Below are positions 1 through 64,000 of a DNA stretch of 64,000 nt, piece after piece. This DNA comes from Niveispirillum irakense DSM 11586 (lineage in GTDB: Bacteria; Pseudomonadota; Alphaproteobacteria; Azospirillales; Azospirillaceae). The translations under genes and the position numbers were made by a program. A model generated the notes under the pieces. That model did not search any database and had not been told where the DNA came from. It saw only the letters and a program-made list of their open reading frames with translations. The stretch spans positions 186,001 to 250,000 of the forward strand of contig NZ_AUCG01000022.1 in the NCBI RefSeq assembly GCF_000429645.1, given 5' to 3'. The stretch's first letter is position 1. The number at the start of each line of letters is the position of its first letter.

Positions 1-2
1 TG

Positions 3-461
3 CCGGCGATCCTGGCCTATCTGGCGCAGCGTTTCCCGCAGGCCAACTTACTGCCGGCCGATCCGTTCGCCGCTGCCAAGGGGCTGGAGCTGGCAAGTTG
101 GATCGCCAGCACCGTGCATCCCAGCTTCGCGCAGATTTTCCGCGGCGACCGCTTCACCGACGATCCCGCCGCCAAGGAGGCGCTGAAGACCGACGGTGCC
201 ATCCGCTTCCAGCGCCATCTGGCGGAGATGGAGACGCTATTCGCCGATGGCCGCCCCTGGATTTTGGGCGATGCCTTCAGCGTCATCGATGCCTATGCGC
301 TGGTCGTCTATCGCTGGGCCCCCCGGCTTGCCATCGACCAGCAGAGCTTCCCCGGCTGGACCGCCCAGGTCCGCCGCCTCTACGCCCGCCCCTCCGTCCT
401 GACCGCACTCGCCCAGGAAGGCCAAGCTCCTGAAGCCGCTTTCCAGTCAGCCGCCGCCTGA
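3..461 (+). CDS. Glutathione S-transferase, C-terminal part (5' end outside window)
   Basis: The frame is open from the window edge to a stop at 459-461, so only about 152 C-terminal residues are present. The visible part is the all-helical GST C-terminal domain. It has the stretch PWILGDAFSVIDAYALVVYRW, the usual N-capping/hydrophobic-staple region (G-D-x-F-S-x-x-D) that anchors GST folds, followed by a helix and a short Ala-rich tail. GSTs conjugate glutathione to, or remove sulfur/halide groups from, electrophilic substrates in the cytoplasm. It lies 19 nt upstream of an SsuD-like monooxygenase on the same strand, which suggests a role in organosulfur metabolism. The glutathione-binding N-terminal domain cannot be judged. 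Confidence 0.85.
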   Translation, partial: PAILAYLAQRFPQANLLPADPFAAAKGLELASWIASTVHPSFAQIFRGDRFTDDPAAKEALKTDGAIRFQRHLAEMETLFADGRPWILGDAFSVIDAYALVVYRWAPRLAIDQQSFPGWTAQVRRLYARPSVLTALAQEGQAPEAAFQSAAA

Positions 462-480
462 TAGATCAAGGAACCCAGCC

Positions 481-1575
481 ATGAGCGTTGAATTTATCGG
501 TTTCGTGAATACCCGCGAAGCATCCGAAATCCACCCGCCGCAGGGCGACCTGATCCAGCCCGATTATGTGACCAAGGTTGCCAAGGCGCATGAGGATGGC
601 GGCTTCGACCGGGTGCTGATCGCCTTCCATTCCCGCTCCCCGGACAGTCTGGTGATTGCCCATCAGGTGGCAGCCCAGACCAGCCGGCTGGGCCTGATGG
701 TGGCGCACCGTCCGGGCTTCATCAACCCCACCGTTGCCGCCCGCCAGTTCGCCACGCTGGACCATTTCAGCGGTGGCCGCGCCGCCGTGCATATCATCAC
801 CGGCGGCAGCGACGAGGAACTGCGCCAGGATGGTGATTTCACCACCAAGGATGAACGCTACGCCCGCACGTCGGAATATCTGGATATTGTCCGCCAGGAA
901 TGGACCAGCGACCGTCCCTTTGATTACCAGGGCAAGTTCTACAAGGTGGAACAGGCGTTCGGCGATGTGAAGCCGGTGCAGAAGCCGCATATCCCGATCT
1001 ATTTCGGCGGCTCCTCCCCCGCCGCGATTGAGGTGGCCGGCAAGCACGCTGACATTTTCGCGCTCTGGGGCGAAACGCTGGAACAGGTGGGGGAAACCAT
1101 CCGCGCCGTCCGCGCCTCTGCCGCCAAGCATGGCCGCACCATCCGTTTCAGCCTGTCGCTGCGCCCCATTCTGGCCGACACGGAAGAGGCCGCCTGGGCA
1201 CGGGCGGAAGCCATCCGCCAGCGCACCATCGAACTGCGCCAGAAGGCCGGCCTGGCCATCAGCGGCCATACCCCACCCAATGCCGGCTCCCAGCGCCTGC
1301 TGCAAACGGCCGCCCAGGGCGACCGGCTGGATAAGCGCCTGTGGACCGGCATTGCCGCCGTGACCGGCGCGCAGGGCAATTCCACCTCGCTTGTCGGCAC
1401 GCCCGATCAGGTGGCTGAAGCGCTGCTGGATTATTATGATCTGGGGGTTTCCACCTTCTTGATCCGTGGTTTCGATCCCTATCAGGATGCGCTGCATTAT
1501 GGCCGCGACCTGATCCCCGCCTTCCGCCGCCTGGTGGCGGAACGCCGCAGTCCGCCGCTTGCCGTGGCGAACTGA
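481..1575 (+). CDS. LLM-class flavin-dependent monooxygenase, alkanesulfonate (SsuD-like)
   Basis: Predicted reduced-FMN-dependent monooxygenase of the bacterial-luciferase TIM-barrel family, 364 residues. It probably cleaves the C-S bond of an alkanesulfonate to give sulfite and an aldehyde. Family features seen are the early strand with VEFIGFV, the substrate-pocket run RPGFINPTVAARQFATLDHF near residues 78-97, the nucleotide/phosphate-binding HIITGGSD near 107-114, and the barrel strand HIPIYFGGSSPAA near 169-181. The length is close to SsuD (about 380). The start is supported by AAGGAA at 468-473, 7 nt before ATG. A flavin reductase partner is not encoded nearby. The gene ends just before a strong terminator, so it and the upstream GST probably close one operon. 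Confidence 0.88.
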   Translation: MSVEFIGFVNTREASEIHPPQGDLIQPDYVTKVAKAHEDGGFDRVLIAFHSRSPDSLVIAHQVAAQTSRLGLMVAHRPGFINPTVAARQFATLDHFSGGRAAVHIITGGSDEELRQDGDFTTKDERYARTSEYLDIVRQEWTSDRPFDYQGKFYKVEQAFGDVKPVQKPHIPIYFGGSSPAAIEVAGKHADIFALWGETLEQVGETIRAVRASAAKHGRTIRFSLSLRPILADTEEAAWARAEAIRQRTIELRQKAGLAISGHTPPNAGSQRLLQTAAQGDRLDKRLWTGIAAVTGAQGNSTSLVGTPDQVAEALLDYYDLGVSTFLIRGFDPYQDALHYGRDLIPAFRRLVAERRSPPLAVAN

Positions 1576-1633
1576 GGCGGTTCAGGCCCTGGGGCACGGG
1601 TGGCTCCCCGGGGTTTTCCCTGAAGCTCACTGA

Positions 1634-1665
1634 CGGCCCACCGGTTTCCCGGTGGGCCGGTTTTT
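1634..1665 (+). terminator. Rho-independent terminator after the SsuD-like gene
   Basis: A perfect 11-bp GC-rich stem (1634-1644 paired with 1649-1659) with a 4-nt loop is followed by G and a T5 run at 1661-1665. It lies 59 nt after the monooxygenase stop and separates that operon from the chimeric receptor/binding-protein gene. Confidence 0.9.
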
Positions 1666-1699
1666 GTGGGGTAAAGAGAGTATAGCACCTGCCGCTACC

Positions 1700-1779
1700 G
1701 TCACCCCGGCGAAGGCCGGGGTCCAGTTTCGTAAAGCGAAGCACTGGCGGCCCTGGATCCCGGCCTTCGCCGGGATGAC
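1700..1779. repeat. Palindromic interspersed repeat (27-bp arms)
   Basis: Arms 1700-1726 and 1753-1779 are near-perfect inverted copies of a 27-bp unit built on the core CCCGGCGAAGGCCGGG, separated by 26 nt. The translated frames give VTPAKAGVQ and WIPAFAGMT. These are familiar spurious peptides produced by a widespread REP-like intergenic repeat in Proteobacteria. It would fold into a long hairpin. It is non-coding in my judgement. Confidence 0.75.
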
Positions 1780-1915
1780 GGGAATGACAGTGAAATATAA
1801 AATAATAAACAAAACTCTAAAGCACCCAAAAACATAACCTTTTACTTTATGAAATATACTTATGAATCCCGCCCCATAAACTGCACGCAATCGAATTCAA
1901 TTTCCGGTCCAAGAC
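1780..1915. other. AT-rich leader upstream of the chimeric gene
   Basis: The 1576-1915 gap holds the terminator, the palindromic repeat and then a strikingly AT-rich stretch (about 1788-1870) in an otherwise GC-rich region. This is where the promoter of the downstream gene should lie, but I could not assign -35/-10 boxes with confidence. Confidence 0.35.
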
Positions 1916-3322
1916 ATGAACTCCCGAATTTACTTTTATACAGCCAGCCTGCTGGCCACCTCTGCCCTGTTCACCGCCCCAAGCCTGGCCCAGACGGTGA
2001 AGGTGGCCGAAACCTCCATACAGGATGCCATCATCGTTACCGGCGTGCGCGGCGGCAAGCCGCGGACTGTGGCCGACAGCCCTGCCCCCATCGACGTCCT
2101 GTCGGCCGAGGGGTTCCAGCGGGCGGGCCGGGCGGAACTGGGGGAGGCGCTGGCTGCCCAGCTTCCCTCCATCAATTTCGGCACCAACATCGCGGGCATC
2201 AATTCCATCGTCCGCCCGGTGTCCAACCGGGGCATGGGGCCGGCCTATACGCTGGTGCTGGTCAATGGCAAGCGCCGCCATAATGGCGCGCTGCTGACCA
2301 ATGGCGGCGGCGATACCAGCGGCGTCAACCCGGTCGATCTGGACCTGATCCCCCTGTCGGCGGTGGAAAGTTTTGAGGTGCTGAAGGACAGTGCCGCCGC
2401 CCAATATGGCTCCGACGCCGTCGCCCTGGCCGGCTGCGGGCCGGGCGGGGATGATGGCAGCCTTGTGCTGGGTGATCAGGCCGGGCTGTTGCAGGCCAAG
2501 CTGAAAGCGGCCGGCCTGCTGGATAATCTGCCCTTCCCGCATAGCTGGGCCAATTTCGGCGGGGCTGCCCCGTTATTTGAGGCGATTGCCGCCGGCGCGG
2601 TCGATACCGGCCCCGCCGGCGACACCCCCACCATCATGGCGGCCAGCCAGCAGGTGCCCATCCGCATCGTCGCTGCCATCCGTTCCGGTGGCAGCAATCT
2701 GGCCCTGCTGGTGCCGGCCAATTCCTCCATCCAACAGGTGCAGGAATTGCGCGGGCGCACCGTCATCGTTTCCAGTGCGCGGGGCAGCATCGCCCATCAT
2801 CTGCTGCTGGCGGCCCTGCGTGAGGCGGGGGTGGCACCGGCCGAGGTGAAGATGGGCTTCATGCTGCCCAACGATGCCGCCGCCGCGTTCGAGGGTGGCA
2901 ATGTCGAAGCCTGGGCCACCTTCGGCATTTATCAGGCGGTGGCAGAGGTGCGGGGGGCCCGCGTCCTACGCGATGGGAACGGCATCAGTTCCGGCATCGG
3001 GCTGATCACGGCATCGGTGAAAACCCTGTCCAGCCCGGCCAAGCGCGCCTCCGTCACGGCTTTCCTGGAAAGGCTGGCCACCGCCAACCAATGGGTGCTG
3101 GCCCATCTGGATGCCTATGCCGCCATCTATGCGGAAAAGACCGGTGTGCCGCTGCAAGTGGCGCAATTGGTGACACGGCGGGAAGACCCGCGCCTGCAGG
3201 CCGCCGATGCCGGCATCGTGGCCGACCTGCAAAAGGTGGCCGATGCCTTTGCCGCCGAAGGGGTGTTGCCCGCCCCTGTCAGCATTGCCGGACTGATCGA
3301 ACGGGGCCTGTTCAAAGCCTGA
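1916..3322 (+). CDS. Chimera: TonB-receptor plug fused to SsuA-type sulfonate-binding protein
   Basis: A 468-residue protein that joins pieces of two different genes. Residues 1-26 are a signal peptide ending in SLAQ. Residues 35-168 are a TonB-dependent receptor plug (DAIIVTGVRGG, then TLVLVNGKRR, then SAVESFEVLKDSAAAQYGSDAVA). Where a receptor normally continues with GVINI and its beta-barrel, the frame runs into LAGCGPGG at residues 171-178, the lipobox and mature start of a lipoprotein. The remainder to 468 is a complete SsuA/NMT1-type periplasmic binding protein (WANFGGAAPLFEAIAAGAVD, GDTPTIMAASQ, VAAIRSGGSNLALLVP). The likely origin is an in-frame deletion between neighbouring receptor and ssuA genes. 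No SsuB/SsuC genes follow. Whether the product is exported and functional is unknown. The start has no strong Shine-Dalgarno. Confidence 0.85.
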   Translation: MNSRIYFYTASLLATSALFTAPSLAQTVKVAETSIQDAIIVTGVRGGKPRTVADSPAPIDVLSAEGFQRAGRAELGEALAAQLPSINFGTNIAGINSIVRPVSNRGMGPAYTLVLVNGKRRHNGALLTNGGGDTSGVNPVDLDLIPLSAVESFEVLKDSAAAQYGSDAVALAGCGPGGDDGSLVLGDQAGLLQAKLKAAGLLDNLPFPHSWANFGGAAPLFEAIAAGAVDTGPAGDTPTIMAASQQVPIRIVAAIRSGGSNLALLVPANSSIQQVQELRGRTVIVSSARGSIAHHLLLAALREAGVAPAEVKMGFMLPNDAAAAFEGGNVEAWATFGIYQAVAEVRGARVLRDGNGISSGIGLITASVKTLSSPAKRASVTAFLERLATANQWVLAHLDAYAAIYAEKTGVPLQVAQLVTRREDPRLQAADAGIVADLQKVADAFAAEGVLPAPVSIAGLIERGLFKA

Positions 3323-3655
3323 TGAGGCTCCCAGATACCCCGTTGCTGTGCCGGCGTCTCCAAAAGCGCCGACACGGCTGCTGCTTTCAACCACGGCTTT
3401 CTTGACCCATTCACTCATGGTTGGTCGTACGGTTCATGGGCAGGCCGGCATAGGATTGCCGGCGGCCATTGCCGGTCATCCGGTCCTTCATGATCGGACG
3501 CTGGTCTTGTCCTGCATCAGGCCGACCGGACGGCCATCCTCAATCGGAATCATTCGCTGTCCATGAAGACATTCAGGCTGCCATCTTCAAGGTGTCCTGC
3601 GCCTCTTGACAGTGCCCGGCGATGAATAATTGCCGTTACTGCGACATTACCGGGC
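3323..3655. other. Intergenic region, no gene recognised
   Basis: This 333-nt gap lies between convergent genes. It holds a perfect 7-bp hairpin (3444-3450 with 3457-3463, 6-nt loop) without a T-run, which could act as a weak bidirectional terminator. Short open frames here match nothing I recognise. Since an SsuA gene is usually followed by permease and ATPase genes, this may also be where they were lost, but no residue of them is visible. Confidence 0.5.
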
Positions 3656-4552
3656 TCACGACCGCTGATCTCGGTCCATATTGCCATCAACGGGAACGAT
3701 CTCCACTGTTGCTGTCATCCCCGCTGCCAGTTCAATGCCGGGAGGCACGTGATCGATATGGATGCGGACCGGGATACGTTGGGCAAGACGCACCCAGGAG
3801 AATGTGGGCGCGACATTGGGCAGGCCGAGATGGCCGGGCGCGTCATTGCTGTTCTCGATACCACGACCAATACTTTCAACATGGCCCCTTGCTGGCTGAT
3901 CAAAGCCCATCAGCATGATCTCTGCCGGGCTTCCGATGCGGATTTTCTGGAGCTTCGTTTCCTCAAAATAGCCGGTTATCCAGAAGCTGGCGGCATCGAG
4001 GATAGTGATCCTGGTCGTGCCTGCGGTCGCATAATCACCCGGCCGAAGTCTCAGATTGGTGACATATCCATCAATCGGTGAACGGATCGTTGCACGGGCA
4101 AGGTTGAGCCTGGCCATGTCCAGGTTCGCCACCGCTGCCTGATAGGCCGCTGCCGCCACCGCTGCCGCCCCGCTGGACTGCTGGGCGGCCTCCTGTGAAA
4201 TCAAATCCTTGAGTTGGCTGTGCCGCCGCACCGTCGCCTGACGAACGATCATGTCCTGACGTTTGGCTTCCATGTCAGCCTCTGCCAGGGTCACTGCCAG
4301 CCGAAGCCGCTCGGGATCAATTTCATAAAGAATGTCGCCGCGCTTGACATATTGGTTGTCGGCTACGGGCACAGCCCGGATGGTGCCGGAGACTTCCGGG
4401 GCGATCTGTATGACATCCACACCAACCCGCCCGTCGCGGGTCCACAAGGTTTGTTCATAATGGCGCCATGCCTGCAAGGCGACGAGGGCGGCGATGGTTA
4501 CCACGCCCAGGGTCAGGGCATAGCGGCCGAGTAGGGACAAGAAAGGCTTCAC
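3656..4552 (-). CDS. aaeA: HlyD/EmrA-family membrane fusion protein of an aromatic-acid efflux system (AaeA-like)
   Basis: A 298-residue periplasmic adaptor. One N-terminal membrane anchor (about residues 10-28, ALTLGVVTIAALVAL) is followed by the lipoyl/barrel-sandwich half-motif IQIAPEVSGTIRAVPVADNQYVKRGDILYEID (split by residues 48-80). A short Ala-rich helical hairpin spans about 85-150, then comes the second lipoyl half RATIRSPIDGYV and a C-terminal beta-barrel. The short hairpin and DUF1656/FUSC neighbours mark it as AaeA/YhiI type rather than an RND adaptor. It links the FUSC inner-membrane pump to the periplasm. Its start overlaps the stop of the DUF1656 gene by 4 nt (ATGA), so it is translationally coupled in the order FUSC, DUF1656, adaptor. 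Confidence 0.9.
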   Translation of the reverse strand: MKPFLSLLGRYALTLGVVTIAALVALQAWRHYEQTLWTRDGRVGVDVIQIAPEVSGTIRAVPVADNQYVKRGDILYEIDPERLRLAVTLAEADMEAKRQDMIVRQATVRRHSQLKDLISQEAAQQSSGAAAVAAAAYQAAVANLDMARLNLARATIRSPIDGYVTNLRLRPGDYATAGTTRITILDAASFWITGYFEETKLQKIRIGSPAEIMLMGFDQPARGHVESIGRGIENSNDAPGHLGLPNVAPTFSWVRLAQRIPVRIHIDHVPPGIELAAGMTATVEIVPVDGNMDRDQRS

Positions 4553-4764
4553 GATGAGAGTCCAACCCGTGGCAGGGACTGCATGAGCAGACCGTAAATG
4601 ATGAGGAAAGTGGCGACCTCGACCAGCGGTCGGGAAACGAACAGACGGGTGATGCCGGCGGCGGTGCAGAATCGCATCATTGCCAGGGTGGCGAGCAGCG
4701 CGATGAGCCCGAGAACCACCAGACCAGGGATGAAAACCCCGCCAATATTCAAATCAACGATCAT
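4549..4764 (-). CDS. aaeX: DUF1656 small inner-membrane protein (AaeX-like)
   Basis: A 71-residue protein with two predicted membrane helices (about residues 8-28 and 46-64). It opens with the family-typical polar start leading to DLNIGGVFIPGLVVL. DUF1656 proteins are nearly always encoded between a FUSC transporter and an HlyD-type adaptor, exactly as here, with 4-nt overlaps on both sides. Its role in the pump is not established; it is probably an accessory or assembly subunit. Confidence 0.9.
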   Translation of the reverse strand: MIVDLNIGGVFIPGLVVLGLIALLATLAMMRFCTAAGITRLFVSRPLVEVATFLIIYGLLMQSLPRVGLSS

Positions 4765-6851
4765 GAGCCGGAAGCTCCCTGCTTTACGCCGAGCGCGAAG
4801 CGGAGGTCGATGAGCAGATCGACGATCCGCGCCCGGCTTTTGTGAGGATTACCGGCCAGCATCACCATCAAGCTCTCAATACGCTGATCGAGATCGATGA
4901 GATCGTCCGGCTTTGTCAGCCTTCGTGCGTGGAAGCACGCGGCAATCGCGGTCAAGAGCGCGTTGATCGCCGCCCCGGCCTCGCCTTTAATCTGGGGGAT
5001 CGTCTTGCGAAGCTGACCGGCAGCATGCCCGATGCGAAGATGGCGCAGCGTATCGTCAAGGATGTCCGCATGGGCTCTCCCCGACGCCCGCAGCCGTGGC
5101 AGCAGCAAGGCCGTCCGGTCAATCATCAGACTTGTCCAATATGCTTCGTTTAGCGCGCCGCCTTGGGCGCGGCGACCGACATCCCGGCGGCTGAGGCGAA
5201 GCAGCCGATTGATCGCCCTGTTCGCCGGTACGGTCTGGAATAGGGACATGCTGACCGCCCCGAACCCGATCCCAGCAAAGAGCGCGATCACCATGTTGAG
5301 GGCGGTGGCGAAGTCGCCCGTGTAATGGGGGCCCAATCCTGAGAGGATCGGAATGGTGAGGGTGATGCCAAGGGCCATAAACGTTGTTGGCAACCGTGCC
5401 TGAAGCGAACCCGCGAAAAGGAATGCCGGGGCAAGGGCCGCAACAAGGACAGCAAAATCCGTGACCTGGGGCAGGATAGCGAAGCTGTAGACGAGGCTGA
5501 TCAACACCCCATAGATCGAGCCAACGAAATATTTGACGACAAAAGGCACCGGCGCATCAAAATTGGCGAACAAGGTGCAGCAGACGCCCAGAATGGAGAT
5601 GGCGGTTCCACCCTCCGGCCAGGCCGACCATATCCAGAAGGCACAGCCGCTGAGGATCGCGACCATGGCACCCAGCGCCGTACGTGCCGCCATCCAGGGA
5701 TCGCGGTGATAGACGTAGCCGCTTGCACGCTTCGGCCCGTGAAGCGACGCAACCTTTCGCACCTGCCAACGGGTGGCCATGTCTTGCCCAAGCCGGTCGC
5801 AGTCATGAAGCAGCCCAATCATTTCGGCCAGATGACCAGCGAGATTGGCGCCAACAGGGCCGTCTGGCGCTGCTATATCCGCACCCAAGTGTTTCTGGAC
5901 TGATCGCGCCTGTCCCATCAGCCGGGCGGTCACCTCCCCGTCACCCGGGTGCGTGGAGGCAATCCAACACCGGACATCACGGATCAATGCGTTCAGTTCA
6001 CCCTCGCCGATGCCGAGATAATGCGCCCGTTCTTCGATTTCAGCCGTGAGGGGAAGAAGCCGGGCGAGCCGGTCGTGGATAAGCAGCAGCGTCCGGCGCT
6101 GCGGCGTCGCTGCGACGGGATCATAAGGTAGGTGCGTCGCAAGCCCCTGAAGCGTCAGAAGGTCGAGGGAAAGCTGGTGGCGATCTTTGCGGTTTTGTTC
6201 CGGCGTTCCCGTCAACGCATCGCCCGCAAGCCGGCGCGCATCCCGCAGCGTCGCCAACAATTTGCCGGTGAACAAGCCCGTCATCGGCTTCGGCAGGACG
6301 TAGCGATGGATCAGAACCGCGCAAAGAATCCCGATGCAGATTTCCTGAACACGCAAGGATGCCGTATCGAAAACCGTACCCGGGTCCAGCACGCTTGGAA
6401 AGCCGATCAGGCTGGCCGTGTAGCCAGCAAGAACGAAGGCATAGGCACGGGGCGTGCGGTCAAGCAGCGAGAAAAACAGACAGAGGCCAATCCAACCGGC
6501 CAGGACAAAGCTGCACAAAATCGGGGTATTCACGAAATTCGGCACGATCGCCACGGTCGCAACCGCACCGATGAATGTCCCGGCAAAGCGATAGACACCC
6601 CGGCTCAATGACGCCCCGGCCGATGTCTGTGAGACGATATAGACTGTAACGATGGCCCAGAACGGCTTGGGCAACCCAATCCGAAGCGAGATGTAATAGG
6701 CCAGCATCGCCGCGGCGAAGCTCTTGGCCGAAAACAGGATCGCATCGGCATCGGCCTTCATGGCGGGCGTGCGCAAAATATTCGGCCCCCCCTGCTGCAA
6801 GGCGGCACAGGCTTTGATCAAGCGGGAGCGGATGGGAGGCGGCATGTTCAT
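4761..6851 (-). CDS. aaeB: FUSC-family transporter (AaeB-like aromatic carboxylate efflux pump)
   Basis: A 696-residue inner-membrane protein with two repeats. Each repeat has a cluster of about five to six membrane helices (around residues 45-180 and 385-520) followed by a soluble domain, the architecture of AaeB/FUSC proteins. Typical sequences include AKSFAAAMLAYYISLRIGLPKPFW at the first helix (split here by residue 62) and the repeated fusaric-acid-resistance pattern WMAARTALGAMVAI at the second. The system is expected to export aromatic acids such as hydroxybenzoates. The frame is open to a TTG at 6878, but ATG at 6851 is the first sensible start because 6856-6882 holds an operator-like palindrome. 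No good ribosome binding site is visible for any start. Confidence 0.88.
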   Translation of the reverse strand: MNMPPPIRSRLIKACAALQQGGPNILRTPAMKADADAILFSAKSFAAAMLAYYISLRIGLPKPFWAIVTVYIVSQTSAGASLSRGVYRFAGTFIGAVATVAIVPNFVNTPILCSFVLAGWIGLCLFFSLLDRTPRAYAFVLAGYTASLIGFPSVLDPGTVFDTASLRVQEICIGILCAVLIHRYVLPKPMTGLFTGKLLATLRDARRLAGDALTGTPEQNRKDRHQLSLDLLTLQGLATHLPYDPVAATPQRRTLLLIHDRLARLLPLTAEIEERAHYLGIGEGELNALIRDVRCWIASTHPGDGEVTARLMGQARSVQKHLGADIAAPDGPVGANLAGHLAEMIGLLHDCDRLGQDMATRWQVRKVASLHGPKRASGYVYHRDPWMAARTALGAMVAILSGCAFWIWSAWPEGGTAISILGVCCTLFANFDAPVPFVVKYFVGSIYGVLISLVYSFAILPQVTDFAVLVAALAPAFLFAGSLQARLPTTFMALGITLTIPILSGLGPHYTGDFATALNMVIALFAGIGFGAVSMSLFQTVPANRAINRLLRLSRRDVGRRAQGGALNEAYWTSLMIDRTALLLPRLRASGRAHADILDDTLRHLRIGHAAGQLRKTIPQIKGEAGAAINALLTAIAACFHARRLTKPDDLIDLDQRIESLMVMLAGNPHKSRARIVDLLIDLRFALGVKQGASGS

Positions 6852-6855
6852 GGCG

Positions 6856-6882
6856 CTGATTGTGATTGATTTGCACAATCAG
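6856..6882. promoter_or_regulatory. Perfect inverted repeat in the divergent aaeXAB/araC-type promoter
   Basis: CTGATTGTG (6856-6864) and CACAATCAG (6874-6882) are perfect inverted 9-mers with a 9-nt AT-rich spacer. They lie in the 77-nt gap between the divergent FUSC and AraC-type genes. This is a strong candidate operator, presumably for the AraC-type protein, although that family more often binds direct repeats. Confidence 0.6.
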
Positions 6883-6928
6883 TTAAATTCGATATTATGA
6901 CAAAAAATAACTGAAAACAGCCAATCTG

Positions 6929-7732
6929 ATGCCTCTGTTGCCCTCTGCCGTTTCGGTATTTGATCCCGACCTCACGCGCCTTCCAGCGGTCGCCCATAAG
7001 CTCGATTTCTCAGACCATGAAGCGGAAGTGCCTTTGCATGTGCATCGCAAGGGTCAGTTGATCCTGGCCCTGCATGGTGCCGTCACCTGCATGACCGGTA
7101 ATGAGGTGTGGATCGTGCCCCCCCATTGCGGGGTATGGATTCCAGGCGGTGCGCCCCACAGCGCCCGCGCGACCCCAAATGCAAGGCTCACCTATCTGTT
7201 CGTAGAGCCGGGCGCGGCAAAACTGCCTGAGAGCAGTTGCACATTGTCGATTTCACCCATGATCCGCGAAATGATCGAGCGCTTGACCCAGGAACGTGCG
7301 GATTACACCGCCGACAGCCATGCGGCCCGGATCGCCCGTGTGTTGCTGGATGAACTTGCGGAAATGCCCCGCGAGCGCTTCAATCTGCCAATCTCTGATC
7401 ATCCCAAAATCAGGACAATCGCCGATGCCCTGATCGCACAGCCTTCAGATCGCCGCACCTTGAACGACTGGGCCAAACAGGTGGCGATGAGTGAGCGGAC
7501 ACTGGCGCGGCTGCTGATCCGCGAGACGGGACTGACATTCGGCCGCTGGCGACAGCAACTCCACCTCATCGTCGCCCTTCGGGAGTTGGCAAGCGGCGCG
7601 GCGGTCCAGAACGTTGCCATCGAACTGGGGTATGAATCCGTCAATGCCTTTATCGCGATGTTCAAGAAAGCGATGGGGAACACGCCGGCTCAATATTTCA
7701 TGCACCGTAAGGCGCGCATGCTCACCGCTTAA
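6929..7732 (+). CDS. AraC-family transcriptional regulator next to the efflux operon
   Basis: A 267-residue regulator. The N-terminal cupin-like sensor domain (about 1-125) contains the metal/ligand-pocket style run EVPLHVHRKGQLILALHG and an IPGGAPHS strand. The C-terminal pair of helix-turn-helix motifs (about 165-262) includes LNDWAKQVAMSERTLARL and the family signature VAIELGYESVNAFIAMFKKA (20 residues). It is transcribed away from the FUSC operon and probably switches it on in response to an aromatic acid, as AaeR does, although AaeR itself is LysR type. The short N-terminal cupin form resembles the NimR/YdeO group. Confidence 0.88.
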   Translation: MPLLPSAVSVFDPDLTRLPAVAHKLDFSDHEAEVPLHVHRKGQLILALHGAVTCMTGNEVWIVPPHCGVWIPGGAPHSARATPNARLTYLFVEPGAAKLPESSCTLSISPMIREMIERLTQERADYTADSHAARIARVLLDELAEMPRERFNLPISDHPKIRTIADALIAQPSDRRTLNDWAKQVAMSERTLARLLIRETGLTFGRWRQQLHLIVALRELASGAAVQNVAIELGYESVNAFIAMFKKAMGNTPAQYFMHRKARMLTA

Positions 7733-8216
7733 AAGGGGCTGAAGAAGCAATCGGTATAGGATTGCTGGATTCAAGCCGTCTCTGCCAGACACTGGCGGTT
7801 GCCGCCAGGAGACCCGATAATCTCCACCGAAACTGGCCGCGGACCCGATGTGGTCATCGCCACTCCAACCGGAAATGCAATACCGGGCGACCGGAATAGG
7901 CGACAAGGCGATGTGTACCTCCAGTTTCAGGGCTTTTGTTCGCTGACGCGCGGGTCCGTCGCGGCGCCATCCCGGTTGGCGATAACCTTGCGGACAGCAG
8001 CCACCACCCGCTGGTCAGTGCGGCCGGCACGCGCAGAGACCCGGACCTATCAATGCCCCGCTACGACACCAATCACCGCGCCCGGTGCCGGGGCGTTGCC
8101 CGAGGATGAGCCGCCTGGGCTGGTTCATTCCGTAATCCGAGCGACTGATGGCTCTCTGTGCCTTGAATTAATAAGATATTTCAGCCAGAAACAGGAATTC
8201 ATGCACATACTCCAAA
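7733..8216. other. Intergenic region, no gene recognised
   Basis: About 480 nt without a recognisable gene. Two small perfect hairpins follow the AraC-type stop: 7746-7752 with 7760-7766, and 7792-7798 with 7802-7808. Neither has a T-tract, and they may help end transcription. An open frame of 146 codons (7799-8239) has a composition and content unlike any family I know and overlaps the regulatory repeats of the next gene, so I do not call it. Decayed coding sequence is possible. Confidence 0.45.
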
Positions 8217-8253
8217 ATTGGCTACCATTTGGCGCATAGATTGGCTACTATTT
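8217..8253. promoter_or_regulatory. Direct-repeat operator candidate upstream of the TonB receptor
   Basis: ATTGGCTACCATTT (8217-8230) and ATTGGCTACTATTT (8240-8253) are tandem 14-mers differing at one base, with starts 23 nt apart. The overlapping 17-mer TTGGCGCATAGATTGGC (8229-8245) reappears with 15 of 17 matches at 22621-22637, just before the GntR-type regulator gene of the same cluster. This is the arrangement expected of an operator for an autoregulated local repressor. Confidence 0.6.
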
Positions 8254-8302
8254 CCCTGCAGCCGACATCCAAGCCGGCATCATGAACACGGGGGTACTGC
8301 AT

Positions 8303-10414
8303 ATGAGGAATTTGAAGCGGCTGATGCTGCTGGGTATTGCGACAGGGGCTACAATGGTCCCGGTCGCGTATGGTCAGGACATAGCCTTGGAAGAGATTGT
8401 GGTCACCGGATCGCGGCTGTCCGCCACAATTGAGACTTTCCCTGGGTCCTACACGGTCGTGGGCCGCAAGGATCTGGAGGACCAGTTATCGACGACGGCC
8501 GATATCGGGTCGGTCCTGGCCAACATGGTGCCCGGCATCGCCGCATCCAACGGCACCGCCGCCAATGTGGAACAAAGCCTGCGCGGCCGTCCCCTGCGCG
8601 TCTTCATCGACGGTATCCCTGTATCTAACCCGCTGCGTGATGGCGGCCGCGACCTGCGTTTGATCTCTCCTGCCGTTATCGGCTCGATTGAGGTGATCCG
8701 TGGCGCCTCGGCCCTGTATGGACAGGGTGGTGCCGGCGGTATCGTGAACTACATCACCAAAGACGCACCCGCGACGCAGGAATTCCGCTTCAAGACGGAG
8801 ATCGGGACCAGCCTCTCGACAGAGCATCTGGCCGACAGCGCCCGCCCCAGCATCTCCCAGAGTGCGTCTGGCGCCATCGGTGGCTTTGATGTCAACCTGA
8901 ACGGTTCCTATGAGCGGATGAATGGTCAATTCGATGCCGATGGTGACCGTCTTGCCCCCGATCCGCACAATTTCGGCGGCATCGCCGACAGCAACATCTA
9001 TAACCTGTTCGCCAAGCTGGGCTATTCCTTCGGCGACCAGCGCGTCGAAGCCATGGTGAACTATTATCAGCAAAAGCAGGACACCAATTACATCTCCGTC
9101 AGCGGCAATATCGCCAAGGGCATCAAGGAGACGGCGGTCAAGGGCATGGCCGATCCCCGCGCACTGGACCCGGAAAACCGCAACACCATCGCGTCCCTGG
9201 CTTATGAGAATGGCGACATTCTCGGTTCTGCCCTGAATACCAAGCTCTATTACCTGGAAAATTACAGTGTCTTCTCCTTCGATGCGGCGCGGCTGGGCGG
9301 GACCCAGACCACCATCACGTCGGAAAAGATCGGCTGGCAGACCGATTTCACTACCAAGCTGGATGATTGGGGCCTGGACGGTGGTACAGCGCTGTGGGGC
9401 TTCGACATTGCCCGCGATACCACTGAACAGCCGCTGATCCCGCTGACCGACAAGCCCGGTGATGGGCGCACCTTCACGCCACCGCTGAAGCAGATGAACT
9501 ATGCTGCCTTCATCCAGCTGGACGTGCCGGTGACCGACTGGTTCACCCTGCGCGCCGGCATCCGGCACGATGAATTCAAGATGAAAATCGATGATTTCGT
9601 GGCCGGCCTGAGTAATGTGAAGGTCGCGGCGGGTGAGCTGGATTACAGCGCCACGCCGGTCAATATCGGCGGCACGCTGCATGTCCTGCCGGAGGCGGAA
9701 ATCTTCGGCGGCTTTTCCCAGGGCTTCTCCATTCCCGACATCGGCGCGCCCTTGCGCCGCGTGACGGCAAAGAACCTGGATAATTTCGATCCCAAGCCGC
9801 AGCTGGTGAATAATTACGAAATCGGCCTGCGCGGATCGGTTCTCGATATCGGCTATACGGTGGCCTATTTCATCAGCAAGTCCAAATACGGCACCGATTT
9901 CGTGATCGACACCGTGAACCCGACAGAAGCCGCAACCCTGCGTGAGAAGGAACGTATCCACGGGATTGAGGCGACCCTGTCCGGCAAAATCGGTGACAGC
10001 ACAAGCTGGGGCGGTAGTTTCGCTTGGTCGGAGGGCAAACGCGACGCCGACCATGATGGCAAGGTTGACACGCCTCTGACCGGTCGCCGCATCGGACCGG
10101 AACAGTATAATGCCTGGCTGGAACAGGAATTCACCGCTGACTGGATGGGCCGCGTACAGGTCAACCGCACCGGGTCGCGCAACAAGTTCCCCAATGCCAA
10201 GATCAACGACTTCTATACGGGCCACGTGCGTCCCGTGACGCGTGTCGATGCCTCCACCCAGTACCGCATGAACAATCTTCTGTTCACGGTGGGTGTGAAC
10301 AACCTGTTCAACAACGACTACTATTCAGTTACTTCCCAGATGATCAACCGCGACCAGCTTTACAGCAAGGCGGAGGGCCGGACCCTCTTCCTGAAAATGT
10401 CTGCGGAATACTGA
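8303..10414 (+). CDS. TonB-dependent outer-membrane receptor opening the ethanolamine-lyase cluster
   Basis: A 703-residue receptor. The signal peptide MRNLKRLMLLGIATGATMVP (residues 1-20) continues to a cleavage site near Gln24. The plug (about 30-150) has EEIVVTGSRL, then LRVFIDGIPV and GSIEVIRGASALYGQGGAGGIVNY, the classical plug end. The rest is a 22-strand barrel ending in an aromatic C-terminus (LKMSAEY). It imports a ligand too large or scarce for porins using TonB energy. The upstream in-frame ATG at 8282 is rejected because GGGGG at 8290-8294 precedes ATG 8303 at good spacing and the signal peptide starts cleanly there. It is the first gene of a 15-kb co-directional cluster and lies just downstream of a repeated operator motif. 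The ligand is not known. Confidence 0.92.
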   Translation: MRNLKRLMLLGIATGATMVPVAYGQDIALEEIVVTGSRLSATIETFPGSYTVVGRKDLEDQLSTTADIGSVLANMVPGIAASNGTAANVEQSLRGRPLRVFIDGIPVSNPLRDGGRDLRLISPAVIGSIEVIRGASALYGQGGAGGIVNYITKDAPATQEFRFKTEIGTSLSTEHLADSARPSISQSASGAIGGFDVNLNGSYERMNGQFDADGDRLAPDPHNFGGIADSNIYNLFAKLGYSFGDQRVEAMVNYYQQKQDTNYISVSGNIAKGIKETAVKGMADPRALDPENRNTIASLAYENGDILGSALNTKLYYLENYSVFSFDAARLGGTQTTITSEKIGWQTDFTTKLDDWGLDGGTALWGFDIARDTTEQPLIPLTDKPGDGRTFTPPLKQMNYAAFIQLDVPVTDWFTLRAGIRHDEFKMKIDDFVAGLSNVKVAAGELDYSATPVNIGGTLHVLPEAEIFGGFSQGFSIPDIGAPLRRVTAKNLDNFDPKPQLVNNYEIGLRGSVLDIGYTVAYFISKSKYGTDFVIDTVNPTEAATLREKERIHGIEATLSGKIGDSTSWGGSFAWSEGKRDADHDGKVDTPLTGRRIGPEQYNAWLEQEFTADWMGRVQVNRTGSRNKFPNAKINDFYTGHVRPVTRVDASTQYRMNNLLFTVGVNNLFNNDYYSVTSQMINRDQLYSKAEGRTLFLKMSAEY

Positions 10415-10482
10415 TCCGACCGTCCCGATCTGGCAGCGGCGTTCGCTGCACGCCTGCATCGGGCCGATCCCTCCCGACATGG

Positions 10483-11349
10483 ATGACAAGAATGACTCTG
10501 CCCGTAAACGGCGCGGAACGGGGCTTTACGCCCTATGATATCGGCAGGACGCCGGCAACGGCCTGTCGTATCGACCAACGTTTCTCCTACTGCCTTTATG
10601 TGCCCTCCCGGCTGGTGGAAAACCCGGTCGGCGGGCGCATCCTGGCCGTAATCCATGGCACGGATCGCGGCAATCAGGCGCTACGGGACCTGTTTATCCC
10701 CTATGCGGAGGCGACGGGCAGCGTCATTCTAGCCCCGTTATTCCCTTGCGGGATCGGCGAGCCGCTGGAACGGGACAATTACAAATACATTGCCTACCAG
10801 GGCATCCGCTTCGACCATCTACTGTTGGACATGGTAGCGGAAGTCGCGGCGCGCTATGGCGTGGAAGCCGAGCGGTTCGACCTGTTCGGTTTCTCCGGCG
10901 GGGCGCATTTTGCCCACCGCTTCCTTTATCTGCATCCTGGCCGGCTGCGTGCCGTGTCGGTCGGGGCGCCAGGATCGCCCACTTTGCTGGATACCAACCA
11001 TCGCTGGTGGGTAGGCGTGGCCGATATGGAGCAACGGTTCGGCGTACCGCTGGACCTGGATGCAATGCGGCAGGTCCGGGTGCATCTGGCCGTAGGGTCA
11101 GATGATACCGACACCTGGGAAATCACCCATGCCCCCGGTTCCCGCCATTGGATGGAAGGCGCCAACGATGCCGGGGTGACACGGGTGGATCGTATACACA
11201 CGCTGGCCGGCAACCTGCGGGAAAATAGCATGAATGTGCGGCTGGATGTTCTGGACGGGGTGCGCCATTCCCGCGACGCGCTGGTCGCGGCGGCCATCAC
11301 TTTCCTGAACGGTTTAGCGGCGGAGGGCGACAGCGATGTTCAGACCTAA
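10483..11349 (+). CDS. Alpha/beta-hydrolase (esterase-like)
   Basis: A 288-residue hydrolase with the oxyanion-hole strand ILAVIHGT (53-60), a nucleophile elbow GFSGG at 136-140 (Ser138) and a late His in DGVRHSRD (about 266) as the likely general base. It has no signal peptide, so it should act in the cytoplasm on imported material, most plausibly on an ester. The fold is clear; the substrate is inferred only from its place between a TonB receptor and an aldolase. Its last 14 nt overlap the next gene, indicating tight co-expression. Confidence 0.8.
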   Translation: MTRMTLPVNGAERGFTPYDIGRTPATACRIDQRFSYCLYVPSRLVENPVGGRILAVIHGTDRGNQALRDLFIPYAEATGSVILAPLFPCGIGEPLERDNYKYIAYQGIRFDHLLLDMVAEVAARYGVEAERFDLFGFSGGAHFAHRFLYLHPGRLRAVSVGAPGSPTLLDTNHRWWVGVADMEQRFGVPLDLDAMRQVRVHLAVGSDDTDTWEITHAPGSRHWMEGANDAGVTRVDRIHTLAGNLRENSMNVRLDVLDGVRHSRDALVAAAITFLNGLAAEGDSDVQT

Positions 11350-12100
11350 TCGCCTGAAACGCCTGCTGCGGGAAAAGCAACGCACGCGGGGAGCCTGGCT
11401 GTTCATGGGCAGCCCCGCCGTAACGGAAGCCCTGGCGCCGCTCGGTTTCGATGCCCTGATCATCGACCATGAACATTCGCCGGGTGGCCTTGAAACCGCC
11501 ATCCACCAGATGCGGGCCATGGCGGGCACCGGCACCACCGTCCTGGCCCGCCTGTCCGACAACCACCCCGCCCCCGTCCGGCACCTGCTGGATGCGGGGG
11601 TGGAGGGGTTGCTGGCCGCCAATCTGGACAGTGCCGATGCCGCCGACCGTCTGGTGCGGGCCACCCGCTATCCGCCGCACGGCATCAGGGGGGCGCATTA
11701 CACCGTCTCCCGCGCCGCCGGCTGGGGCGCCTGGAGCGGGGAGGTGGCGAAGTTCGGGGAGGCGGAAACCCTGACCATCGGCATGATCGAAAGCGTGGCG
11801 GGTGTAGACGCCATCCCGGAAATGGCCAAGGTGCCCGGTCTCGACATGCTGTTCATCGGTCCGCTGGACCTGTCGATCAGTGCCGGTGTACCCGGTCAAT
11901 ATGATGATCCTGCATTCAAGGCTGTTCTGGACGCGGCGGAACGGCGCATTCTGGAGGCGGGGCTGGCGCTGGGGGGAACGACCCTGCCCGGCCTGCCGTC
12001 AGAGGTGATGTTTGACCGTGGCTACGGCTTCGCCACCCTGGGTGCCGATGTCACCTTTCTGCGCCGGGGCGCGGGGCTGGCCCTGGGCCAGACGGGTTAA
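11336..12100 (+). CDS. HpcH/HpaI-family aldolase/citrate-lyase-type protein
   Basis: A 254-residue protein of the class II pyruvate/oxaloacetate-forming aldolase family. Active-site features of HpaI are kept: DHEH at 44-47 (base/metal-region Asp and His), Arg72 in LARLSDNHP, metal-ligand Glu in GMIESVAG (about 147) and Asp in FIGPLDLS (about 173). The reaction expected is retro-aldol cleavage of a 4-hydroxy-2-oxo acid to pyruvate (or oxaloacetate) plus an aldehyde. It overlaps the upstream hydrolase gene by 14 nt. The family is broad, so the exact substrate is open; a citrate- or ketoglutarate-derived acid would fit the cluster hypothesis. Confidence 0.85.
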   Translation: MFRPNRLKRLLREKQRTRGAWLFMGSPAVTEALAPLGFDALIIDHEHSPGGLETAIHQMRAMAGTGTTVLARLSDNHPAPVRHLLDAGVEGLLAANLDSADAADRLVRATRYPPHGIRGAHYTVSRAAGWGAWSGEVAKFGEAETLTIGMIESVAGVDAIPEMAKVPGLDMLFIGPLDLSISAGVPGQYDDPAFKAVLDAAERRILEAGLALGGTTLPGLPSEVMFDRGYGFATLGADVTFLRRGAGLALGQTG

Positions 12101-12111
12101 GGGGGGAAAAG

Positions 12112-13233
12112 ATGAAGCAGGACCGATCACCCACCACCCTTTCCCCCTCCTGTCCCGTGTCGCGCCGCCGAGTGCTGTCCGGCCTTGCCGCCGCCGCCCT
12201 CCTGCCCACCGCCGCCCGTGCCGATGATCTAGTCGCCGCATCAAAGACGGAAAACGGGTTGCTGATCTACTCGATCATGGCCGAGTATAACTGGCGGCCG
12301 CTGCTGCGCGGGTTCAATGCGCTCTATCCCTGGATCAAGGTCAATTGCCTGGACATGGGCCCATCGGAAGTGTTCGAGCGTTATTATGCCGAAACCTCCG
12401 TCAGCCGGCCGTCGGCCGACCTTATCGTGTCCAGCGCGCCCGATGCCTGGATGCGCTTTGCTGCCAAGGGCGGCATCGGCGCCCATGTCAGCCGGGAAGA
12501 AGCCAGCCTGCCCGCCTGGAGCCGGCCCCTGCCCGGCCTCTACACCCTGTCGGCCGACCCGATGGTGATGATCTACAACAAGCTTCTGCTAAAGCCCGAC
12601 CAGTATCCCGACGGGTTGAACCGGCTGGTGGCCCTGGCGACGGAAAACCCGCTGAAGTTCCGCAAGCGTGTCACCACCTATGACGCCGCTGCCCATGCGC
12701 TGGCCTACGCCGTCCACTGGGCCGCCATCACCAGCGGCCGTCCCGGCGGCTGGGACCTGATGCAGCGCCTGTCGCCGGCGGTGCGGGTGGAAAGCGGCGG
12801 GGCGGCGATGATGGAGAAGGTGACGACCGGCGAATATCTGGTCGGCTTCAACGTCTCGGCCGTCACCGTCTGGCCGCAGATGGCGACCAAGGGAAGGTCG
12901 GAGATTGTGGACTGGACCCTGGATAAGGACGGTACGGTGCTGGTGCCGCGCGGCATGGCGGTCACAGCCGGCAGCCGCAGCCCCGCCAGCGCCCGGCTGA
13001 TGCTGGATTACCTGCTGTCGCATGACGGACAGGTGGCGGCTTCCCAGGGCGGGCTGATGCCCTATCGGGCCGACGTGCGCGCCGATGAGGTGCCGTACCT
13101 GACCTATGATGGTCTGGTACGGCGGCTGGGGGGCGAACAGAATATCGTCCATGTCGGCTACGACCCCACCATGCTGGACCATTACCAGGACTTCATCGCC
13201 CGCTGGAACGCGACCTTCAAGGTGCGGCGGTAA
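12112..13233 (+). CDS. ABC transporter substrate-binding protein, family 1 (AfuA/iron-type)
   Basis: A 373-residue periplasmic binding protein. The N-terminus carries a twin-arginine signal (SRRRVLSGLAAAALL, cleavage after ARA near residue 39). The mature part has the two-lobe family-1 pattern with LLIYSIMAEYNWRPLLRGF, ADLIVSSAPDAWMRFAAKG and VMIYNKLLLKPD. It resembles Fe3+/2-aminoethylphosphonate/sugar-phosphate binding proteins of the AfuA/FutA type. The following permease and ATPase match that class. Tat export is less usual for this family and suggests folding or metal loading before export. The ligand cannot be read from sequence. Confidence 0.85.
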   Translation: MKQDRSPTTLSPSCPVSRRRVLSGLAAAALLPTAARADDLVAASKTENGLLIYSIMAEYNWRPLLRGFNALYPWIKVNCLDMGPSEVFERYYAETSVSRPSADLIVSSAPDAWMRFAAKGGIGAHVSREEASLPAWSRPLPGLYTLSADPMVMIYNKLLLKPDQYPDGLNRLVALATENPLKFRKRVTTYDAAAHALAYAVHWAAITSGRPGGWDLMQRLSPAVRVESGGAAMMEKVTTGEYLVGFNVSAVTVWPQMATKGRSEIVDWTLDKDGTVLVPRGMAVTAGSRSPASARLMLDYLLSHDGQVAASQGGLMPYRADVRADEVPYLTYDGLVRRLGGEQNIVHVGYDPTMLDHYQDFIARWNATFKVRR

Positions 13234-13344
13234 GGGCTTTCCTTTGCTTATCTGCTTTCCCACGAAGGCGGGCGGAAGCAAGAAACAGCATTATCGGCGA
13301 TATGCCGTTTTCCAACCCCCTGACATCAAGGACCGGATCGGCCC

Positions 13345-15057
13345 ATGTCCATGGCGGAACCCCAATCCCGATTTTTCCGGCCCGACCGGGCGCTGCTGAT
13401 CCAGGCGGCGGCGGCGCTGGCGACGCTGGCCCTGGTGCTGGGGCCGCTGGTGCCCGTGCTGTGGCAGTCGCTGCTGGACCGCCCGCTCTATGAGGCGGCG
13501 CCGCTGTTCAGCCTGGATAATTACATAAGGCTGTTCGGCAATCCCCGCTTTCACGAGGCGCTGGGCAATTCGGTGCTGCTGGCACTGCTGTCCACGCTGA
13601 TCGCGACGGTTCTGGGCGTGAGTTTTGCGCTGTTCCTGGAACGCACCGACATGCCGGGGCGCGGTTTGCTGCGCAACCTGACCCTCTGGCCCATGTATGT
13701 GTCGCAACTGGTCCTGGCCTTCGCCTGGTTCATCCTGTACGGCCCTTCCGGCTATATCACCCTGGCGGTGGAACGGCTGGCCGGCGTGCCGCTGTGGGAC
13801 ATGTATACGATCCTGGGCATGGGGCTGCTGGCCGGCACCTCACAGGCGCCCGTGGTCTATCTGTTCTGCTCCTCGTCGGCCCGCATGGCCGACGCCACGC
13901 TGGAGGATGCGGCCCGTTCAGTGGGCGCCGGCCCTTTACGGGCACTCTGGTCCGTGTCCCTGCCCCTGATGAGGCCATCCATCATCTATGCCGCCTTGCT
14001 GACCTTCATCGGTTCGCTGGAGATGCTGGCCGTTCCCCTGGTCTTCGGCAAGCCGGTGGGGTTGGAGTTCTTCACCACCTTCCTCTATATGGAGGGTCTG
14101 GGCGCCATCACCCCGGATTACGGGCTGATCGGGGCGGCGGCGACCCTGCTGCTGGTCGTGATCTCCGTTCTGCTGGTGATCCAGGGCCTCCTGCTGCGCC
14201 AGTCCAAGCGTTTCGTCACGGTACGCGGCAAGGCCCAGCGGCCCAAGCTGGCGCCCATCGGCCGGGTCGGCTGGGTCGTCTGCGCATTGATGTGCCTTTA
14301 TACGGCGCTTGTCCTGCTGCTGCCGCTGGCCGGGATCGTGCTGCGCTCGGTCACCAGTTTCCTCACCCCCCTGATGTCGCCTTTCGACCTGCTGACGCTG
14401 GACCATTTCGAGGTTCTGTTCGGGTACGAGGCCTATCGCCGCTCCATCGTCAATTCGGTGATCATCGCCAGTTTCGGTGGCGCGCTGGCCACCCTGTTCG
14501 TGGCCCTGGTGGCCCTGGTGGCGCACCGGTCGGATTTCCGCTTCCGCCGCGCCCTGGAATTCGTAGCGCTTTATCCCCGCGCCATGCCGGGCATCATCGC
14601 CGGCATCGGCATGTTCTGGGCCATGCTGCTTTTACCCTTTGCCCATGTGCTGCAAGGCACGATCTGGCTGCTGATGCTGGCCTTCACCATGCGCGGCATT
14701 CCCATGGCCTTCGGCGCCCTGTCGCCCACCTTGCACCAGATCGGCCGCGAACTGGACCAGGGGGCGCGGTCGGCCGGGGCCGACTGGTGGACCACGGTCC
14801 GCCTGATCATTTTCCCCCTGATGAAGCCGGCGCTGTTTTCCGCCTACGTGCTGCTGTTCCTGTCCTTTTTGAAAGAATATGCCGCCGCCGTTTTCCTGTT
14901 CGCACCCGGGGCAGAAATCATCGGCACGACGATGCTGACCTTCTGGACCAATGGCAGCACGGGACCGGTCGCAGCGCTCTCCGTCATTCAGCTCGCCATC
15001 ACGGCCCTGTTCGTGACGCTGGCGCGCCGCAGCTTGAGGACCAACAAAGATGTCTGA
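13345..15057 (+). CDS. ABC transporter permease with two fused membrane domains (FbpB/AfuB-like)
   Basis: A 570-residue inner-membrane permease made of two homologous halves with about six helices each (roughly 20-290 and 305-565). This is the single-chain arrangement of Fe3+-type importers. EAA-loop motifs that dock the ATPase are visible in both halves: LEDAARSVGAGPLRALWSVS near 188-207 and LDQGARSAGADWWTTVRLII near 470-489. It starts 111 nt after the binding-protein gene and overlaps the ATPase gene by 8 nt. Confidence 0.9.
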   Translation: MSMAEPQSRFFRPDRALLIQAAAALATLALVLGPLVPVLWQSLLDRPLYEAAPLFSLDNYIRLFGNPRFHEALGNSVLLALLSTLIATVLGVSFALFLERTDMPGRGLLRNLTLWPMYVSQLVLAFAWFILYGPSGYITLAVERLAGVPLWDMYTILGMGLLAGTSQAPVVYLFCSSSARMADATLEDAARSVGAGPLRALWSVSLPLMRPSIIYAALLTFIGSLEMLAVPLVFGKPVGLEFFTTFLYMEGLGAITPDYGLIGAAATLLLVVISVLLVIQGLLLRQSKRFVTVRGKAQRPKLAPIGRVGWVVCALMCLYTALVLLLPLAGIVLRSVTSFLTPLMSPFDLLTLDHFEVLFGYEAYRRSIVNSVIIASFGGALATLFVALVALVAHRSDFRFRRALEFVALYPRAMPGIIAGIGMFWAMLLLPFAHVLQGTIWLLMLAFTMRGIPMAFGALSPTLHQIGRELDQGARSAGADWWTTVRLIIFPLMKPALFSAYVLLFLSFLKEYAAAVFLFAPGAEIIGTTMLTFWTNGSTGPVAALSVIQLAITALFVTLARRSLRTNKDV

Positions 15058-16138
15058 GGTTGTCGTCGATCGTCTGAACAAGCATTACGGCCCGGTGCAG
15101 GCCCTGCATGAGGTCAGCCTGCATGTCCCGGACGGGGAATTCCTGACCCTGCTGGGCCCGTCGGGCTGCGGCAAGTCCACGACCCTGTTCGCCATCGCCG
15201 GGCTGGACAGCCCGTCCGGCGGGCGCATCACGGTGGGCGGGCGCGATTTCTATAACGGGGCCACGGGCCTGGACCTGCCGCCGGAAAAGCGCAATCTGGG
15301 GCTGGTCTTCCAATCCTATGCCCTGTGGCCGCACATGAATGTGCGCCAGAACCTGGCGTTCCCCCTGCGCCTGCGCAAGGTGGGCAAGAAGGAACAGGAG
15401 GCGCGGATCGAGGAGGCGCTGGCCTTGGTGGAAATGGGCGCCTTCATCGATCGTTATCCGCACGAATTGTCGGGCGGGCAGCAGCAGCGCGTGGCCCTGG
15501 CCCGCACCCTGGTCTTCCGCCCCTCCCTGTTGCTGCTGGATGAGCCCTTGTCCAACCTGGATGCCAAGCTGCGCATCAAGGCGCGATCCTGGCTGAAGCA
15601 GTTGCAGCGCCAGTTGGGCCTGACCACGCTATACGTCACCCATGACCAGTCCGAGGCCCTGGCGCTGTCCGACCGGATCGTGGTGATGGAAAAGGGCCGT
15701 GTGTCGCAACTGGGCACGCCGGAGGAAATCTATCGCCGGCCCGCCAACGCCTTCGTCGCCGATTTTGTCGGCGCCAGCAATTTCCTGCCCGGTGAGGTGG
15801 TGGACCGCAACGCCGCCGCCGGCACGGCCAAGGTGAAGCTGGCGGGCGGCGATATCCTGACCGCACTTTGGCCCGACATATCCGCCCCGCCCGCCGACAG
15901 CCTGCTGACGGTGCGGCCCGAACATATCGGCCTGTCGGCGGAACCACCCCTGCCCGGCCCTGATATCAACATCCTGGCCGGCCGTATCCTGGAACGCGCC
16001 TATCTGGGGGCCCGCCTGCTCTATACGCTGGATTGCGGCCATGGGCTGGTGCTGATGGCGGAGACGGAGACAAGGGTGGAAGGCGATCATGCCTGGCTGC
16101 GCTTTTCCGTCGATGACACGCTGCTGGTCCGGGCCTGA
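15050..16138 (+). CDS. ABC transporter ATP-binding protein (FbpC/AfuC/PotA-like)
   Basis: A 362-residue ATPase. Walker A is GPSGCGKST at 36-44, signature LSGGQQQR near 139, Walker B LLLLDEPLSNLD near 159, and the switch His in YVTHDQSEALAL. The C-terminal third (about 240-362) is a TOBE/MalK-type regulatory domain. It energises import through the upstream dual permease. It is followed after only 5 nt by eutB, so transporter and ethanolamine lyase are one transcription unit. Confidence 0.92.
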   Translation: MSEVVVDRLNKHYGPVQALHEVSLHVPDGEFLTLLGPSGCGKSTTLFAIAGLDSPSGGRITVGGRDFYNGATGLDLPPEKRNLGLVFQSYALWPHMNVRQNLAFPLRLRKVGKKEQEARIEEALALVEMGAFIDRYPHELSGGQQQRVALARTLVFRPSLLLLDEPLSNLDAKLRIKARSWLKQLQRQLGLTTLYVTHDQSEALALSDRIVVMEKGRVSQLGTPEEIYRRPANAFVADFVGASNFLPGEVVDRNAAAGTAKVKLAGGDILTALWPDISAPPADSLLTVRPEHIGLSAEPPLPGPDINILAGRILERAYLGARLLYTLDCGHGLVLMAETETRVEGDHAWLRFSVDDTLLVRA

Positions 16139-16143
16139 TCCCC

Positions 16144-17541
16144 ATGTACCGGATCGATCTGGCCGGCACCCGCCATTGCTTCCCCGACCTGAAGGCGCTG
16201 TTGGCGGCGGCCACGCCGCTGCGGTCGGGGGACCAGTTGGCCGGCATCGCAGCGCAAAGCGAGGAGGCGCGGGTAGCCGCCCGTCACATCCTGGCCGACC
16301 TGCCGCTGAAGACCTTCCTGTCTGAGACGGTCGTGCCGTATGAGGATGACGAGGTCACCCGCCTGATCATCGACAGGCACGACCCCGCCGCCTTCGCCCC
16401 CGTGGCCAGCCTGACGGTGGGGGAATTCCGCGACTGGTTGTTGAACGACAAGGTGCGGGCGCGGGAATTGTCGGCACTCTCCCCCGGCCTGACGGCGGAA
16501 ATGGTGGCCGCCTTGTCCAAGCTGATGCGCAACCAGGATTTGATCGCCGTAGCGCGCAAGGCGCGCGTGGTCAGCCGGTTTCGTACTTCCATCGGTCTGC
16601 GCGGGCGGCTGGCGGTGCGGTTGCAGCCCAACCACCCGACCGACGATCCGGCGGGTATCGCGGCCTCCATCCTGGACGGGTTGCTGCATGGAAGCGGTGA
16701 TGCCGTCATCGGCATCAACCCGGCCACCGACAATGTGGATGGCGCCATCACCCTGCTGCACCTGATCGACGATCTGCGGCTGCGTTACGCGATCCCCACG
16801 CAAAGCTGCGTGCTGACCCATGTCACCAATTCCCTTCAGGCCATCGAACGCGGCGCCCCCGTCGATCTGGTGTTCCAGTCGGTGGCGGGGACCGAGGGGG
16901 CCAATCGCGGCTTCGGCATCGACCTTGCCCTGCTGGCAGAGGCGCATGACGCCGCCCTGTCGCTGAAACGCGGCAGCATCGGCCAGGATGTGATGTATTT
17001 CGAAACCGGCCAGGGCAGCGCCCTGTCCGCCGGCGCCCATCACGGCGTTGACCAGCAGACGCTGGAGGTGCGGGCCCAGGCCGTGGCACGGGCCTTCAAT
17101 CCGCTGCTGGTCAACAGCGTCGTCGGCTTCATCGGGCCCGAATATCTTTATGACGGGCGGCAGATCATCCGTGCGGGGTTGGAGGATCACTTCACGGGCA
17201 AGCTGCTGGGCCTGCCGATGGGGGTGGATGTCTGCTACACTAACCATGCCGAGGCCGACCAGAACGACATGGACAATCTGCTGACCCTGCTGGGTGTCGC
17301 GGGCGTGTCCTTTGTCATCGGTGTGCCGGGTGCCGATGACATCATGCTGAATTACCAGAGCACATCGTTCCACGACGCGCTTTATGTCCGCGATGTGCTG
17401 GGTGTGCGTCCCGCACCGGAGTTCGAGGCCTGGCTGGGCAATATGGGCATGCTGGATACGCACGGCCGCGTGGCGCCGCGCGATATCGCCACCCTGCCGC
17501 TGGCCCGCGCCATCGCCGACCAGAGGTTCATGACGCCATGA
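16144..17541 (+). CDS. eutB: Ethanolamine ammonia-lyase large subunit
   Basis: A 465-residue catalytic subunit of the adenosylcobalamin enzyme that converts ethanolamine to acetaldehyde and ammonia. Residues known to contact substrate in this family are recognisable: Arg and Gln in VRLQPNHPTDD, Asn in VIGINPATDN, Glu in AGTEGANRG and YFETGQGSALS, and Asp in GVDVCYTNHAEAD. The length matches canonical EutB (about 453). Its stop overlaps eutC by 4 nt. There is no eutA reactivase, no acetaldehyde dehydrogenase and no microcompartment gene nearby, so this is a compact, non-microcompartment ethanolamine step embedded in an import/hydrolysis cluster. Confidence 0.97.
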   Translation: MYRIDLAGTRHCFPDLKALLAAATPLRSGDQLAGIAAQSEEARVAARHILADLPLKTFLSETVVPYEDDEVTRLIIDRHDPAAFAPVASLTVGEFRDWLLNDKVRARELSALSPGLTAEMVAALSKLMRNQDLIAVARKARVVSRFRTSIGLRGRLAVRLQPNHPTDDPAGIAASILDGLLHGSGDAVIGINPATDNVDGAITLLHLIDDLRLRYAIPTQSCVLTHVTNSLQAIERGAPVDLVFQSVAGTEGANRGFGIDLALLAEAHDAALSLKRGSIGQDVMYFETGQGSALSAGAHHGVDQQTLEVRAQAVARAFNPLLVNSVVGFIGPEYLYDGRQIIRAGLEDHFTGKLLGLPMGVDVCYTNHAEADQNDMDNLLTLLGVAGVSFVIGVPGADDIMLNYQSTSFHDALYVRDVLGVRPAPEFEAWLGNMGMLDTHGRVAPRDIATLPLARAIADQRFMTP

Positions 17542-18365
17542 GCCAGGTGCCCGCCGACGATCCGCTGGCCCGGCTGCGGGCCGCCACCCAGGCCCGGATC
17601 GGCCTGGGCCGTGCCGGCCACGCCCTGCCCACCCGCGCCTGCCTGTCCTTCGATCTGGGGCATGCCCGTGCCCGCGACGCGGTCTGGACACCGCTGGATA
17701 CGGATGCGGTGACGGCAAAGGTGGATGGCTGGCCAGTGTGCATGGTCCACAGCCAGGCGCCCGACCGCGCCACCTATCTGCGCCGCCCCGACCTGGGACG
17801 TAACCTGGCGGGGGCGGCGGACCTGCCCTCCGGCCCGTTCGACCTGTCGATCATCATCGGTGACGGGCTGTCTTCCCGCGCGGCGCAGGCCCATGGCGCC
17901 GCCCTGGCGCTGGATCTGCGCCGCCGGCTGCCCGGCTGGTCCCTGGCGCCGCTGGTGCTGGCACAGCAGGCGCGGGTGGCACTGGGCGACCCCATCGCCG
18001 CCGCCATGGGTGCACGCTTCGCCCTGATGCTGATCGGGGAACGGCCAGGCCTGTCGGCGGCCGACAGCCTGGGCGCCTATCTGACCATCGATCCCCGGCC
18101 CGGCCGGATGGACAGCGAGCGTAACTGTGTTTCCAACATCCGCCCGCCGCACGGGCTTTCCATCGCGCAGGCCGGCGAAAAACTGGCCTGGCTGCTGATG
18201 GAGGGACGGCGGATCGGCGCCACCGGCATCGCGCTGAAGGATGCCGCCCCCACAAAGGACAGGCCCCATGTTCACCATCAATCCCATGCCGCCGATCCCG
18301 CCCGGCCCTCTGCTGGACAAGCTGTTGCAGGTGGAGACGGCGACGGTGGGGCATTTCCGCCATGA
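17538..18365 (+). CDS. eutC: Ethanolamine ammonia-lyase small subunit, with unusual C-terminal extension
   Basis: A 275-residue cobalamin-binding small subunit. Typical EutC runs are SQAPDRATYLRRPDLGR, DGLSSRAAQAHG, LMLIGERPGLSAADSLGAYL (20 residues) and ERNCVSNIRPPHG. The conserved protein ends near residue 236 (GIALKD). The frame then continues for about 39 Ala/Pro/His-rich residues (to 18365) and overlaps the next gene by 98 nt in another frame. Loss of the normal stop is the simplest explanation. ATGA overlap with eutB indicates translational coupling for the heteromeric enzyme. Confidence 0.95.
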   Translation: MSQVPADDPLARLRAATQARIGLGRAGHALPTRACLSFDLGHARARDAVWTPLDTDAVTAKVDGWPVCMVHSQAPDRATYLRRPDLGRNLAGAADLPSGPFDLSIIIGDGLSSRAAQAHGAALALDLRRRLPGWSLAPLVLAQQARVALGDPIAAAMGARFALMLIGERPGLSAADSLGAYLTIDPRPGRMDSERNCVSNIRPPHGLSIAQAGEKLAWLLMEGRRIGATGIALKDAAPTKDRPHVHHQSHAADPARPSAGQAVAGGDGDGGAFPP

Positions 18366-18933
18366 CGGCTTCATCGATCCCGCCATCCGTCTTGTCCTGC
18401 CCTGGGCACGCATCGCGGGGCCGGCCGTGACGGTACGCATCGCCGGCCCCGACAGTACCCTGCTGCACCATGCCGTCAGCAGTGCGCGGCCCGGCGATGT
18501 GCTGGTTGTTGACCGGTGCGGGGACACGCGCCATGCCTGCTGGGGCGGGGTGACGACCAACGCCGCGCGGCTGGCCGGCATCGCGGGCATCGTCATCGAC
18601 GGCCCCGCCACCGATTTTGGGGAGATTGTAAAGGCGGGCCTGCCCGTCTGGTGCCGGGGGCCGTCCGCCCTGACGACGAAGTTCCTGCCGCTCGACAGCG
18701 CCATGAATGTGCCGGTCAGCGTGGGGGGCGTGGCCATCAATCCCGGCGACCTGATCCTGGCCGATGAAAGCGGGGCCATCGTTCTGCCTCCCGATCAGGC
18801 CGAAACCGCCGCCGACCGGGCCATCGGGCTTCAGGAACGGGAGAAGCAGGTGCTGGCCCGGCTGGCGGCGGGTGAAAGGCTGGCCGATATTTCCGGCGCG
18901 TCCGATCTGATCCGGCGGGCCGGTGCAGCATGA
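18268..18933 (+). CDS. RraA-family protein (HMG/CHA aldolase-like fold)
   Basis: A 221-residue RraA-fold protein. The family core is GDVLVVDRCG (76-85), WGGVTTNAARLAGIAGIVIDG (split by residue 112) and GGVAINPGDLILADESGAIVLP. Members include 4-hydroxy-4-methyl-2-oxoglutarate/4-carboxy-4-hydroxy-2-oxoadipate aldolases, oxaloacetate decarboxylases and RNase E inhibitors. The catalytic pair is normally Arg-Asp in a DGxxRD motif. Here the run is DGPATD (111-116), so Asp116 is kept but Arg is Thr115. Enzymatic aldolase activity is therefore uncertain. The start at 18268 is chosen for AAAGGA at 18255-18260; an in-frame ATG at 18241 lacks such a site and deepens the overlap with eutC. Confidence 0.85.
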   Translation: MFTINPMPPIPPGPLLDKLLQVETATVGHFRHDGFIDPAIRLVLPWARIAGPAVTVRIAGPDSTLLHHAVSSARPGDVLVVDRCGDTRHACWGGVTTNAARLAGIAGIVIDGPATDFGEIVKAGLPVWCRGPSALTTKFLPLDSAMNVPVSVGGVAINPGDLILADESGAIVLPPDQAETAADRAIGLQEREKQVLARLAAGERLADISGASDLIRRAGAA

Positions 18934-20882
18934 CATTCCTGGGCTGGCATCGCTGGGTCGGGTTGTTCCTGGGGCTGTTCATCGCGGTCCAGGGGTTGGG
19001 GGGTACGCTGCTGCTGTTCCGGCAGCCAATCAACCACCTGCTGCATCCCGCCGCCTTCCCCCCCGCGCAGCCGGCCCTGGATGCCAATGTTGATGCCATG
19101 CGCGCCACCGGCTGCGCCATCAACCGCATCGACCTGCCCGACCGCGCCACGGACCCGTTGTTCTTCCACCTGTCCTGCAACGGCGACCCGTTCATGGCCA
19201 CGGCGGGCGGCGGGCAGGTGCTGCGGCTGGCAGCGCTGGGCGACTGGCCGATGGAATGGCTGTTCCAGTTCCACTACCGGCTGGCCGCCGGAACCCCCGG
19301 AAAGCAGGCCGTGGGCTGGATCGGCGTGGCGTTGCTGGCCCTGTGCCTGATGGGCCTGTGCATGCTGCTGCGGACCGCCCGACGGGACGGGTGGCGGGGG
19401 CTGTTGCGCCCCGGTTGGCCCACCCCCCACCTGCGCCGCTGGCGCGACCTGCATCGTGCTGCCGGCCTGTACCTTGTCCCCGTTCTGGTGTTGTTGTCCC
19501 TCACCGGCATTGGCATGGCGTGGAACCCGACGGTGACGGCGGTATTGCCCGTCACTCCACGCCCGTCGCCCCAGGTGGCGCCACGCCCGGACACTCCCCT
19601 GCTACCCCTGTCGGTGATCCTGGACAAGGCGGTGGGAGAGGCACCCAGCAGCATCCGCCTGCCCGGCGGGCATGGGCGGGTGGTGATGGTCATGCTGGGC
19701 CGGGCCGACAGCCCCGACTATGAACAATTCTGGTTTGATGGCTATGACGGCACAATGCTGGGCACCCGCCGCGCGGCGGACCGGGCGCCGGCGGACCGGT
19801 TCATGGACCTGTTCTATCCGCTGCATACGGGCAGCCTGCTGGGACCGGCGAACACCATCCTGATGCTGCTGGCCGGCCTGTCGCTGCCGGGATTTCTGGC
19901 CACAGGCCTGTTCCTCTGGTCACGGCGGCGGGGGCTGGGGACCATGCTCCTGCGTGTGTCGGACCTGTCGCGCGATGGCACCGGCGTGCTGCACATCACC
20001 CTGCGCCACCGGCTCGGCCTGCCGCTGCCCCGCTTCGGGGCGGGGGATCATGTAGATGTGCATCTGCCCAATGGGCTGGTCCGGCAATATAGCCTGTGCG
20101 GACGGCCGGGACGTCGCCTGTCCTGGCGGATCGCGGTGCGGCTGTCGGATGTCTCGGCCGGCGGGTCGGCCTGGATCCATACGCATCTGACGGTGGGCAC
20201 GGCCCTGCACCTGGGCCGCCCCCGCGCCCATTTCCCGCTGGGGACCGGTGACGGCCCCGTCCTGCTGCTGGCCGGCGGCATCGGCATCACGCCGCTTCTG
20301 TCCATGGCGTGGAACTTGTGGGAACGGGGACGCCCCTTCACGCTGCTGGTCTGTGCCCGGGACCGGGCCGCCCGGCCGTTGGCAACAGCGGTCACGGCCA
20401 CACCCCTGGCCCCGTCTGTCCGCTGGCATGAAAGCGCCACCGACGGGCGCATCGACCTTGCCGCCCTGCTGACGGCACAGGCGCCCGGCACACATCTTTA
20501 CACCTGCGGCCCCGATAGCTTCATGCGGGCGGCCCTGGATACGGCCCGCACCTTGGGCTGGTCGCCCGACCGGCTGCATTGGGAGGCGTTTGCCCCCGCC
20601 ACCCCGACCGGCCCCGCCTTCACCGCGATCCTGAATGGGAAAACCATTGCGGTGGCCGACGGGGAAAGCCTGCTCGACCGGCTTCTGGCCGAAGGCATCC
20701 CCGTTCCCCATTCCTGCCGCCGGGGCCTGTGCGGGCAATGCGTGGTGACCGTGCGATCCGGCACCGTCGATCACCGCGACAGCATTCTGACGCCCGAAGA
20801 TCACAAGGCCGGCCGCATGACCGCCTGCTGTTCCCGCGCCGCCGATGAAGGCGGTGTGCTGCATCTGTCCCTGCCCTCCTGA
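18930..20882 (+). CDS. Membrane reductase: PepSY-TM domain fused to FAD/NAD(P) reductase and [2Fe-2S] ferredoxin
   Basis: A 650-residue fusion. Residues 1-335 are a PepSY-associated membrane region with about four helices (for example WVGLFLGLFIAVQGLGGTLL at 10-29 and LIPVLVLL-like helix near 180). Residues about 340-560 are a ferredoxin-reductase module with the FAD-binding pattern RQYSLCG and NAD pocket VLLLAGGIGITPLLSM. Residues about 565-650 are a plant-type ferredoxin with Cys ligands in SCRRGLCGQC and a late CC. Electrons should flow from NAD(P)H through FAD and the cluster to the membrane part. PepSY-TM proteins next to TonB receptors are often linked to ferric-siderophore reduction; that role is an inference here. 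It overlaps the RraA-like gene by 4 nt. Confidence 0.88.
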   Translation: MTFLGWHRWVGLFLGLFIAVQGLGGTLLLFRQPINHLLHPAAFPPAQPALDANVDAMRATGCAINRIDLPDRATDPLFFHLSCNGDPFMATAGGGQVLRLAALGDWPMEWLFQFHYRLAAGTPGKQAVGWIGVALLALCLMGLCMLLRTARRDGWRGLLRPGWPTPHLRRWRDLHRAAGLYLVPVLVLLSLTGIGMAWNPTVTAVLPVTPRPSPQVAPRPDTPLLPLSVILDKAVGEAPSSIRLPGGHGRVVMVMLGRADSPDYEQFWFDGYDGTMLGTRRAADRAPADRFMDLFYPLHTGSLLGPANTILMLLAGLSLPGFLATGLFLWSRRRGLGTMLLRVSDLSRDGTGVLHITLRHRLGLPLPRFGAGDHVDVHLPNGLVRQYSLCGRPGRRLSWRIAVRLSDVSAGGSAWIHTHLTVGTALHLGRPRAHFPLGTGDGPVLLLAGGIGITPLLSMAWNLWERGRPFTLLVCARDRAARPLATAVTATPLAPSVRWHESATDGRIDLAALLTAQAPGTHLYTCGPDSFMRAALDTARTLGWSPDRLHWEAFAPATPTGPAFTAILNGKTIAVADGESLLDRLLAEGIPVPHSCRRGLCGQCVVTVRSGTVDHRDSILTPEDHKAGRMTACCSRAADEGGVLHLSLPS

Positions 20883-20893
20883 AGGAGCCTGCG

Positions 20894-21721
20894 ATGACCA
20901 CGCTTCCCGTCGCCTGTGTGCAAAGCACCGCGACCTCCGATCCGCACCATAACCTTGCCGCCGTCACGCCGCTGATCCGCCAGGCGGCGGCGGGCGGGGC
21001 GCGGCTGATCTGTCTGCCGGAAGCGTTTGATTATCTGAACCCGTCCTTCGCAGCGCTGCGCGATTATGCGCTGCCGGAGGATGACCATCCCGCCCTGATT
21101 CTGCTGTCAAAACTGGCGCAGGAATTGTCGGTCTGGCTGCTGGCCGGGTCGGTGTCGGTGAAGCTGGCCGATGGGCGCATGGCCAACCGGTCGGCGCTGA
21201 TCGGGCCGGATGGCGCCATCAATGCCCGCTATGACAAGATCCACCTGTTCGATGTCGACCTGCCCGACGGATCGCGCTTCCGCGAGAGCGATTTCTACCG
21301 CCCCGGTGACCGGGCCGTGGTGGCGGACGGGCCGGACGGCGCCCGGATCGGCATGGCCATCTGCTATGATGTGCGGTTCCCGCACCTGCACCGCGCGCTG
21401 GCGCAGACAGGGGCACAGATCATCACCGTCCCCGCCGCGTTCAGCTCCATGACCGGGCCATTGCATTGGGAGGTGCTGTTGCGGGCGCGGGCCATCGAAA
21501 CCGGCTGTTTTGTGCTGGCCCCGGCGCAGTGCGGGGACAATTACCCTGGCCGCCGGTCACACGGCCAAAGCCTGATCATCGATCCCTGGGGCCGCGTCCT
21601 GGGCCGGCTGGGTGATGAACCGGGCGTGCTGTCGGCCAGTTTGGACCTGGAACAGGTCGCCGCCTTCCGCGCCGCCATCCCGTCGCCCGTCACCAACAAC
21701 CCGTTCCGGATCGGAGCCTGA
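20894..21721 (+). CDS. Carbon-nitrogen hydrolase (nitrilase superfamily, Nit/omega-amidase type)
   Basis: A 275-residue amidase-type enzyme. The Glu-Lys-Cys triad of the superfamily is visible: Glu43 in CLPEAFDYL, Lys114 in ARYDKIHLFDVD and Cys157 in GMAICYDVRFP. The motif context KIHLFDVDLPDG matches the Nit1/Nit2 (deaminated-glutathione amidase and omega-amidase) branch. Omega-amidases act on 2-oxoglutaramate-type amides, which would be compatible with a ketoglutarate-containing substrate. GAAGGAG at 20880-20886, 7 nt before ATG, supports the start. Confidence 0.88.
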   Translation: MTTLPVACVQSTATSDPHHNLAAVTPLIRQAAAGGARLICLPEAFDYLNPSFAALRDYALPEDDHPALILLSKLAQELSVWLLAGSVSVKLADGRMANRSALIGPDGAINARYDKIHLFDVDLPDGSRFRESDFYRPGDRAVVADGPDGARIGMAICYDVRFPHLHRALAQTGAQIITVPAAFSSMTGPLHWEVLLRARAIETGCFVLAPAQCGDNYPGRRSHGQSLIIDPWGRVLGRLGDEPGVLSASLDLEQVAAFRAAIPSPVTNNPFRIGA

Positions 21722-21724
21722 CCC

Positions 21725-22600
21725 ATGCTGACCATCACCCGCCGCATCACCTTGCGCGAAGGCCATGAGGTCGTGGCCTATCTCCATGGCGAGGGGGACC
21801 GCACCCTGTTCCTGGCCAATGGCGGCCCTGGCCTGCCCAACCGTTACCTGCGCGAACCGCATCTGCGACTGGCGGAGAAGGGCTATCGCATCGTGGGCTG
21901 GGACCAGTTGGGGTGTGGGGCCAGCGACCGGCCCACCGATCCCGGCCTCTGGACCCTGGAACGCTATGTCGATGAAGCCGAACAGGTTCGCCGCGCGCTG
22001 GACCTGGGGCCGGTGGATTTCCTTGGCCATTCCTGGGGGACTTGGCTCGGCACCGAATATTGCCTGACATATCCTGAGGCCGTGCGTTCCTACATCATCG
22101 CCGACGGGGCCTGCGACATCCCGCATCTGGTGGGCGAACTGAACCGCCTGCGTCTGGCGCTGGGGTCGGAAACGGTGACGATGATGGTGGCGCATGAGGC
22201 GGCGGGAACCCTGGACCATCCGGAATATCAGGCCGCCGTCACCTTGCTGAATTATCGCCATGTCTGCCGGCTGCGGACGTGGCCGGAGCCGCTGACTGCA
22301 TCGCTGGCCGATTGGAACATGGGACCCTATGTCACCATGCAGGGCCCCAATGAATTCACCTATACCGGTAATATGAAGGATTGGAACCGTGTGCCCACCA
22401 TGGGGAGCATCAAAGTGCCATGCCTTGTCCTTGCCGGCGCGCATGACGAACTGACGCCCGCCTGCTCCCTGCGTATGCATATGGCTTTGCCCGACAGCCG
22501 TATCCGCATTTTCGAAAACAGCTCCCACATGCCGTTTTATGAGGAGTCTGACGCCTATTTCACCGAACTGGAGGCATTCCTGGCAGCGGTTGCGGTTTGA
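21725..22600 (+). CDS. Proline-iminopeptidase-like alpha/beta-hydrolase (peptidase S33 family)
   Basis: A 291-residue hydrolase. The S33 hallmarks are NGGPGLPN at 32-39 (oxyanion hole), GWDQLGCGASDRP at 58-70 and nucleophile elbow GHSWGT at 101-106 (Ser103), followed by a helical cap. The C-terminal acid and base are likely in GAHDELTPA and NSSHMPFYE. Family members cleave N-terminal Pro or other small residues from peptides and amides. It sits 3 nt after the amidase gene and is the last enzyme before the regulator. An aminoacyl-amide bond in the imported molecule is a plausible target. Confidence 0.88.
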   Translation: MLTITRRITLREGHEVVAYLHGEGDRTLFLANGGPGLPNRYLREPHLRLAEKGYRIVGWDQLGCGASDRPTDPGLWTLERYVDEAEQVRRALDLGPVDFLGHSWGTWLGTEYCLTYPEAVRSYIIADGACDIPHLVGELNRLRLALGSETVTMMVAHEAAGTLDHPEYQAAVTLLNYRHVCRLRTWPEPLTASLADWNMGPYVTMQGPNEFTYTGNMKDWNRVPTMGSIKVPCLVLAGAHDELTPACSLRMHMALPDSRIRIFENSSHMPFYEESDAYFTELEAFLAAVAV

Positions 22601-22620
22601 GGTGATGGGACAACCGGCTC

Positions 22621-22637
22621 TTGGCGATTAGATTGGC
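22621..22637. promoter_or_regulatory. Second copy of the cluster operator motif, upstream of the GntR-type gene
   Basis: TTGGCGATTAGATTGGC (22621-22637) matches 8229-8245 at 15 of 17 positions. A further ATTGGCTACC lies at 22674-22683, right before the regulator ATG. The same element thus flanks both ends of the cluster, consistent with autoregulation and control of the receptor promoter. Confidence 0.6.
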
Positions 22638-22689
22638 GGTCTGCTAATATGTTGTGCAGAAATCAGATAACAAATTGGCTACCGCAACC

Positions 22690-23331
22690 ATGGCAACCAT
22701 CACGGAAAACCCCCGCGAAAAACAAGCCGAACCCGCCAGCTTGGTCAGCCGGCTGGAAGCGGACCTGCTGGGTGGGGTTTTCCGGCCGGGGGAATGGCTG
22801 AAGCAAACTGATATCGAAACGAATTACGACGCCCATCGTTTCGATGTCAGAATGGCCTTGCTGGACCTGAAGACGCGGCAATTGCTGGAACATGTGCCCA
22901 ATCGCGGCTACCGCGTCGCCAGCCTGTCTCAGCAGGACCGGGAGGAACTGATCGAAGCGCGCACCGTGCTGGAGGTTGCGGCTGCGCGGCGCGTGGTGGA
23001 ACGGGCGACAGATGCGGATGTGGCGGAACTGGATCAGATCGTGGCGGAGTTCGACGCCAACATGGAAGACGCGGACCTTCCCCTGTTGCGCGCCCTGAAT
23101 GCCAAGTTCCATGACCGGCTTTACGCCATCTGCGGCAATCGCGTGCTGATGGAGGAGATCAAGGCGTTGCGCCATCGCGGATTGCCCGGCGTGCGCGGCT
23201 GGCGTGCCACATCGGCCATTCAGCGGTCCAACCGCGACCATGGGGAAATGGTGGATATGATCCGTACCCGCAATGTCGATGGTCTGGTGCAGAGCATTGA
23301 ACGGCACCTGAACCGTTGGCGAGAGGGTTGA
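22690..23331 (+). CDS. GntR-family (FCD) transcriptional regulator
   Basis: A 213-residue regulator with an N-terminal winged helix (about 15-75; LVSRLEADLLGGVFRPGEWL) and a helical C-terminal FCD ligand domain (about 82-205; LIEARTVLEVAAARRVV, LNAKFHDRLYAICGN, HGEMVDMIRTRN). FCD members sense small organic acids, often through a bound metal. ATG 22690 is preferred over GTG 22654 because the longer form would run through the operator-like repeats. It closes the cluster and is its most likely regulator. Confidence 0.88.
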   Translation: MATITENPREKQAEPASLVSRLEADLLGGVFRPGEWLKQTDIETNYDAHRFDVRMALLDLKTRQLLEHVPNRGYRVASLSQQDREELIEARTVLEVAAARRVVERATDADVAELDQIVAEFDANMEDADLPLLRALNAKFHDRLYAICGNRVLMEEIKALRHRGLPGVRGWRATSAIQRSNRDHGEMVDMIRTRNVDGLVQSIERHLNRWREG

Positions 23332-23721
23332 CCGCGGGCACATTGCCTTCCCGTCGGTTCTCCAATGCTTACCTCGGCACCTCACGATCAGCGCGCCAGA
23401 TTGGGTTACATTTTGGTGCCACCTGCCCCGTCCCCCCGGAAAAGCTCCTCGAGCTTACCTATATGGAAGGAGACAAGACCCACTACCCTGCGCGCTTTGT
23501 CGAGGAATGGGTGTGTCCGGTGTCAGAGACCGCAAAAGTGACCAGCGCCATCTGAGCAAAGCGAAGGGCCGGAACAAAGTGGGGGCCCCTGGCGCGGGCA
23601 CCGCGGGCTCTACGCTAACGAGGGGACAGCGGGGATGGGTCTGTGATTGCGGCCAGAATGGAGAGCCGTGGCCGTCTGCGAAGGCGCAATCTATCAAACA
23701 AAAACAAAGCTCTCGGACTTG
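23332..23721. other. Intergenic region, no gene recognised
   Basis: A 390-nt gap between the convergent GntR-type gene and the large regulator. A degenerate relative of the cluster motif (ATTGGGTTACATTTTGG, 23400-23416) is present. Short open frames across 23316-23812 show no family features. A weak SD-like GGAAGGAG at 23464-23471 is not followed by a convincing gene. Confidence 0.4.
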
Positions 23722-26550
23722 TCATTCAAGCCAGTGGGCGCCCCCTTTGACTGCACCAACGCTTTCCCTCTGTTCGGCCACTATGTCAGACGCCCGTTGC
23801 AGAAATTCTTGAGCGCCCTGCTCCCGCCCCTGGTACCTGCGGAAGCGAGCAAGGCTGGTTATCGCCCGCGCCTGCCAGCAGAGGGCATGCTGTTCCTTGG
23901 CGATATTCATTGCGTTGTTCAAGGCCGCTTCTGCTTCCACGAGGTCGGCCAGGGCAAACAAGAGTTCACCGCGTTCGCGGTGCAGTTCGGCTAAATACCA
24001 CGCCTCACCCGAACGGGCGCAACGATCCAGCGCCGCATCAATGACCGTCAACGCGTCAACTGATCGGCCTCTCAAATGCAGGCCGCGGGCCTGAGCCAGA
24101 ACCAAGTCTGTCTCATAAAGGACAAAGCGAGTTCGCCGTAGCCGTTCCAGCGCACTTTCAACCAGGGCGAGGCCGTCCGCAACCTCGCCCCGCCGGATCA
24201 GCAGTTCGCCGGCAAACCCGTCGGCATACGTGTTCCAGACATCCAGAGAATGGACCTTGGTCAGATGGTGCAGCAGGCCGATGAACCGGCTGGCTTTCTC
24301 CAGATCGTCGTTCAACAACGCAATGGCACAGGCCGCATCCGACAGGACATGCGCCAGGGTCAGTTCGTGCCCCATCTCTGTCACTTCCGCGATGGTGGCC
24401 TCGACCTCCTGCAAGGCTTCGGCGGGATGCCCCTGCATCCAGAGCAGGCGAGCCAGAGTGATCCTGGCCACGCTGCGTTGCTCATACTGAAATCGCACCG
24501 TGTGGGCGCGGTTTACGGGTGGCGTATACCGTTCCAGCATGCTGTTGATACTGGCGCGCGCTTCTGCGAAACGCCCCTGGAACAACAAGGATCTGGCCCG
24601 CATGCGGTCGGCGATGGCGATATCCGCCTCATCCTGCTGTTGCGCCGCCAGCATGGCGAACCGTTCGGCCATGGCCAGCGCCGCCCTGGGCTGTCCGTCA
24701 TTGGTGCGGTCCACCCACAGGGCCCAAAGGGCCCGGGATTGATAATCGGCATCATTCAATCGGGTGGCAATATCCAGTGTGCGATGCCAGGCCTCGGCGC
24801 CATGGGGTTGGATTGTGTTGGCCCGCATCTGCTGCCATCCCAGCGCCGCGTAGAGCTTCATGCGCTGCCGCTCGTTCCGATGGATCGGAATTTCCAGCAA
24901 CTCCAGGGCCCGATGTACACGGGCATGGCATTCCTCGACCTGAAGCAGCGCAAACCAGAAGGGCACGGCGGCGACCGTGATGCCGATGCCGATGGATGGA
25001 TCGCCATCGGACGAAAAGGCCCAGTCCAGCGCCGCCCGCAGATTATCCACATGGCCGATATAGGTCGACAGCCAGACCGGGGTGGGTTTCGTCTCCCACT
25101 CTGCCTCGGCCTGTTCAAACACGGCCCGGTAATGGGTCGCGTGCCGCCGGCGCATGGCATCCGCCTCGCCCGCCGCTTCCAGCTTCGTTCGCGCGTAAGC
25201 CCTGGTCGTGTCGAGAAGCCGGTAGCGTGCCTGCGCTGGTCCCCGCTCCACGGTCAGCAGGGACTTGGCCGCCAGCTCGGCCAAGGCCTCGTTGATCTCC
25301 ATCTCCTCAACGGGAGGCAGGATGGCGGCTATCAGCGCCGCTGTGAATACCCCGTTGAACACGGACAGGTGCCGCAGCAATCGTTGCCCGACCGCCGGCA
25401 GCGTGCGGTAGCTCCAGTCGAGAGTGGCGCGCAGCGTCTGGTGGCGGGGCAACGCCGTGCGGCGTCCACGCGTCAGCACCCGGAAACAGTCATCCAGCGA
25501 CGCCGCCAGGCCCGCGATGCTTGTGGTATCCAGGTGGCCCGCCGCCAACTCGATAGCGAGCGCGATACCGTCCAGCCGCCGGCAGATCTCTGCAACCGCG
25601 GGCGCATCGGTATCGTTCAGGACATACCCGCCCAGGCAGGCCGAGGCCCGCTCCACAAATAATTGCACCGCGGCGTAAGCCATGGCGTCCGCCGCCAGGA
25701 TGCCTCCCTCCGGTGGCACATCCAGTGGCAGCAACCTCTGCACCCATTCCCCAGCGGCGCGCAGCGGCTCCCGGCTGGTGGCCAGGATGGTGAGAGTCGG
25801 CACCCCGCACAGCAGCATCTCCGCCAGGGCGGCCGCCCCCTCGATCACATGCTCGCAATTATCCAGCACCAGCAGCAATGCGCGGTTGCGCAACTGCTCC
25901 ACCAGATTGCCGGCCAGATCAACCGACCGGTCTGTCAGCCCCAGGAGCGTCGCCAACGCCCCGGCAACCGCCGTAGGTTCCGCCACCGGCGCCAGATCGA
26001 CGAACAAGACGGCGTCCAGCTTGGCCGCACGCCTGGAGACGGCCACAGCCACGGTGGTCTTGCCCATCCCGCCGGGGCCTACGATGGTCACAAGACGCTG
26101 ATGCGACAGCAGGGTGACAAGATTATCCACCACCTCCTGCCGGCCAACCAGACGGGTGACGGAGACCGGCAGATTTCCTGAAACGGGAGACGCCGCCACA
26201 GGCATGGCAGGCGGTGGCGGCCGTTGGTCGGCCATGCCCCGGACGGGCGCCACAAAGCAATAGCCGCGACCCGGCACGTTGGTGATGTAACGGCCCCCAG
26301 CAGGATCATCCCCCAGCGACTTGCGCAGGGCCCCGATATGGACACGCAGATTGGCTTCATCGACAAACGTGCCGGGCCATGTGCGGGCGATCAATTCCTC
26401 CTTCGCCACAACCTCTCCCGGTCGCGTCGCAAGGGTGATCAGCAGGTCGAAGGCACGGCTGCCCAAACGTACCGGGCAGCCGTCGCGCAGCAGCAGACGC
26501 CGCTCCGGCAAGAGCTTGAACTCTCCGAACGACAGGCCCTGCGGCTCCAT
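23722..26550 (-). CDS. Large regulator: OmpR-type winged helix + NB-ARC-like ATPase + helical repeats
   Basis: A 942-residue STAND-type regulator. Residues 5-103 are an OmpR/PhoB winged helix (RLGSRAFDLLITLATRPGEV, YITNVPGRGYCFV). Residues about 130-480 form a P-loop NTPase with Walker A GPGGMGKTT at 158-166, Walker B LLLVLDNCEH and the sensor run TILATSREPL. The remaining 450 residues are Ala-rich helical repeats resembling TPRs. Such proteins couple nucleotide and ligand binding to DNA binding. The frame extends to 26652, but ATG 26550 is preceded by GGAGGGGGG and begins exactly at the winged helix. It is divergent from the isochorismatase-like gene and likely controls that group. The inducer is unknown. 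Confidence 0.88.
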   Translation of the reverse strand: MEPQGLSFGEFKLLPERRLLLRDGCPVRLGSRAFDLLITLATRPGEVVAKEELIARTWPGTFVDEANLRVHIGALRKSLGDDPAGGRYITNVPGRGYCFVAPVRGMADQRPPPPAMPVAASPVSGNLPVSVTRLVGRQEVVDNLVTLLSHQRLVTIVGPGGMGKTTVAVAVSRRAAKLDAVLFVDLAPVAEPTAVAGALATLLGLTDRSVDLAGNLVEQLRNRALLLVLDNCEHVIEGAAALAEMLLCGVPTLTILATSREPLRAAGEWVQRLLPLDVPPEGGILAADAMAYAAVQLFVERASACLGGYVLNDTDAPAVAEICRRLDGIALAIELAAGHLDTTSIAGLAASLDDCFRVLTRGRRTALPRHQTLRATLDWSYRTLPAVGQRLLRHLSVFNGVFTAALIAAILPPVEEMEINEALAELAAKSLLTVERGPAQARYRLLDTTRAYARTKLEAAGEADAMRRRHATHYRAVFEQAEAEWETKPTPVWLSTYIGHVDNLRAALDWAFSSDGDPSIGIGITVAAVPFWFALLQVEECHARVHRALELLEIPIHRNERQRMKLYAALGWQQMRANTIQPHGAEAWHRTLDIATRLNDADYQSRALWALWVDRTNDGQPRAALAMAERFAMLAAQQQDEADIAIADRMRARSLLFQGRFAEARASINSMLERYTPPVNRAHTVRFQYEQRSVARITLARLLWMQGHPAEALQEVEATIAEVTEMGHELTLAHVLSDAACAIALLNDDLEKASRFIGLLHHLTKVHSLDVWNTYADGFAGELLIRRGEVADGLALVESALERLRRTRFVLYETDLVLAQARGLHLRGRSVDALTVIDAALDRCARSGEAWYLAELHRERGELLFALADLVEAEAALNNAMNIAKEQHALCWQARAITSLARFRRYQGREQGAQEFLQRASDIVAEQRESVGAVKGGAHWLE

Positions 26551-26744
26551 CCCCCCCTCCAACGGCGCTGCCCCACCAGCGGTCCGTTTGCACTGCATCA
26601 CAAATGGCAACGGCGTCAACCCCGCCACGGTTAACGAAAGGTTGCGAAACACTACAGATATTTACAGCCCTTTACGGGCGAAACAGCCCGGACTGCGCCA
26701 TGATGTTTCCAGACGGATACACCGCATCCTGGAAGGATATCAAA

Positions 26745-27308
26745 ATGGCCAAGCGCGCTTTGATCGTCATTGATCTGCAAAACGACTATTTTCCCGGTGG
26801 GAAATGGACCTTGAGCGGGGTGGAGGAGGCCGCTGCCAACGCCGCCCGCCTGATCGCCGCCGCACGGGCCGCAGGGGAGCCGGTGATCCATATCCGCCAT
26901 GAGTTCCCCACCACCGACGCGCCCTTCTTCGTGCCGGGCAGCAAAGGATCGGAAATCCATCCCGTCGTCGCCAACCACACCGACGAACCCGTCGTCCTGA
27001 AACACCAGATCAACTCTTTCCGGGACACCGATCTGAAGGAACTGCTGGATGCGCGCGGCGTGGAAGAAGTCGTGATCTGCGGTGCCATGAGCCATATGTG
27101 CGTCGATGCCTGCACCCGGGCAGCGGCCGATTTTGGTTATAAGGTGACGGTGATCCATGATGCCTGCGCCTCCCGTGATCTTACCTTCGGCAAAACCACT
27201 GTGCCCGCGGCCCATGCCCATGCCGCGTTCATGGCGGCCCTAGGCTTTGCCTATGCGACGCTATTGTCCACCGAGGACTATCTGGGAAGCCGCGGCGCAG
27301 CCGTCTGA
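26745..27308 (+). CDS. Isochorismatase-like cysteine hydrolase (nicotinamidase-related amidase)
   Basis: A 187-residue cytoplasmic amidohydrolase. The Asp-Lys-Cys triad of the superfamily is present: Asp10 in VIDLQNDYF, Lys86 in VLKHQINSF and Cys119 in CGAMSHMCVDAC, with the cis-peptide region just before it. Family members deamidate nicotinamide, ureidoacrylate, N-carbamoyl compounds or isochorismate; which applies is not clear. The longer open frame from 26604 is rejected because AAGGA at 26732-26736 precedes ATG 26745 and family alignment begins there. It is the first gene rightward from the promoter shared with the large regulator. Confidence 0.88.
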   Translation: MAKRALIVIDLQNDYFPGGKWTLSGVEEAAANAARLIAAARAAGEPVIHIRHEFPTTDAPFFVPGSKGSEIHPVVANHTDEPVVLKHQINSFRDTDLKELLDARGVEEVVICGAMSHMCVDACTRAAADFGYKVTVIHDACASRDLTFGKTTVPAAHAHAAFMAALGFAYATLLSTEDYLGSRGAAV

Positions 27309-27467
27309 CATGATGGTTAATAATCTCATACCAACGTGTTAGCAGCCTGAAATGTCCGAATAATTGGTCGATGGCCAACAAGGGGGCATTCTGTGCTGGC
27401 TTTCGGGTCGAGCATTTCGGCCCCCCCCGGCGACAACGCCGGTCCCATCGGACATTCGGAGCCTGTC

Positions 27468-28448
27468 ATGAAAAGCATGATGACCCGTGCCGTCAGCACC
27501 ACCCGCCGCGACATGCTGGCCGGCGGGATCGGCCTGTACGCTGCCGGCCTGTTCTCCCCCTCCCTCTTCCCCCTGGCGTCGGCGCACGCCGCCACAGCCG
27601 TTGAAGGAAAACGCATCATGAGCACGATCAAGACCAAGGACGGTACCGAGATCTTCTACAAGGACTGGGGTCCGCGCGATGCACAGGCCATCGTCTTCCA
27701 CCATGGCTGGCCGCTGTCCGCCGATGATTGGGAGGCGCAGATGCTGTTCTTCCTGGGCAAGGGCTTCCGCGTCATCGCCCATGACCGTCGCGGCCACGGC
27801 CGCTCCAGCCAGACCGATACCGGCAACGAAATGGATACCTATGCCGAGGATGTGAAGGCGCTGGCCGCTGCCCTGGACCTGAAGGGCGCCATCCATGTCG
27901 GCCATTCCACCGGTGGCGGCGAGGTGGCCCGCTATGTCGCCCGGGCCGAGCCCGGCCGGGTGAAAAAGGCGGTCCTGATCGGCGCCGTGCCGCCCATCAT
28001 GGTGAAATCCGACAAGAACCCCGGCGGGCTGCCGCTGGAAGTGTTCGACAGTTTCCGCGCCGCCGTAGCCGCCAACCGCGCGCAATTCTACAAGGATGTG
28101 CCGGCAGGCCCCTTCTATGGCTACAACCGGCCGGGCGCCAAGGTTTCCCAGGGGGTGATCGATAATTGGTGGCGCCAGGGCATGATGGGCGGCATCAAGG
28201 CCCAGTATGATTGCATCAAGGCCTTCTCGGAGACCGACTTCACCGAGGATCTGAAGAAGATCGACGTGCCGGTCCTGCTGATGCATGGCGATGACGATCA
28301 GATCGTGCCCATCGCCGACAGCGCGCTTCTGGGCATCAAGCTGCTGAAGAAGGGGACTTTGAAAGTCTACAAGGGCTTCGACCACGGCATGGCCACGACC
28401 CAGGCCGACACGATCAACGCCGACCTGCTCGCCTACTTCAAGGATTGA
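27468..28448 (+). CDS. Tat-tagged alpha/beta-hydrolase (non-haem chloroperoxidase/arylesterase family)
   Basis: A 326-residue protein. Residues 1-45 are a twin-arginine signal ([10 protein letters not shown], hydrophobic run, SAHAA cleavage site). From residue 51 (MSTIKTKDG) the sequence is a standard 276-residue chloroperoxidase/arylesterase hydrolase, with [23 protein letters not shown] and nucleophile elbow GHSTGGGE (Ser147), acid in HGDDDQIVP and base in [15 protein letters not shown] (27603-27608) precedes the internal ATG 27618 at normal spacing. The ancestral cytoplasmic start therefore seems preserved, and two forms (exported and cytoplasmic) are possible. Haloperoxidase activity is usually a side reaction; ester hydrolysis is the likelier role. 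Confidence 0.88.
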
Positions 28449-28482
28449 TGGTTACGCGTTTCCCGAAACGGTGGAGGTTGCC

Positions 28483-29436
28483 ATGCTGCGTCACGCCTTT
28501 GACCCCGAACCGCTCCCGATCGCACGCCGCGCCTTCCTGGCAGGTGCGGCCGCACTGACGGTGACGGCGGGTGCGCTGGATACCGGGCTTAGCGTGGCGG
28601 CCCCACCAAACCGGTTCGGGCATGGGGAATTCCAGATCGACATCTTCAGCGACGGGTTCATCACCCTGCCCGATGTGATCATCGCTCCCGATGCCAGCCC
28701 GGTCGAACGCGCGGACATCGTCCGGCGGCTGGGCGGACGACAGGGCACCGCCGACATTCCCGTCAACATCCCCCTGATCCGGGCAGAAAAGGCGCTGATC
28801 CTGGTCGATACCGGGTCGGGGGACAAGTTTCAGCCCACCGCCGGGCGGCTGCGCGATAATCTGCGGGCCGCGGGTGTCGATCCGAGTGCCATCACCCATG
28901 TCGTGCTGACCCATGCCCATCCTGACCATTCCGGCGGCGTGCTGCTGCCGGGCGGGGGCCTGTCCTTTCCCAACGCCACCTATCATGTTTCGGCAGCGGA
29001 ATGGGATTTCTGGATGGGGCCGGACCCGGATGCCCGATATCCGGGATTGCGCAATTTCGTGCCCGGTGCCCGCCGCGACCTGGGGGCAGTGGCCGACCGG
29101 CTCGTCCGGCTGAGGGAGGGGGACGAGGTGGTACCGGGCTTGCGCGTGCTGTCCACACCGGGCCATACGCCGGGCCATATTTCCCTGGAACTGGCCGGGG
29201 ATGACGGGTTGCTGATCACCGGCGACGCCATCACCAATGTCATCGCCTCCTTTGAACATCCAGACTGGCGGTTCGGCTTCGATACCGACCAGGAGCAGGG
29301 GGCCGCCACGCGCCGCCGCCTGATTGACCGGGCGGCGGCAGAAAAACTGCGCATGCTGGGCTATCACTGGACCCCTCCCGGCTTCGCCATCGCCGAACGG
29401 TACGGCACCGCTTATCGCCATGTAGCCCTGGCTTGA
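28483..29436 (+). CDS. MBL-fold metallo-hydrolase with Tat-like signal
   Basis: A 317-residue protein of the metallo-beta-lactamase fold. Residues 13-40 carry ARRAFLAGAAALTVTAGA, a twin-arginine-like export signal. Zinc ligands are LTHAHPDHSGG (HxHxDH), His in TPGHTPGH and Asp in ITGDAI. The pattern fits the N-acyl-homoserine-lactonase/quorum-quenching or arylester-hydrolase branch rather than true beta-lactamases. ATG 28483 follows GGAGG (28473-28477) and is preferred to GTG 28471. It lies 34 nt after the chloroperoxidase-like gene. Confidence 0.85.
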   Translation: MLRHAFDPEPLPIARRAFLAGAAALTVTAGALDTGLSVAAPPNRFGHGEFQIDIFSDGFITLPDVIIAPDASPVERADIVRRLGGRQGTADIPVNIPLIRAEKALILVDTGSGDKFQPTAGRLRDNLRAAGVDPSAITHVVLTHAHPDHSGGVLLPGGGLSFPNATYHVSAAEWDFWMGPDPDARYPGLRNFVPGARRDLGAVADRLVRLREGDEVVPGLRVLSTPGHTPGHISLELAGDDGLLITGDAITNVIASFEHPDWRFGFDTDQEQGAATRRRLIDRAAAEKLRMLGYHWTPPGFAIAERYGTAYRHVALA

Positions 29437-29450
29437 CGGAAGGGGAAAAG

Positions 29451-30137
29451 ATGATGATGACGCCCCGCATCCTCATCATCCTCACTTCCTGCGACCGGCT
29501 GGCCTGGATTGGTCCGCCCACCGGTTTCCGGTTATCGGAATTTGCTGCGGCCTGGACAACGCTTACCGATGCCGGATCAGAGGTGGCGCTCGCTTCCCCC
29601 CTGGGCGGTCCCCCACCAGTCGATCCAGTGGGCGATGTGCTGGGGGGGCGGTCAGACGCCACGCGGCGGTTCCTGGCGGATCGGGAGGCGCGCGACGCAC
29701 TGGCCGACACGCTGTGCCTGGAACAGGTGCATGGGGACGATTTTGATGGTTTGTTTTTTCCGGGCGGGCCGGGACTGCTGGGCGATCTGGCAATGAACAG
29801 CCACTCCATCGCCCTGATCAGCGCCTTCGCCGCCAACGGCAAACCCATGGGTTTCGTCTCAGAAGCGCCGGCAGCCTTGCTTGGTGTCCATAAGCCAGAC
29901 GGCACACCCTATGTCGCCGGGCGGTGCTTGACGATGATGGATGGTGGTGGAACCCTTCTGGCTGGAGGCAAGCCATTGGGTGCCCTGCTGACCGATCTGG
30001 GAGCGCACGCCATGCCGGGTGCCGCGGGGGAGCCGCATCTGGTGGTCCATGGGTCGCTGGTGACGGGAGGAAACCCGGCATCAGCAGATATGACGGCCAG
30101 CATCCTGTTCGCTCTGGCGCTCCGCAACGGTCCATGA
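29451..30137 (+). CDS. DJ-1/PfpI-superfamily protein lacking the nucleophile Cys
   Basis: A 228-residue Hsp31-like protein of the class-I glutamine-amidotransferase/DJ-1 fold. Typical parts are RILIILTSCDRL at the first strand, GGPPPVDPVGD (the Hsp31-type loop), DGLFFPGGPGLLGDL and TDLGAHAMPG. The nucleophile elbow usually reads CHGP. Here residues 137-140 are Ser-Glu-Ala-Pro (VSEAPAALL), so both the catalytic Cys and its His partner are replaced. It may be a non-catalytic paralogue or use another chemistry. GGAAGGGG at 29438-29445 decides for ATG 29451 over 29433. Confidence 0.85.
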   Translation: MMMTPRILIILTSCDRLAWIGPPTGFRLSEFAAAWTTLTDAGSEVALASPLGGPPPVDPVGDVLGGRSDATRRFLADREARDALADTLCLEQVHGDDFDGLFFPGGPGLLGDLAMNSHSIALISAFAANGKPMGFVSEAPAALLGVHKPDGTPYVAGRCLTMMDGGGTLLAGGKPLGALLTDLGAHAMPGAAGEPHLVVHGSLVTGGNPASADMTASILFALALRNGP

Positions 30138-30157
30138 TGTTGGAAGGAGATCGAGAG

Positions 30158-31024
30158 ATGCTGCCCGCCTTGCAAATCCGCCAGGACCATGTGATGCCCA
30201 GCCTGCGCGCGGACTGGACCGGCGTGTCCGCCGAACTGCTGAACACGGCGGACGGTCGGGCCTATGATTTCCGTTTCAACGGGCCGGCACTGTATCTCTG
30301 TTTCGGTCTGTCGGGCCGGCGCAAGGACAGCGTGGTCAGCGTCGATGGGGAAAAGGCCACCCGCTTCATCGAAATCGCCAACCATTTCCACATCATCCCG
30401 GCGGGAGCCCGGTTTGAAGGTTTCTCCGTACCCGCGACGGCGCAACGTTTCGTGCAGATCTATCTGGACCCACGTTCAGGAGTATTGCATCCCGACCTGG
30501 ATCTGAAAGAGATCGCGCCACGCCTGGCCGCCACGGACGCCAACCTGATGGCCACGGCCCGCAAGTTTGAGGCGGCGTTGACCGCGCCGCGCCCCCTGGG
30601 CCGTCTTTACGGCGAAACACTGGGCTGCGCGCTGGCCATCGAACTGCTGCAATGGCAGCGCCGCCAGCAGGTGACACAAGGGGTTCCGCGGGGGGGCTTG
30701 TCCCCGCACCAATATAACCGCGTCACCGCCTTTATCCGGGATCATCTGCACGAGGAAATCGGGCTGGTGCAACTGGCCGCGTTGGCCGATCTGACCCCCT
30801 GGCATTTCTGCCGCGCCTTCAAACAGAGCACGGGCATGCCCCCCCATCGCTGGGTTACCGCTTTGCGGATCGAGCGAGCCAAAGAATTGCTGGCCGACAC
30901 TCGCTTCAGCATTACCGATGTGGCCATGGCGGTGGGCTTTGCCGGATCGACGCAATTTGCCCGGAGTTTCCGTATTGGAACCGGCTTGTCGCCCACCGCA
31001 TGGCGTCTGCGACGGCGGGAGTAA
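30158..31024 (+). CDS. AraC-family transcriptional regulator
   Basis: A 288-residue regulator with an N-terminal ligand domain (1-180) and a C-terminal double helix-turn-helix (about 187-285; LVQLAALADLTPWHFCRAFK, then ITDVAMAVGFAGSTQFARSF). AAGGAG at 30144-30149, 8 nt before ATG 30158, sets the start; the open frame reaches back to 29924 inside the DJ-1 gene. AraC regulators next to Hsp31/DJ-1 genes often control them. Autoregulation together with the 26745-30137 set is an inference. Confidence 0.85.
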   Translation: MLPALQIRQDHVMPSLRADWTGVSAELLNTADGRAYDFRFNGPALYLCFGLSGRRKDSVVSVDGEKATRFIEIANHFHIIPAGARFEGFSVPATAQRFVQIYLDPRSGVLHPDLDLKEIAPRLAATDANLMATARKFEAALTAPRPLGRLYGETLGCALAIELLQWQRRQQVTQGVPRGGLSPHQYNRVTAFIRDHLHEEIGLVQLAALADLTPWHFCRAFKQSTGMPPHRWVTALRIERAKELLADTRFSITDVAMAVGFAGSTQFARSFRIGTGLSPTAWRLRRRE

Positions 31025-31243
31025 AGGCGTACAGCCTGAAGTTCACCGCAATATCCGTTGCCTGCCGCAATAAGCGTCAAGACCGCGCCCAAGTAACAGA
31101 CCCAAGCTGATCCCCGTACCGCCCGCATCGGAAAGACTGCCAGATCCCGGCCGCCTTCCCGCAACGCCACCCCTTTGCCCGCAGGTGGGCGGCATTTCCG
31201 CTCTCGAACCTGCCTAGACCTTCTCAGACCTGAAGGAGATCCC

Positions 31244-31843
31244 ATGTCCGCTTATCAATCCGCAATCCCCGGATACCGGTTGGGCGACCCGTCGCTTCCC
31301 CCCTCCCCGGTCTCGTCGGCCGAGTTGGCCCTGCTGAAGCAGACCCTTCTTTTCACCGATGAGGATGCGCATGCGCTGCGCAAGGCAGGCGAGGTGCTGG
31401 TACCGCAGACCGATGCCATCCTGGATGTCTGGTACGGCTTTGTCGGCAGCCATCCCCACCTGCTGCATTATTTCACCAACAAGGCCGATGCCACACCCAA
31501 CATGGATTATCTAGGGCGTGTACGCGCCCGGTTCGGGCAGTGGATCAAGGACACGACCAATGCTGATTACAGCCAGGACTGGCTGAACTATCAGCATGAA
31601 ATAGGCGTGCGCCATACACGGGCAGCCAAAAACAAGACCGACAATGCCGCCTCGGTCGATCATATCCACCTGCGGTACCTGATCGCTTTCATCGTGCCGA
31701 TCTGTTCCACGATCGAACCGTTCCTGGCCAAGGCCAATGCCAGTTCGGAAGACGTGCGCAAGATGCACGCCGCCTGGACCAAGGCGGTGGTTCTGCAAGT
31801 AATCCTATGGAGCCATCCCTATATCAAGCCGGGCGATTTCTGA
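31244..31843 (+). CDS. Single-domain protoglobin (haem gas sensor/carrier)
   Basis: A 199-residue globin of the protoglobin/globin-coupled-sensor fold with no attached output domain. The recognisable stretch is LLFTDEDAHALRKAGEVLVP, then YGFVGSHPHLLHYF. The haem-pocket helix WLNYQHEIGVRHTRAAKNKT (20 residues) carries His118 and His124, and the IGxRH His is the likely proximal ligand. Protoglobins bind O2, CO and NO. AAGGAG at 31232-31237 fixes ATG 31244. Its stop overlaps the next gene by one base (TGATG), and it heads a run of tightly packed redox and respiratory genes. Confidence 0.88.
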   Translation: MSAYQSAIPGYRLGDPSLPPSPVSSAELALLKQTLLFTDEDAHALRKAGEVLVPQTDAILDVWYGFVGSHPHLLHYFTNKADATPNMDYLGRVRARFGQWIKDTTNADYSQDWLNYQHEIGVRHTRAAKNKTDNAASVDHIHLRYLIAFIVPICSTIEPFLAKANASSEDVRKMHAAWTKAVVLQVILWSHPYIKPGDF

Positions 31844-32556
31844 TGCCCGACTGCCTTGCCATCCGCCATGTGGCGTTCGAGCATCCGGGGATATTATCCC
31901 CGGTGCTGGACGAGCATGGCTTCACCACGCGCATCGTCGATGCGGGCATCGATGACATCTGGGCCGTCGATCCGCTGGGAGCCGACCTGCTGATCATGCT
32001 GGGCGGTCCTATCGGCGCCTATGAGGTCGCCCGCTATCCGTTCCTGGGGGAGGAGATGTGGCTGCTGGAGAGGCGGCTGGCGGCGGGGCTTCCCACATTG
32101 GGCATCTGTCTGGGCGCGCAGATGATGGCACAGGCACTGGGTGCGCGGGTCTATCCGGGACCCGGCAAGGAGATCGGCTGGGCAGCCTTGGACCTGACCG
32201 ATGCGGGCCGCAACAGCCCCTTGCGCCATCTGGACGGCGTGGCCGTCCTGCACTGGCATGGCGACACGTTCGACCTGCCGGACGGGGCGGTGAATCTGGC
32301 CAGCACGACGCTCTGTGCCCACCAGGCCTTCATGCATGGACCCGCCATGTTGGGCCTGCAATTCCATGGCGAGGTCGATGCGGATGAGATCGAACGCTGG
32401 CTGATCGGCCATGCGAACGAGATCGCGACGGTCGGGCTGGACCCCCGCACCTTGCGGGCCGACAGCCGTACCCATGGCGAACCCGTCAAGAAGGCCGGCG
32501 CGGCCCTGTTCAGGGAATGGCTGTCGGACCTGCAAACATCCGGGAATTGGAAATGA
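31843..32556 (+). CDS. Class-I glutamine amidotransferase domain protein (GuaA-N-like)
   Basis: A 237-residue stand-alone glutaminase-type protein. The triad is intact: Cys89 in LGICLGAQM, His175 and Glu177 in LQFHGEVDADE. An oxyanion strand MLGGPIGAY lies at 52-60. Proteins of this kind resemble the amidotransferase half of GMP synthase and gamma-glutamyl hydrolases, but no synthetase partner is next to it. Its start shares a base with the protoglobin stop and its end overlaps the redoxin gene by 4 nt. A role in amide or glutathione-type chemistry during redox stress is possible but unproven. Confidence 0.85.
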   Translation: MPDCLAIRHVAFEHPGILSPVLDEHGFTTRIVDAGIDDIWAVDPLGADLLIMLGGPIGAYEVARYPFLGEEMWLLERRLAAGLPTLGICLGAQMMAQALGARVYPGPGKEIGWAALDLTDAGRNSPLRHLDGVAVLHWHGDTFDLPDGAVNLASTTLCAHQAFMHGPAMLGLQFHGEVDADEIERWLIGHANEIATVGLDPRTLRADSRTHGEPVKKAGAALFREWLSDLQTSGNWK

Positions 32557-33101
32557 TGAAGGAAGCCCCCCTGGCACCGGAACTGGCGGTAACCCGCTGG
32601 TTCAATACACAAAAACCCCTTACCCTGGCGGGCCTGCGTGGCCGGCCCGTGCTGATCCATGCGTTCCAGATGCTCTGCCCCGGCTGCGTCATCCATGGCA
32701 CGCCGCAGGCGCAGAAGGCGCACATGATGTTCGGCGACAGCGACCTGGCCGTCATCGGCCTGCACACGGTGTTCGAACATCACGATGCCATGGGGCCGGC
32801 CGCGCTAGATGCATATATCCACGAATTTCGCCTGACCATGCCCATTGCCGTGGATCAGCCGGGCGACGGCATCCCGACGCCGGTGACCATGCGCCGCCTG
32901 GGCCTGCGCGGCACGCCCTCATCCGTGTTGATCGGTCGCGACGGTCGCATCCGCCACCATGGCTTCGGCCAGGAAGATGACATGGCTGTGGGCGCCATGA
33001 TCGCCGCTGCCATCGCCGAGAAGCCGTTCAGAACCGCCATGAACGCAGCCGGCATAACCGACACCGACGCCTGTACAGATGAATTCTGCCACGCCCCCTG
33101 A
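32553..33101 (+). CDS. Thioredoxin-fold redoxin with CPGC motif (AhpC/TSA-like)
   Basis: A 182-residue protein of the thioredoxin/peroxiredoxin fold. The active-site motif is CPGC (42-45) in [14 protein letters not shown], and the cis-Pro region is [16 protein letters not shown], with an unpaired CxxxxC near the C-terminus (DACTDEFC). It lacks a signal peptide, so it works in the cytoplasm as a thiol reductase or peroxidase. Position between a glutamine-amidotransferase-like gene (4-nt overlap) and catalase supports peroxide defence. Confidence 0.82.
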
Positions 33102-33136
33102 CAATCCCGATCAAGCCTCGATCAAGGAGCCCCGTC

Positions 33137-34600
33137 ATGAGCAAGCCGCCCCCGACCCTGACCCACGCCACCGGCGCGCCCGTCGCCGACAATCTGAACA
33201 TCCAGACGGCGGGCCGGCGCGGGCCGGCTTTGTTGCAGGATATCTGGCTGATCGAGAAGCTGGCCCATTTCGACCGGGAGGTGATCCCGGAGCGGCGCAT
33301 GCATGCCAAGGGCTCCGGCGCCTATGGCACCTTCACCGTGACCCAGGATATCAGCCGCTACAGCAAAGCGAAGATCTTCGCCGAAGTGGGCAAGCAGACG
33401 CCGGTCTTCCTGCGCTTTTCCACGGTGGCCGGGGAACGCGGGGCGGCGGATGCGGAACGCGACATCCGCGGGTTCGCGGTCAAGTTCTATACTGAGGAAG
33501 GCAATTGGGATGTGGTCGGCAACAACACGCCGGTGTTCTTCTTCCGCGACCCGCTGCGCTTTCCCGACCTGAACCATGCCGTCAAGCGTGACCCGCGCAC
33601 CGGCATGCGCAGTGCTGACAATAACTGGGATTTCTGGACCCTGCTGCCCGAGGCGCTGCATCAGGTCACCATCGTCATGTCCGACCGCGGCATCCCCCGC
33701 ACCTATCGCCACATGCATGGCTTCGGCAGCCACACTTTCAGCATGATCAACGCGGCGAACGAGCGGGTGTGGGTGAAGTTCCATTTCCGCAGCCAGCAGG
33801 GCATCGACAACCTGAGCGATGCGGAATCCGAGAGCGCCATCGGCAAGGACCGCGAAACCCATCAGCGCGACCTGTTCAACAGCATCGAAGCCGGAGATTT
33901 TCCGCGCTGGACACTGGCCATCCAGGTGATGAGCGAGGCGCAGGCGGCTGCCCATTACCACGACCCGTTCGACCTGACCAAGGTCTGGCCACATGGCGAA
34001 TATCCGCTGATCGAGGTCGGCACGCTGGAACTGAACCGCAATCCGGAGAATGTGTTCGCAGAGGTGGAGCAATCCGCCTTCTCCCCCGCCAATATCGTGC
34101 CGGGCATCGGTTTTTCGCCGGACCGCATGCTGCAGGCCCGCCTGTTCTCCTATGGAGATGCGCAGCGTTACCGGCTGGGGGTGAATTTCAACCACATCCC
34201 CGTCAACGCGCCGAAATGCCCGTTCCACAGCTATCATCGCGACGGGGCCATGCGCACCGACGGCAATCTGGGCGGCACGCTGACATATTTCCCCAACAGC
34301 CTGGGCCATTGGGGAGACCACCCGGATGCCAAGGAACCGCCCCTGCCGCTGGACGGGCCGGCAACCCACTGGGATCATAGGGTGGCCGATGATCATTGGC
34401 AGCAGCCAGGCGATCTTTTTCGCTTGATGGGCCTAGCGCAACGGCAGGTTTTGTATGACAATACAGCCCGCTCCCTTGGCGGTGCCGCACCCCATATCCA
34501 GCGCCGCCATATTGAAAATTGCATGAAGGCCGACCCCGCCTATGGCGCGGGAGTGGCCAAAGCCCTTGGCCTTGACGTTCGCGCGCACGTCGCGGAATGA
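33137..34600 (+). CDS. katA: Monofunctional haem catalase (small-subunit, clade 3)
   Basis: A 487-residue catalase converting hydrogen peroxide to water and oxygen. Catalytic His56 is in [12 protein letters not shown] and Asn129 in [10 protein letters not shown]. The haem-ligand Tyr is in [14 protein letters not shown], and [17 protein letters not shown] (NADPH/subunit region) follows. The length fits small-subunit catalases. CAAGGAG at 33122-33128 precedes the ATG. The stop overlaps the start region of the cbb3 oxidase genes (ATGA at 34597), so catalase and high-affinity oxidase are co-transcribed, which is not the usual arrangement. Confidence 0.95.
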
Positions 34601-34608
34601 GGAAACCT

Positions 34609-36246
34609 ATGGTCGCACAACTTACCCGCGCCGAGCGGCAGCTCTCCCTTCTCATCCTTGGCCTGCTGTCCTTGTGCGGGCTGGTGATGGCCGCCGGCGC
34701 CAATGACGACCTGTTCGCCCTGCATGGCGCTCTGGTCCTGGTGTTCGCCATGGGCCTGGGTTTCCTGATTCTGTCCAGCCTGCATGCACCGGAACCGCAT
34801 CCTGGACGGCTGGCCGAATATTACGACGATCCCAGCCGGGTGGGCATCGTGCTGACCATGGGTTGGGCCCTGTTCGGGCTGGCGATCGGTGACTGGGTGG
34901 CCTGGATGCTGGCCTATCCGCAACTGACCTTCGACGCGGCCTGGGCCAGTTTCGGACGCATCCGGCCCATCCATACCACCGCCGTGATCTTCGGTTTCGG
35001 CGGCAATGCACTGATCACCACGTCCTATCACGTGGTGCAGCGCACCTGCCGCACCCGGCTGGCCGGGCAGTTCAGCCCCTGGTTCGTGCTGCTAGGGTAC
35101 AACCTGTTCTGCCTGCTGGCGGTGACGGGATATCCGCTGGGCATCACCCAGTCCAAGGAATATGCCGAGCCGGAATGGTATGTCGATCTCTGGCTCTGCG
35201 TGGTGTGGGTGACCTATCTGGTGCTCTATATCCGCACCCTGGCGCGGCGGCGGGAGCCGCATATCTATGTGGCCAACTGGTACTATCTGGCCTTCATCGT
35301 CGTCGTGGCCATGCTCCATATCATCAACAACCTGGCCATGCCCGTGGCCTGGAACCACAGCCGCGCCTATTCGGCCTTTGCCGGCGTGCAGGATGCGATG
35401 ACGCAATGGTGGTACGGGCACAATGCCGTGGCCTTCTTCCTGACCGCCGGCTTCCTGGGCATGATGTATTATTACCTGCCCGTGCGCGCCCAGCGACCGA
35501 TCTTCAGCTACCGCATGTCGATCATCAGCTTCTGGGGCATCACCTTCATGTATATGTGGGCGGGTTCCCACCATCTGCATTACACAGCCCTGCCGCATTG
35601 GGTGCAGACACTGGGCATGACCTTCTCGCTGATCTTGCTGATCCCTTCCTGGGGGTCGGCGGCCAATGCGCTACTAACCTTGAATGGCGCCTGGCACAAG
35701 GTGCGTGACGACGCCACCCTGCGCTTCATGATGGTGGCAGCCATCTTCTATGGCCTGACCACGTTCGAAGGCTCGTTCATGGCCATCCGCGCCGTGAACT
35801 CCCTGTCGCATTATACCGACTGGACCGTGGGCCATGTGCATGCCGGCGCCCTGGGCTGGGTGGCGCTGATCAGCTTCGGCGCGCTTTACAGCCTGACACC
35901 GGCCTTGTGGGGGCGGGAGCGGATGCATTCGGCCTGGGCAGTGGAGGCGCATTTCTGGCTGGCCCTGGCCGGTACCCTGATTTACGTCTTCGCCATGTGG
36001 AATTCCGGCGTCATCCAGGGCCTGATGTGGCGCACCTATGATACGGGCGGCACTCTGGCCTATTCCTTCGTCGACAGCCTGGTGGCCATGCATCCCTATT
36101 ACATCGCCCGCGCGGTGGGCGGGGCGCTGTTCCTGGCCGGCGCCGCCATCGGCGCCTGGAATGTCTGGATGACCATCAAAGGACCATCCTCTGCATCACA
36201 ACCGGCCGGCATCGACCAGCCGCTGTCCGTCCTGGCGGGGGAGTGA
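34609..36246 (+). CDS. ccoN: cbb3-type cytochrome c oxidase subunit I
   Basis: A 545-residue haem-copper oxidase core with about 12-14 helices. Family features are the low-spin haem His in IHTTAVIFGFGGNAL, the copper-B His in WWYGHNAVAFFLTAGF, the His pair in MWAGSHHLHYTALP, and haem ligands in DWTVGHVHAGALGW. It reduces O2 to water with high affinity while pumping protons. The start is ATG 34609, behind GAGGA at 34598-34602; an alternative ATG at 34597 overlaps the catalase stop. Assembly genes ccoGHIS are not in the window. Confidence 0.95.
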   Translation: MVAQLTRAERQLSLLILGLLSLCGLVMAAGANDDLFALHGALVLVFAMGLGFLILSSLHAPEPHPGRLAEYYDDPSRVGIVLTMGWALFGLAIGDWVAWMLAYPQLTFDAAWASFGRIRPIHTTAVIFGFGGNALITTSYHVVQRTCRTRLAGQFSPWFVLLGYNLFCLLAVTGYPLGITQSKEYAEPEWYVDLWLCVVWVTYLVLYIRTLARRREPHIYVANWYYLAFIVVVAMLHIINNLAMPVAWNHSRAYSAFAGVQDAMTQWWYGHNAVAFFLTAGFLGMMYYYLPVRAQRPIFSYRMSIISFWGITFMYMWAGSHHLHYTALPHWVQTLGMTFSLILLIPSWGSAANALLTLNGAWHKVRDDATLRFMMVAAIFYGLTTFEGSFMAIRAVNSLSHYTDWTVGHVHAGALGWVALISFGALYSLTPALWGRERMHSAWAVEAHFWLALAGTLIYVFAMWNSGVIQGLMWRTYDTGGTLAYSFVDSLVAMHPYYIARAVGGALFLAGAAIGAWNVWMTIKGPSSASQPAGIDQPLSVLAGE

Positions 36247-36250
36247 GCCG

Positions 36251-36976
36251 ATGTTCGGACTGCATTACAAGCTTGAAAAGCACTCCATGGCTCTGGTGCT
36301 GGGCATCATCTTCGTCGCCTCCATCGGTGGGTTGGTGGAGATCGCACCCTTGTTCACCATCGATGAGACGGTGGAGGATGCGCCCGACCTGCGCATCTAC
36401 ACGCCGCTGGAACTGGCCGGGCGCAACATCTATATCCGCGAGGGCTGCTACGCCTGCCATTCCCAGATGATCCGCACCTTGCGGGACGAGGTGGAACGAT
36501 ACGGCCCCTACTCCCTGGCCGTTGAATCCAAGCATGACCATCCCATGCAATGGGGATCGAAGCGCACCGGCCCCGATCTGGCCCGCATCGGCGACAAATA
36601 TTCCGACGAATGGCAGGTGGCGCATCTGGTCGATCCGCGTGCGGTGGTGCCGCAATCGATCATGCCGTCCTATAAATTCCTGGCGCGCACTTCCCTGCGC
36701 ACCGACGATCTGGGCCTGCATCTGACGGCTTTGCGCCGGGTGGGCGTACCCTACACCGATGAGATGGTGACCAACGCCGCCGCCGACGCCATCGCCCAGG
36801 CGGGAACGGATGGCAGCGCCGGCCTGACCGCCCGCTATGGCGAGGCCACGCAGGCGCGTGTGTTCGATGGCGATCCGGGCAAGGTGACGGAGATGGATGC
36901 GCTGGTCGCCTATCTTCAGATCCTGGGCCGCCTGACCAATGCCGCCCATACCAACAGCCAGCCGCCGGAGGAATGA
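36251..36976 (+). CDS. ccoO: cbb3-type cytochrome c oxidase subunit II (mono-haem)
   Basis: A 241-residue subunit with one N-terminal membrane helix (about 13-33) and a periplasmic c-type haem site C66-Y-A-C-H70 in REGCYACHSQMIRTL. A Met axial ligand is likely in QSIMPSYKFL. The conserved GPDLARIGDKYSDEW matches CcoO. It passes electrons from CcoP to CcoN. It follows ccoN by 4 nt. Confidence 0.95.
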   Translation: MFGLHYKLEKHSMALVLGIIFVASIGGLVEIAPLFTIDETVEDAPDLRIYTPLELAGRNIYIREGCYACHSQMIRTLRDEVERYGPYSLAVESKHDHPMQWGSKRTGPDLARIGDKYSDEWQVAHLVDPRAVVPQSIMPSYKFLARTSLRTDDLGLHLTALRRVGVPYTDEMVTNAAADAIAQAGTDGSAGLTARYGEATQARVFDGDPGKVTEMDALVAYLQILGRLTNAAHTNSQPPEE

Positions 36977-36977
36977 G

Positions 36978-37145
36978 ATGCCGGAGACAGGCCACGCGCT
37001 GACCGTTTTCCTGGCCAAGGGGTTCGGGCTTTTCTACCTGCTGGCCCTGTCGGTGGGGGTACTGATCTATGCGTTCTGGCCCGGCAACGGCAAGCGCTTC
37101 GACCATGCCGCCCGGTCGGTGCTGAACAAGGAGGACCGGCCATGA
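36978..37145 (+). CDS. ccoQ: cbb3-type oxidase small subunit CcoQ/FixQ
   Basis: A 55-residue single-helix protein (about residues 15-33, LFYLLALSVGVLIYAFWP) with the CcoQ-typical polar end GNGKRFDHAARSVLN. It stabilises the oxidase complex. The start is taken as ATG 36978, 1 nt after the ccoO stop, because the upstream in-frame start at 36939 lies inside ccoO. It overlaps ccoP by 4 nt. Confidence 0.9.
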   Translation: MPETGHALTVFLAKGFGLFYLLALSVGVLIYAFWPGNGKRFDHAARSVLNKEDRP

Positions 37146-38017
37146 GCGGTGGGGCCGAGCGCGATCCCGTCACGGGGCACATGACCACGGGCCATGAATG
37201 GAACGGTATCAAGGAACTGAACACGCCGGTGCCCAAGATGGTCTGGTTCTTCCTGATCAGTACCTTCCTGTTCAGCGTGGTCTGGTGGGTGCTGATGCCG
37301 GCCTGGCCGGTGGGCAGCACCTATACCAAGGGCATCCTCGGTGTGGACCAGCGCCGGGTGGTAGCGGACGACCTGAAGCGGGCGGCAGAACAGGCGCCAG
37401 CCTGGGTGGCCAAGGTCGCCGACACCGATTACGCCGCCCTCCAGGCCGATCCCGCCCTGATGGAGCAGGTGCGCCGGCATGGGGCGGTGTTGTTCGGCGA
37501 TAATTGCGCCGCCTGTCATGGCGTGGGCGGCAGCGGTGGGCCGGGCTTCCCGGCACTGGCAGCGGGGTCCTGGCTGTGGGGCGGGTCGCCGGAGGCACTG
37601 GCGGAGACCATCCGTGTCGGCATCAATTCCGATCATCCCGATACGCGCGTCTCACAGATGCCGGCCTTCGGGCGCGACCAGATGCTGACGCGGCCGGATA
37701 TCATTGCCGTGCTTGCCCATGTCCGCTCACTGTCGGGTGCCGGGCCGGCATCGGCGGCGGGACAGGAGCTGTTCACCGCGAATTGCGCCGCCTGCCATGG
37801 CGAGGAAGGCCGCGGCATGGTGGAGATGGGAGCACCCAACCTGACCGATGCCACCTGGATCTATGGCGGTGACGAGCAGACGGTCTTCACCACCATCTTC
37901 AACGGCCGGCAGGGACACATGCCGCGCTGGGACCAGCGCCTGGGCGACCTGGACCGCAAGGTGCTGGCGCTCTATGTCGCGGACCTGGCCACGGGGACCA
38001 AGCATGCCGGCCCTTAG
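37142..38017 (+). CDS. ccoP: cbb3-type oxidase subunit III (di-haem cytochrome c)
   Basis: A 291-residue subunit. FixP-type N-terminus (GHEWNGIKELNTPVPKMV), one membrane helix (about 34-53) and two periplasmic c-haem sites CAACH at 122-126 and 215-219, with Met ligands in VSQMPAFG and QGHMPRWD. It accepts electrons from soluble cytochrome c or the bc1 complex. Its 3' end overlaps the next small gene by 14 nt. Confidence 0.95.
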   Translation: MSGGAERDPVTGHMTTGHEWNGIKELNTPVPKMVWFFLISTFLFSVVWWVLMPAWPVGSTYTKGILGVDQRRVVADDLKRAAEQAPAWVAKVADTDYAALQADPALMEQVRRHGAVLFGDNCAACHGVGGSGGPGFPALAAGSWLWGGSPEALAETIRVGINSDHPDTRVSQMPAFGRDQMLTRPDIIAVLAHVRSLSGAGPASAAGQELFTANCAACHGEEGRGMVEMGAPNLTDATWIYGGDEQTVFTTIFNGRQGHMPRWDQRLGDLDRKVLALYVADLATGTKHAGP

Positions 38018-38186
38018 GCATTGGCGCGTGATCCTGCTGGTTTTGGCCGGCATCGCCCTGCTGGTCGGCGCCAACATCCATCTGGTGATGGTGGCGCTGG
38101 AGAGCCAGCCTTCCTGCGTTCCGCACCAGAAACCGGGCGTGAAGCCGGCCCCAACCGGATACAGCGCCGCCAGATCCGCCTGTTGA
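38004..38186 (+). CDS. Small single-helix membrane protein in the cbb3 operon
   Basis: A 60-residue protein starting inside the end of ccoP. One hydrophobic helix (about 9-32, VILLVLAGIALLVGANIHLV) precedes a short periplasmic tail with SQPSCVPH and a C-terminal SAC, giving two Cys that could pair or bind metal. Similar tiny proteins follow ccoP in other alphaproteobacteria as I remember them, without an assigned function. Codon use matches its neighbours. It may assist haem or copper insertion, but this is speculation. Confidence 0.65.
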   Translation: MPALRHWRVILLVLAGIALLVGANIHLVMVALESQPSCVPHQKPGVKPAPTGYSAARSAC

Positions 38187-38196
38187 GAGACAAGAC

Positions 38197-39000
38197 ATGA
38201 TCAGTCCCGCCGACAGCCTGCCGCCCACCGTTCCGCCCCTGCCCCATGTCAGCCCGCATGCGCGCGGCCTGCCCGCCGGCGCGGCGCTGGACTGGCTGCG
38301 CGCCGGCTGGAACGATCTGTGGACCAATCCGACCAGCAGCCTGGCCTATGGCGTGGTCATGCTGCTGGTCTCCTGGCTGGTCGTGGCGGGGCTGGTCGGG
38401 CTGGGGCGTGATTATTTCCTGTTCCCAGCCCTGGCGGGCTTCGCCATCGTGGCCCCGGCCTTTGCCACCGGGCTTTACGAGAAAAGCCGGCGGCTGGCGG
38501 AGGGTAAGCGCATCGGGCTGGTTACCATGCTGCATGTGAAGGCAGCGTCTGGGCGGCAGATCCTGTTCGTGGGCGTGCTGCTCTGCCTGCTGATGCTGGT
38601 CTGGATGCGCGCCGCCGTGCTGCTCTACGCCCTGTTCTTCGGCTGGAAGCCATTCCCGGGGCTGGAACATGTCTCGACCATGCTGGTGACGGAACCGCTG
38701 GGCATCTGGCTGCTGCTGGTCGGCGGGGCGGTCGGGGGCCTGTTCGCAGCCTTCGGCTTCGCCATCTCCGTCTTCTCCCTACCCATGCTGCTGGACCAGC
38801 GGGTGGACGCGCTGACCGCCATGGGCACCAGCATGTCCATGGTCTGGCACAATCTGCCCGTCATGCTGGCCTGGGGCGCCATCGTGCTGCTGTCGCTGGT
38901 GCTGGCGCTGCTGCCCGGCCTGCTAGGTCTGGTGCTGGCCTTCCCGCTGCTGGGCCATGCTACCTGGCATGCTTACCGTACCGTTCGAGGGGAGGGATAA
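38197..39000 (+). CDS. DUF2189 integral membrane protein
   Basis: A 267-residue protein with about six membrane helices in the DUF2189 pattern (ALDWLRAGWNDLWTNPTSSL start, GLVGLGRDYFLFPALAGF, FATGLYEKSRRLAEGK and the C-terminal LLPGLLGLVLAFPLLGHATW, 20 residues). DUF2189 genes frequently accompany cbb3 oxidase genes and may take part in oxidase assembly or copper handling, though no biochemical role is established. It ends the operon. Confidence 0.85.
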   Translation: MISPADSLPPTVPPLPHVSPHARGLPAGAALDWLRAGWNDLWTNPTSSLAYGVVMLLVSWLVVAGLVGLGRDYFLFPALAGFAIVAPAFATGLYEKSRRLAEGKRIGLVTMLHVKAASGRQILFVGVLLCLLMLVWMRAAVLLYALFFGWKPFPGLEHVSTMLVTEPLGIWLLLVGGAVGGLFAAFGFAISVFSLPMLLDQRVDALTAMGTSMSMVWHNLPVMLAWGAIVLLSLVLALLPGLLGLVLAFPLLGHATWHAYRTVRGEG

Positions 39001-39021
39001 CATTCCGCATCGTAAAGAAGC

Positions 39022-39806
39022 TTTCGTCTCGACCTGGGCTTGGGCCTGCTGGGCCTCACCCGCCGGGCGGTCGCCGTGGGCGATGTGCACCAGTTGCAGC
39101 CCGTGGAGAATTTTTCCGAAGCCTCGGACGAGCAGCTTATGGATGCGCAAGGCCTCACCAACGCCCAGCAGATCACATGTCGGCGTCAGGGGTTGACCCA
39201 TGCCAGCGGCTCTGCGATGGCGGCGATCCAGATGGCCACGGTCGTTGGCGATAGTGACACACAGATCCCCGGCATCATGCTGCGCGAACATTTCCGCTGC
39301 GTGCCGAAAATCATCAGCTTCTGCAACGATCTGGTTTACAAACGCCTCATCGGCATGAAGCCGGAGGAGAGCGATCCCTGGATCGCGCCCATGTCCTGGG
39401 CCCATCCCGGAGGACAAGCCAGACGGGCCAGGAATCCTGGACCAATACGGCGGAAGCCCAGGGCATCGCTGAGTGGCTGGCCTGCCATTGGAGCACCCTG
39501 AATAAGCGCTACGGTGGCCCGCCGGAAGAGCGTGTAGCCGTGATCACCTCCTTCGGCTCGCAATGCCAGGTGCTTCGTCAGGCACTGGAAAGGCACCTGG
39601 GGCCTGAGGCCGCGATGGTGACAGTGGGAACCGTCCATACCCTGCAGGGTATGGAACGCCATCTGGTGGTGTTCTCGCCAACAATTACCTTCGCTTCCTT
39701 AAATGGCAGCGGCCCCTTCTTCGACCGTGGCGTATATATGCTGAACGTCGCCGTGAGCCGGGCCAAGAATGCCTTTGCCGTCATTCGGCGACATGGCCCT
39801 GTTTGA
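39022..39806 (+). pseudogene. Decayed C-terminal fragment of a superfamily-1 helicase
   Basis: Two open frames encode consecutive parts of an SF1/AAA helicase. Frame 1 (to about 39410) has RAVAVGDVHQLQPV (motif III region), then IMLREHFRCVPKIISFCNDL (motif IV). Frame 3 (from about 39411) has EERVAVITSFGSQ, then VGTVHTLQGMERHLVVFSPT (motif V) and YMLNVAVSRAKNAFAVI (motif VI). The join needs a one-base frameshift near 39400-39411. The Walker A and Walker B parts are missing, with homology beginning abruptly around 39040, so it is both 5'-truncated and frameshifted. No intact start or ribosome binding site is present. Confidence 0.8.
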
Positions 39807-40159
39807 TGCTACAACCGGACACGCCCCCTCCTCCGTCCTCGCGCGGCATCTTTACCGCAACCCCGATAATGTTGCCCCTGCACCCGCAGGGATGAACCCC
39901 GCCGGTAGGGGAAGGGGTTCAGCCCTCCCCCATTGCCCCTGCACCCGCTGCACATGCCCAAAGCAGCGCGTGGCGTCGGCAGCAATCCGCGGATAGGCCG
40001 GCCAAGGGCCGGTTGGCGCCCGGAGCCCGTCGCAGCATTTTATGCTGCTACCCCGGCAATAAACCCACGGCCACCGCCTTCCCATCCGTCAGATCGGCGT
40101 CTCTGCCTGTCGCGGTCCCATTACCCTGACCCTATTCCTTCCCCAGCCGGGCAGAGGCC
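39807..40159. other. Intergenic region with short direct repeats
   Basis: A 353-nt gap between the helicase remnant and the aminotransferase gene. TTGCCCCTGCACCCGC occurs twice (39872-39887 and 39933-39948). A 7-bp hairpin GAACCCC/GGGGTTC lies between (39894-39900 with 39914-39920). No gene is recognisable; the aminotransferase promoter should lie in the last 100 nt. Confidence 0.45.
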
Positions 40160-41545
40160 ATGTTGCAGCGAAATCGTTCCCTTGTGGATATCGACCGGGA
40201 CCATCTGATCCATCCCGTCACCTCCTTTCGGGGGCATGAGGCGCGGGGCGCCACGCTGCTGCAAAGCGCCAAGGGCATGTTCGTCACCGACATGGATGGC
40301 AACCAGTTGATCGACGCTTTCGCCGGTCTCTGGTGCGTCAATGTCGGCTATGGCCATGACAGCATTGTGGAGGTGGCGGCAGAGCAGATGCGCCGCCTGC
40401 CCTATGCCACCGGCTATTTCCATTTTGGCAGCGAGCCGGCCGTACGGCTGGCGGAAAAGCTGGTGGAACTGGCGCCTGCCTCTCTGACCCATGTCTATTT
40501 CACCCTGGGCGGATCGGACGCGGTGGATTCTGCCGTGCGCTACATCATCCATTATTTCAATGCCATCGGCAAACCGGCCAAAAAACACGTTATCGCCCTG
40601 GAGCGGGGCTATCACGGCTCTTCAACCGTGGGTGCCGGCCTGACGGCCATTGGCAGCTTCCACCGCTTCTTCGATGTGCCGCGCCCCTGGCAGCATCATA
40701 TTCCCTCCCCCTATCCCTATCGCAGCCCCGTAGGAAACGATCCGCAGGCCGTGATCGCCCATTCCGTTGCGGCGCTGCGGGACAAGGTGGCGGAGTTGGG
40801 TGCCGATCAGGTCGCCGCCTTTTTCTGCGAACCGATCCAGGGATCGGGCGGGGTGATCGTGCCGCCCAAGGGCTGGCTGAAGGCAATGCGGGAGACCTGC
40901 CGCGAGTTGGACATCCTGTTCATCGCCGACGAGGTGATCACCGGTTTTGGTCGCACCGGACCCATGTTCGCCTGTGAATATGAAGGGGTGGAGCCGGACC
41001 TGATGACGGTGGCCAAGGGCCTGACCGCCGGCTATGCCCCCATGGGCGCGGTGCTGATGTCGGATGCAATCTTCAACGCTATCGCCGATGGCGCCACCCC
41101 CGATCTGCCCATCGGCCACGGCTTCACCTATTCCGGCCACCCGGTCAGTGCCGCGGTGGGGTTGGAGGTGATCCGGCTTTATACTGAGGGCGGTATCCTG
41201 GCCAATGGCCAGAAAGTGGGCGCCGATTTCGCCGCCGGGCTGGCCGGGCTTTCCGACCACCCGATGGTGGGGGAAACGCGCGGGCGCGGCCTGCTGGGTG
41301 CAATTGAGCTGGTGGCCGACAAGGGCACCAAATCCCGCTTCGATCCGGCCCTGAAGCTGCCTGACCGGCTGTTCGCCCAGGGCTATAAAAACGGCGTCAT
41401 CTTCCGGTCCTTCGGCGATGGCATGATCGGGCTGGCCCCGGCCTTGTGCTGCACGCCCGATGAAATGGCCTTGATCTTCCAGCGTATCCGCACGACCCTG
41501 GATCAGATGCTGGAGGAGCCTGATATTCGTGCCGCCTTGACCTGA
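40160..41545 (+). CDS. Class-III PLP aminotransferase (amine/omega-amino-acid type)
   Basis: A 461-residue aminotransferase of the putrescine/omega-amino acid:pyruvate group. Family signatures are GLWCVNVGYGHDSIVEVAAE, the phosphate-binding GGSDAVDSAVRYI (motif G-S-x-A), RGYHGSSTVGAGLT, the aspartate in FIADEVITGFGRTG and the PLP-binding Lys in MTVAKGLTAGYAPMGAVL (18 residues). It moves an amino group from an amine such as putrescine or a diamine to pyruvate, giving an aminoaldehyde. The downstream Lrp gene probably regulates it. The exact amine donor is not determined. Confidence 0.9.
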   Translation: MLQRNRSLVDIDRDHLIHPVTSFRGHEARGATLLQSAKGMFVTDMDGNQLIDAFAGLWCVNVGYGHDSIVEVAAEQMRRLPYATGYFHFGSEPAVRLAEKLVELAPASLTHVYFTLGGSDAVDSAVRYIIHYFNAIGKPAKKHVIALERGYHGSSTVGAGLTAIGSFHRFFDVPRPWQHHIPSPYPYRSPVGNDPQAVIAHSVAALRDKVAELGADQVAAFFCEPIQGSGGVIVPPKGWLKAMRETCRELDILFIADEVITGFGRTGPMFACEYEGVEPDLMTVAKGLTAGYAPMGAVLMSDAIFNAIADGATPDLPIGHGFTYSGHPVSAAVGLEVIRLYTEGGILANGQKVGADFAAGLAGLSDHPMVGETRGRGLLGAIELVADKGTKSRFDPALKLPDRLFAQGYKNGVIFRSFGDGMIGLAPALCCTPDEMALIFQRIRTTLDQMLEEPDIRAALT

Positions 41546-41608
41546 CGCCCCTTTTCGCTGTCTTTCCCCCCACGCCCAGTTCGGCTCTGATGGAAAAGGC
41601 TTTTCGGC

Positions 41609-42106
41609 ATGATACCCGGCCCCAAACTCGACCGGATCGACCTGAAGATCCTGGCCCAATTACAGCAGGCAGGCCGCATCACCAATGTGGAACTGGCCGA
41701 TGCCGTCGGCCTGTCGCCCAGCCCCTGCCTGACGCGGGTAAAAAGGCTGGAAAAGGCGGGCTATATCACGGGCTATGGTGCCCATATCAACCTGGCCAAG
41801 TTGGGTGATTTCCTCACCGTTTTCACCCAGGTGACCCTGACCGAACATCGCAGCGGTGACTTCTCCCGGTTCGAGGCGAAGATCCGCAAGATCGACGAGA
41901 TCGTGGAATGCCATCTGGTCAGCGGCGGCTATGATTATCTGCTGAAATTCGTCACCAACGGCGTCGGTCATTACCAATCCATCATCGAGGGGATGCTGGA
42001 GGGGGATTTCGGGATCGAAAAATATTTCAGCTATGTCGTGATCAAGTCTCCCTTCATCAAACATCATTACCCGATCCAGACCCTGTTCGGGGACCGGCAG
42101 GAATAG
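41609..42106 (+). CDS. Lrp/AsnC-family transcriptional regulator
   Basis: A 165-residue regulator with N-terminal helix-turn-helix (LDRIDLKILAQLQQAGRITN, ELADAVGLSPSPCLTRVKRL) and C-terminal RAM ligand-binding domain (about 75-150; VECHLVSGGYDYLLKFVT). Lrp-type proteins sense amino acids and often control the catabolic gene beside them, here the aminotransferase 63 nt upstream and perhaps the amidohydrolase downstream. Family assignment is secure; its effector is unknown. Confidence 0.92.
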   Translation: MIPGPKLDRIDLKILAQLQQAGRITNVELADAVGLSPSPCLTRVKRLEKAGYITGYGAHINLAKLGDFLTVFTQVTLTEHRSGDFSRFEAKIRKIDEIVECHLVSGGYDYLLKFVTNGVGHYQSIIEGMLEGDFGIEKYFSYVVIKSPFIKHHYPIQTLFGDRQE

Positions 42107-42206
42107 GGGCTGGATCGATTATCACCGCCCTTCCCTCTCATCCCGCCGCGCGCCCGCGCGATGGTGGGACGATATAAACGCTTTCGCGCGCCCGAACGGA
42201 TTCCCC

Positions 42207-43358
42207 ATGCCCGATACCATTGCCGATCTGCTGCCCGCCCTGGTGGATTTCCGCCGTGACCTGCATGCCCACCCGGAACTGGGCTTCAAGGAACATCGCA
42301 CCGCGGGCCGCATCGCGGCGGCCCTGCGCGATGGGGGGGTGGAGGTGCATGAAGGGATCGGCGGCACCGGGCTGGTGGGCGTGCTGCGGGCCGGATCGTC
42401 GGATCGTGCCATCGGCCTGCGTGCGGACATGGATGCCCTGCCCATGCAGGAACAGACCGGCCTGCCCTATGCCAGCCAGACCAGCGGCGCCTTCCATGGT
42501 TGCGGCCATGACGGCCATTCCACCATGTTGCTGGGGGCGGCCCTGCATCTGGCCCGGACCCGCCAGTTTGATGGCACGGTCCATTTCATCTTCCAACCGG
42601 CGGAAGAAGGGCTGGGCGGGGCGCGGGCCATGGTACAGGACGGGCTGTTCGACCGCTTCCCCTGTCAGCGGGTTTTCGCCCTGCATAACTGGCCGGACCT
42701 GCCGGCCGGCACCGTTTCAACCCGCCCCGGCCCGATCATGGCGGCAGCGGACAAGTTCGAGATCACCTTGACCGGCAAGGGCGGCCATGCCGCCATGCCA
42801 CATGTGACCCCCGATGCGGTGCTGGCGGCGGGCGAGCTGGTGGGGCAGTTGAACACGATCATTTCCCGCCGCATTCCGCCTACTGCCTCGGCCGTCTTGT
42901 CGGTGACGCGCATCCAGGGCGGCCATGCCCATAATGTGCTGCCGGCCGCCGTTACCCTGGGCGGCACCGTGCGCAGCTTCGACCCCGCCATCCAGGACGG
43001 GATTGAGGCGGCCCTGCGCCAGGTGGCGGCAGGCGTGGCACTTTCCACGGGCACTGAGGCCGCCATCACCTATGACCGCTATTACCCGGCCACCATCAAT
43101 GATGGGGAGGCAGCGGCAGAAGCGCTGCGCATCGCCGCCACCTTATGCCCCACCCATCTGGCGCCGGAACCCGCCTTCACCTCGGAGGATTTCGCCTTCA
43201 TGCTCCAGGCGTGCCGGGGGGCTTATCTCTGGCTGGGCCAGGGCACAGCAGCAAACGCTGCCCCCCTGCATCACCCCGCCTATGATTTCAACGACGACAT
43301 CATCGCCACTGGCATGATGCTGCATGTGGCACTGGCGGAGGGGATGCTGGGGACATGA
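42207..43358 (+). CDS. M20-family amidohydrolase (hippurate/N-acyl-amino-acid hydrolase type)
   Basis: A 383-residue metallopeptidase-like hydrolase. Typical pieces are RRDLHAHPELGFKEHRTA, metal-site GCGHDGHSTMLLGAA, PAEEGLGGARAMV with the catalytic Glu pair, LHNWPDLPAGT, and a dimerisation domain (about 180-290) with GKGGHAAMPH. It removes acyl groups from N-acyl amino acids or amides in the cytoplasm. It lies 100 nt downstream of the Lrp gene in the same direction and may feed amino-group donors to the aminotransferase. Confidence 0.92.
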   Translation: MPDTIADLLPALVDFRRDLHAHPELGFKEHRTAGRIAAALRDGGVEVHEGIGGTGLVGVLRAGSSDRAIGLRADMDALPMQEQTGLPYASQTSGAFHGCGHDGHSTMLLGAALHLARTRQFDGTVHFIFQPAEEGLGGARAMVQDGLFDRFPCQRVFALHNWPDLPAGTVSTRPGPIMAAADKFEITLTGKGGHAAMPHVTPDAVLAAGELVGQLNTIISRRIPPTASAVLSVTRIQGGHAHNVLPAAVTLGGTVRSFDPAIQDGIEAALRQVAAGVALSTGTEAAITYDRYYPATINDGEAAAEALRIAATLCPTHLAPEPAFTSEDFAFMLQACRGAYLWLGQGTAANAAPLHHPAYDFNDDIIATGMMLHVALAEGMLGT

Positions 43359-43555
43359 GCACCATGCCCGCCCGCCGGGCGCCGCAGAAGAAGCTGTCAC
43401 CCCGTCGGATTTCAGCAGCCGCCCCCAGCCCCAGCGGGGCAATCACGGCGTATCTGCCGCGCACCACTGCTACCCTGCTAAGAAACCAATAAAGCTGCAC
43501 CCGCCGGCATATTTCCTGGACGGTCGGGGCTCCGGGACAAGGGACAGGTTTAGCG

Positions 43556-44740
43556 ATGACGACAATCCCCTATGCCGCCACCAGTGCCCCCAGCACGGTC
43601 CGAGGGATCAGCAGCCGCATCGGCGCCATCGATGCGCTGCGCGGGCTGGTCATGCTGTTCATGCTGATCGACCATATCCGGGAAACCTATTTCCTGCATA
43701 TGCAGGTCAGCGATCCGGTCGATGCTGCCACGGTCGATCCGGCGCTGTTCTTCACCCGGCTGATCTCCACCTTTTGCGCCCCCACCTTTGTGGCGCTGAC
43801 GGGGCTGTCGGCCTGGCTCTATGGCCAGTCGCACAGCCGGCAGGAAACCTCGCTGTTCCTGCTGAAGCGCGGCCTGTTCCTGATCTTTCTGGAAGTGACC
43901 TTTGTCGGGCTGGCCTGGAGCCTGAAATTCCCGCCCCAGACCTTCTGGCTGCAGGTGATCTGGGCTATCGGCATCAGCATGGTGGCACTTTCCGCCCTGC
44001 TGTACCTGCCGCGCCCCTGGCAGATCGCCCTCGGGCTGGCCATTGTCTGCCTGCATAACCTGCTGGACGGTATCCGCCTGCTGCCCGGCGATAGCGGCTT
44101 TGCGCTCTGGGCCATCCTGCATCAGCGCGATGTGATCGACCTGGGTGGCGGGCTGACTGCCAAGACAACCTATCCGGTGCTGCCCTGGATCGGCCTGATC
44201 CTGCTGGGCCATGCCATCGGCCCCTGGTTTGCCCGCGGGCGCGACGGGGCGGAACGCCGCCGCCGGCTGGTGTTGCTGGGCGGCGGCATGCTGGTTGCGT
44301 TTCTGCTGCTGCGCTGGTGCAATTTTTATGGTGACAAGCCATGGGTTGCGGGGGTGGATGGCTTGCGCACCATCATGGCCTTCCTGTCCTTGACCAAATA
44401 TCCGCCGTCGCTGCTGTTCCTGCTGTCAACGCTGGGGGTTGGCGCCCTGCTGCTGGCCTTGTTCGAGAAGTACGAGAGCCATCGCATCATGGGCTGGCTG
44501 TCCCTGTTCGGCGGCGCGCCCATGTTCTTCTATCTTCTGCATCTCTATGTGTTGAAGGCGCTGTATTTCACGGCCCTGGGGCTTTATGGCCCAACCAAGG
44601 GGGCGGTTTTCGGTGTGGAGAGCGTGGGCACGGTCTGGCTGTGGTTCTTCATCCTGACGCCGGTCCTCTATTTCCCGACGCGCTGGTTTGCGCGGCTGAA
44701 GCAGCGGCGCAAGGATATCTGGTGGCTTAAATATCTCTGA
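43556..44740 (+). CDS. DUF1624 (heparan-alpha-glucosaminide N-acetyltransferase-like) membrane protein
   Basis: A 394-residue inner-membrane protein with about ten helices. The start region RIGAIDALRGLVMLFMLIDH carries the family-defining DxxRG...DH pattern, followed by FCAPTFVALTGLSAWLYG and MFFYLLHLYVLKAL near the end. Members are thought to acylate extracytoplasmic glycans, but bacterial substrates are unknown. It stands alone between the amidohydrolase and a strong terminator. Nothing links it functionally to its neighbours. Confidence 0.85.
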   Translation: MTTIPYAATSAPSTVRGISSRIGAIDALRGLVMLFMLIDHIRETYFLHMQVSDPVDAATVDPALFFTRLISTFCAPTFVALTGLSAWLYGQSHSRQETSLFLLKRGLFLIFLEVTFVGLAWSLKFPPQTFWLQVIWAIGISMVALSALLYLPRPWQIALGLAIVCLHNLLDGIRLLPGDSGFALWAILHQRDVIDLGGGLTAKTTYPVLPWIGLILLGHAIGPWFARGRDGAERRRRLVLLGGGMLVAFLLLRWCNFYGDKPWVAGVDGLRTIMAFLSLTKYPPSLLFLLSTLGVGALLLALFEKYESHRIMGWLSLFGGAPMFFYLLHLYVLKALYFTALGLYGPTKGAVFGVESVGTVWLWFFILTPVLYFPTRWFARLKQRRKDIWWLKYL

Positions 44741-44761
44741 TCTTTCCGTTCTTCAAAATTC

Positions 44762-44797
44762 AAGCCCCGCCGGCCCAGCCGGCGGGGCTTTTGCTTT
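44762..44797 (+). terminator. Rho-independent terminator after the DUF1624 gene
   Basis: A perfect 13-bp stem (44762-44774 with 44778-44790) with a 3-nt loop runs into TTTGCTTT. It lies 22 nt after the DUF1624 stop. Confidence 0.93.
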
Positions 44798-45003
44798 GAC
44801 GGGCCATGCTGATCAGCGCAGCATTTTCCGCGCATTTTGTCCCCACAACAATATAACGCGCCGTCAGGGGGGCGGCTTTTGACGAAACATTTCTGCCATT
44901 AACGCCAAATCTGGTGGGCATAAAGCAAAAACGCGGGGGCACCTAAGCGATCCGCGCAACATGCCGGCCCTTGTGACCGGCATGCCGGGAAGAATAAAAG
45001 GCA

Positions 45004-45022
45004 CACGTTATAACATAACGTG
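45004..45022. promoter_or_regulatory. Perfect palindrome upstream of the TonB siderophore-type receptor
   Basis: CACGTTATAACATAACGTG: perfect inverted 8-mers separated by AAC. It sits 46 nt before the receptor start, a normal place for an operator or a promoter overlapping the -10 (TATAAC). It does not match the usual Fur box. The rest of the 44798-45067 gap shows no gene. Confidence 0.6.
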
Positions 45023-45067
45023 CATTGCCAGGCGAACAGTGGAGCAGTGCAGAAGGGGGACCAAACG

Positions 45068-47209
45068 ATGCAGTATCAGTCCGGATTCCGGCTTGCGTTG
45101 GCGGCCAGCGCCGCCTGTGTGGCCCTGACCGTCCCCATGGCGGCAGCACAAACAACCGGCGGTGAAGAGCTGGCGGAAATTATCGTCGTCGGACAGCGTC
45201 AGGCCTATCGTGGCGATGTCGCGTTAAAGGATACCCCGCAGGCCATCCAGGTGTTGGACGGCGCACTGCTGGATGCTGTGGGCATCACCGAGCTGGAAGG
45301 CGCGCTGGAAATGGCCAGCGGCGTCGCCAAGCAGAATAATTTCGGCGGCTTGTGGGACAGTTTCGCCATTCGCGGCTTTGCCGGCGATCCCAATTTCCCC
45401 AGCGGCTTCCTGGTCAATGGCTTCAATGGCGGGCGCGGCTATGGCGGCCCGCGCGATGCCTCCAACATCGACCGGATCGAGGTGTTGAAGGGCCCCAACT
45501 CCGCCCTGTTCGGTCGCGGAGAGCCGGGCGGTACGGTGAACATCATCACCAAGAAGCCGAAATTCGATACTGAAGGCAGCGTCTCGGTTTCCGCCGGCAG
45601 CTATGACACCTACCGGATCGAAGGCGATATTACCGGCCCGATCACGGACAAGATCGCCGTGCGCATCAATGGCGCGGCCGAGGATGCCGGCAGCTTCCGC
45701 GATACGCTGAAGAGCAAGAAGTACACGGCCTCCCCTTCCATCCTGATGCAACTGACGGAAGACACCTCGTTCAGCTATGAGGCTGAATATGTGAAGCAGG
45801 AAGTGCCGTTCGATCGCGGCATCGTCGCCGTCAATGGCGATCTGGGCGCCCTGCCCATTTCCCGCTTCCTGGGTGAACCGGGCGACGGCCCGGTCGAGGT
45901 GGAAGTGCTGGGCCATCAGGCACAGCTTCAGCATGATATCAGCGATGACTGGAGCGTGCTGATCGGTGCCGGCTATCGCGATACCAGCTTCAAGGGCTTT
46001 TCCTCCGATGCCGAACTGGCGGGCAGCCGCCAGACGCTGGAGGAGACGGGGAACATGCTGTCCCGTCAGCGCCGTTACCGCGATTACCAGACCGAACATA
46101 TGGTGTTCCGCGGTGAAGTGTCTGGTACCTTCAATACTGGTATCTTCACCCATCACCTGATTGTGGGCGCGGATTGGGACAAGTTCGAGATCGATCAGGT
46201 GCAGTTGCGCTATCGCCCGCCGGCTTATACCGCCGGCCGGCCGATAACGGCGGCCAACAACGCCATTGACATCTTCAACCCCGTCTATGGCAGCACGCCC
46301 ACCCCTACCGCCACTTTGGACAACAGGTTCGAGCGGCAGAAGGCCTGGGGCGTCTATTTCCAGGATCAGATCGACCTGACGGAAAAACTGAAGTTCCGCT
46401 TCGGCGGCCGGTATGATGATTTTGACCAGTCGATCCATAACCGGATCAACGATGCCCGCCTGGGCAACAGCTACACCAAGTTCAGCCCCCAGACCGGCCT
46501 GGTCTATGACCTGACGGATGAGTTCTCGCTCTATGGCGGCTATGGCCGTGGCTTCCGGCCCAATACCGGCTTCGATTTCTCCGGCGCTGCCTTCCGTCCG
46601 GAGGAAAGCGAAAGCTACGAGATCGGCGGCAAATACACCTCCCCCGATGGCCGCATTACCAGCACGCTGGCCCTGTTCACCATGACCAAGGACAATGTGC
46701 TGACGGCCGATCCGGTCAATTCCGGCTACTCGCTGGCCATCGGCAAGGCCCGCAGCAAGGGCGTGGAATTCGACCTGAACGCCCAGTTGCCCGGCGATAT
46801 GCAGCTTTACCTGACCTATTCCTATACCGACGCCGAGGCGGCGCGCGACATGGTGGACCCGGATTTCGGCCTGTCCATCCTGGAAGGCGACCCGCTGATC
46901 AACATCCCCAAGAACCAGGCCAGCGCCCTGCTGATGAAGGATCTGTTCTTCGGGGATAATACCGTCACCCTGGGCGGTGGCGTGAATTATGTCAGCAAGC
47001 GCCTGGGGGAGACGGGCGTGGATTTCTACCTGCCCAGCTACACGCTGGTGAAGCTGCTGGCCTCCTGGCAGCCGACCGAGCAGTTGAAGCTGTCCGTGGA
47101 TGTGAACAACCTGTTCGACAAGCGGTACTACGCCAGTTCCTACGCCCGGTCCTGGGTGGCCCCTGGCACCCCGCGCACTTTCACGGCCAGGATCGGCTAC
47201 ACGTTCTGA
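45068..47209 (+). CDS. TonB-dependent siderophore-type receptor
   Basis: A 713-residue receptor. Signal peptide to about residue 28 (ACVALTVPMAAAQ), then plug with LAEIIVVGQRQ, LKDTPQAIQVLDGALLDAVG and SNIDRIEVLKGPNSALFGRG with GEPGGTVNIITKKPK, the pattern of ferric-siderophore receptors (FhuA/FpvA-like). The barrel ends with the C-terminal aromatic Phe (RIGYTF). ATG 45068 is preceded by AAGGGGG at 45053-45059; the longer frame from 45020 would begin inside the palindrome. It is isolated between a terminator upstream and one downstream, so it is probably transcribed alone under the palindrome-binding regulator. Confidence 0.93.
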   Translation: MQYQSGFRLALAASAACVALTVPMAAAQTTGGEELAEIIVVGQRQAYRGDVALKDTPQAIQVLDGALLDAVGITELEGALEMASGVAKQNNFGGLWDSFAIRGFAGDPNFPSGFLVNGFNGGRGYGGPRDASNIDRIEVLKGPNSALFGRGEPGGTVNIITKKPKFDTEGSVSVSAGSYDTYRIEGDITGPITDKIAVRINGAAEDAGSFRDTLKSKKYTASPSILMQLTEDTSFSYEAEYVKQEVPFDRGIVAVNGDLGALPISRFLGEPGDGPVEVEVLGHQAQLQHDISDDWSVLIGAGYRDTSFKGFSSDAELAGSRQTLEETGNMLSRQRRYRDYQTEHMVFRGEVSGTFNTGIFTHHLIVGADWDKFEIDQVQLRYRPPAYTAGRPITAANNAIDIFNPVYGSTPTPTATLDNRFERQKAWGVYFQDQIDLTEKLKFRFGGRYDDFDQSIHNRINDARLGNSYTKFSPQTGLVYDLTDEFSLYGGYGRGFRPNTGFDFSGAAFRPEESESYEIGGKYTSPDGRITSTLALFTMTKDNVLTADPVNSGYSLAIGKARSKGVEFDLNAQLPGDMQLYLTYSYTDAEAARDMVDPDFGLSILEGDPLINIPKNQASALLMKDLFFGDNTVTLGGGVNYVSKRLGETGVDFYLPSYTLVKLLASWQPTEQLKLSVDVNNLFDKRYYASSYARSWVAPGTPRTFTARIGYTF

Positions 47210-47252
47210 CAGGGGTGACCCCCTTCCGTTCCAAGGCATGAACCTGACTGTC

Positions 47253-47288
47253 ACGCCGCTGATACCCCCGGTGTCAGCGGCGTTTTTC
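47253..47288 (+). terminator. Rho-independent terminator after the TonB receptor
   Basis: A 14-bp stem (47253-47266 with 47270-47283; one G-T pair) and CCC loop are followed by a T-rich run at 47283-47289. It lies 44 nt after the receptor stop and 19 nt before the next start. Confidence 0.9.
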
Positions 47289-47301
47289 TGGGAGCGCTTT
47301 T

Positions 47302-48228
47302 ATGGCCCTTCTCTATAAGGCAGACCCGGTGCGCGGCGCGGTCTGGAAACAGGTCTTCACGGCGGAGGCTCCGGAGATTGATTTCCGTGCTTGGCCCGAA
47401 GCCGGCAAACTGGCCGATATCCGCTATCTGGCGGCCTGGACGGTAACGCCCGATCTGCTGGCCAGCCTGCCCAACCTGGAGGTGCTGTTTTCCACCGGTG
47501 CCGGGGTGGATCAGTTGGACCTGTCCCAGGTGCCGGCGCATATCCAGGTGGTGCGGATGATTGAGCCGGGCATCATTGATGGCATGGTGGAATATGCCAG
47601 CTTTGCCACCCTGGCCCTGCACCGCCACATGCTGCATTACCGGAAAGCCCAGGATGAGGGCCGGTGGGCACCGGTGAAACTGGTGCCGGCACAGGCCCGT
47701 CGCATCGGCGTGATGGGGCTGGGCACATTGGGCCGCGCTGTGCTGGATCGGCTGGGCCGCTACGGCTTCCCGCTTTCCGGCTGGTCGCGCTCGCCCCAGC
47801 AAGTCGAGGGCGTCACCTGCCATGCCGGCGCGGAAGGGATGCCGGCTTTTCTGGCCGCCTGCGATATCCTGATCTGCCTGCTGCCGCTGACGGATGAAAC
47901 GCGCGGCATTTTGTGCCGCAAAACCTTCGATCTGCTGCCCGATGGTGCTGCCCTGGTCAATGCCGGGCGCGGGGGGCATCTGGTGGAGGTGGATTTTCTG
48001 GCTGCGCTGGATAGCGGAAAACTCTCCGGCGCCGTGCTGGATGTGACGGAGCCGGAGCCCTTGCCGCCAGGGCATCCCTTCTGGCGGCACCCCGCTATCC
48101 TGTTGACACCCCACATTGCCAGCATGACCCAGCCGGAAAGTGCGGCCCGCGTGCTGATGGCCAACATCCGGCAGCATCGCCAGGGTCTGGCAATGGTGGG
48201 AAACGTCCCACGCGGGCGTGGATATTAG
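47302..48228 (+). CDS. D-isomer 2-hydroxyacid dehydrogenase (glyoxylate/hydroxypyruvate reductase A-like)
   Basis: A 308-residue NAD(P)-dependent dehydrogenase of the GhrA group. The Rossmann motif is IGVMGLGTLGRAVLDRLGRYG, with the run split at residue 154. The catalytic Arg is in VNAGRGGHLVE, Glu in DVTEPEPLPPGHPFW and His in LLTPHIASM. It reduces small 2-oxo acids such as glyoxylate or hydroxypyruvate. In this neighbourhood it could reduce an oxo acid released by the downstream oxidases. It is followed by a 212-nt gap with no visible signal. Confidence 0.9.
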   Translation: MALLYKADPVRGAVWKQVFTAEAPEIDFRAWPEAGKLADIRYLAAWTVTPDLLASLPNLEVLFSTGAGVDQLDLSQVPAHIQVVRMIEPGIIDGMVEYASFATLALHRHMLHYRKAQDEGRWAPVKLVPAQARRIGVMGLGTLGRAVLDRLGRYGFPLSGWSRSPQQVEGVTCHAGAEGMPAFLAACDILICLLPLTDETRGILCRKTFDLLPDGAALVNAGRGGHLVEVDFLAALDSGKLSGAVLDVTEPEPLPPGHPFWRHPAILLTPHIASMTQPESAARVLMANIRQHRQGLAMVGNVPRGRGY

Positions 48229-48440
48229 GGAAAGGTGACGCGGCAGACTGTGCCGCAGATACTGCCGAAAAGGCGGATAAATACCCATACGCGGTCCCCA
48301 AATCAGGGTGAAGTTCCGGCCTTCCCATGTCCTAATTGCCTTGTCGCGGACACCACCTCAACAGGGTGATCCGCCGGACCGATCCAAACCGCGAGCGGCC
48401 CTGAACCCGGCCATTCGCCCGATGTGAAGGACAGACAGCC

Positions 48441-49109
48441 ATGGCCCCGTTCCGGCCCAAATTCATCACCTTCGACTGTTACGGGACGCTGACCCGCTTT
48501 CGCATGTCCGACATGGCACGGGAAATATTCCCCGACCGTGTGAAGCCGGAGGATATGGACCGGTTCTGCAAGGATTTCGCAGCCTATCGGCTGGATGAGG
48601 TGCTGGGAGCCTGGAAGCCTTACCGCGAAGTGATCCATAATTCCGTGGAGCGCACCTGCAAGCACTGGAAGATCGAATTCCGCCCGGAAGAGGCGGCCCG
48701 CATCTATGAGGCGGTGCCGACCTGGGGCCCGCACGCCGATGTGCCCACGGGTCTTGCCAAGGTGGCCAAGGAAATCCCGCTGGTGATCCTGTCAAACGCC
48801 GCGAACGAGCAGATCCATCATAATGTGGCACTGCTCGGCGCGCCGTTCCATGCCGTCTATACCGCCGAACAGGCCCAGGCCTACAAGCCGCGCCTGCAGG
48901 CGTTTGAATATATGCTGGACCAGTTGGGCGCGGACCCGAAGGACATCATGCATGTCTCTTCCAGCTTCCGCTATGACCAGAACTCCGCCACCGATCTGGG
49001 CTTTGGTGCCCGCGTCTTCGTGGCGCGCGGACATGAGCCGACCAACCCGAACTATCGGGATTATGAGATCCCGCATATCGGCATCCTGCCGGCCTTGGTG
49101 GGGCTGTAA
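48441..49109 (+). CDS. HAD-superfamily hydrolase annotated as haloacid-dehalogenase type II-like
   Basis: A 222-residue HAD protein. The nucleophile Asp12 is in FITFDCYGTLTRF, motif II Ser in VILSNAANEQ, and motif III Lys in AYKPRLQAFEYML. Classical L-2-haloacid dehalogenases carry Ser-Asn-x-x-Asp in motif IV. Here that region is VSSSFRYDQNSATDLGFG, longer and without the Asn at the usual place, so dehalogenation should not be assumed. It lies 6 nt upstream of a DAO-family oxidase and a peptide-type ABC transporter, so it may act on a phosphorylated or activated intermediate of that pathway. Confidence 0.8.
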   Translation: MAPFRPKFITFDCYGTLTRFRMSDMAREIFPDRVKPEDMDRFCKDFAAYRLDEVLGAWKPYREVIHNSVERTCKHWKIEFRPEEAARIYEAVPTWGPHADVPTGLAKVAKEIPLVILSNAANEQIHHNVALLGAPFHAVYTAEQAQAYKPRLQAFEYMLDQLGADPKDIMHVSSSFRYDQNSATDLGFGARVFVARGHEPTNPNYRDYEIPHIGILPALVGL

Positions 49110-49115
49110 CCCATC

Positions 49116-50399
49116 ATGGCGGACCGGAAAACCCTCTCCTATTGGCTGGATACGGCACCCGGCTTCACCGGCGGGGTGACCGGTCCGGTGGAAGGCCGGG
49201 TGGATGTCGCCATCATCGGCGGCGGCTTCACCGGTCTGTCCGCAGCATTGGCCCTGCGCAAACGTGGGGCCAGCGTGGCCGTGCTGGAAGCCGGTCGTGT
49301 GGCGGGAGAAGCTTCCGGCCGCAATGGCGGCCAATGCAATGCCGGCACGGCGCATGATTTTGCCGGTCTGGTCGCCCGTTTCGGGCGGGAGACGGCAGCG
49401 CTTTATTATAACGCCCATGTCCAGGCGGTCAGCGATGTGGAACGGCTGGCGCAAGAGGAAGGGATCGACTGTGCCTTCCGTCGCGCCGGCCGGCTGAAAC
49501 TGGCGGCCAAGCCGGAACATTATGCCAAGCTGGAAAAGGCTTATGAAAGCCTTGCCACCATCGATCCGCATGTGACGCTGGTGCCGCGCACCAACCTGTC
49601 GGCGGAAATCGCCGGCGACGCCTTTCATGGCGGGCTGCTGCAAGGCACGAGCGCGCAGTTGCATGTAGGGAAATTCGGCGTCGGTCTGGCAGAGGCTGCC
49701 AGCCGCCGGGGCGCGCAGATATATGAACAGGCCGCCGTCACCGGCCTGTCCCGCCAGGGCAAGGGTTGGCTGGTCACCACCCCGCGCGGCACGTTGAATG
49801 CCACCCAGGTGCTGGTGGCCACCGGCGGGGCCAGCGCGCAGGGGCCGTTCGGCTGGTTCCGCCGCCGTATCATCTCCGTCGGCAGCTTTATCATCGCCAC
49901 GGAACCGTTGCCGCCAGAACAGGTGGCCACGCTGTTCCCCGGCAACCGTAATTATGTGACCAGCAAGAATATCGGCAATTACTTCCGCCTGTCGCCGGAT
50001 AACAGGCTGATTTTCGGCGGACGCGCGCGCTTTGCCGTGTCCGACCCCTTATCGGATCAGAAAAGCGGCCGCATCCTGGAAGCCACGATGCGCAGCCTGT
50101 TCCCGGCTTTGCGCGATGTGCGGGTGGATTATTGCTGGGGCGGCATGGTGGACCTGACTGCCGACCGGCTGCCGCGCGCAGGCGAGCATGATGGACTGTT
50201 CTACGCCATGGGCTATAGCGGCCATGGCGTGCAGATGTCCGTGCATATGGGGGAAAAGATGGCCCGTGTGATGGGGGGCGAAACCGCCGCCAACCCCTGG
50301 GCCGGCCTGGACTGGCATGCCGTGCCGGGCCATCTGGGCAAGCCCTGGTTTCTGCCGCTGGTCGGCCTTTACTACCGCATTCAGGACATCCTGCATTGA
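49116..50399 (+). CDS. FAD-dependent DAO-family oxidoreductase (gamma-glutamylputrescine-oxidase-like)
   Basis: A 427-residue flavoprotein. FAD-binding strand VDVAIIGGGFTGLSAALALR (20 residues) near 29-48, ARG/ASGRNGGQCNAG loop typical of PuuB/OrdL proteins, and C-terminal YAMGYSGHGVQMSVHMGEKM with the flavin-contact GYSGHG. It oxidises a secondary or primary amine to an imine, giving aldehyde plus amine after hydrolysis and H2O2. It is encoded between the HAD gene and a Dpp-type ABC transporter, which suggests oxidation of an imported amine. Confidence 0.88.
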   Translation: MADRKTLSYWLDTAPGFTGGVTGPVEGRVDVAIIGGGFTGLSAALALRKRGASVAVLEAGRVAGEASGRNGGQCNAGTAHDFAGLVARFGRETAALYYNAHVQAVSDVERLAQEEGIDCAFRRAGRLKLAAKPEHYAKLEKAYESLATIDPHVTLVPRTNLSAEIAGDAFHGGLLQGTSAQLHVGKFGVGLAEAASRRGAQIYEQAAVTGLSRQGKGWLVTTPRGTLNATQVLVATGGASAQGPFGWFRRRIISVGSFIIATEPLPPEQVATLFPGNRNYVTSKNIGNYFRLSPDNRLIFGGRARFAVSDPLSDQKSGRILEATMRSLFPALRDVRVDYCWGGMVDLTADRLPRAGEHDGLFYAMGYSGHGVQMSVHMGEKMARVMGGETAANPWAGLDWHAVPGHLGKPWFLPLVGLYYRIQDILH

Positions 50400-50407
50400 G
50401 GGGGGAC

Positions 50408-51949
50408 ATGGGCCTTTCGCGGCGAACGCTGCTGACAGCCGGCATGGCGGCCAGTGCCCTGCCCCTGCTGCCAGCCTGGGCGCAACCAAGCCCCCTGCGC
50501 GTGCCACAGCCCCGCTATGGCGGGCGCATCCGGGTGGCCGCCATGTCCAGTTCCACCGCCGACACGACAGACCCGGCCAAGGGCGCGCTGTCTACCGATT
50601 ATATCCGCCATCACATGCTTTATTCGGGCCTGACCGAATATGGTGTCGATCTGCGACCCCGGCTGGCCCTGGCGGAAACGATTGAAAGCCGCGACCAGAT
50701 CCACTGGCGGGTCAAGCTGCGCCCCGGCATCCGCTTCCATGATGGCAAACTGCTGCATGCCGAAGATGTGGTGTACAGCCTGATGCGCCACCAGAACCCT
50801 GCCATCGGGTCCAAAGTGCGCCCCATTGCCAGCCAACTGGCCGAAGCGCGCGCCACCGGCCCCCTGGACCTGACCATCACCCTGACCGGGCCGAATGTCG
50901 ACCTGCCGTCGATGCTGGCGGCATCGCATTTCCTGATCATCGCCGCCGGGACGACGGATTTCAGCCGTCCCAACGGGACCGGCCCCTACCGCATCAAAAG
51001 TTTCGTCCCCGGCGTCAGCACCATCGTCACCCGCAATGATGATTTCTGGAAGCCGGGCAAGCCCTATCTGGACGAGATTGAACTGATCGGCATTCCGGAC
51101 GAGGTATCACGGGTCAATGCTCTGCTGTCCCGCGACGTGCATCTGATTGTTGCGGTCAATCCCCGCTCCATGCGCCGCATCAAGGAAAGCGGCACCCATG
51201 ATCTGCTGGAAACCTCCAGCGGGCTTTACACCAACCTGATCATGCGCCGCGATGGCGGCATTACCGGTAATCCCGATTTCGTGCTGGGCATGAAGTATCT
51301 TTTTGACCGGGAACTGGTGAAGCGGGCCCTGTTCCGGGGATCGGCACAGATCGCCAACGATCACCCGATCCCCCCCTTCCACCCGTTTTACCGGGCCGAC
51401 CTGCCGCAACGGGCCTTTGACCTGGATCGCGCGAAATATCATTTCGCCAAGGCGGGGGTGGGCCGTTCGCCCCTGTCCATCTATGCCTCACCGGCGGCGG
51501 AAGGGTCGGTGGATATGGGCTCGGTTCTGCAGGAATATGGGGCCCGTGCCGGGTTGAATCTGGCGGTGAACCGGGTGCCGGCGGATGGCTATTGGTCCAC
51601 CCACTGGATGAAGCATCCGCTGAGCTTCGGCAATACCAACCCGCGCCCGACCGCCGATCTGGTGTTCAGCCTGTTTTATAAATCCACCGCCGCCTGGAAT
51701 GAGACGGGGTGGAAAAATGAACGGTTCGACCAGTTGCTGCTGGAGGCCCGCGCCACGGCAGACGACAGCCTGCGGGGCCAGATGTATGGCGAAATGCAGG
51801 AAATTGTCCGCGATCAGGGGGGCACCGCCATCCCCGTCTTCATCAACATGACAGACGGATACGACAACCGGTTGAAGGGCCTGTACCCCGTGCCGGTTGG
51901 CGGGTTGATGGGCTATGCCTTTGCCGAACATGTCTGGTGGGAGGATTGA
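50408..51949 (+). CDS. ABC transporter substrate-binding protein, family 5 (peptide/opine type)
   Basis: A 513-residue periplasmic binding protein with twin-arginine signal (LSRRTLLTAGMAASALPLLP, 20 residues; cleavage after AWA). The family-5 core is PRYGGRIRVA, LRPGIRFHDGKLLHAEDVVY, and GTGPYRIKSFVPG. It binds oligopeptides, opines or similar amphipathic molecules. ATG 50408 is preferred because GAGGGGGG at 50398-50405 lies just before it; the upstream in-frame ATG at 50396 overlaps the oxidase stop. The permeases and ATPase follow directly. Confidence 0.9.
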   Translation: MGLSRRTLLTAGMAASALPLLPAWAQPSPLRVPQPRYGGRIRVAAMSSSTADTTDPAKGALSTDYIRHHMLYSGLTEYGVDLRPRLALAETIESRDQIHWRVKLRPGIRFHDGKLLHAEDVVYSLMRHQNPAIGSKVRPIASQLAEARATGPLDLTITLTGPNVDLPSMLAASHFLIIAAGTTDFSRPNGTGPYRIKSFVPGVSTIVTRNDDFWKPGKPYLDEIELIGIPDEVSRVNALLSRDVHLIVAVNPRSMRRIKESGTHDLLETSSGLYTNLIMRRDGGITGNPDFVLGMKYLFDRELVKRALFRGSAQIANDHPIPPFHPFYRADLPQRAFDLDRAKYHFAKAGVGRSPLSIYASPAAEGSVDMGSVLQEYGARAGLNLAVNRVPADGYWSTHWMKHPLSFGNTNPRPTADLVFSLFYKSTAAWNETGWKNERFDQLLLEARATADDSLRGQMYGEMQEIVRDQGGTAIPVFINMTDGYDNRLKGLYPVPVGGLMGYAFAEHVWWED

Positions 51950-51953
51950 CCGA

Positions 51954-52943
51954 ATGTCAGCAGCATCCCCCGCAACCGGCCAAAGCGGCACCACCTTTCT
52001 GCTGACGCTGATCGTCCGGCGGCTGGCATCGGGCCTGTTGACCCTGTTCCTGGTGGCCCTGGTGGTCTTCATCGTCAGTGGCCTGCTGCCCGGCGATGCG
52101 GCGCAGGAAATGCTGGGGCAGAGCGCCACGCCCGAAGCGGTCGCAGCGCTTCGCCAGCAGATGGGACTGGACCAGCCCGCCAGCATCCGTTTTGTGCGCT
52201 GGCTGGCCGGGCTGCTGGGCGGTGATCCCGGTTTTTCCATGGTTGCCAACATGCCGGTGGCGGACATCATCGCCAGCCGGCTGCCCAATTCCCTGATCCT
52301 GGCCGGTCTGTCCACCCTGGTGGCCGTGCCCATGGCCCTGACAATCGGCATTGCCTCGGCCCTGCGCCAGGGGGGGCGGCTGGACCGGGCCTTGAACACG
52401 GCGACCCTTTCCATGGTGGCGGTGCCGGAATTCCTGATCGCCACCATTGCCGTGCTGATCTTTGCCGTGGAACTGCGCTGGCTGCCGTCCATTGCGCTGG
52501 TGCCGGCCAGCGGGACCTTTCTGGACCTGCTGCGGGCACTCGCCATGCCCGTCCTGTCCCTGTCGGTGATTGTGGTCGCACAGATGGCGCGGATGACGCG
52601 GGCCGCCATCATCGCCCAACTGGGCTTGCCCTATGTGGAGATGGCGCGGCTGAAGGGGGTGGCACCGGCCCGGTTGGTGCTGGTGCATGTGCTGCCCAAC
52701 GCCATCGCCCCCATCGTCAACGCCATGGCGCTGTCGCTCTCCTACCTGCTGGGCGGGGCGGTGATTGTGGAAACGATCTTCAATTATCCCGGCCTTGCCA
52801 GCCTGATGGTCAATGCCGTCACCAGCCGCGACATGCCGCTGCTGCAGGCCTGCGCCATGATCTTCTGCGGGGCCTATCTGCTGCTGGTGCTGGTCGCCGA
52901 TATCGTCGCCATCCTTGCCAACCCGAGGCTGCGTAACCGATGA
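51954..52943 (+). CDS. ABC transporter permease (DppB/OppB-like)
   Basis: A 329-residue permease with six helices. The N-terminus LIVRRLASGLLTLFLVALVV is typical of DppB, followed by SGLLPGDAA and MGLDQPASIRF. The EAA loop lies at EMARLKGVAPARLVLVHVLP (20 residues). ATG 51954 is the first start after the binding-protein stop (51949); the open frame reaches back to 51915. It overlaps the DppC-like gene by 4 nt. Confidence 0.92.
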   Translation: MSAASPATGQSGTTFLLTLIVRRLASGLLTLFLVALVVFIVSGLLPGDAAQEMLGQSATPEAVAALRQQMGLDQPASIRFVRWLAGLLGGDPGFSMVANMPVADIIASRLPNSLILAGLSTLVAVPMALTIGIASALRQGGRLDRALNTATLSMVAVPEFLIATIAVLIFAVELRWLPSIALVPASGTFLDLLRALAMPVLSLSVIVVAQMARMTRAAIIAQLGLPYVEMARLKGVAPARLVLVHVLPNAIAPIVNAMALSLSYLLGGAVIVETIFNYPGLASLMVNAVTSRDMPLLQACAMIFCGAYLLLVLVADIVAILANPRLRNR

Positions 52944-53785
52944 GCGCTATCCCGGATGCGAAAAATCCCGGCTGGGCCGCCCGCCTGCCATTGACCGGCA
53001 AGGTGGGGCTGGGGCTGGTGATCTTCTGGATCGCCACCGCCATTGCTGGCCCCTGGCTGGCCCCCTATGACCCCGGTGCCTTTGCGCATCAGGATGTGTT
53101 CGCCGGGATCGGGGCGGCGCACTGGCTGGGCAGCGATTATCTGGGCCGCGATGTGTTGAGCCGGGTTTTGTCCGGTGCGCGCTATTCCGTCGGGCTGGCC
53201 GCCGCCGCCGCCATTGCTGCCAGCACCACCGGCACCGGGATGGCCCTGCTGGCCGCCGTCTCCCCCCGCTGGCTGGACGAGGTGCTGAGCCGGTTCATGG
53301 ATACGCTGATCTCCATCCCGTCGAAGATTTTCTCCCTGGTCCTGGTGGCTGCCGTCGGCTCCTCCCTGCCGCTTCTGTTCCTGATCGCCACGCTGATCTA
53401 TATCCCCGGCGCCTACCGCATCGCCCGGTCGCAGGCGGTCAATCTGGCGCAGATGGATTATGTGCAGGTGGCCCGCACGCGTGGCGAAGGGGCGGCCTAT
53501 ATCGCCATCCGGGAAATATTGCCCAACATGATCCACCCGATGCTGGCGGATTTCGGCCTGCGCTTTGTCTTCATCGTGCTGCTGCTGTCTGGCCTGTCCT
53601 TTCTGGGGCTGGGGGTGCAGCCGCCGGATGCCGATCTGGGATCACTGGTGCGGGAAAATATCTCCGGCCTGGGCGAAGGGGCCCCCGCCATCCTGGTGCC
53701 GGCGCTGGCCATCGCCACCCTGACTGTCGGGGTCAATCTGCTGATCGACGCGCTGCCCCGACGGCGCGGATCGAAGGAAGGGTAG
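52940..53785 (+). CDS. ABC transporter permease (DppC/OppC-like)
   Basis: A 281-residue permease with DppC-type start (LGLVIFWIATAIAGPWLAPYD-like, split by residue 42), WLGSDYLGRDVLSRVLSGAR (20 residues) and EAA loop YVQVARTRGEGAAYIAIREI. It forms the heterodimeric channel with the preceding permease. The Dpp/Opp class of permease is certain; the solute is not. Confidence 0.92.
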   Translation: MSAIPDAKNPGWAARLPLTGKVGLGLVIFWIATAIAGPWLAPYDPGAFAHQDVFAGIGAAHWLGSDYLGRDVLSRVLSGARYSVGLAAAAAIAASTTGTGMALLAAVSPRWLDEVLSRFMDTLISIPSKIFSLVLVAAVGSSLPLLFLIATLIYIPGAYRIARSQAVNLAQMDYVQVARTRGEGAAYIAIREILPNMIHPMLADFGLRFVFIVLLLSGLSFLGLGVQPPDADLGSLVRENISGLGEGAPAILVPALAIATLTVGVNLLIDALPRRRGSKEG

Positions 53786-53789
53786 CGCC

Positions 53790-55580
53790 ATGGAACCGCA
53801 TGTGGAGGTCAAGGGTCTGCGCGTCACCGCCGGGGGCAAGGATGACAGCGCCATCACCATTGTGGAGGGGGTGGATTTCACCATCCCGCGCGGCGGTGTG
53901 CTGGCCCTGATCGGGGAAAGCGGGTCGGGCAAGACCACCATCGCCCTGACCCTGATGGGCTATGCCCGCAGTGGCTGCCGCATTGCCGGCGGCAGCATAA
54001 GGCTGGGCGATACCGATATCCGGGCGCTGGACGAGGAGGGGCTGGCGGCCTTGCGCGGCGACCGGGTCGCCTATATCGCCCAAAGTGCCGCCGCCTCCTT
54101 CAACCCGTCCAAGCGCATCATGGATCAGGTGGTGGAGCCGGCCCTGATCCATGGCCGGATGGACCGCAAGAGTGCGGAAGCCAAGGCCATTTCCCTGTTC
54201 AGGGCGCTGGCCCTGCCCCAGCCGGATAGCATCGGTAGCCGTTATCCGCACCAGCTTTCCGGTGGGCAGTTACAACGGTTAATGGCGGCCATGGCGTTGA
54301 TCACCGGGCCGGAACTGGTGATCCTGGATGAGCCGACCACCGCCCTGGACGTGACCACACAGATTGAGGTGCTGCGCGCCTTCAAGCACGCCGTGGCCAG
54401 CCAGGGGGCCACCGCTATCTATGTGTCGCACGATCTGGCCGTGGTGGCACAGATGGCCGATCAGATCCTGGTGCTGAACAAGGGCCGGATACGCGAAGCC
54501 GGGGCCGCCACCCAGATACTGCAAAGCCCGGCGGATGATTATACCCGCACCCTGATGGCAGCCGCCCGCCCTGCCCCCAAGCCGGCCCCGGTGGCGGCCC
54601 CGACCAAGGCGCCCTTGCTGGAAATCAAGGGCCTGTTCGCCGGCTATGGCAAGGTGGATAGCGGGGGCCGACCGGAAATCCCCGTGCTGCGCGATATCAG
54701 CCTGTCCATCGCCAAGGGGGCCACCCTGGGCGTGATCGGGGAAAGCGGATCGGGCAAATCCACACTGGCCCGCGTGGTGGCGGGCCTGATCCGGCCGGCC
54801 AGCGGGTCGGTTAATTTCGCCGGGGCGCGCCTGCCCGGCGGGCTGGAACAGCGCAGCCGCGACCAGTTCCGCCGCATCCAGCTTGTGTTCCAGAATGCCG
54901 ACACAGCCCTGAACCCCGCCCATAGCGTGGCCGACATCCTGGGCCGGCCCCTGCGCTTCTATCATGGGCTGAAAGGGGCAGCACAACAGAAGCGCGTGGC
55001 CGAATTGCTGGATCTGATCCGCCTGCCCGCCAATCTGGCCGACCGCGCCTGTAGCGGCCTGTCCGGCGGGCAGAAACAGCGCATCAACCTCGCCCGCGCG
55101 CTGGCCGCCAAGCCCGACCTGATCCTGTGTGATGAGGTGACATCCGCCCTGGATACAGTGGTTGGGGCTGCCATCCTGGATTTGTTGGCCGACCTGCGGC
55201 GCGAACTGGGGCTGGCCTATATGTTCATCAGCCATGATATCGGCACGGTGCGGGCCATCTGCGACGATATCATGGTGCTGTATGGCGGCATGGCAGTGGA
55301 GATGGGGCCACGCAGTGCCTATCAGGCCCCGCCCTTCCATCCCTATACCGATCTGCTGGTCGGCTCCGTTCCGGAATTGCGGGCCGGCTGGCTGGAGGAA
55401 CAGGCGACAAGGCCTCCCCCGCCCGCCATCGGGCCGGCGCTGGAAGGGGCCGATCTCTGCCGGTTCCTGCCGCGCTGCAGCGCCCGTATCGACGGGCTAT
55501 GCACCCATTTTACCCCGCCGCGCCGTCACCTGCCCGGCGGCAGCGACATTCTGTGCCATCACCCGGAGGTGGTGAATTGA
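53790..55580 (+). CDS. ABC transporter ATP-binding protein, two fused ATPase domains (DppD-DppF-like)
   Basis: A 596-residue fusion of two ATPases. Domain 1 has GESGSGKTT and LSGGQLQR with LVILDEPTTALD. Domain 2 (from about residue 272) has GESGSGKST and LSGGQKQR with LILCDEVTSALD. Each domain has a dipeptide-transporter C-terminal region, and the end CRFLPRCSARIDGLC resembles the iron-sulfur-type Cys cluster of OppD/DppD. It drives import of the family-5 ligand. It overlaps the next small [2Fe-2S] gene by 4 nt. Confidence 0.92.
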   Translation: MEPHVEVKGLRVTAGGKDDSAITIVEGVDFTIPRGGVLALIGESGSGKTTIALTLMGYARSGCRIAGGSIRLGDTDIRALDEEGLAALRGDRVAYIAQSAAASFNPSKRIMDQVVEPALIHGRMDRKSAEAKAISLFRALALPQPDSIGSRYPHQLSGGQLQRLMAAMALITGPELVILDEPTTALDVTTQIEVLRAFKHAVASQGATAIYVSHDLAVVAQMADQILVLNKGRIREAGAATQILQSPADDYTRTLMAAARPAPKPAPVAAPTKAPLLEIKGLFAGYGKVDSGGRPEIPVLRDISLSIAKGATLGVIGESGSGKSTLARVVAGLIRPASGSVNFAGARLPGGLEQRSRDQFRRIQLVFQNADTALNPAHSVADILGRPLRFYHGLKGAAQQKRVAELLDLIRLPANLADRACSGLSGGQKQRINLARALAAKPDLILCDEVTSALDTVVGAAILDLLADLRRELGLAYMFISHDIGTVRAICDDIMVLYGGMAVEMGPRSAYQAPPFHPYTDLLVGSVPELRAGWLEEQATRPPPPAIGPALEGADLCRFLPRCSARIDGLCTHFTPPRRHLPGGSDILCHHPEVVN

Positions 55581-55888
55581 CCCAAGGACGTTTCGTGCGG
55601 CTGGCCGAACAGGACCGCCCGTCACTGACCCTTTATGTGGACGGCCAGCCGGTGACGGCGATGGAGGGTGACACGCTGATGGTGGCCATGCTGGCCGCCG
55701 GTCGGGTGCTGCGCACATCGGAATTTGGCGATGGCAAACGCGCCGGTTTCTGCCTGATGGCTGCCTGTCAGGATTGCTGGGTCTGGACAGAGGATGGGGG
55801 CCGCCTACGCGCCTGCTCTACCCCCGCCAGCGCCGGTTTGCGCCTTTCCACCAGCCAGCCGGGGGCATCATGGCCGACCGCGAACTAA
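55577..55888 (+). CDS. Small [2Fe-2S] subunit of an opine/D-hydroxyproline-type dehydrogenase
   Basis: A 103-residue ferredoxin-fold protein like HcnA, LhpF and SoxA gamma/alpha small subunits. Conserved parts are RPSLTLYVDGQPVTAMEGDT (20 residues) and the cluster ligands in CLMAACQDCWVW and LRACSTPA. The start is probably TTG 55577 (TTGA overlap with the ATPase stop), because homologues keep the R-F-x-R-L-A-E stretch. GTG 55595 behind AAGGA is the alternative. It overlaps the next subunit by 19 nt. Confidence 0.85.
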   Translation: MTQGRFVRLAEQDRPSLTLYVDGQPVTAMEGDTLMVAMLAAGRVLRTSEFGDGKRAGFCLMAACQDCWVWTEDGGRLRACSTPASAGLRLSTSQPGASWPTAN

Positions 55889-57261
55889 CCCCCCGGATTG
55901 TGGTGGTGGGGGCGGGACCCGCCGGCGTGCGTGCTGCGCAAACGTTATTAGAAGCCGGCATCCGCCCGGTGGTGATTGACGAGGCGGCCCGTGCCGGCGG
56001 CCAGATTTACCGCCGCCAGCCCACCAATTTCCGCCGCAGCCATGAAGCGCTTTATGGCACGGAGGCCGCGCGCGCCCAGGCGGTGCATGATGGTTTCGAT
56101 GCCATCGCGGCGACGGTGGATTACCGGCCCGACACGCTGGTCTGGAACATTGCCGATGGGCAGGTCTGGACGGCATCCGAGCGCGGCTATGCCACACTGG
56201 CCTATGATGCCCTGATCCTATGTACCGGGGCCACCGACCGGCTGATGCCGGTCAAGGGCTGGCATTATGCCGGGGCCTATAGTCTGGGGGCCGCACAGGT
56301 GGCGCTGAAGGCACAGGCCTGCGCCATCGGCGCCAGGGTAGTGTTCATGGGCAGCGGGCCGCTGCTTTATCTGGTGGCCAGCCAATATGTGAAGGCGGGT
56401 GCCAAGGTTGCCGCGGTGCTGGATACCTCCCCCTTGAGCAACCGGCTGCGCGCGGCGGTGGATTTGATCGCCCAGCCGGGCATCCTGGCCGATGGCGTGG
56501 CACTGACCCGTGCATTGGCGAAAGCGGGCGTGCCGGTGCTGACCGGGGTGACGCCGCTGGAAATCACAGGGAATGCCGAAAATGGCGTCAATGGCGTGCG
56601 CGTGCGGCTGGCCAATGGCACGGAACGTGATTTCGCCGCCGATGCCGTGGCGCTGGGCTATCACCTTCGCCCGGAAACCCAGTTGGCTGATCTAGCCCGC
56701 TGCGACTTCGCCTTTGATGCCAAGACCCGCCAATGGCTGCCCAAACGCGACCAGGACGGGCGGGCCAGCGTGGCCGGGGTCTATCTGGCCGGCGATGGTG
56801 CGCGTATCCTGGGCGCACGCTCCGCCGAGGTCAGCGGCAGGTTGGCAGCATTGGCAGCTCTGGCCGACCTGGGCCACAAGGTGGACCCGCTGACGCTGGT
56901 CCATCTGCGCCGACAGGTGGCATCCTATGCCCGCTTCGCCCGTGGCCTTGCCACCGCCTTCCCCTGGCCGCATGAACAGGCCGCCAACCTGCCGGATGAA
57001 GCAATCGTCTGCCGTTGCGAGGCCGTAACGGCGGGCGACCTGCGCCGGGTGGTGAATGAAACCGGGGCGAAGGAAGCGAACCGCGCCAAGGCCTTCAGCC
57101 GTGTCGGCATGGGCCGGTGCCAGGGCCGCTATTGCGGCCATGCCGGGGCGGAGGTGATTGCCGCCTGCGCCAACATCCCGGTGGAACAGGTGGGCCGCCT
57201 GCGCGGGCAGGCCCCGGTAAAGCCGCTGCCGGTTGCCATCGCACCGGAAGGGGAGGAATGA
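55870..57261 (+). CDS. FAD/NAD(P)-binding subunit of an opine/D-hydroxyproline-type dehydrogenase (HcnB/OoxA-like)
   Basis: A 463-residue flavoprotein with two Rossmann motifs (IVVVGAGPAGVRAAQTL at 10-26 and VVFMGSGPLLYLVASQ near 157). The C-terminal BFD-like iron-sulfur region has IVCRCEAVTAGDLR and GMGRCQGRYCG. In this family it transfers electrons from the catalytic beta subunit to the respiratory chain. The start is ATG 55870, inside the small-subunit gene. It follows the small subunit and precedes the catalytic subunit, the standard three-gene order. Confidence 0.88.
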   Translation: MADRELTPRIVVVGAGPAGVRAAQTLLEAGIRPVVIDEAARAGGQIYRRQPTNFRRSHEALYGTEAARAQAVHDGFDAIAATVDYRPDTLVWNIADGQVWTASERGYATLAYDALILCTGATDRLMPVKGWHYAGAYSLGAAQVALKAQACAIGARVVFMGSGPLLYLVASQYVKAGAKVAAVLDTSPLSNRLRAAVDLIAQPGILADGVALTRALAKAGVPVLTGVTPLEITGNAENGVNGVRVRLANGTERDFAADAVALGYHLRPETQLADLARCDFAFDAKTRQWLPKRDQDGRASVAGVYLAGDGARILGARSAEVSGRLAALAALADLGHKVDPLTLVHLRRQVASYARFARGLATAFPWPHEQAANLPDEAIVCRCEAVTAGDLRRVVNETGAKEANRAKAFSRVGMGRCQGRYCGHAGAEVIAACANIPVEQVGRLRGQAPVKPLPVAIAPEGEE

Positions 57262-57263
57262 TC

Positions 57264-58409
57264 ATGGCAAGCCCTGTTTCCGTCAGCGATGTGCTGATTA
57301 TCGGTGGCGGCCTGATGGGCACATCCGCCGCCTTGTTCCTGCGCCAGCGTGGCCGTTCCGTCACCCTGCTGGAAAGCGATCTGGTGGGGCGGCAGGCCAG
57401 CGGCACCAATTTCGGCAATGTCCGCCGCCAGGGCCGGCCCATCCACCAATTACCGCTGGCCAACCGCGCCATTGCCATCTGGCGCCGGGCCAATGAATTG
57501 CTGGGGGCGGATGTTGAATATCTGCAATCCGGCCATATCCGCGTCTGTTATCGGGAGCGGCCGGAAAATATCGCCAAGATGGAGGAATATGCAGCCGAAG
57601 CCCGGCATGTCGGGCTGGATCTGGAACTGCTGACCGGCAATGCCCTGCGGGCACGCTTCCCGTTTTTCGGGCCGGATGTGCTGGCCGGCTCCTATTCCGC
57701 CTTGGATGGCCATGCCAACCCGCGCCTGACAGCACCCGCCTTTGCCCGTGCGGCACAAAGGGCAGGCGCGCAGGTGTTTGAGAATACCCGCATCATCCAT
57801 GCCGCCAAGCAGGGCACGGATTTCGTGGTGACGGCAGAGGATGGCCGTACCTTCCGGGCACCTGTGCTGCTGATCACCGCCGGGGCCTGGGGCAATAAAC
57901 TGTCGCAGCAATTCGGGGAGCCGGTGCCCCTCACCCCACGCGGCCCCAACATGAGCGTGACGGAACCCGTCCCCTATGCCATTGCCCCCGCCGTGGGCGT
58001 GATGACCCCGGTGGAGGAGGAGACGGTTTATTTCCGCCAAGTGGCGCGCGGCAATATCATCCTGGGCGGCAGCACGCGCGGCCCGTCTTACCCCGACCAG
58101 TACCGCGCCTATGTGCTGCCGCAGAACACGATGAAGCAGTTGAGACAAATCCGCCGGCTGGCCCCCGCCCTGGCCAACCTGAACATCATCCGCGTCTGGA
58201 CGGGGATTGAAGGCTATCTGCCTGACAGTCTGCCGGTGATGGGCCGCTCCGCCACCACCAGCGGCCTGTTCTACGCTTTTGGATTTTCGGGTTCCGGCTT
58301 TCAGATCGGGCCGGGCGTGGGGGAAACGATGGCCGAACTGATCGATACCGGAACGACCCCGATAGACCTAAGCCATTACGATATCGCACGGTTCCGTCGG
58401 TCTGCGTGA
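57264..58409 (+). CDS. Catalytic FAD-dependent DAO subunit of an opine/D-hydroxyproline-type dehydrogenase (HcnC/OoxB-like)
   Basis: A 381-residue DAO-family flavoprotein. FAD motif DVLIIGGGLMGTSAALFL near 9-26, FGNVRRQGR loop, and C-terminal GLFYAFGFSGSGFQIGPGVG (20 residues). It would dehydrogenate the C-N bond of an opine, D-amino acid or cis-4-hydroxy-D-proline. GGGGAGGA at 57249-57256 favours ATG 57264 over ATG 57258, which overlaps the upstream stop. It closes the transporter-dehydrogenase unit. Confidence 0.88.
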   Translation: MASPVSVSDVLIIGGGLMGTSAALFLRQRGRSVTLLESDLVGRQASGTNFGNVRRQGRPIHQLPLANRAIAIWRRANELLGADVEYLQSGHIRVCYRERPENIAKMEEYAAEARHVGLDLELLTGNALRARFPFFGPDVLAGSYSALDGHANPRLTAPAFARAAQRAGAQVFENTRIIHAAKQGTDFVVTAEDGRTFRAPVLLITAGAWGNKLSQQFGEPVPLTPRGPNMSVTEPVPYAIAPAVGVMTPVEEETVYFRQVARGNIILGGSTRGPSYPDQYRAYVLPQNTMKQLRQIRRLAPALANLNIIRVWTGIEGYLPDSLPVMGRSATTSGLFYAFGFSGSGFQIGPGVGETMAELIDTGTTPIDLSHYDIARFRRSA

Positions 58410-58490
58410 TGGGCCAGCAGGATATGGCCGACCGGTCGGCCATTCCGCTTTCCACATATCGGCTGATGGCACGGCACGGTGCCACCGGCT

Positions 58491-58513
58491 GGAAAGGGTG
58501 GCGAGCCCTTTCC
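58491..58513. terminator. Possible bidirectional hairpin between convergent genes
   Basis: GGAAAGGG (58491-58498) pairs with CCCTTTCC (58506-58513) across a 7-nt loop. It lies between the dehydrogenase and the convergent aldehyde dehydrogenase. No strong T-run follows, so the assignment is tentative. Confidence 0.4.
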
Positions 58514-58559
58514 GGAGACAGTAAAGCCGTCAGAAAGGCGCAGCCACTTTCCGCCTGCC

Positions 58560-60035
58560 TTAAAATTCGATCAGCATCGTCTTGGATTTCAGGTTCGCCT
58601 CATAGGCCTCCCGGCCCAGATCCTTGCCGATGCCGGATTTCTTGAAGCCACCCGTGGGCAGGATGAAATCATTGGAACGGCCATAGCGGTTGACCCAGAC
58701 CGTGCCCGCCTCCAACGCCCGTAAGGCACGCAGAGCACGGGAGACGTCGCCCGTATGCACGCCTGCCGCCAGCCCGAAGCCGCTGTCATTGGCCAGGGCG
58801 AAGGCCTCCTCTTCCTCCCGGAAGGTCTGCACGGTCAGCACCGGGCCAAAAATCTCCTCCCGCACTGCCTCATGCTCCCGCGTCACGCCGACCAGGAGGG
58901 TGGGCTGATAGAAGGCACCATCCTGGGGACCGGATGCCCGGCCGCCGCCGGTCAGCACCTCTGCCCCCGCCGCCTTGGTACGGCTGACAATGCCGTCGAT
59001 CCGATCGGCCTGGGGGTGGGAGATGATGGGGGAAAGGCTGGTGCCCGCCTCCCAGGTCGGGCCGGGACGCAGGGCCTGGAACCGGTCACGGATGGCGGAA
59101 ATCACCCGGTCGGCCACCTGTTCCTGCACCAGCAGGCGGGAACCGGCAACACAAACTTGGCCGGCATTCAGCGTGATGGCACGGGCGACAATGCCCGCCG
59201 TTTTGTCCAGGTCACTGGCATCGGCAAAGACCAGTTGCGGGCTTTTGCCGCCCAGTTCCAGCGTCACCGGCTTCGGCCCCGTCTCGGCACAGGCCTGCAT
59301 GATGGCGATGCCGGTGCGGGTGGAGCCGGTGAAGGTCACCTTGGATACCAGCGGGTGGCGGCACAAAGGGTCACCCACCTGGCGCCCGTCGCCCTGCACG
59401 ATGTTAAACAAGCCCGGTGGCAGGCCCGCCTCTATCGCCAGTTCAGCCAGCCGTACCACGCTGAAGGGTGTCATCTCGCTGGGCTTCAACACTACGGCAT
59501 TGCCAGCCGCCAGCGCCGGGGCCACCTTCCAACCGGCCATGACCAGCGGCAGGTTCCAGGGGGCGATGGCAGCGATCACGCCATAAGGCTCGGTGATGGT
59601 CAGGCCCAGCTTGTCATGGCTGGTGGCGGCCACATCGCCGCCCACCTTGTCCGCAAATTCGGCAAAAAAGCGGATCGTTTCGGCTGTGTACCAGACGTCC
59701 CAGGCGCGTGCTTCCGCGATGGTGCGGGTGGAGCCAACGGCCTCCAGCGGGGCCAGCACATCCATGTCAGCTTCAATCAGATCAGCCCAGCGGCGCAGCA
59801 CCTTCATGCGCTGACGCGGCTCCACCCGCGCCCAGTCGCTCTGTTTGAAAGCGCGCGCGGCATCTTCCACCGCCCGGTCCACCTGATCGGCACTGGCGGT
59901 ATCCAGATCGGCAAAGGGCTTTGCATCGGACGGGCGCAGCACCGTCAATGCCGGCCCCTGTCCCACCACCCGGCACCCGCCGATGATGTTGGAACCGTGG
60001 GTGGGAATGATCTGGTCGGGGGTGAAACTGGCCAT
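58560..60035 (-). CDS. NAD(P)-dependent aldehyde dehydrogenase (betaine/aminoaldehyde type)
   Basis: A 491-residue ALDH. Catalytic Glu260 is in TLELGGKSP and Cys295 in NAGQVCVAGS. Cofactor motifs are IAPWNLPLVM and FTGSTRTG, and the C-terminal PTGGFKKSGIGKDLG is the family end. It oxidises an aldehyde, possibly an aminoaldehyde made by the neighbouring amine oxidases. ATG 60035 is preferred to the longer frame because AAGGGT (60042-60047) lies before it and family similarity begins there. It is transcribed towards the dehydrogenase genes and divergent from the GNAT gene. Confidence 0.92.
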   Translation of the reverse strand: MASFTPDQIIPTHGSNIIGGCRVVGQGPALTVLRPSDAKPFADLDTASADQVDRAVEDAARAFKQSDWARVEPRQRMKVLRRWADLIEADMDVLAPLEAVGSTRTIAEARAWDVWYTAETIRFFAEFADKVGGDVAATSHDKLGLTITEPYGVIAAIAPWNLPLVMAGWKVAPALAAGNAVVLKPSEMTPFSVVRLAELAIEAGLPPGLFNIVQGDGRQVGDPLCRHPLVSKVTFTGSTRTGIAIMQACAETGPKPVTLELGGKSPQLVFADASDLDKTAGIVARAITLNAGQVCVAGSRLLVQEQVADRVISAIRDRFQALRPGPTWEAGTSLSPIISHPQADRIDGIVSRTKAAGAEVLTGGGRASGPQDGAFYQPTLLVGVTREHEAVREEIFGPVLTVQTFREEEEAFALANDSGFGLAAGVHTGDVSRALRALRALEAGTVWVNRYGRSNDFILPTGGFKKSGIGKDLGREAYEANLKSKTMLIEF

Positions 60036-60270
60036 GGTGCGACCCTTAATCAAGCACGATTGAATCTGCAGCACAGAATAAGCCCACGGCGCGGCATTTG
60101 TTCGGACAGGGGGCGAAGCGTGACACCACAATCTTCCGAATAAAACGGCAGCGCGGCAGCGAATGCCACGCGAAGCCGGCTATGGTGTGAATTGTCGATC
60201 AGGAAAAGCGGGACGTCCAAGGGCGGCACAAGCTGCCGCCCGCCCGCTTTTGTTTTGAGGAGTGTGATGG

Positions 60271-61128
60271 ATGGAAATGGGGACGCGACCCATCGTCCGC
60301 TTGCGGGCGATGAACCCGGAGGATCTGCCACAGGCGCATGCGCTGTCCCGCGAGCTGAACTGGCCGCATCTGCTGGAAGATTGGAACTTCTTCCTGGAGA
60401 TCGGCGAAGGCGTGGTGGCGGAGCGGGATGGCGAGGTGGTGGGCACCGCCATGTGCTGGCCGTTCGGGCCGGATGTGGCCACGCTCGGCATGGTCATCGT
60501 CTCCCCCACCTGCCAGGGCGGCGGGGTGGGTCGCAAGCTGATGCAGGCGGTGATCGACAAGCTGGGCGACCGCACCATCATCCTGCATGCCACGGCAGAG
60601 GGCGCGCCGCTTTATCGCAGCTTGGGCTTCGATGCGGATGGTGAGGTGCTGCAACATCAGGGCACGGCCTTTTCCGTGCCGGTGCCCGACCTGATCACCG
60701 ATGAACGGGTCCGCCCGATGGGGCAAAGCGACTGGCCCGTCATCACCGCCATGGATGCCCGCGCCATCGGCATGGATCGCAGCCACCTGATCAGCACCCT
60801 GGATAAAAGCGCGGTCGGCGTGATGCTGACCCGCGCGCATGAGCCAGCGGGCTTTGCCCTGTTCCGGCGTTTCGGGCGCGGCTATGTCGTCGGCCCCACC
60901 GTGGCCCCGGATGAAGGCGGGGCCAAGGCGCTGATCTCCCACTGGCTGGGGGCCAATGCCGGCATGTTCTGCCGTGTTGATATCCCGGAAGATAGCGGCC
61001 TGTCGCCCTGGCTGGATGGGCTGGGCCTGCAATGTGTCGGCCGCGTCACCCGCATGGTGCGCGGACCCAGGCCCAAGCGCGACAGCGAATTGCGCACCTT
61101 CTCCCTTGTCACACAGGCCCTTGGATGA
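60271..61128 (+). CDS. GNAT-family N-acetyltransferase with two GNAT domains
   Basis: A 285-residue protein with a complete N-terminal GNAT domain (about 8-140; acetyl-CoA motif LGMVIVSPTCQGGGVGRKLM, 20 residues) and a degenerate second GNAT-like domain (about 148-270). It acetylates an amine. ATG 60271 lies 8 nt after GAGGAG (60257-60262). Its stop overlaps the next gene (ATGA), so it is co-expressed with the succinate-semialdehyde-dehydrogenase-like enzyme. It may protect or prime the amine substrate of the pathway, or protect the cell from it. Confidence 0.85.
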   Translation: MEMGTRPIVRLRAMNPEDLPQAHALSRELNWPHLLEDWNFFLEIGEGVVAERDGEVVGTAMCWPFGPDVATLGMVIVSPTCQGGGVGRKLMQAVIDKLGDRTIILHATAEGAPLYRSLGFDADGEVLQHQGTAFSVPVPDLITDERVRPMGQSDWPVITAMDARAIGMDRSHLISTLDKSAVGVMLTRAHEPAGFALFRRFGRGYVVGPTVAPDEGGAKALISHWLGANAGMFCRVDIPEDSGLSPWLDGLGLQCVGRVTRMVRGPRPKRDSELRTFSLVTQALG

Positions 61129-61130
61129 TC

Positions 61131-62603
61131 ATGAAGCCGACCCTTGCCGATCCTACCTTGTTCATCCAGGCCAACCTGATCGGTGGCCAGTGGGTGGGTG
61201 CTGCCACCGGCCGCACCCTGGATGTGGATAACCCCGCCGCCGGTTCCATCATCGGCACCGTGCCTGACGCGGATGAGGCGGATACACATGCCGCCATCGC
61301 CGCCGCCAATGCCGCTTGGCCGGCTTGGGCAGCACTGCCGGTAGCGGCCCGGGCCGACATGCTGGAACGCTGGCACGCGCTGATGCTGGCCAATATCAAC
61401 GATCTGGCCCGCATCATGACCGCCGAACAGGGCAAGCCCCTGGCCGAGGCGGCGGGTGAAGTACGCTATGCGGCCAGCTTCGTGAAATGGTTTGCCGGTG
61501 AGGCGCGGCGCATCCAGGGCGGCATGATCCCGGCACCGGAGGCCGACCGCCGCATCCTGGTGATGAAGGAACCGGTGGGCGTTTCGGCCATCATCACGCC
61601 CTGGAACTTCCCCGCCGCCATGATCACCCGCAAATGCGGTGCGGCGCTGGCCGCCGGCTGCCCGGTGGTGGTGAAACCGTCAGAAATGACGCCGTTCACC
61701 GCGCTCGCCCTGGCCAAGCTGGCGGAGCAAGCCGGCATTCCGCCGGGCGTGTTCAATGTCGTCACCGGGCGGCCGCAGGGCATTGGCGCTGCCTTGACCG
61801 GCAGCCCGCTGGTGCGCAAGCTCTCCTTCACCGGCTCCACCCGTATCGGCAGCCTGCTGATGGCGCAATGTGCCGACACCGTGAAGCGCCTGTCGCTGGA
61901 GCTGGGCGGCAATGCGCCGCTGATCGTGTTCGACGATGCCGATCTGGATGTGGCGGTGGCCGCCACCATGGCCAGCAAGTTCCGCAATGCCGGGCAAACC
62001 TGCGTCTGTGCCAACCGGATCCTGGTGCAGGATGGCGTGCATGATGCTTTTGTGGAAAAGCTGGGCCGCGCCGTGGCGGCGCTGAAGGTGGGGCCGGGCG
62101 ACCAGCCGGGTGTCACCACCGGCCCGCTGATCAACCGCGCTGCGGTGGAGAAGGTGCAGACCCATCTGGACGACGCGCTATCGCGCGGCGCCCGCGTCAG
62201 TGCGCAGGCAAAGGCCTATAAGGGCGACCGTTTCGCAGCACCGGTGCTGCTGACCGGGGCCGATCCCACCATGCGGCTGGCGTCGGAGGAAACGTTCGGC
62301 CCCGTCGCCCCGATCTTCCGCTTCCAGGCGGAGGAAGAGGCGATCCACATCGCCAATGACACGCCCTTCGGTCTGGCCAGCTATTTCTATACCGAAAACC
62401 TGCACCGCGCCTTCCGGGTGGCGGAGGCGTTGGAAACCGGCATGGTGGCGCTGAATACCGGCTCCATCGCCATGGAGATGGCGCCCTTCGGGGGCATCAA
62501 GCAATCCGGTCTGGGCCGCGAGGGCGGGCCGACCGGCATTGACGAATATCTGGAAACCAAGACCTTCCACATTGGTGGTCTGAAGCTGGGGCACAGCGCA
62601 TGA
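61131..62603 (+). CDS. gabD: NAD(P)-dependent aldehyde dehydrogenase, succinate-semialdehyde dehydrogenase (GabD-like)
   Basis: A 490-residue ALDH of the GabD group. Catalytic Glu257 is in SLELGGNAPL and Cys291 in NAGQTCVCANR; the CxC arrangement is typical for GabD. GIKQSGLGREGGPTGIDEYL (20 residues) ends the family signature. It oxidises succinate semialdehyde or a related dicarboxylic semialdehyde, the usual last step of 4-aminobutyrate and putrescine breakdown. ATG 61125 (overlapping the GNAT stop) is an equally possible start; GGA 5 nt upstream weakly supports 61131. It overlaps the next gene by 4 nt. Confidence 0.9.
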   Translation: MKPTLADPTLFIQANLIGGQWVGAATGRTLDVDNPAAGSIIGTVPDADEADTHAAIAAANAAWPAWAALPVAARADMLERWHALMLANINDLARIMTAEQGKPLAEAAGEVRYAASFVKWFAGEARRIQGGMIPAPEADRRILVMKEPVGVSAIITPWNFPAAMITRKCGAALAAGCPVVVKPSEMTPFTALALAKLAEQAGIPPGVFNVVTGRPQGIGAALTGSPLVRKLSFTGSTRIGSLLMAQCADTVKRLSLELGGNAPLIVFDDADLDVAVAATMASKFRNAGQTCVCANRILVQDGVHDAFVEKLGRAVAALKVGPGDQPGVTTGPLINRAAVEKVQTHLDDALSRGARVSAQAKAYKGDRFAAPVLLTGADPTMRLASEETFGPVAPIFRFQAEEEAIHIANDTPFGLASYFYTENLHRAFRVAEALETGMVALNTGSIAMEMAPFGGIKQSGLGREGGPTGIDEYLETKTFHIGGLKLGHSA

Positions 62604-63676
62604 GCAGCAAGCGCAGCTATAACATTGCCATCATCCCCGGCGACGGGATCGGCAACGAAGTGATGCCGGAAGGCGTGCGCGTGCAGGAACGCGCTGCCAG
62701 CCTCTATGGCTTCACCATCAATCAGCAATGGCATGATTTCGCCAATTGCGACTACTACGCCCGCCATGGAAGGATGATGCCGGAGGACTGGAAGGCGCAG
62801 ATCGGCAAGCCTGACGCGATTTTCTTTGGTGCCGTCGGCTGGCCGGCCACGGTGCCGGACCATATTTCGCTCTGGGGTTCGCTGCTGCAGTTCCGCCGCG
62901 AATATGACCAATATGTCAACCTACGCCCGGTGCGGCTGATGCCGGGCGTGCCCTGCCCGCTGGCGGGCCGCCAGCCGGGCGACATTGATTTCTGGATCGT
63001 GCGGGAGAATACGGAGGGTGAATATTCCTCCGTCGGCGGCCATATGTTCCCCGGCACGGAGCGGGAAATCGTCATCCAGGAAACGGTGATGACCCGCCAT
63101 GGCGTGGACCGGGTGCTGCGCTATGCGTTTGAACTGGCCAACCGCCGGCCCAACCGGCACCTGACCTCGGCCACCAAGTCCAACGGCATCTCCATCTCCA
63201 TGCCCTTCTGGGATGCGCGGGTGGAGGCGATGGCAGCGCACTATCCGGATGTGCGCTGGGACAAGTACCATATCGACATTCTGACCGCCCAGTTCGTGCT
63301 GAACCCGGACCGGTTCGATGTGGTGGTGGGCTCCAACCTGTTCGGCGATATCCTGTCCGACCTGGGCCCGGCCTGCACCGGCACCATCGGCATCGCCCCT
63401 TCCGGCAATATCAACCCGAAAGGCACCGGCCCGTCCTTGTTTGAGCCGGTGCACGGGTCGGCCCCGGATATTGCCGGCAAGGGCATCGCCAACCCGATCG
63501 GCCAGATCTGGTCGGCCGCCATGATGCTGGACCATCTGGGCGAAGCGGAAGCCGCCGCCGGCATCATGCGCGCAGTGGAAAGCGTGCTGGCCGAACCGGA
63601 CTTACGCACCGGCGACCTGAAGGGCAAGGCCAATACCATCACCTGCGGCAAGGCGGTGGAAGTGGCATTGGGGTAA
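62600..63676 (+). CDS. Tartrate dehydrogenase/D-malate dehydrogenase (isopropylmalate-dehydrogenase family)
   Basis: A 358-residue NAD-dependent decarboxylating dehydrogenase. IIPGDGIGNEVMPEG opens the fold; substrate Arg residues lie in YVNLRPVRLMPG; the catalytic Lys-region is ATKSNGISISM and metal Asp residues are in GSNLFGDILSDLGP. The run WIVRENTEGEYSSVGG is of the TtuC/DmlA branch rather than LeuB. Products would be pyruvate-, oxaloglycolate- or glycerate-type acids. It probably takes the dicarboxylate made by the upstream pathway into central metabolism. Confidence 0.9.
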   Translation: MSSKRSYNIAIIPGDGIGNEVMPEGVRVQERAASLYGFTINQQWHDFANCDYYARHGRMMPEDWKAQIGKPDAIFFGAVGWPATVPDHISLWGSLLQFRREYDQYVNLRPVRLMPGVPCPLAGRQPGDIDFWIVRENTEGEYSSVGGHMFPGTEREIVIQETVMTRHGVDRVLRYAFELANRRPNRHLTSATKSNGISISMPFWDARVEAMAAHYPDVRWDKYHIDILTAQFVLNPDRFDVVVGSNLFGDILSDLGPACTGTIGIAPSGNINPKGTGPSLFEPVHGSAPDIAGKGIANPIGQIWSAAMMLDHLGEAEAAAGIMRAVESVLAEPDLRTGDLKGKANTITCGKAVEVALG

Positions 63677-63730
63677 AAGCCCTGAGAGCACCGCCACCGG
63701 TCAGACGGTCGAACGCTTCAGGTCCCCTAC

Positions 63731-63777
63731 AGACAGGCTGCACCGCACAATTCCGCGGCGCAGCCTGTCTTTCTATT
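63731..63777 (+). terminator. Rho-independent terminator after the tartrate/D-malate dehydrogenase gene
   Basis: AGACAGGCTGC (63731-63741) pairs perfectly with GCAGCCTGTCT (63760-63770), extended by CCGC/GCGG inside. It is followed by TTCTATTT. It lies 55 nt after the stop. Confidence 0.88.
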
Positions 63778-64000
63778 TGGTGATTACTTTAATCAGACTG
63801 GGTCTTCTCGTGACCGGGCGGCAACCAAGCGGGCGCCCTGTGTCCTCAATCTTGAAGAGAGGCCCTTGTCGGCCTCTCTATCAGCCGCGATGCCGCCATC
63901 CCGGAACGGCCAGTCAAAATCAAGATACGTACGATCAAAGCCAGGCGGTCCAACATCAACTCGCTTAGAGTTTGTCCGGGTTAGGTTGGATCAACCTACA
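63778..64000. other. Distal intergenic region, no gene recognised
   Basis: No convincing gene to the window edge. A perfect 7-bp inverted repeat TAGGTTG-GAT-CAACCTA (63982-63998) lies at the very end and could be an operator of a gene beyond the window. Confidence 0.4.

What the first reader, a model, noticed from the sequence alone, without database searches (positions are those of the whole stretch)
8303..23331. Candidate new system: import and dismantling of an ethanolamine-containing chelator or amide
One strand carries, with 3-14 nt junctions through most of it, a TonB receptor, an esterase-like hydrolase, an HpcH/HpaI aldolase, an AfuABC-type ABC transporter with Tat binding protein, EutBC, an RraA-like protein, a PepSY-FAD-[2Fe-2S] membrane reductase, an omega-amidase-like nitrilase, a proline-iminopeptidase-like hydrolase and a GntR-FCD regulator. 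Ethanolamine lyase is not normally combined with a TonB receptor. There is no eutA, microcompartment or acetaldehyde dehydrogenase. Hypothesis: the substrate has ester and amide bonds to ethanolamine. Vibrioferrin (citrate, ethanolamine, alanine, 2-oxoglutarate) and achromobactin contain such a unit, and each enzyme class here has a matching bond: ester hydrolase, amidases, EutBC, aldolases, and a ferric reductase to release iron. Non-siderophore ethanolamine amides or phospho-compounds are alternatives.
Basis: partly seen in the sequence, partly recalled or inferred. Interest (0 to 1): 0.85.

Follow-up and report, generated by a model that had tools for sequence, protein, structure and literature searches.

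The report
Operon for eating an ethanolamine-containing chelator
A 15-kb block of 13 genes, kept together in several Niveispirillum bacteria, looks like a complete kit for importing an iron-binding molecule built around ethanolamine, taking its iron and digesting it as food; the best match is the siderophore vibrioferrin, but this is inferred, not yet tested.

Summary
Observation confirmed. Thirteen genes lie on one strand (TonB receptor, esterase, HpaI aldolase, Tat binding protein, ABC transporter, EutBC, RraA, PepSY reductase, nitrilase, Pip-type peptidase, GntR-FCD) in a Niveispirillum genome. Block 8207-23326 matches two relatives at 88% of bases, with nothing alike around it; all 13 genes show purifying selection. 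An operator conserved in four genomes sits twice before the receptor gene and once before gntR; no classical Fur box was seen. IucA/IucC siderophore synthetases are found in 0 of 11 genus genomes, so the ligand is probably foreign. Pip groups with peptidases in the AapA (alanine aminopeptidase) position; the nitrilase is nearest deaminated-glutathione amidase. A related cluster (G227) keeps receptor, esterase, GntR, Pip and RraA but has GS-like, ALDH and Fe-ADH genes in place of EutBC. Citryl ester, 2-oxoglutaryl amide, alanyl-ethanolamide and ethanolamine are the cleavage points of vibrioferrin. Best reading: TonB capture, reductive iron release and cytosolic catabolism of vibrioferrin or an analogue. 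That ligand is inferred; the aldolases' role and the receptor's ligand are untested. My literature searches showed no such operon.

The parts
8217..8251 (+). Two operator copies, ATTGGCTACCAT and ATTGGCTACTAT, 23 nt apart; candidate GntR sites in the operon promoter
   Evidence: Conserved in window, G068, G070, G073; 2 found in the window, mean 0.30 expected, 4 of 100 shuffles reached 2
8303..10414 (+). TonB-dependent receptor (ATG 8282 also in frame)
   Evidence: PF00593/PF07715; below TIGR01783 cut-off (181.2 of 223.5 bits); 95% in G068 and G070
10483..11349 (+). alpha/beta hydrolase (Est), proposed to cut the citryl ester
   Evidence: GFSGG at residue 136; nearest PDB PahZ1/LpqC; 40% relative in L044
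11336..12100 (+). HpcH/HpaI-type aldolase
   Evidence: PF03328; 129 bits to HpaI 4b5s, 74 bits to 4tv5
12112..13233 (+). Periplasmic binding protein with Tat-like motif SRRRVL
   Evidence: PF01547/PF13416; motif by inspection; nearest PDB 7f6p, labelled iron-binding
13345..15057 (+). Fused ABC permease, two transmembrane units
   Evidence: PF00528, 2 stretches
15050..16138 (+). ABC ATPase with TOBE domain
   Evidence: PF00005, PF08402
16144..17541 (+). EutB, ethanolamine ammonia-lyase large subunit
   Evidence: NF011649 701 bits (cut-off 554); alignment to 2qez and motifs RLQPNHP, GINP, YFETGQG, GFIGPEY, GVDVCYTNH, MLNYQ
17538..18365 (+). EutC, small subunit
   Evidence: NF003971 276 bits (cut-off 230)
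18268..18933 (+). RraA-like aldolase/decarboxylase (ATG 18241 and 18286 also in frame)
   Evidence: PF03737; nearest PDB 3noj, CHA aldolase/oxaloacetate decarboxylase
18930..20882 (+). PepSY_TM - FAD/NAD - [2Fe-2S] membrane reductase
   Evidence: PF03929 158 bits, PF00111 57 bits; FAD/NAD part only below cut-offs; CRRGLCGQC at residue 596
20894..21721 (+). Nitrilase-family amidase, proposed to cut a 2-oxoglutaryl amide
   Evidence: PF00795; best NCBIfam NF043013 deaminated glutathione amidase, 203 bits, below cut-off 500; PE, KIH and CYD motifs around Glu43, Lys115, Cys157
21725..22600 (+). Pip/AapA-type aminopeptidase, proposed to free ethanolamine from its aminoacyl amide
   Evidence: TIGR01250 247 bits (cut-off 167.65); 60-64% to ABC-linked Pip copies, 34-38% to the other copy; tree
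22674..22683 (+). Third operator copy, just before the likely gntR start
   Evidence: Conserved in 4 of 4 genomes compared
22690..23331 (+). GntR-FCD regulator of the block
   Evidence: PF00392/PF07729; operator position argues for start 22690

Best explanation
A self-contained operon for capturing and eating a foreign, ethanolamine-containing iron chelator, most likely vibrioferrin or a close relative. (1) The TonB receptor takes the ferric complex into the periplasm. (2) The PepSY-FAD-[2Fe-2S] protein passes electrons from cytosolic NAD(P)H across the inner membrane, reduces Fe(III) and frees the iron. (3) The Tat-exported binding protein and ABC transporter carry the ligand, whole or in part, into the cytosol. 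(4) Est hydrolyses the citryl-O-ethanolamine ester; the nitrilase removes the 2-oxoglutaryl cap from alanine; the Pip/AapA enzyme cuts alanyl-ethanolamide; EutBC turns ethanolamine into acetaldehyde and ammonia. (5) HpaI and RraA handle the oxo-acid/aldehyde products (for example pyruvate + acetaldehyde aldol chemistry, oxaloacetate decarboxylation); this is the weakest step. (6) The GntR-FCD protein senses ligand or product and controls the block through the conserved operator. Shown by computation: gene content, unit conservation, purifying selection, operator conservation, family placements. Inferred: every reaction, the iron, the ligand and the order.
For: Unit: homology to G068 and G070 runs from 8207 to 23326 at about 88% of bases and stops; 13 of 13 genes have dN/dS 0.045-0.21 in both comparisons with no internal stop; SBP orthologue in 4 of 11 genus genomes, PepSY orthologue in 5 of 11, own genome counted. 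Local control: operator x2 + x1 in 4 of 4 genomes; upstream best Fur-box match 10 of 19, the commonest value in 300 random stretches. Foreign ligand: IucA/IucC in 0 of 11 genus genomes, control positive in E. coli and Haloferax volcanii. Chemistry: vibrioferrin = ethanolamine coupled to alanine, 2-oxoglutarate on the alanine amine, citrate ester on the ethanolamine hydroxyl (passages of PMC5577590). Matching enzymes: Nit1 hydrolyses deaminated glutathione, made of 2-oxoglutarate, Cys and Gly (passage of PMC7041631), and our nitrilase's best model is that amidase; Pip lies on the side of the ABC-linked copies (branch support 100/100), the position of AapA, which is most active on N-terminal alanine (passages of PMC4981722); EutBC over both cut-offs. 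Relatives: L044 shares TBDT (37%), Est (40%), GntR (51%), Pip and RraA (63% each) but carries GS-like, ALDH and Fe-ADH genes, resembling the GlnA4 ethanolamine route (passages of PMC6529630). Receptor relatives near PepSY_TM genes in 3 of 9 chosen contexts and near siderophore/iron genes in 3 others. A TonB-PepSY xenosiderophore operon is known in Caulobacter (passages of PMC13001220).
Against: HpaI and RraA have no evident job on vibrioferrin. The ABC transporter is Afu/Pot-like, not the Fec-type one I recall for vibrioferrin; its binding protein is nearest to solved proteins labelled iron-binding, so it may carry iron and not the ligand, and its genomic relatives lie with CoA-transferase/CoA-ester-lyase genes. 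The receptor is below every NCBIfam cut-off and only about 26% identical to IutA, so its ligand is open. The nitrilase is far below the dGSH-amidase cut-off. PipA, the other copy, also cleaves alanine, so the AapA grouping alone does not fix the bond. RraA-nitrilase pairs occur at loci without a receptor or EutBC relative (6 of 14 RraA loci), so they may serve other acid amides. L044's GS-like protein is over no cut-off and polyamine catabolism is not excluded. No Fur box means no sign of iron control. Outside Niveispirillum only a partial cluster was found (G227; the receptor reached E <= 1e-100 in 2 non-genus genomes of the 385 class genomes, with at most two candidates scored per genome).
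Confidence: 0.42

Rival explanations
1. Same machinery, different ethanolamine conjugate: achromobactin-type siderophore, a siderophore photoproduct or hydrolysate, or a metal-bound plant-derived ethanolamine amide such as HEHEAA.
For: Pip belongs to the group of peptidases beside LuxR-family regulators and peptide transporters; PipR responds to the ethanolamine derivative HEHEAA (passages of PMC7301841 and PMC10134790). The Thalassospira receptor relative lies in a cluster with three IucA/IucC-family genes, HpaI and RraA, which resembles the achromobactin type from recall.
Against: No LuxR-type regulator in the cluster; HEHEAA is small and should need no TonB receptor; achromobactin has no alanine (recalled), leaving the AapA-type enzyme without a clear bond.
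Confidence: 0.25
2. Uptake of a carboxylate or peptide-like metal chelate whose amine part is not ethanolamine-specific; EutBC serves general nitrogen salvage or another amino alcohol such as 2-aminopropanol.
For: RraA-nitrilase pairs (TRAP transporter confirmed in two) and RraA-Est pairs with peptide transporters occur without an EutBC relative nearby; a second eutBC exists in the genome, so this one could differ; L044 could be polyamine catabolism.
Against: EutB keeps every motif checked against the ethanolamine enzyme 2qez, and EutBC shows purifying selection in both complete copies compared.
Confidence: 0.2
3. 2-Aminoethylphosphonate or another phosphono/phospho-ethanolamine compound.
For: ABC parts and regulator have 2-aminoethylphosphonate models among their best NCBIfam hits (PhnT2 354 bits, PhnU2 154 bits, phnR_burk 82.5 bits).
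Against: All are below their cut-offs (457.7, 593.25, 271.5); no phosphonatase, PhnW/PhnX, C-P lyase or phosphatase among the family hits of the block.
Confidence: 0.04
4. Chance neighbours or an assembly artefact; not one pathway.
For: Modules occur apart in other bacteria.
Against: The block is conserved in order and with sharp ends in other species, at different flanks, with shared operators and purifying selection on all 13 genes.
Confidence: 0.03

Closest known systems
hiuABC xenosiderophore operon, Caulobacter crescentus (PMC13001220, passages read)
   Same: TonB receptor plus inner-membrane PepSY protein (FoxB-like) taking iron from foreign siderophores
   Different: hiu is Fur-regulated and consists of receptor, PepSY protein and a small membrane protein; here a GntR-FCD operon with hydrolases, EutBC, aldolases and an ABC importer, and PepSY fused to FAD and [2Fe-2S] parts
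PipR/AapA-F plant-responsive system, Pseudomonas GM79 (PMC4981722, passages read; HEHEAA ligand from passages of PMC7301841 and PMC10134790)
   Same: AapA-position aminopeptidase family; the signal is an ethanolamine derivative
   Different: LuxR solo and peptide ABC transporter there; no TonB receptor, EutBC or reductase described in the passages
eut operon (microcompartment type; recalled)
   Same: EutBC
   Different: No eutA, shell protein or EutE found in the block; coupled to TonB import and hydrolases
GlnA4 ethanolamine pathway, Streptomyces (PMC6529630, passages read)
   Same: Possible counterpart in the related L044 cluster (GS-like, dehydrogenase, ALDH)
   Different: Not in the window, which has EutBC; in Streptomyces the alcohol step is ascribed to a short-chain dehydrogenase, in L044 the gene is of the Fe-ADH family
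Siderophore hydrolases and desferrioxamine degradation by Azospirillum (now Niveispirillum, recalled) irakense (title in a reference list)
   Same: Siderophore breakdown, reported in the same genus
   Different: Hydroxamate substrates without ethanolamine (recalled); I read nothing on the genes

Membership tests
Ethanolamine ammonia-lyase (EutBC) | EutB and EutC over curated cut-offs | tested here: met
   NF011649 701/554, NF003971 276/230 bits
Ethanolamine ammonia-lyase (EutBC) | Substrate/cofactor-site motifs kept (residue roles recalled) | tested here: met
   Alignment to 2qez, motif positions
Microcompartment eut operon | eutA, shell proteins, EutE in the operon | tested here: not met
   None among the 17 ORFs scanned, 4761-26652
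TonB siderophore receptor (TIGR01783) | Score over the model cut-off | tested here: not met
   181.2 of 223.5 bits; plug and barrel domains are present
Vibrioferrin receptor PvuA | Groups with PvuA in a tree | not testable with these tools
   No PvuA sequence reached; the Vibrio locus fetched looked like aerobactin by ORF sizes
PepSY ferri-siderophore reductase (FoxB/HiuB type) | PepSY_TM domain | tested here: met
   PF03929 158.3 bits, cut-off 28.8
PepSY ferri-siderophore reductase (FoxB/HiuB type) | Reduces a ferric chelate; heme-ligand histidines | not tested
   Histidines listed in part but not mapped to FoxB
AapA/PipA peptidases | TIGR01250 over cut-off and placement with ABC-linked copies | tested here: met
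   246.7/167.65 bits; same side of a 100/100 branch in the tree; GM79 AapA itself was not in the tree
Deaminated glutathione amidase (NF043013) | Score over cut-off | tested here: not met
   202.9 of 500 bits; best-scoring model all the same
HpaI equivalog (TIGR02311) | Score over cut-off | tested here: not met
   146.2 of 368.8 bits
2-aminoethylphosphonate transport/regulation | PhnS/U2/T2, phnR_burk over cut-offs | tested here: not met
   All below
Fur-regulated iron operon | Fur box upstream | tested here: not met
   Best match 10 of 19 upstream of the receptor, the commonest value in 300 random stretches; only the enterobacterial consensus (recalled) was tested, no alphaproteobacterial Fur/Irr motif

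The most novel reading that the evidence does not exclude
A dedicated bacterial operon that both strips iron from a foreign siderophore (vibrioferrin or kin) and consumes its whole carbon-nitrogen skeleton, recruiting B12-dependent ethanolamine lyase to a TonB system; related clusters swap the amine module while keeping the receptor, esterase, peptidase, RraA and GntR core, making siderophore catabolism a modular nutrient trait.
Probability: 0.35. Interest if true: 0.87.

Novelty: new variant of a known kind. Interest (0 to 1): 0.7.

Why it matters
What becomes of siderophores in nature is poorly known (abstract start of PMC12364333, says so of their environmental fate), and I saw no gene set for eating one. 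An operon that couples iron theft to full catabolism would turn a shared iron carrier into food, giving a direct genetic handle on siderophore turnover and on cheating. It would also give ethanolamine lyase a role outside membrane-lipid turnover.

Tried and rejected
B12 import for EutBC as the receptor's role: no RNA family match at gathering threshold (hence no cobalamin riboswitch) in the window; BtuB models score 55-60 bits against 181 for the siderophore model. SbnG-like citrate synthase as HpaI's role: 129 bits to HpaI 4b5s against 74 bits to 4tv5, which I recall as SbnG. Phosphonate use: see rivals. Polyamine reading of L044 was my first one and is not excluded. Clean empty site: the left flank is in G066 at 84%, but neither the block nor the right flank was found beside it in the 19.9 kb fetched, so no empty site is shown. 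Receptor placement against PvuA: failed. The binding-protein structure job was not finished at any of 14 polls; no model was used and no fold search was run. Operator search in the whole genome with AWTTGGCTACYA found only the first receptor site, and its control 1 match; the pattern was too strict to hit the other two sites, so it says nothing on a wider regulon. The promoter scan of 8000-23800 found no sigma-70-type site, 3.0 expected. Neighbours of the receptor relatives L092 and L093 were not annotated. The role of the second eutBC was not resolved. Genome searches scored only the best few candidates per genome (2, 6) and drew samples of class and phylum, so absences there are weak.

Literature: 10 searches of the held open-access library. 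'Ethanolamine ammonia-lyase' with 'TonB-dependent receptor' gave one paper, on cockroach gut genomes (listing only). No listed title or abstract start describes an operon for vibrioferrin catabolism, but the lists were cut (25 of 158, 10 of 1,291), and subscription journals are mostly absent. Papers are known to me only as passages found by term search (PMC4981722, PMC7301841, PMC10134790, PMC5577590, PMC6529630, PMC13001220, PMC7041631, PMC12364333); no section or whole text was read.

Full report
What is there. Between 8282 and 23331 one strand carries 13 genes: TonB receptor, alpha/beta hydrolase (Est), HpcH/HpaI aldolase, Tat binding protein, fused ABC permease, ABC ATPase, EutB, EutC, RraA-like protein, PepSY-FAD-[2Fe-2S] protein, nitrilase, Pip-family hydrolase and GntR-FCD regulator. 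Placements are firm for EutB, EutC and the Pip subfamily (over NCBIfam cut-offs); the other proteins are recognised at domain level (Est not even that) and fall below the NCBIfam cut-offs shown, so their substrates are open.

It is one unit. Two other Niveispirillum genomes (G068, G070) hold all 13 genes in the same order at 83-96% protein identity; a third (G073) holds them on two contigs broken in eutB. DNA homology between the window and G068 or G070 runs from 8207, just before the first operator, to 23326, at the end of gntR, at about 88% identity, and nothing else in the 44 kb of each compared matches the window except one 33-base hit. G068 and G070 share flanks with each other but not with the window. 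The block therefore sits in a different place in the window's strain. All 13 genes show dN/dS of 0.045-0.21 against both relatives with no internal stop. The binding-protein orthologue is in 4 of 11 genus genomes and the PepSY orthologue in 5 of 11, the own genome counted; the fifth, G071, shows only the PepSY gene and a permease end in the 36 kb fetched, a decayed copy.

Control. The near-palindrome ATTGGCTACYAT occurs twice, 23 nt apart, before the receptor gene, and its first ten bases once before gntR, in 4 of 4 genomes compared; three of the four hold one more copy, on the other strand, in the PepSY-nitrilase gap, which the window lacks. In the window the two promoter copies are the only matches at up to one mismatch; 0.30 are expected and 4 of 100 shuffles reached two, so the case rests on conservation. 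The obvious owner is the GntR-FCD protein of the block (inference). A classical Fur box is not seen. This looks like substrate-controlled catabolism rather than iron-starvation control.

The ligand is probably foreign. IucA/IucC synthetases are found in 0 of 11 genus genomes, while the control rings in E. coli and Haloferax volcanii. Receptor relatives: 36% to a Picosynechococcus plasmid siderophore receptor, 31% to a Thalassospira receptor inside a siderophore synthetase cluster that also holds HpaI and RraA relatives (33% each), about 26% to IutA. Of nine contexts of receptor relatives that I chose to inspect, three have a PepSY_TM gene near the receptor (L043, L063, L091), three have siderophore or iron genes (L061, L062, L064), one is the related catabolic cluster L044, and two (L092, L093) show no other relative of a window gene and were not annotated. 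A TonB-PepSY pair that takes iron from xenosiderophores is established in Caulobacter (PMC13001220, passages).

The amine. L044, from another alphaproteobacterial family (G227), has the receptor (37%), Est (40%), GntR (51%), Pip (63%) and RraA (63%), but no EutBC relative on the 13.6-kb contig; it has a glutamine-synthetase-like protein, an aldehyde dehydrogenase and an iron-type alcohol dehydrogenase, with an HDAC-like amidohydrolase, an M17 peptidase and a class III aminotransferase. GS-like enzyme plus two dehydrogenase steps is the plan of the GlnA4 ethanolamine route, although there the alcohol step is ascribed to a short-chain dehydrogenase (PMC6529630, passages). The three L044 proteins are over no NCBIfam cut-off and polyamine catabolism is not excluded.

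The bonds. Vibrioferrin is citrate ester-linked to the hydroxyl of ethanolamine, whose amine is coupled to alanine, whose amine carries 2-oxoglutarate, later cyclised (PMC5577590, passages). Without citrate it is 2-oxoglutaryl-alanyl-ethanolamide, which shares its backbone with deaminated glutathione, 2-oxoglutaryl-cysteinyl-glycine (comparison mine). The nitrilase's best model is deaminated glutathione amidase (203 bits, cut-off 500) and its best solved relatives are a nitrilase homolog 2 and NitFhit. The Pip protein is 60-64% identical to peptidases next to LuxR-family and peptide-transporter genes; in 4 of 4 loci with two Pip genes it matches the transporter-linked copy and not the other (34-38%), and the tree puts it on the same side of a 100/100 branch, with L044's Pip as nearest kin (91/99). 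In Pseudomonas GM79 the transporter-linked copy is AapA, most active on N-terminal alanine; PipA, the other, prefers proline but also takes alanine (PMC4981722, passages). The same system senses HEHEAA, an ethanolamine derivative (PMC7301841 and PMC10134790, passages), though a close homologue of its transporter elsewhere does not bind it and Kosakonia PsrR did not respond. Est, nitrilase, Pip and EutBC would thus take vibrioferrin apart bond by bond. Est, nitrilase and Pip show no signal peptide by inspection, so the breakdown is placed in the cytosol, after transport by the ABC system.

What does not fit. HpaI and RraA are not needed for vibrioferrin. RraA relatives elsewhere sit with a nitrilase in 6 of 14 loci fetched (TRAP transporter confirmed by Pfam in two, L074 and L075; similarly sized ORFs in others untested) and with a Pot-type ATPase (45-49%) in 5 of 14, one of which also has HpaI; those 14 were drawn from the 17 places outside Niveispirillum besides L044, and several contigs are short. 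The closest binding protein-permease-ATPase sets (40/50/55%) lie with CoA-transferase, CoA-ester lyase, hydroxyacid dehydrogenase and RraA genes, pointing to hydroxy or oxo acids. The binding protein's best solved relatives are labelled iron-binding, so it may carry iron. The acid part may differ from plain citrate. The Est family elsewhere keeps company with peptide transporters and amidohydrolases, with RraA in 3 of 6 plasmid loci viewed.

Verdict. Unit, conservation, local operator, lack of IucA/IucC and EutBC identity are supported by computation. 'Ethanolamine-containing chelator taken up through TonB, de-ironed and catabolised' is supported indirectly (I would say about 0.65 for that wider claim); 'vibrioferrin' is the best single candidate. 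In the listings searched no such operon was seen.

Noticed in passing
L058 (G068:C1:282001-298000) 3522-11635; L059 (G070:C6) 3010-12192: A paralogous cluster: in L058 another TonB receptor next to a PepSY-FAD-[2Fe-2S] fusion (36%), a GntR-FCD regulator and an SBP_bac_5 oligopeptide-type binding protein; in L059 the fusion (37%) and two ATPase relatives were seen. Suggests a wider theme of TonB plus PepSY-fusion catabolic clusters.
   Followed up: partly
L062 (Thalassospira marina plasmid pCSC3H3) 9854-22001: An IucA/IucC siderophore biosynthesis cluster that contains an RraA-like and an HpcH/HpaI gene beside a receptor of the window's family; the role of RraA there is unclear.
   Followed up: no
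L057 (same contig as L037) 5607-6086: In G073 a second RraA-like reading frame (31% identical) lies between Pip and gntR.
   Followed up: no
L074, L075, L076, L080, L082, L083: A nitrilase-RraA gene pair recurs in several alphaproteobacterial families, with TRAP transporter genes confirmed in two; looks like an uncharacterised acid-amide pathway.
   Followed up: partly
L056 713-3103 (G071): Decayed copy: only a permease end and an intact PepSY-fusion gene remain of the block.
   Followed up: partly
window 8207 and 23326: Sharp ends of homology with relatives; insertion sequences or tRNA genes at the ends were not looked for, so the way the block moved is unknown.
   Followed up: partly
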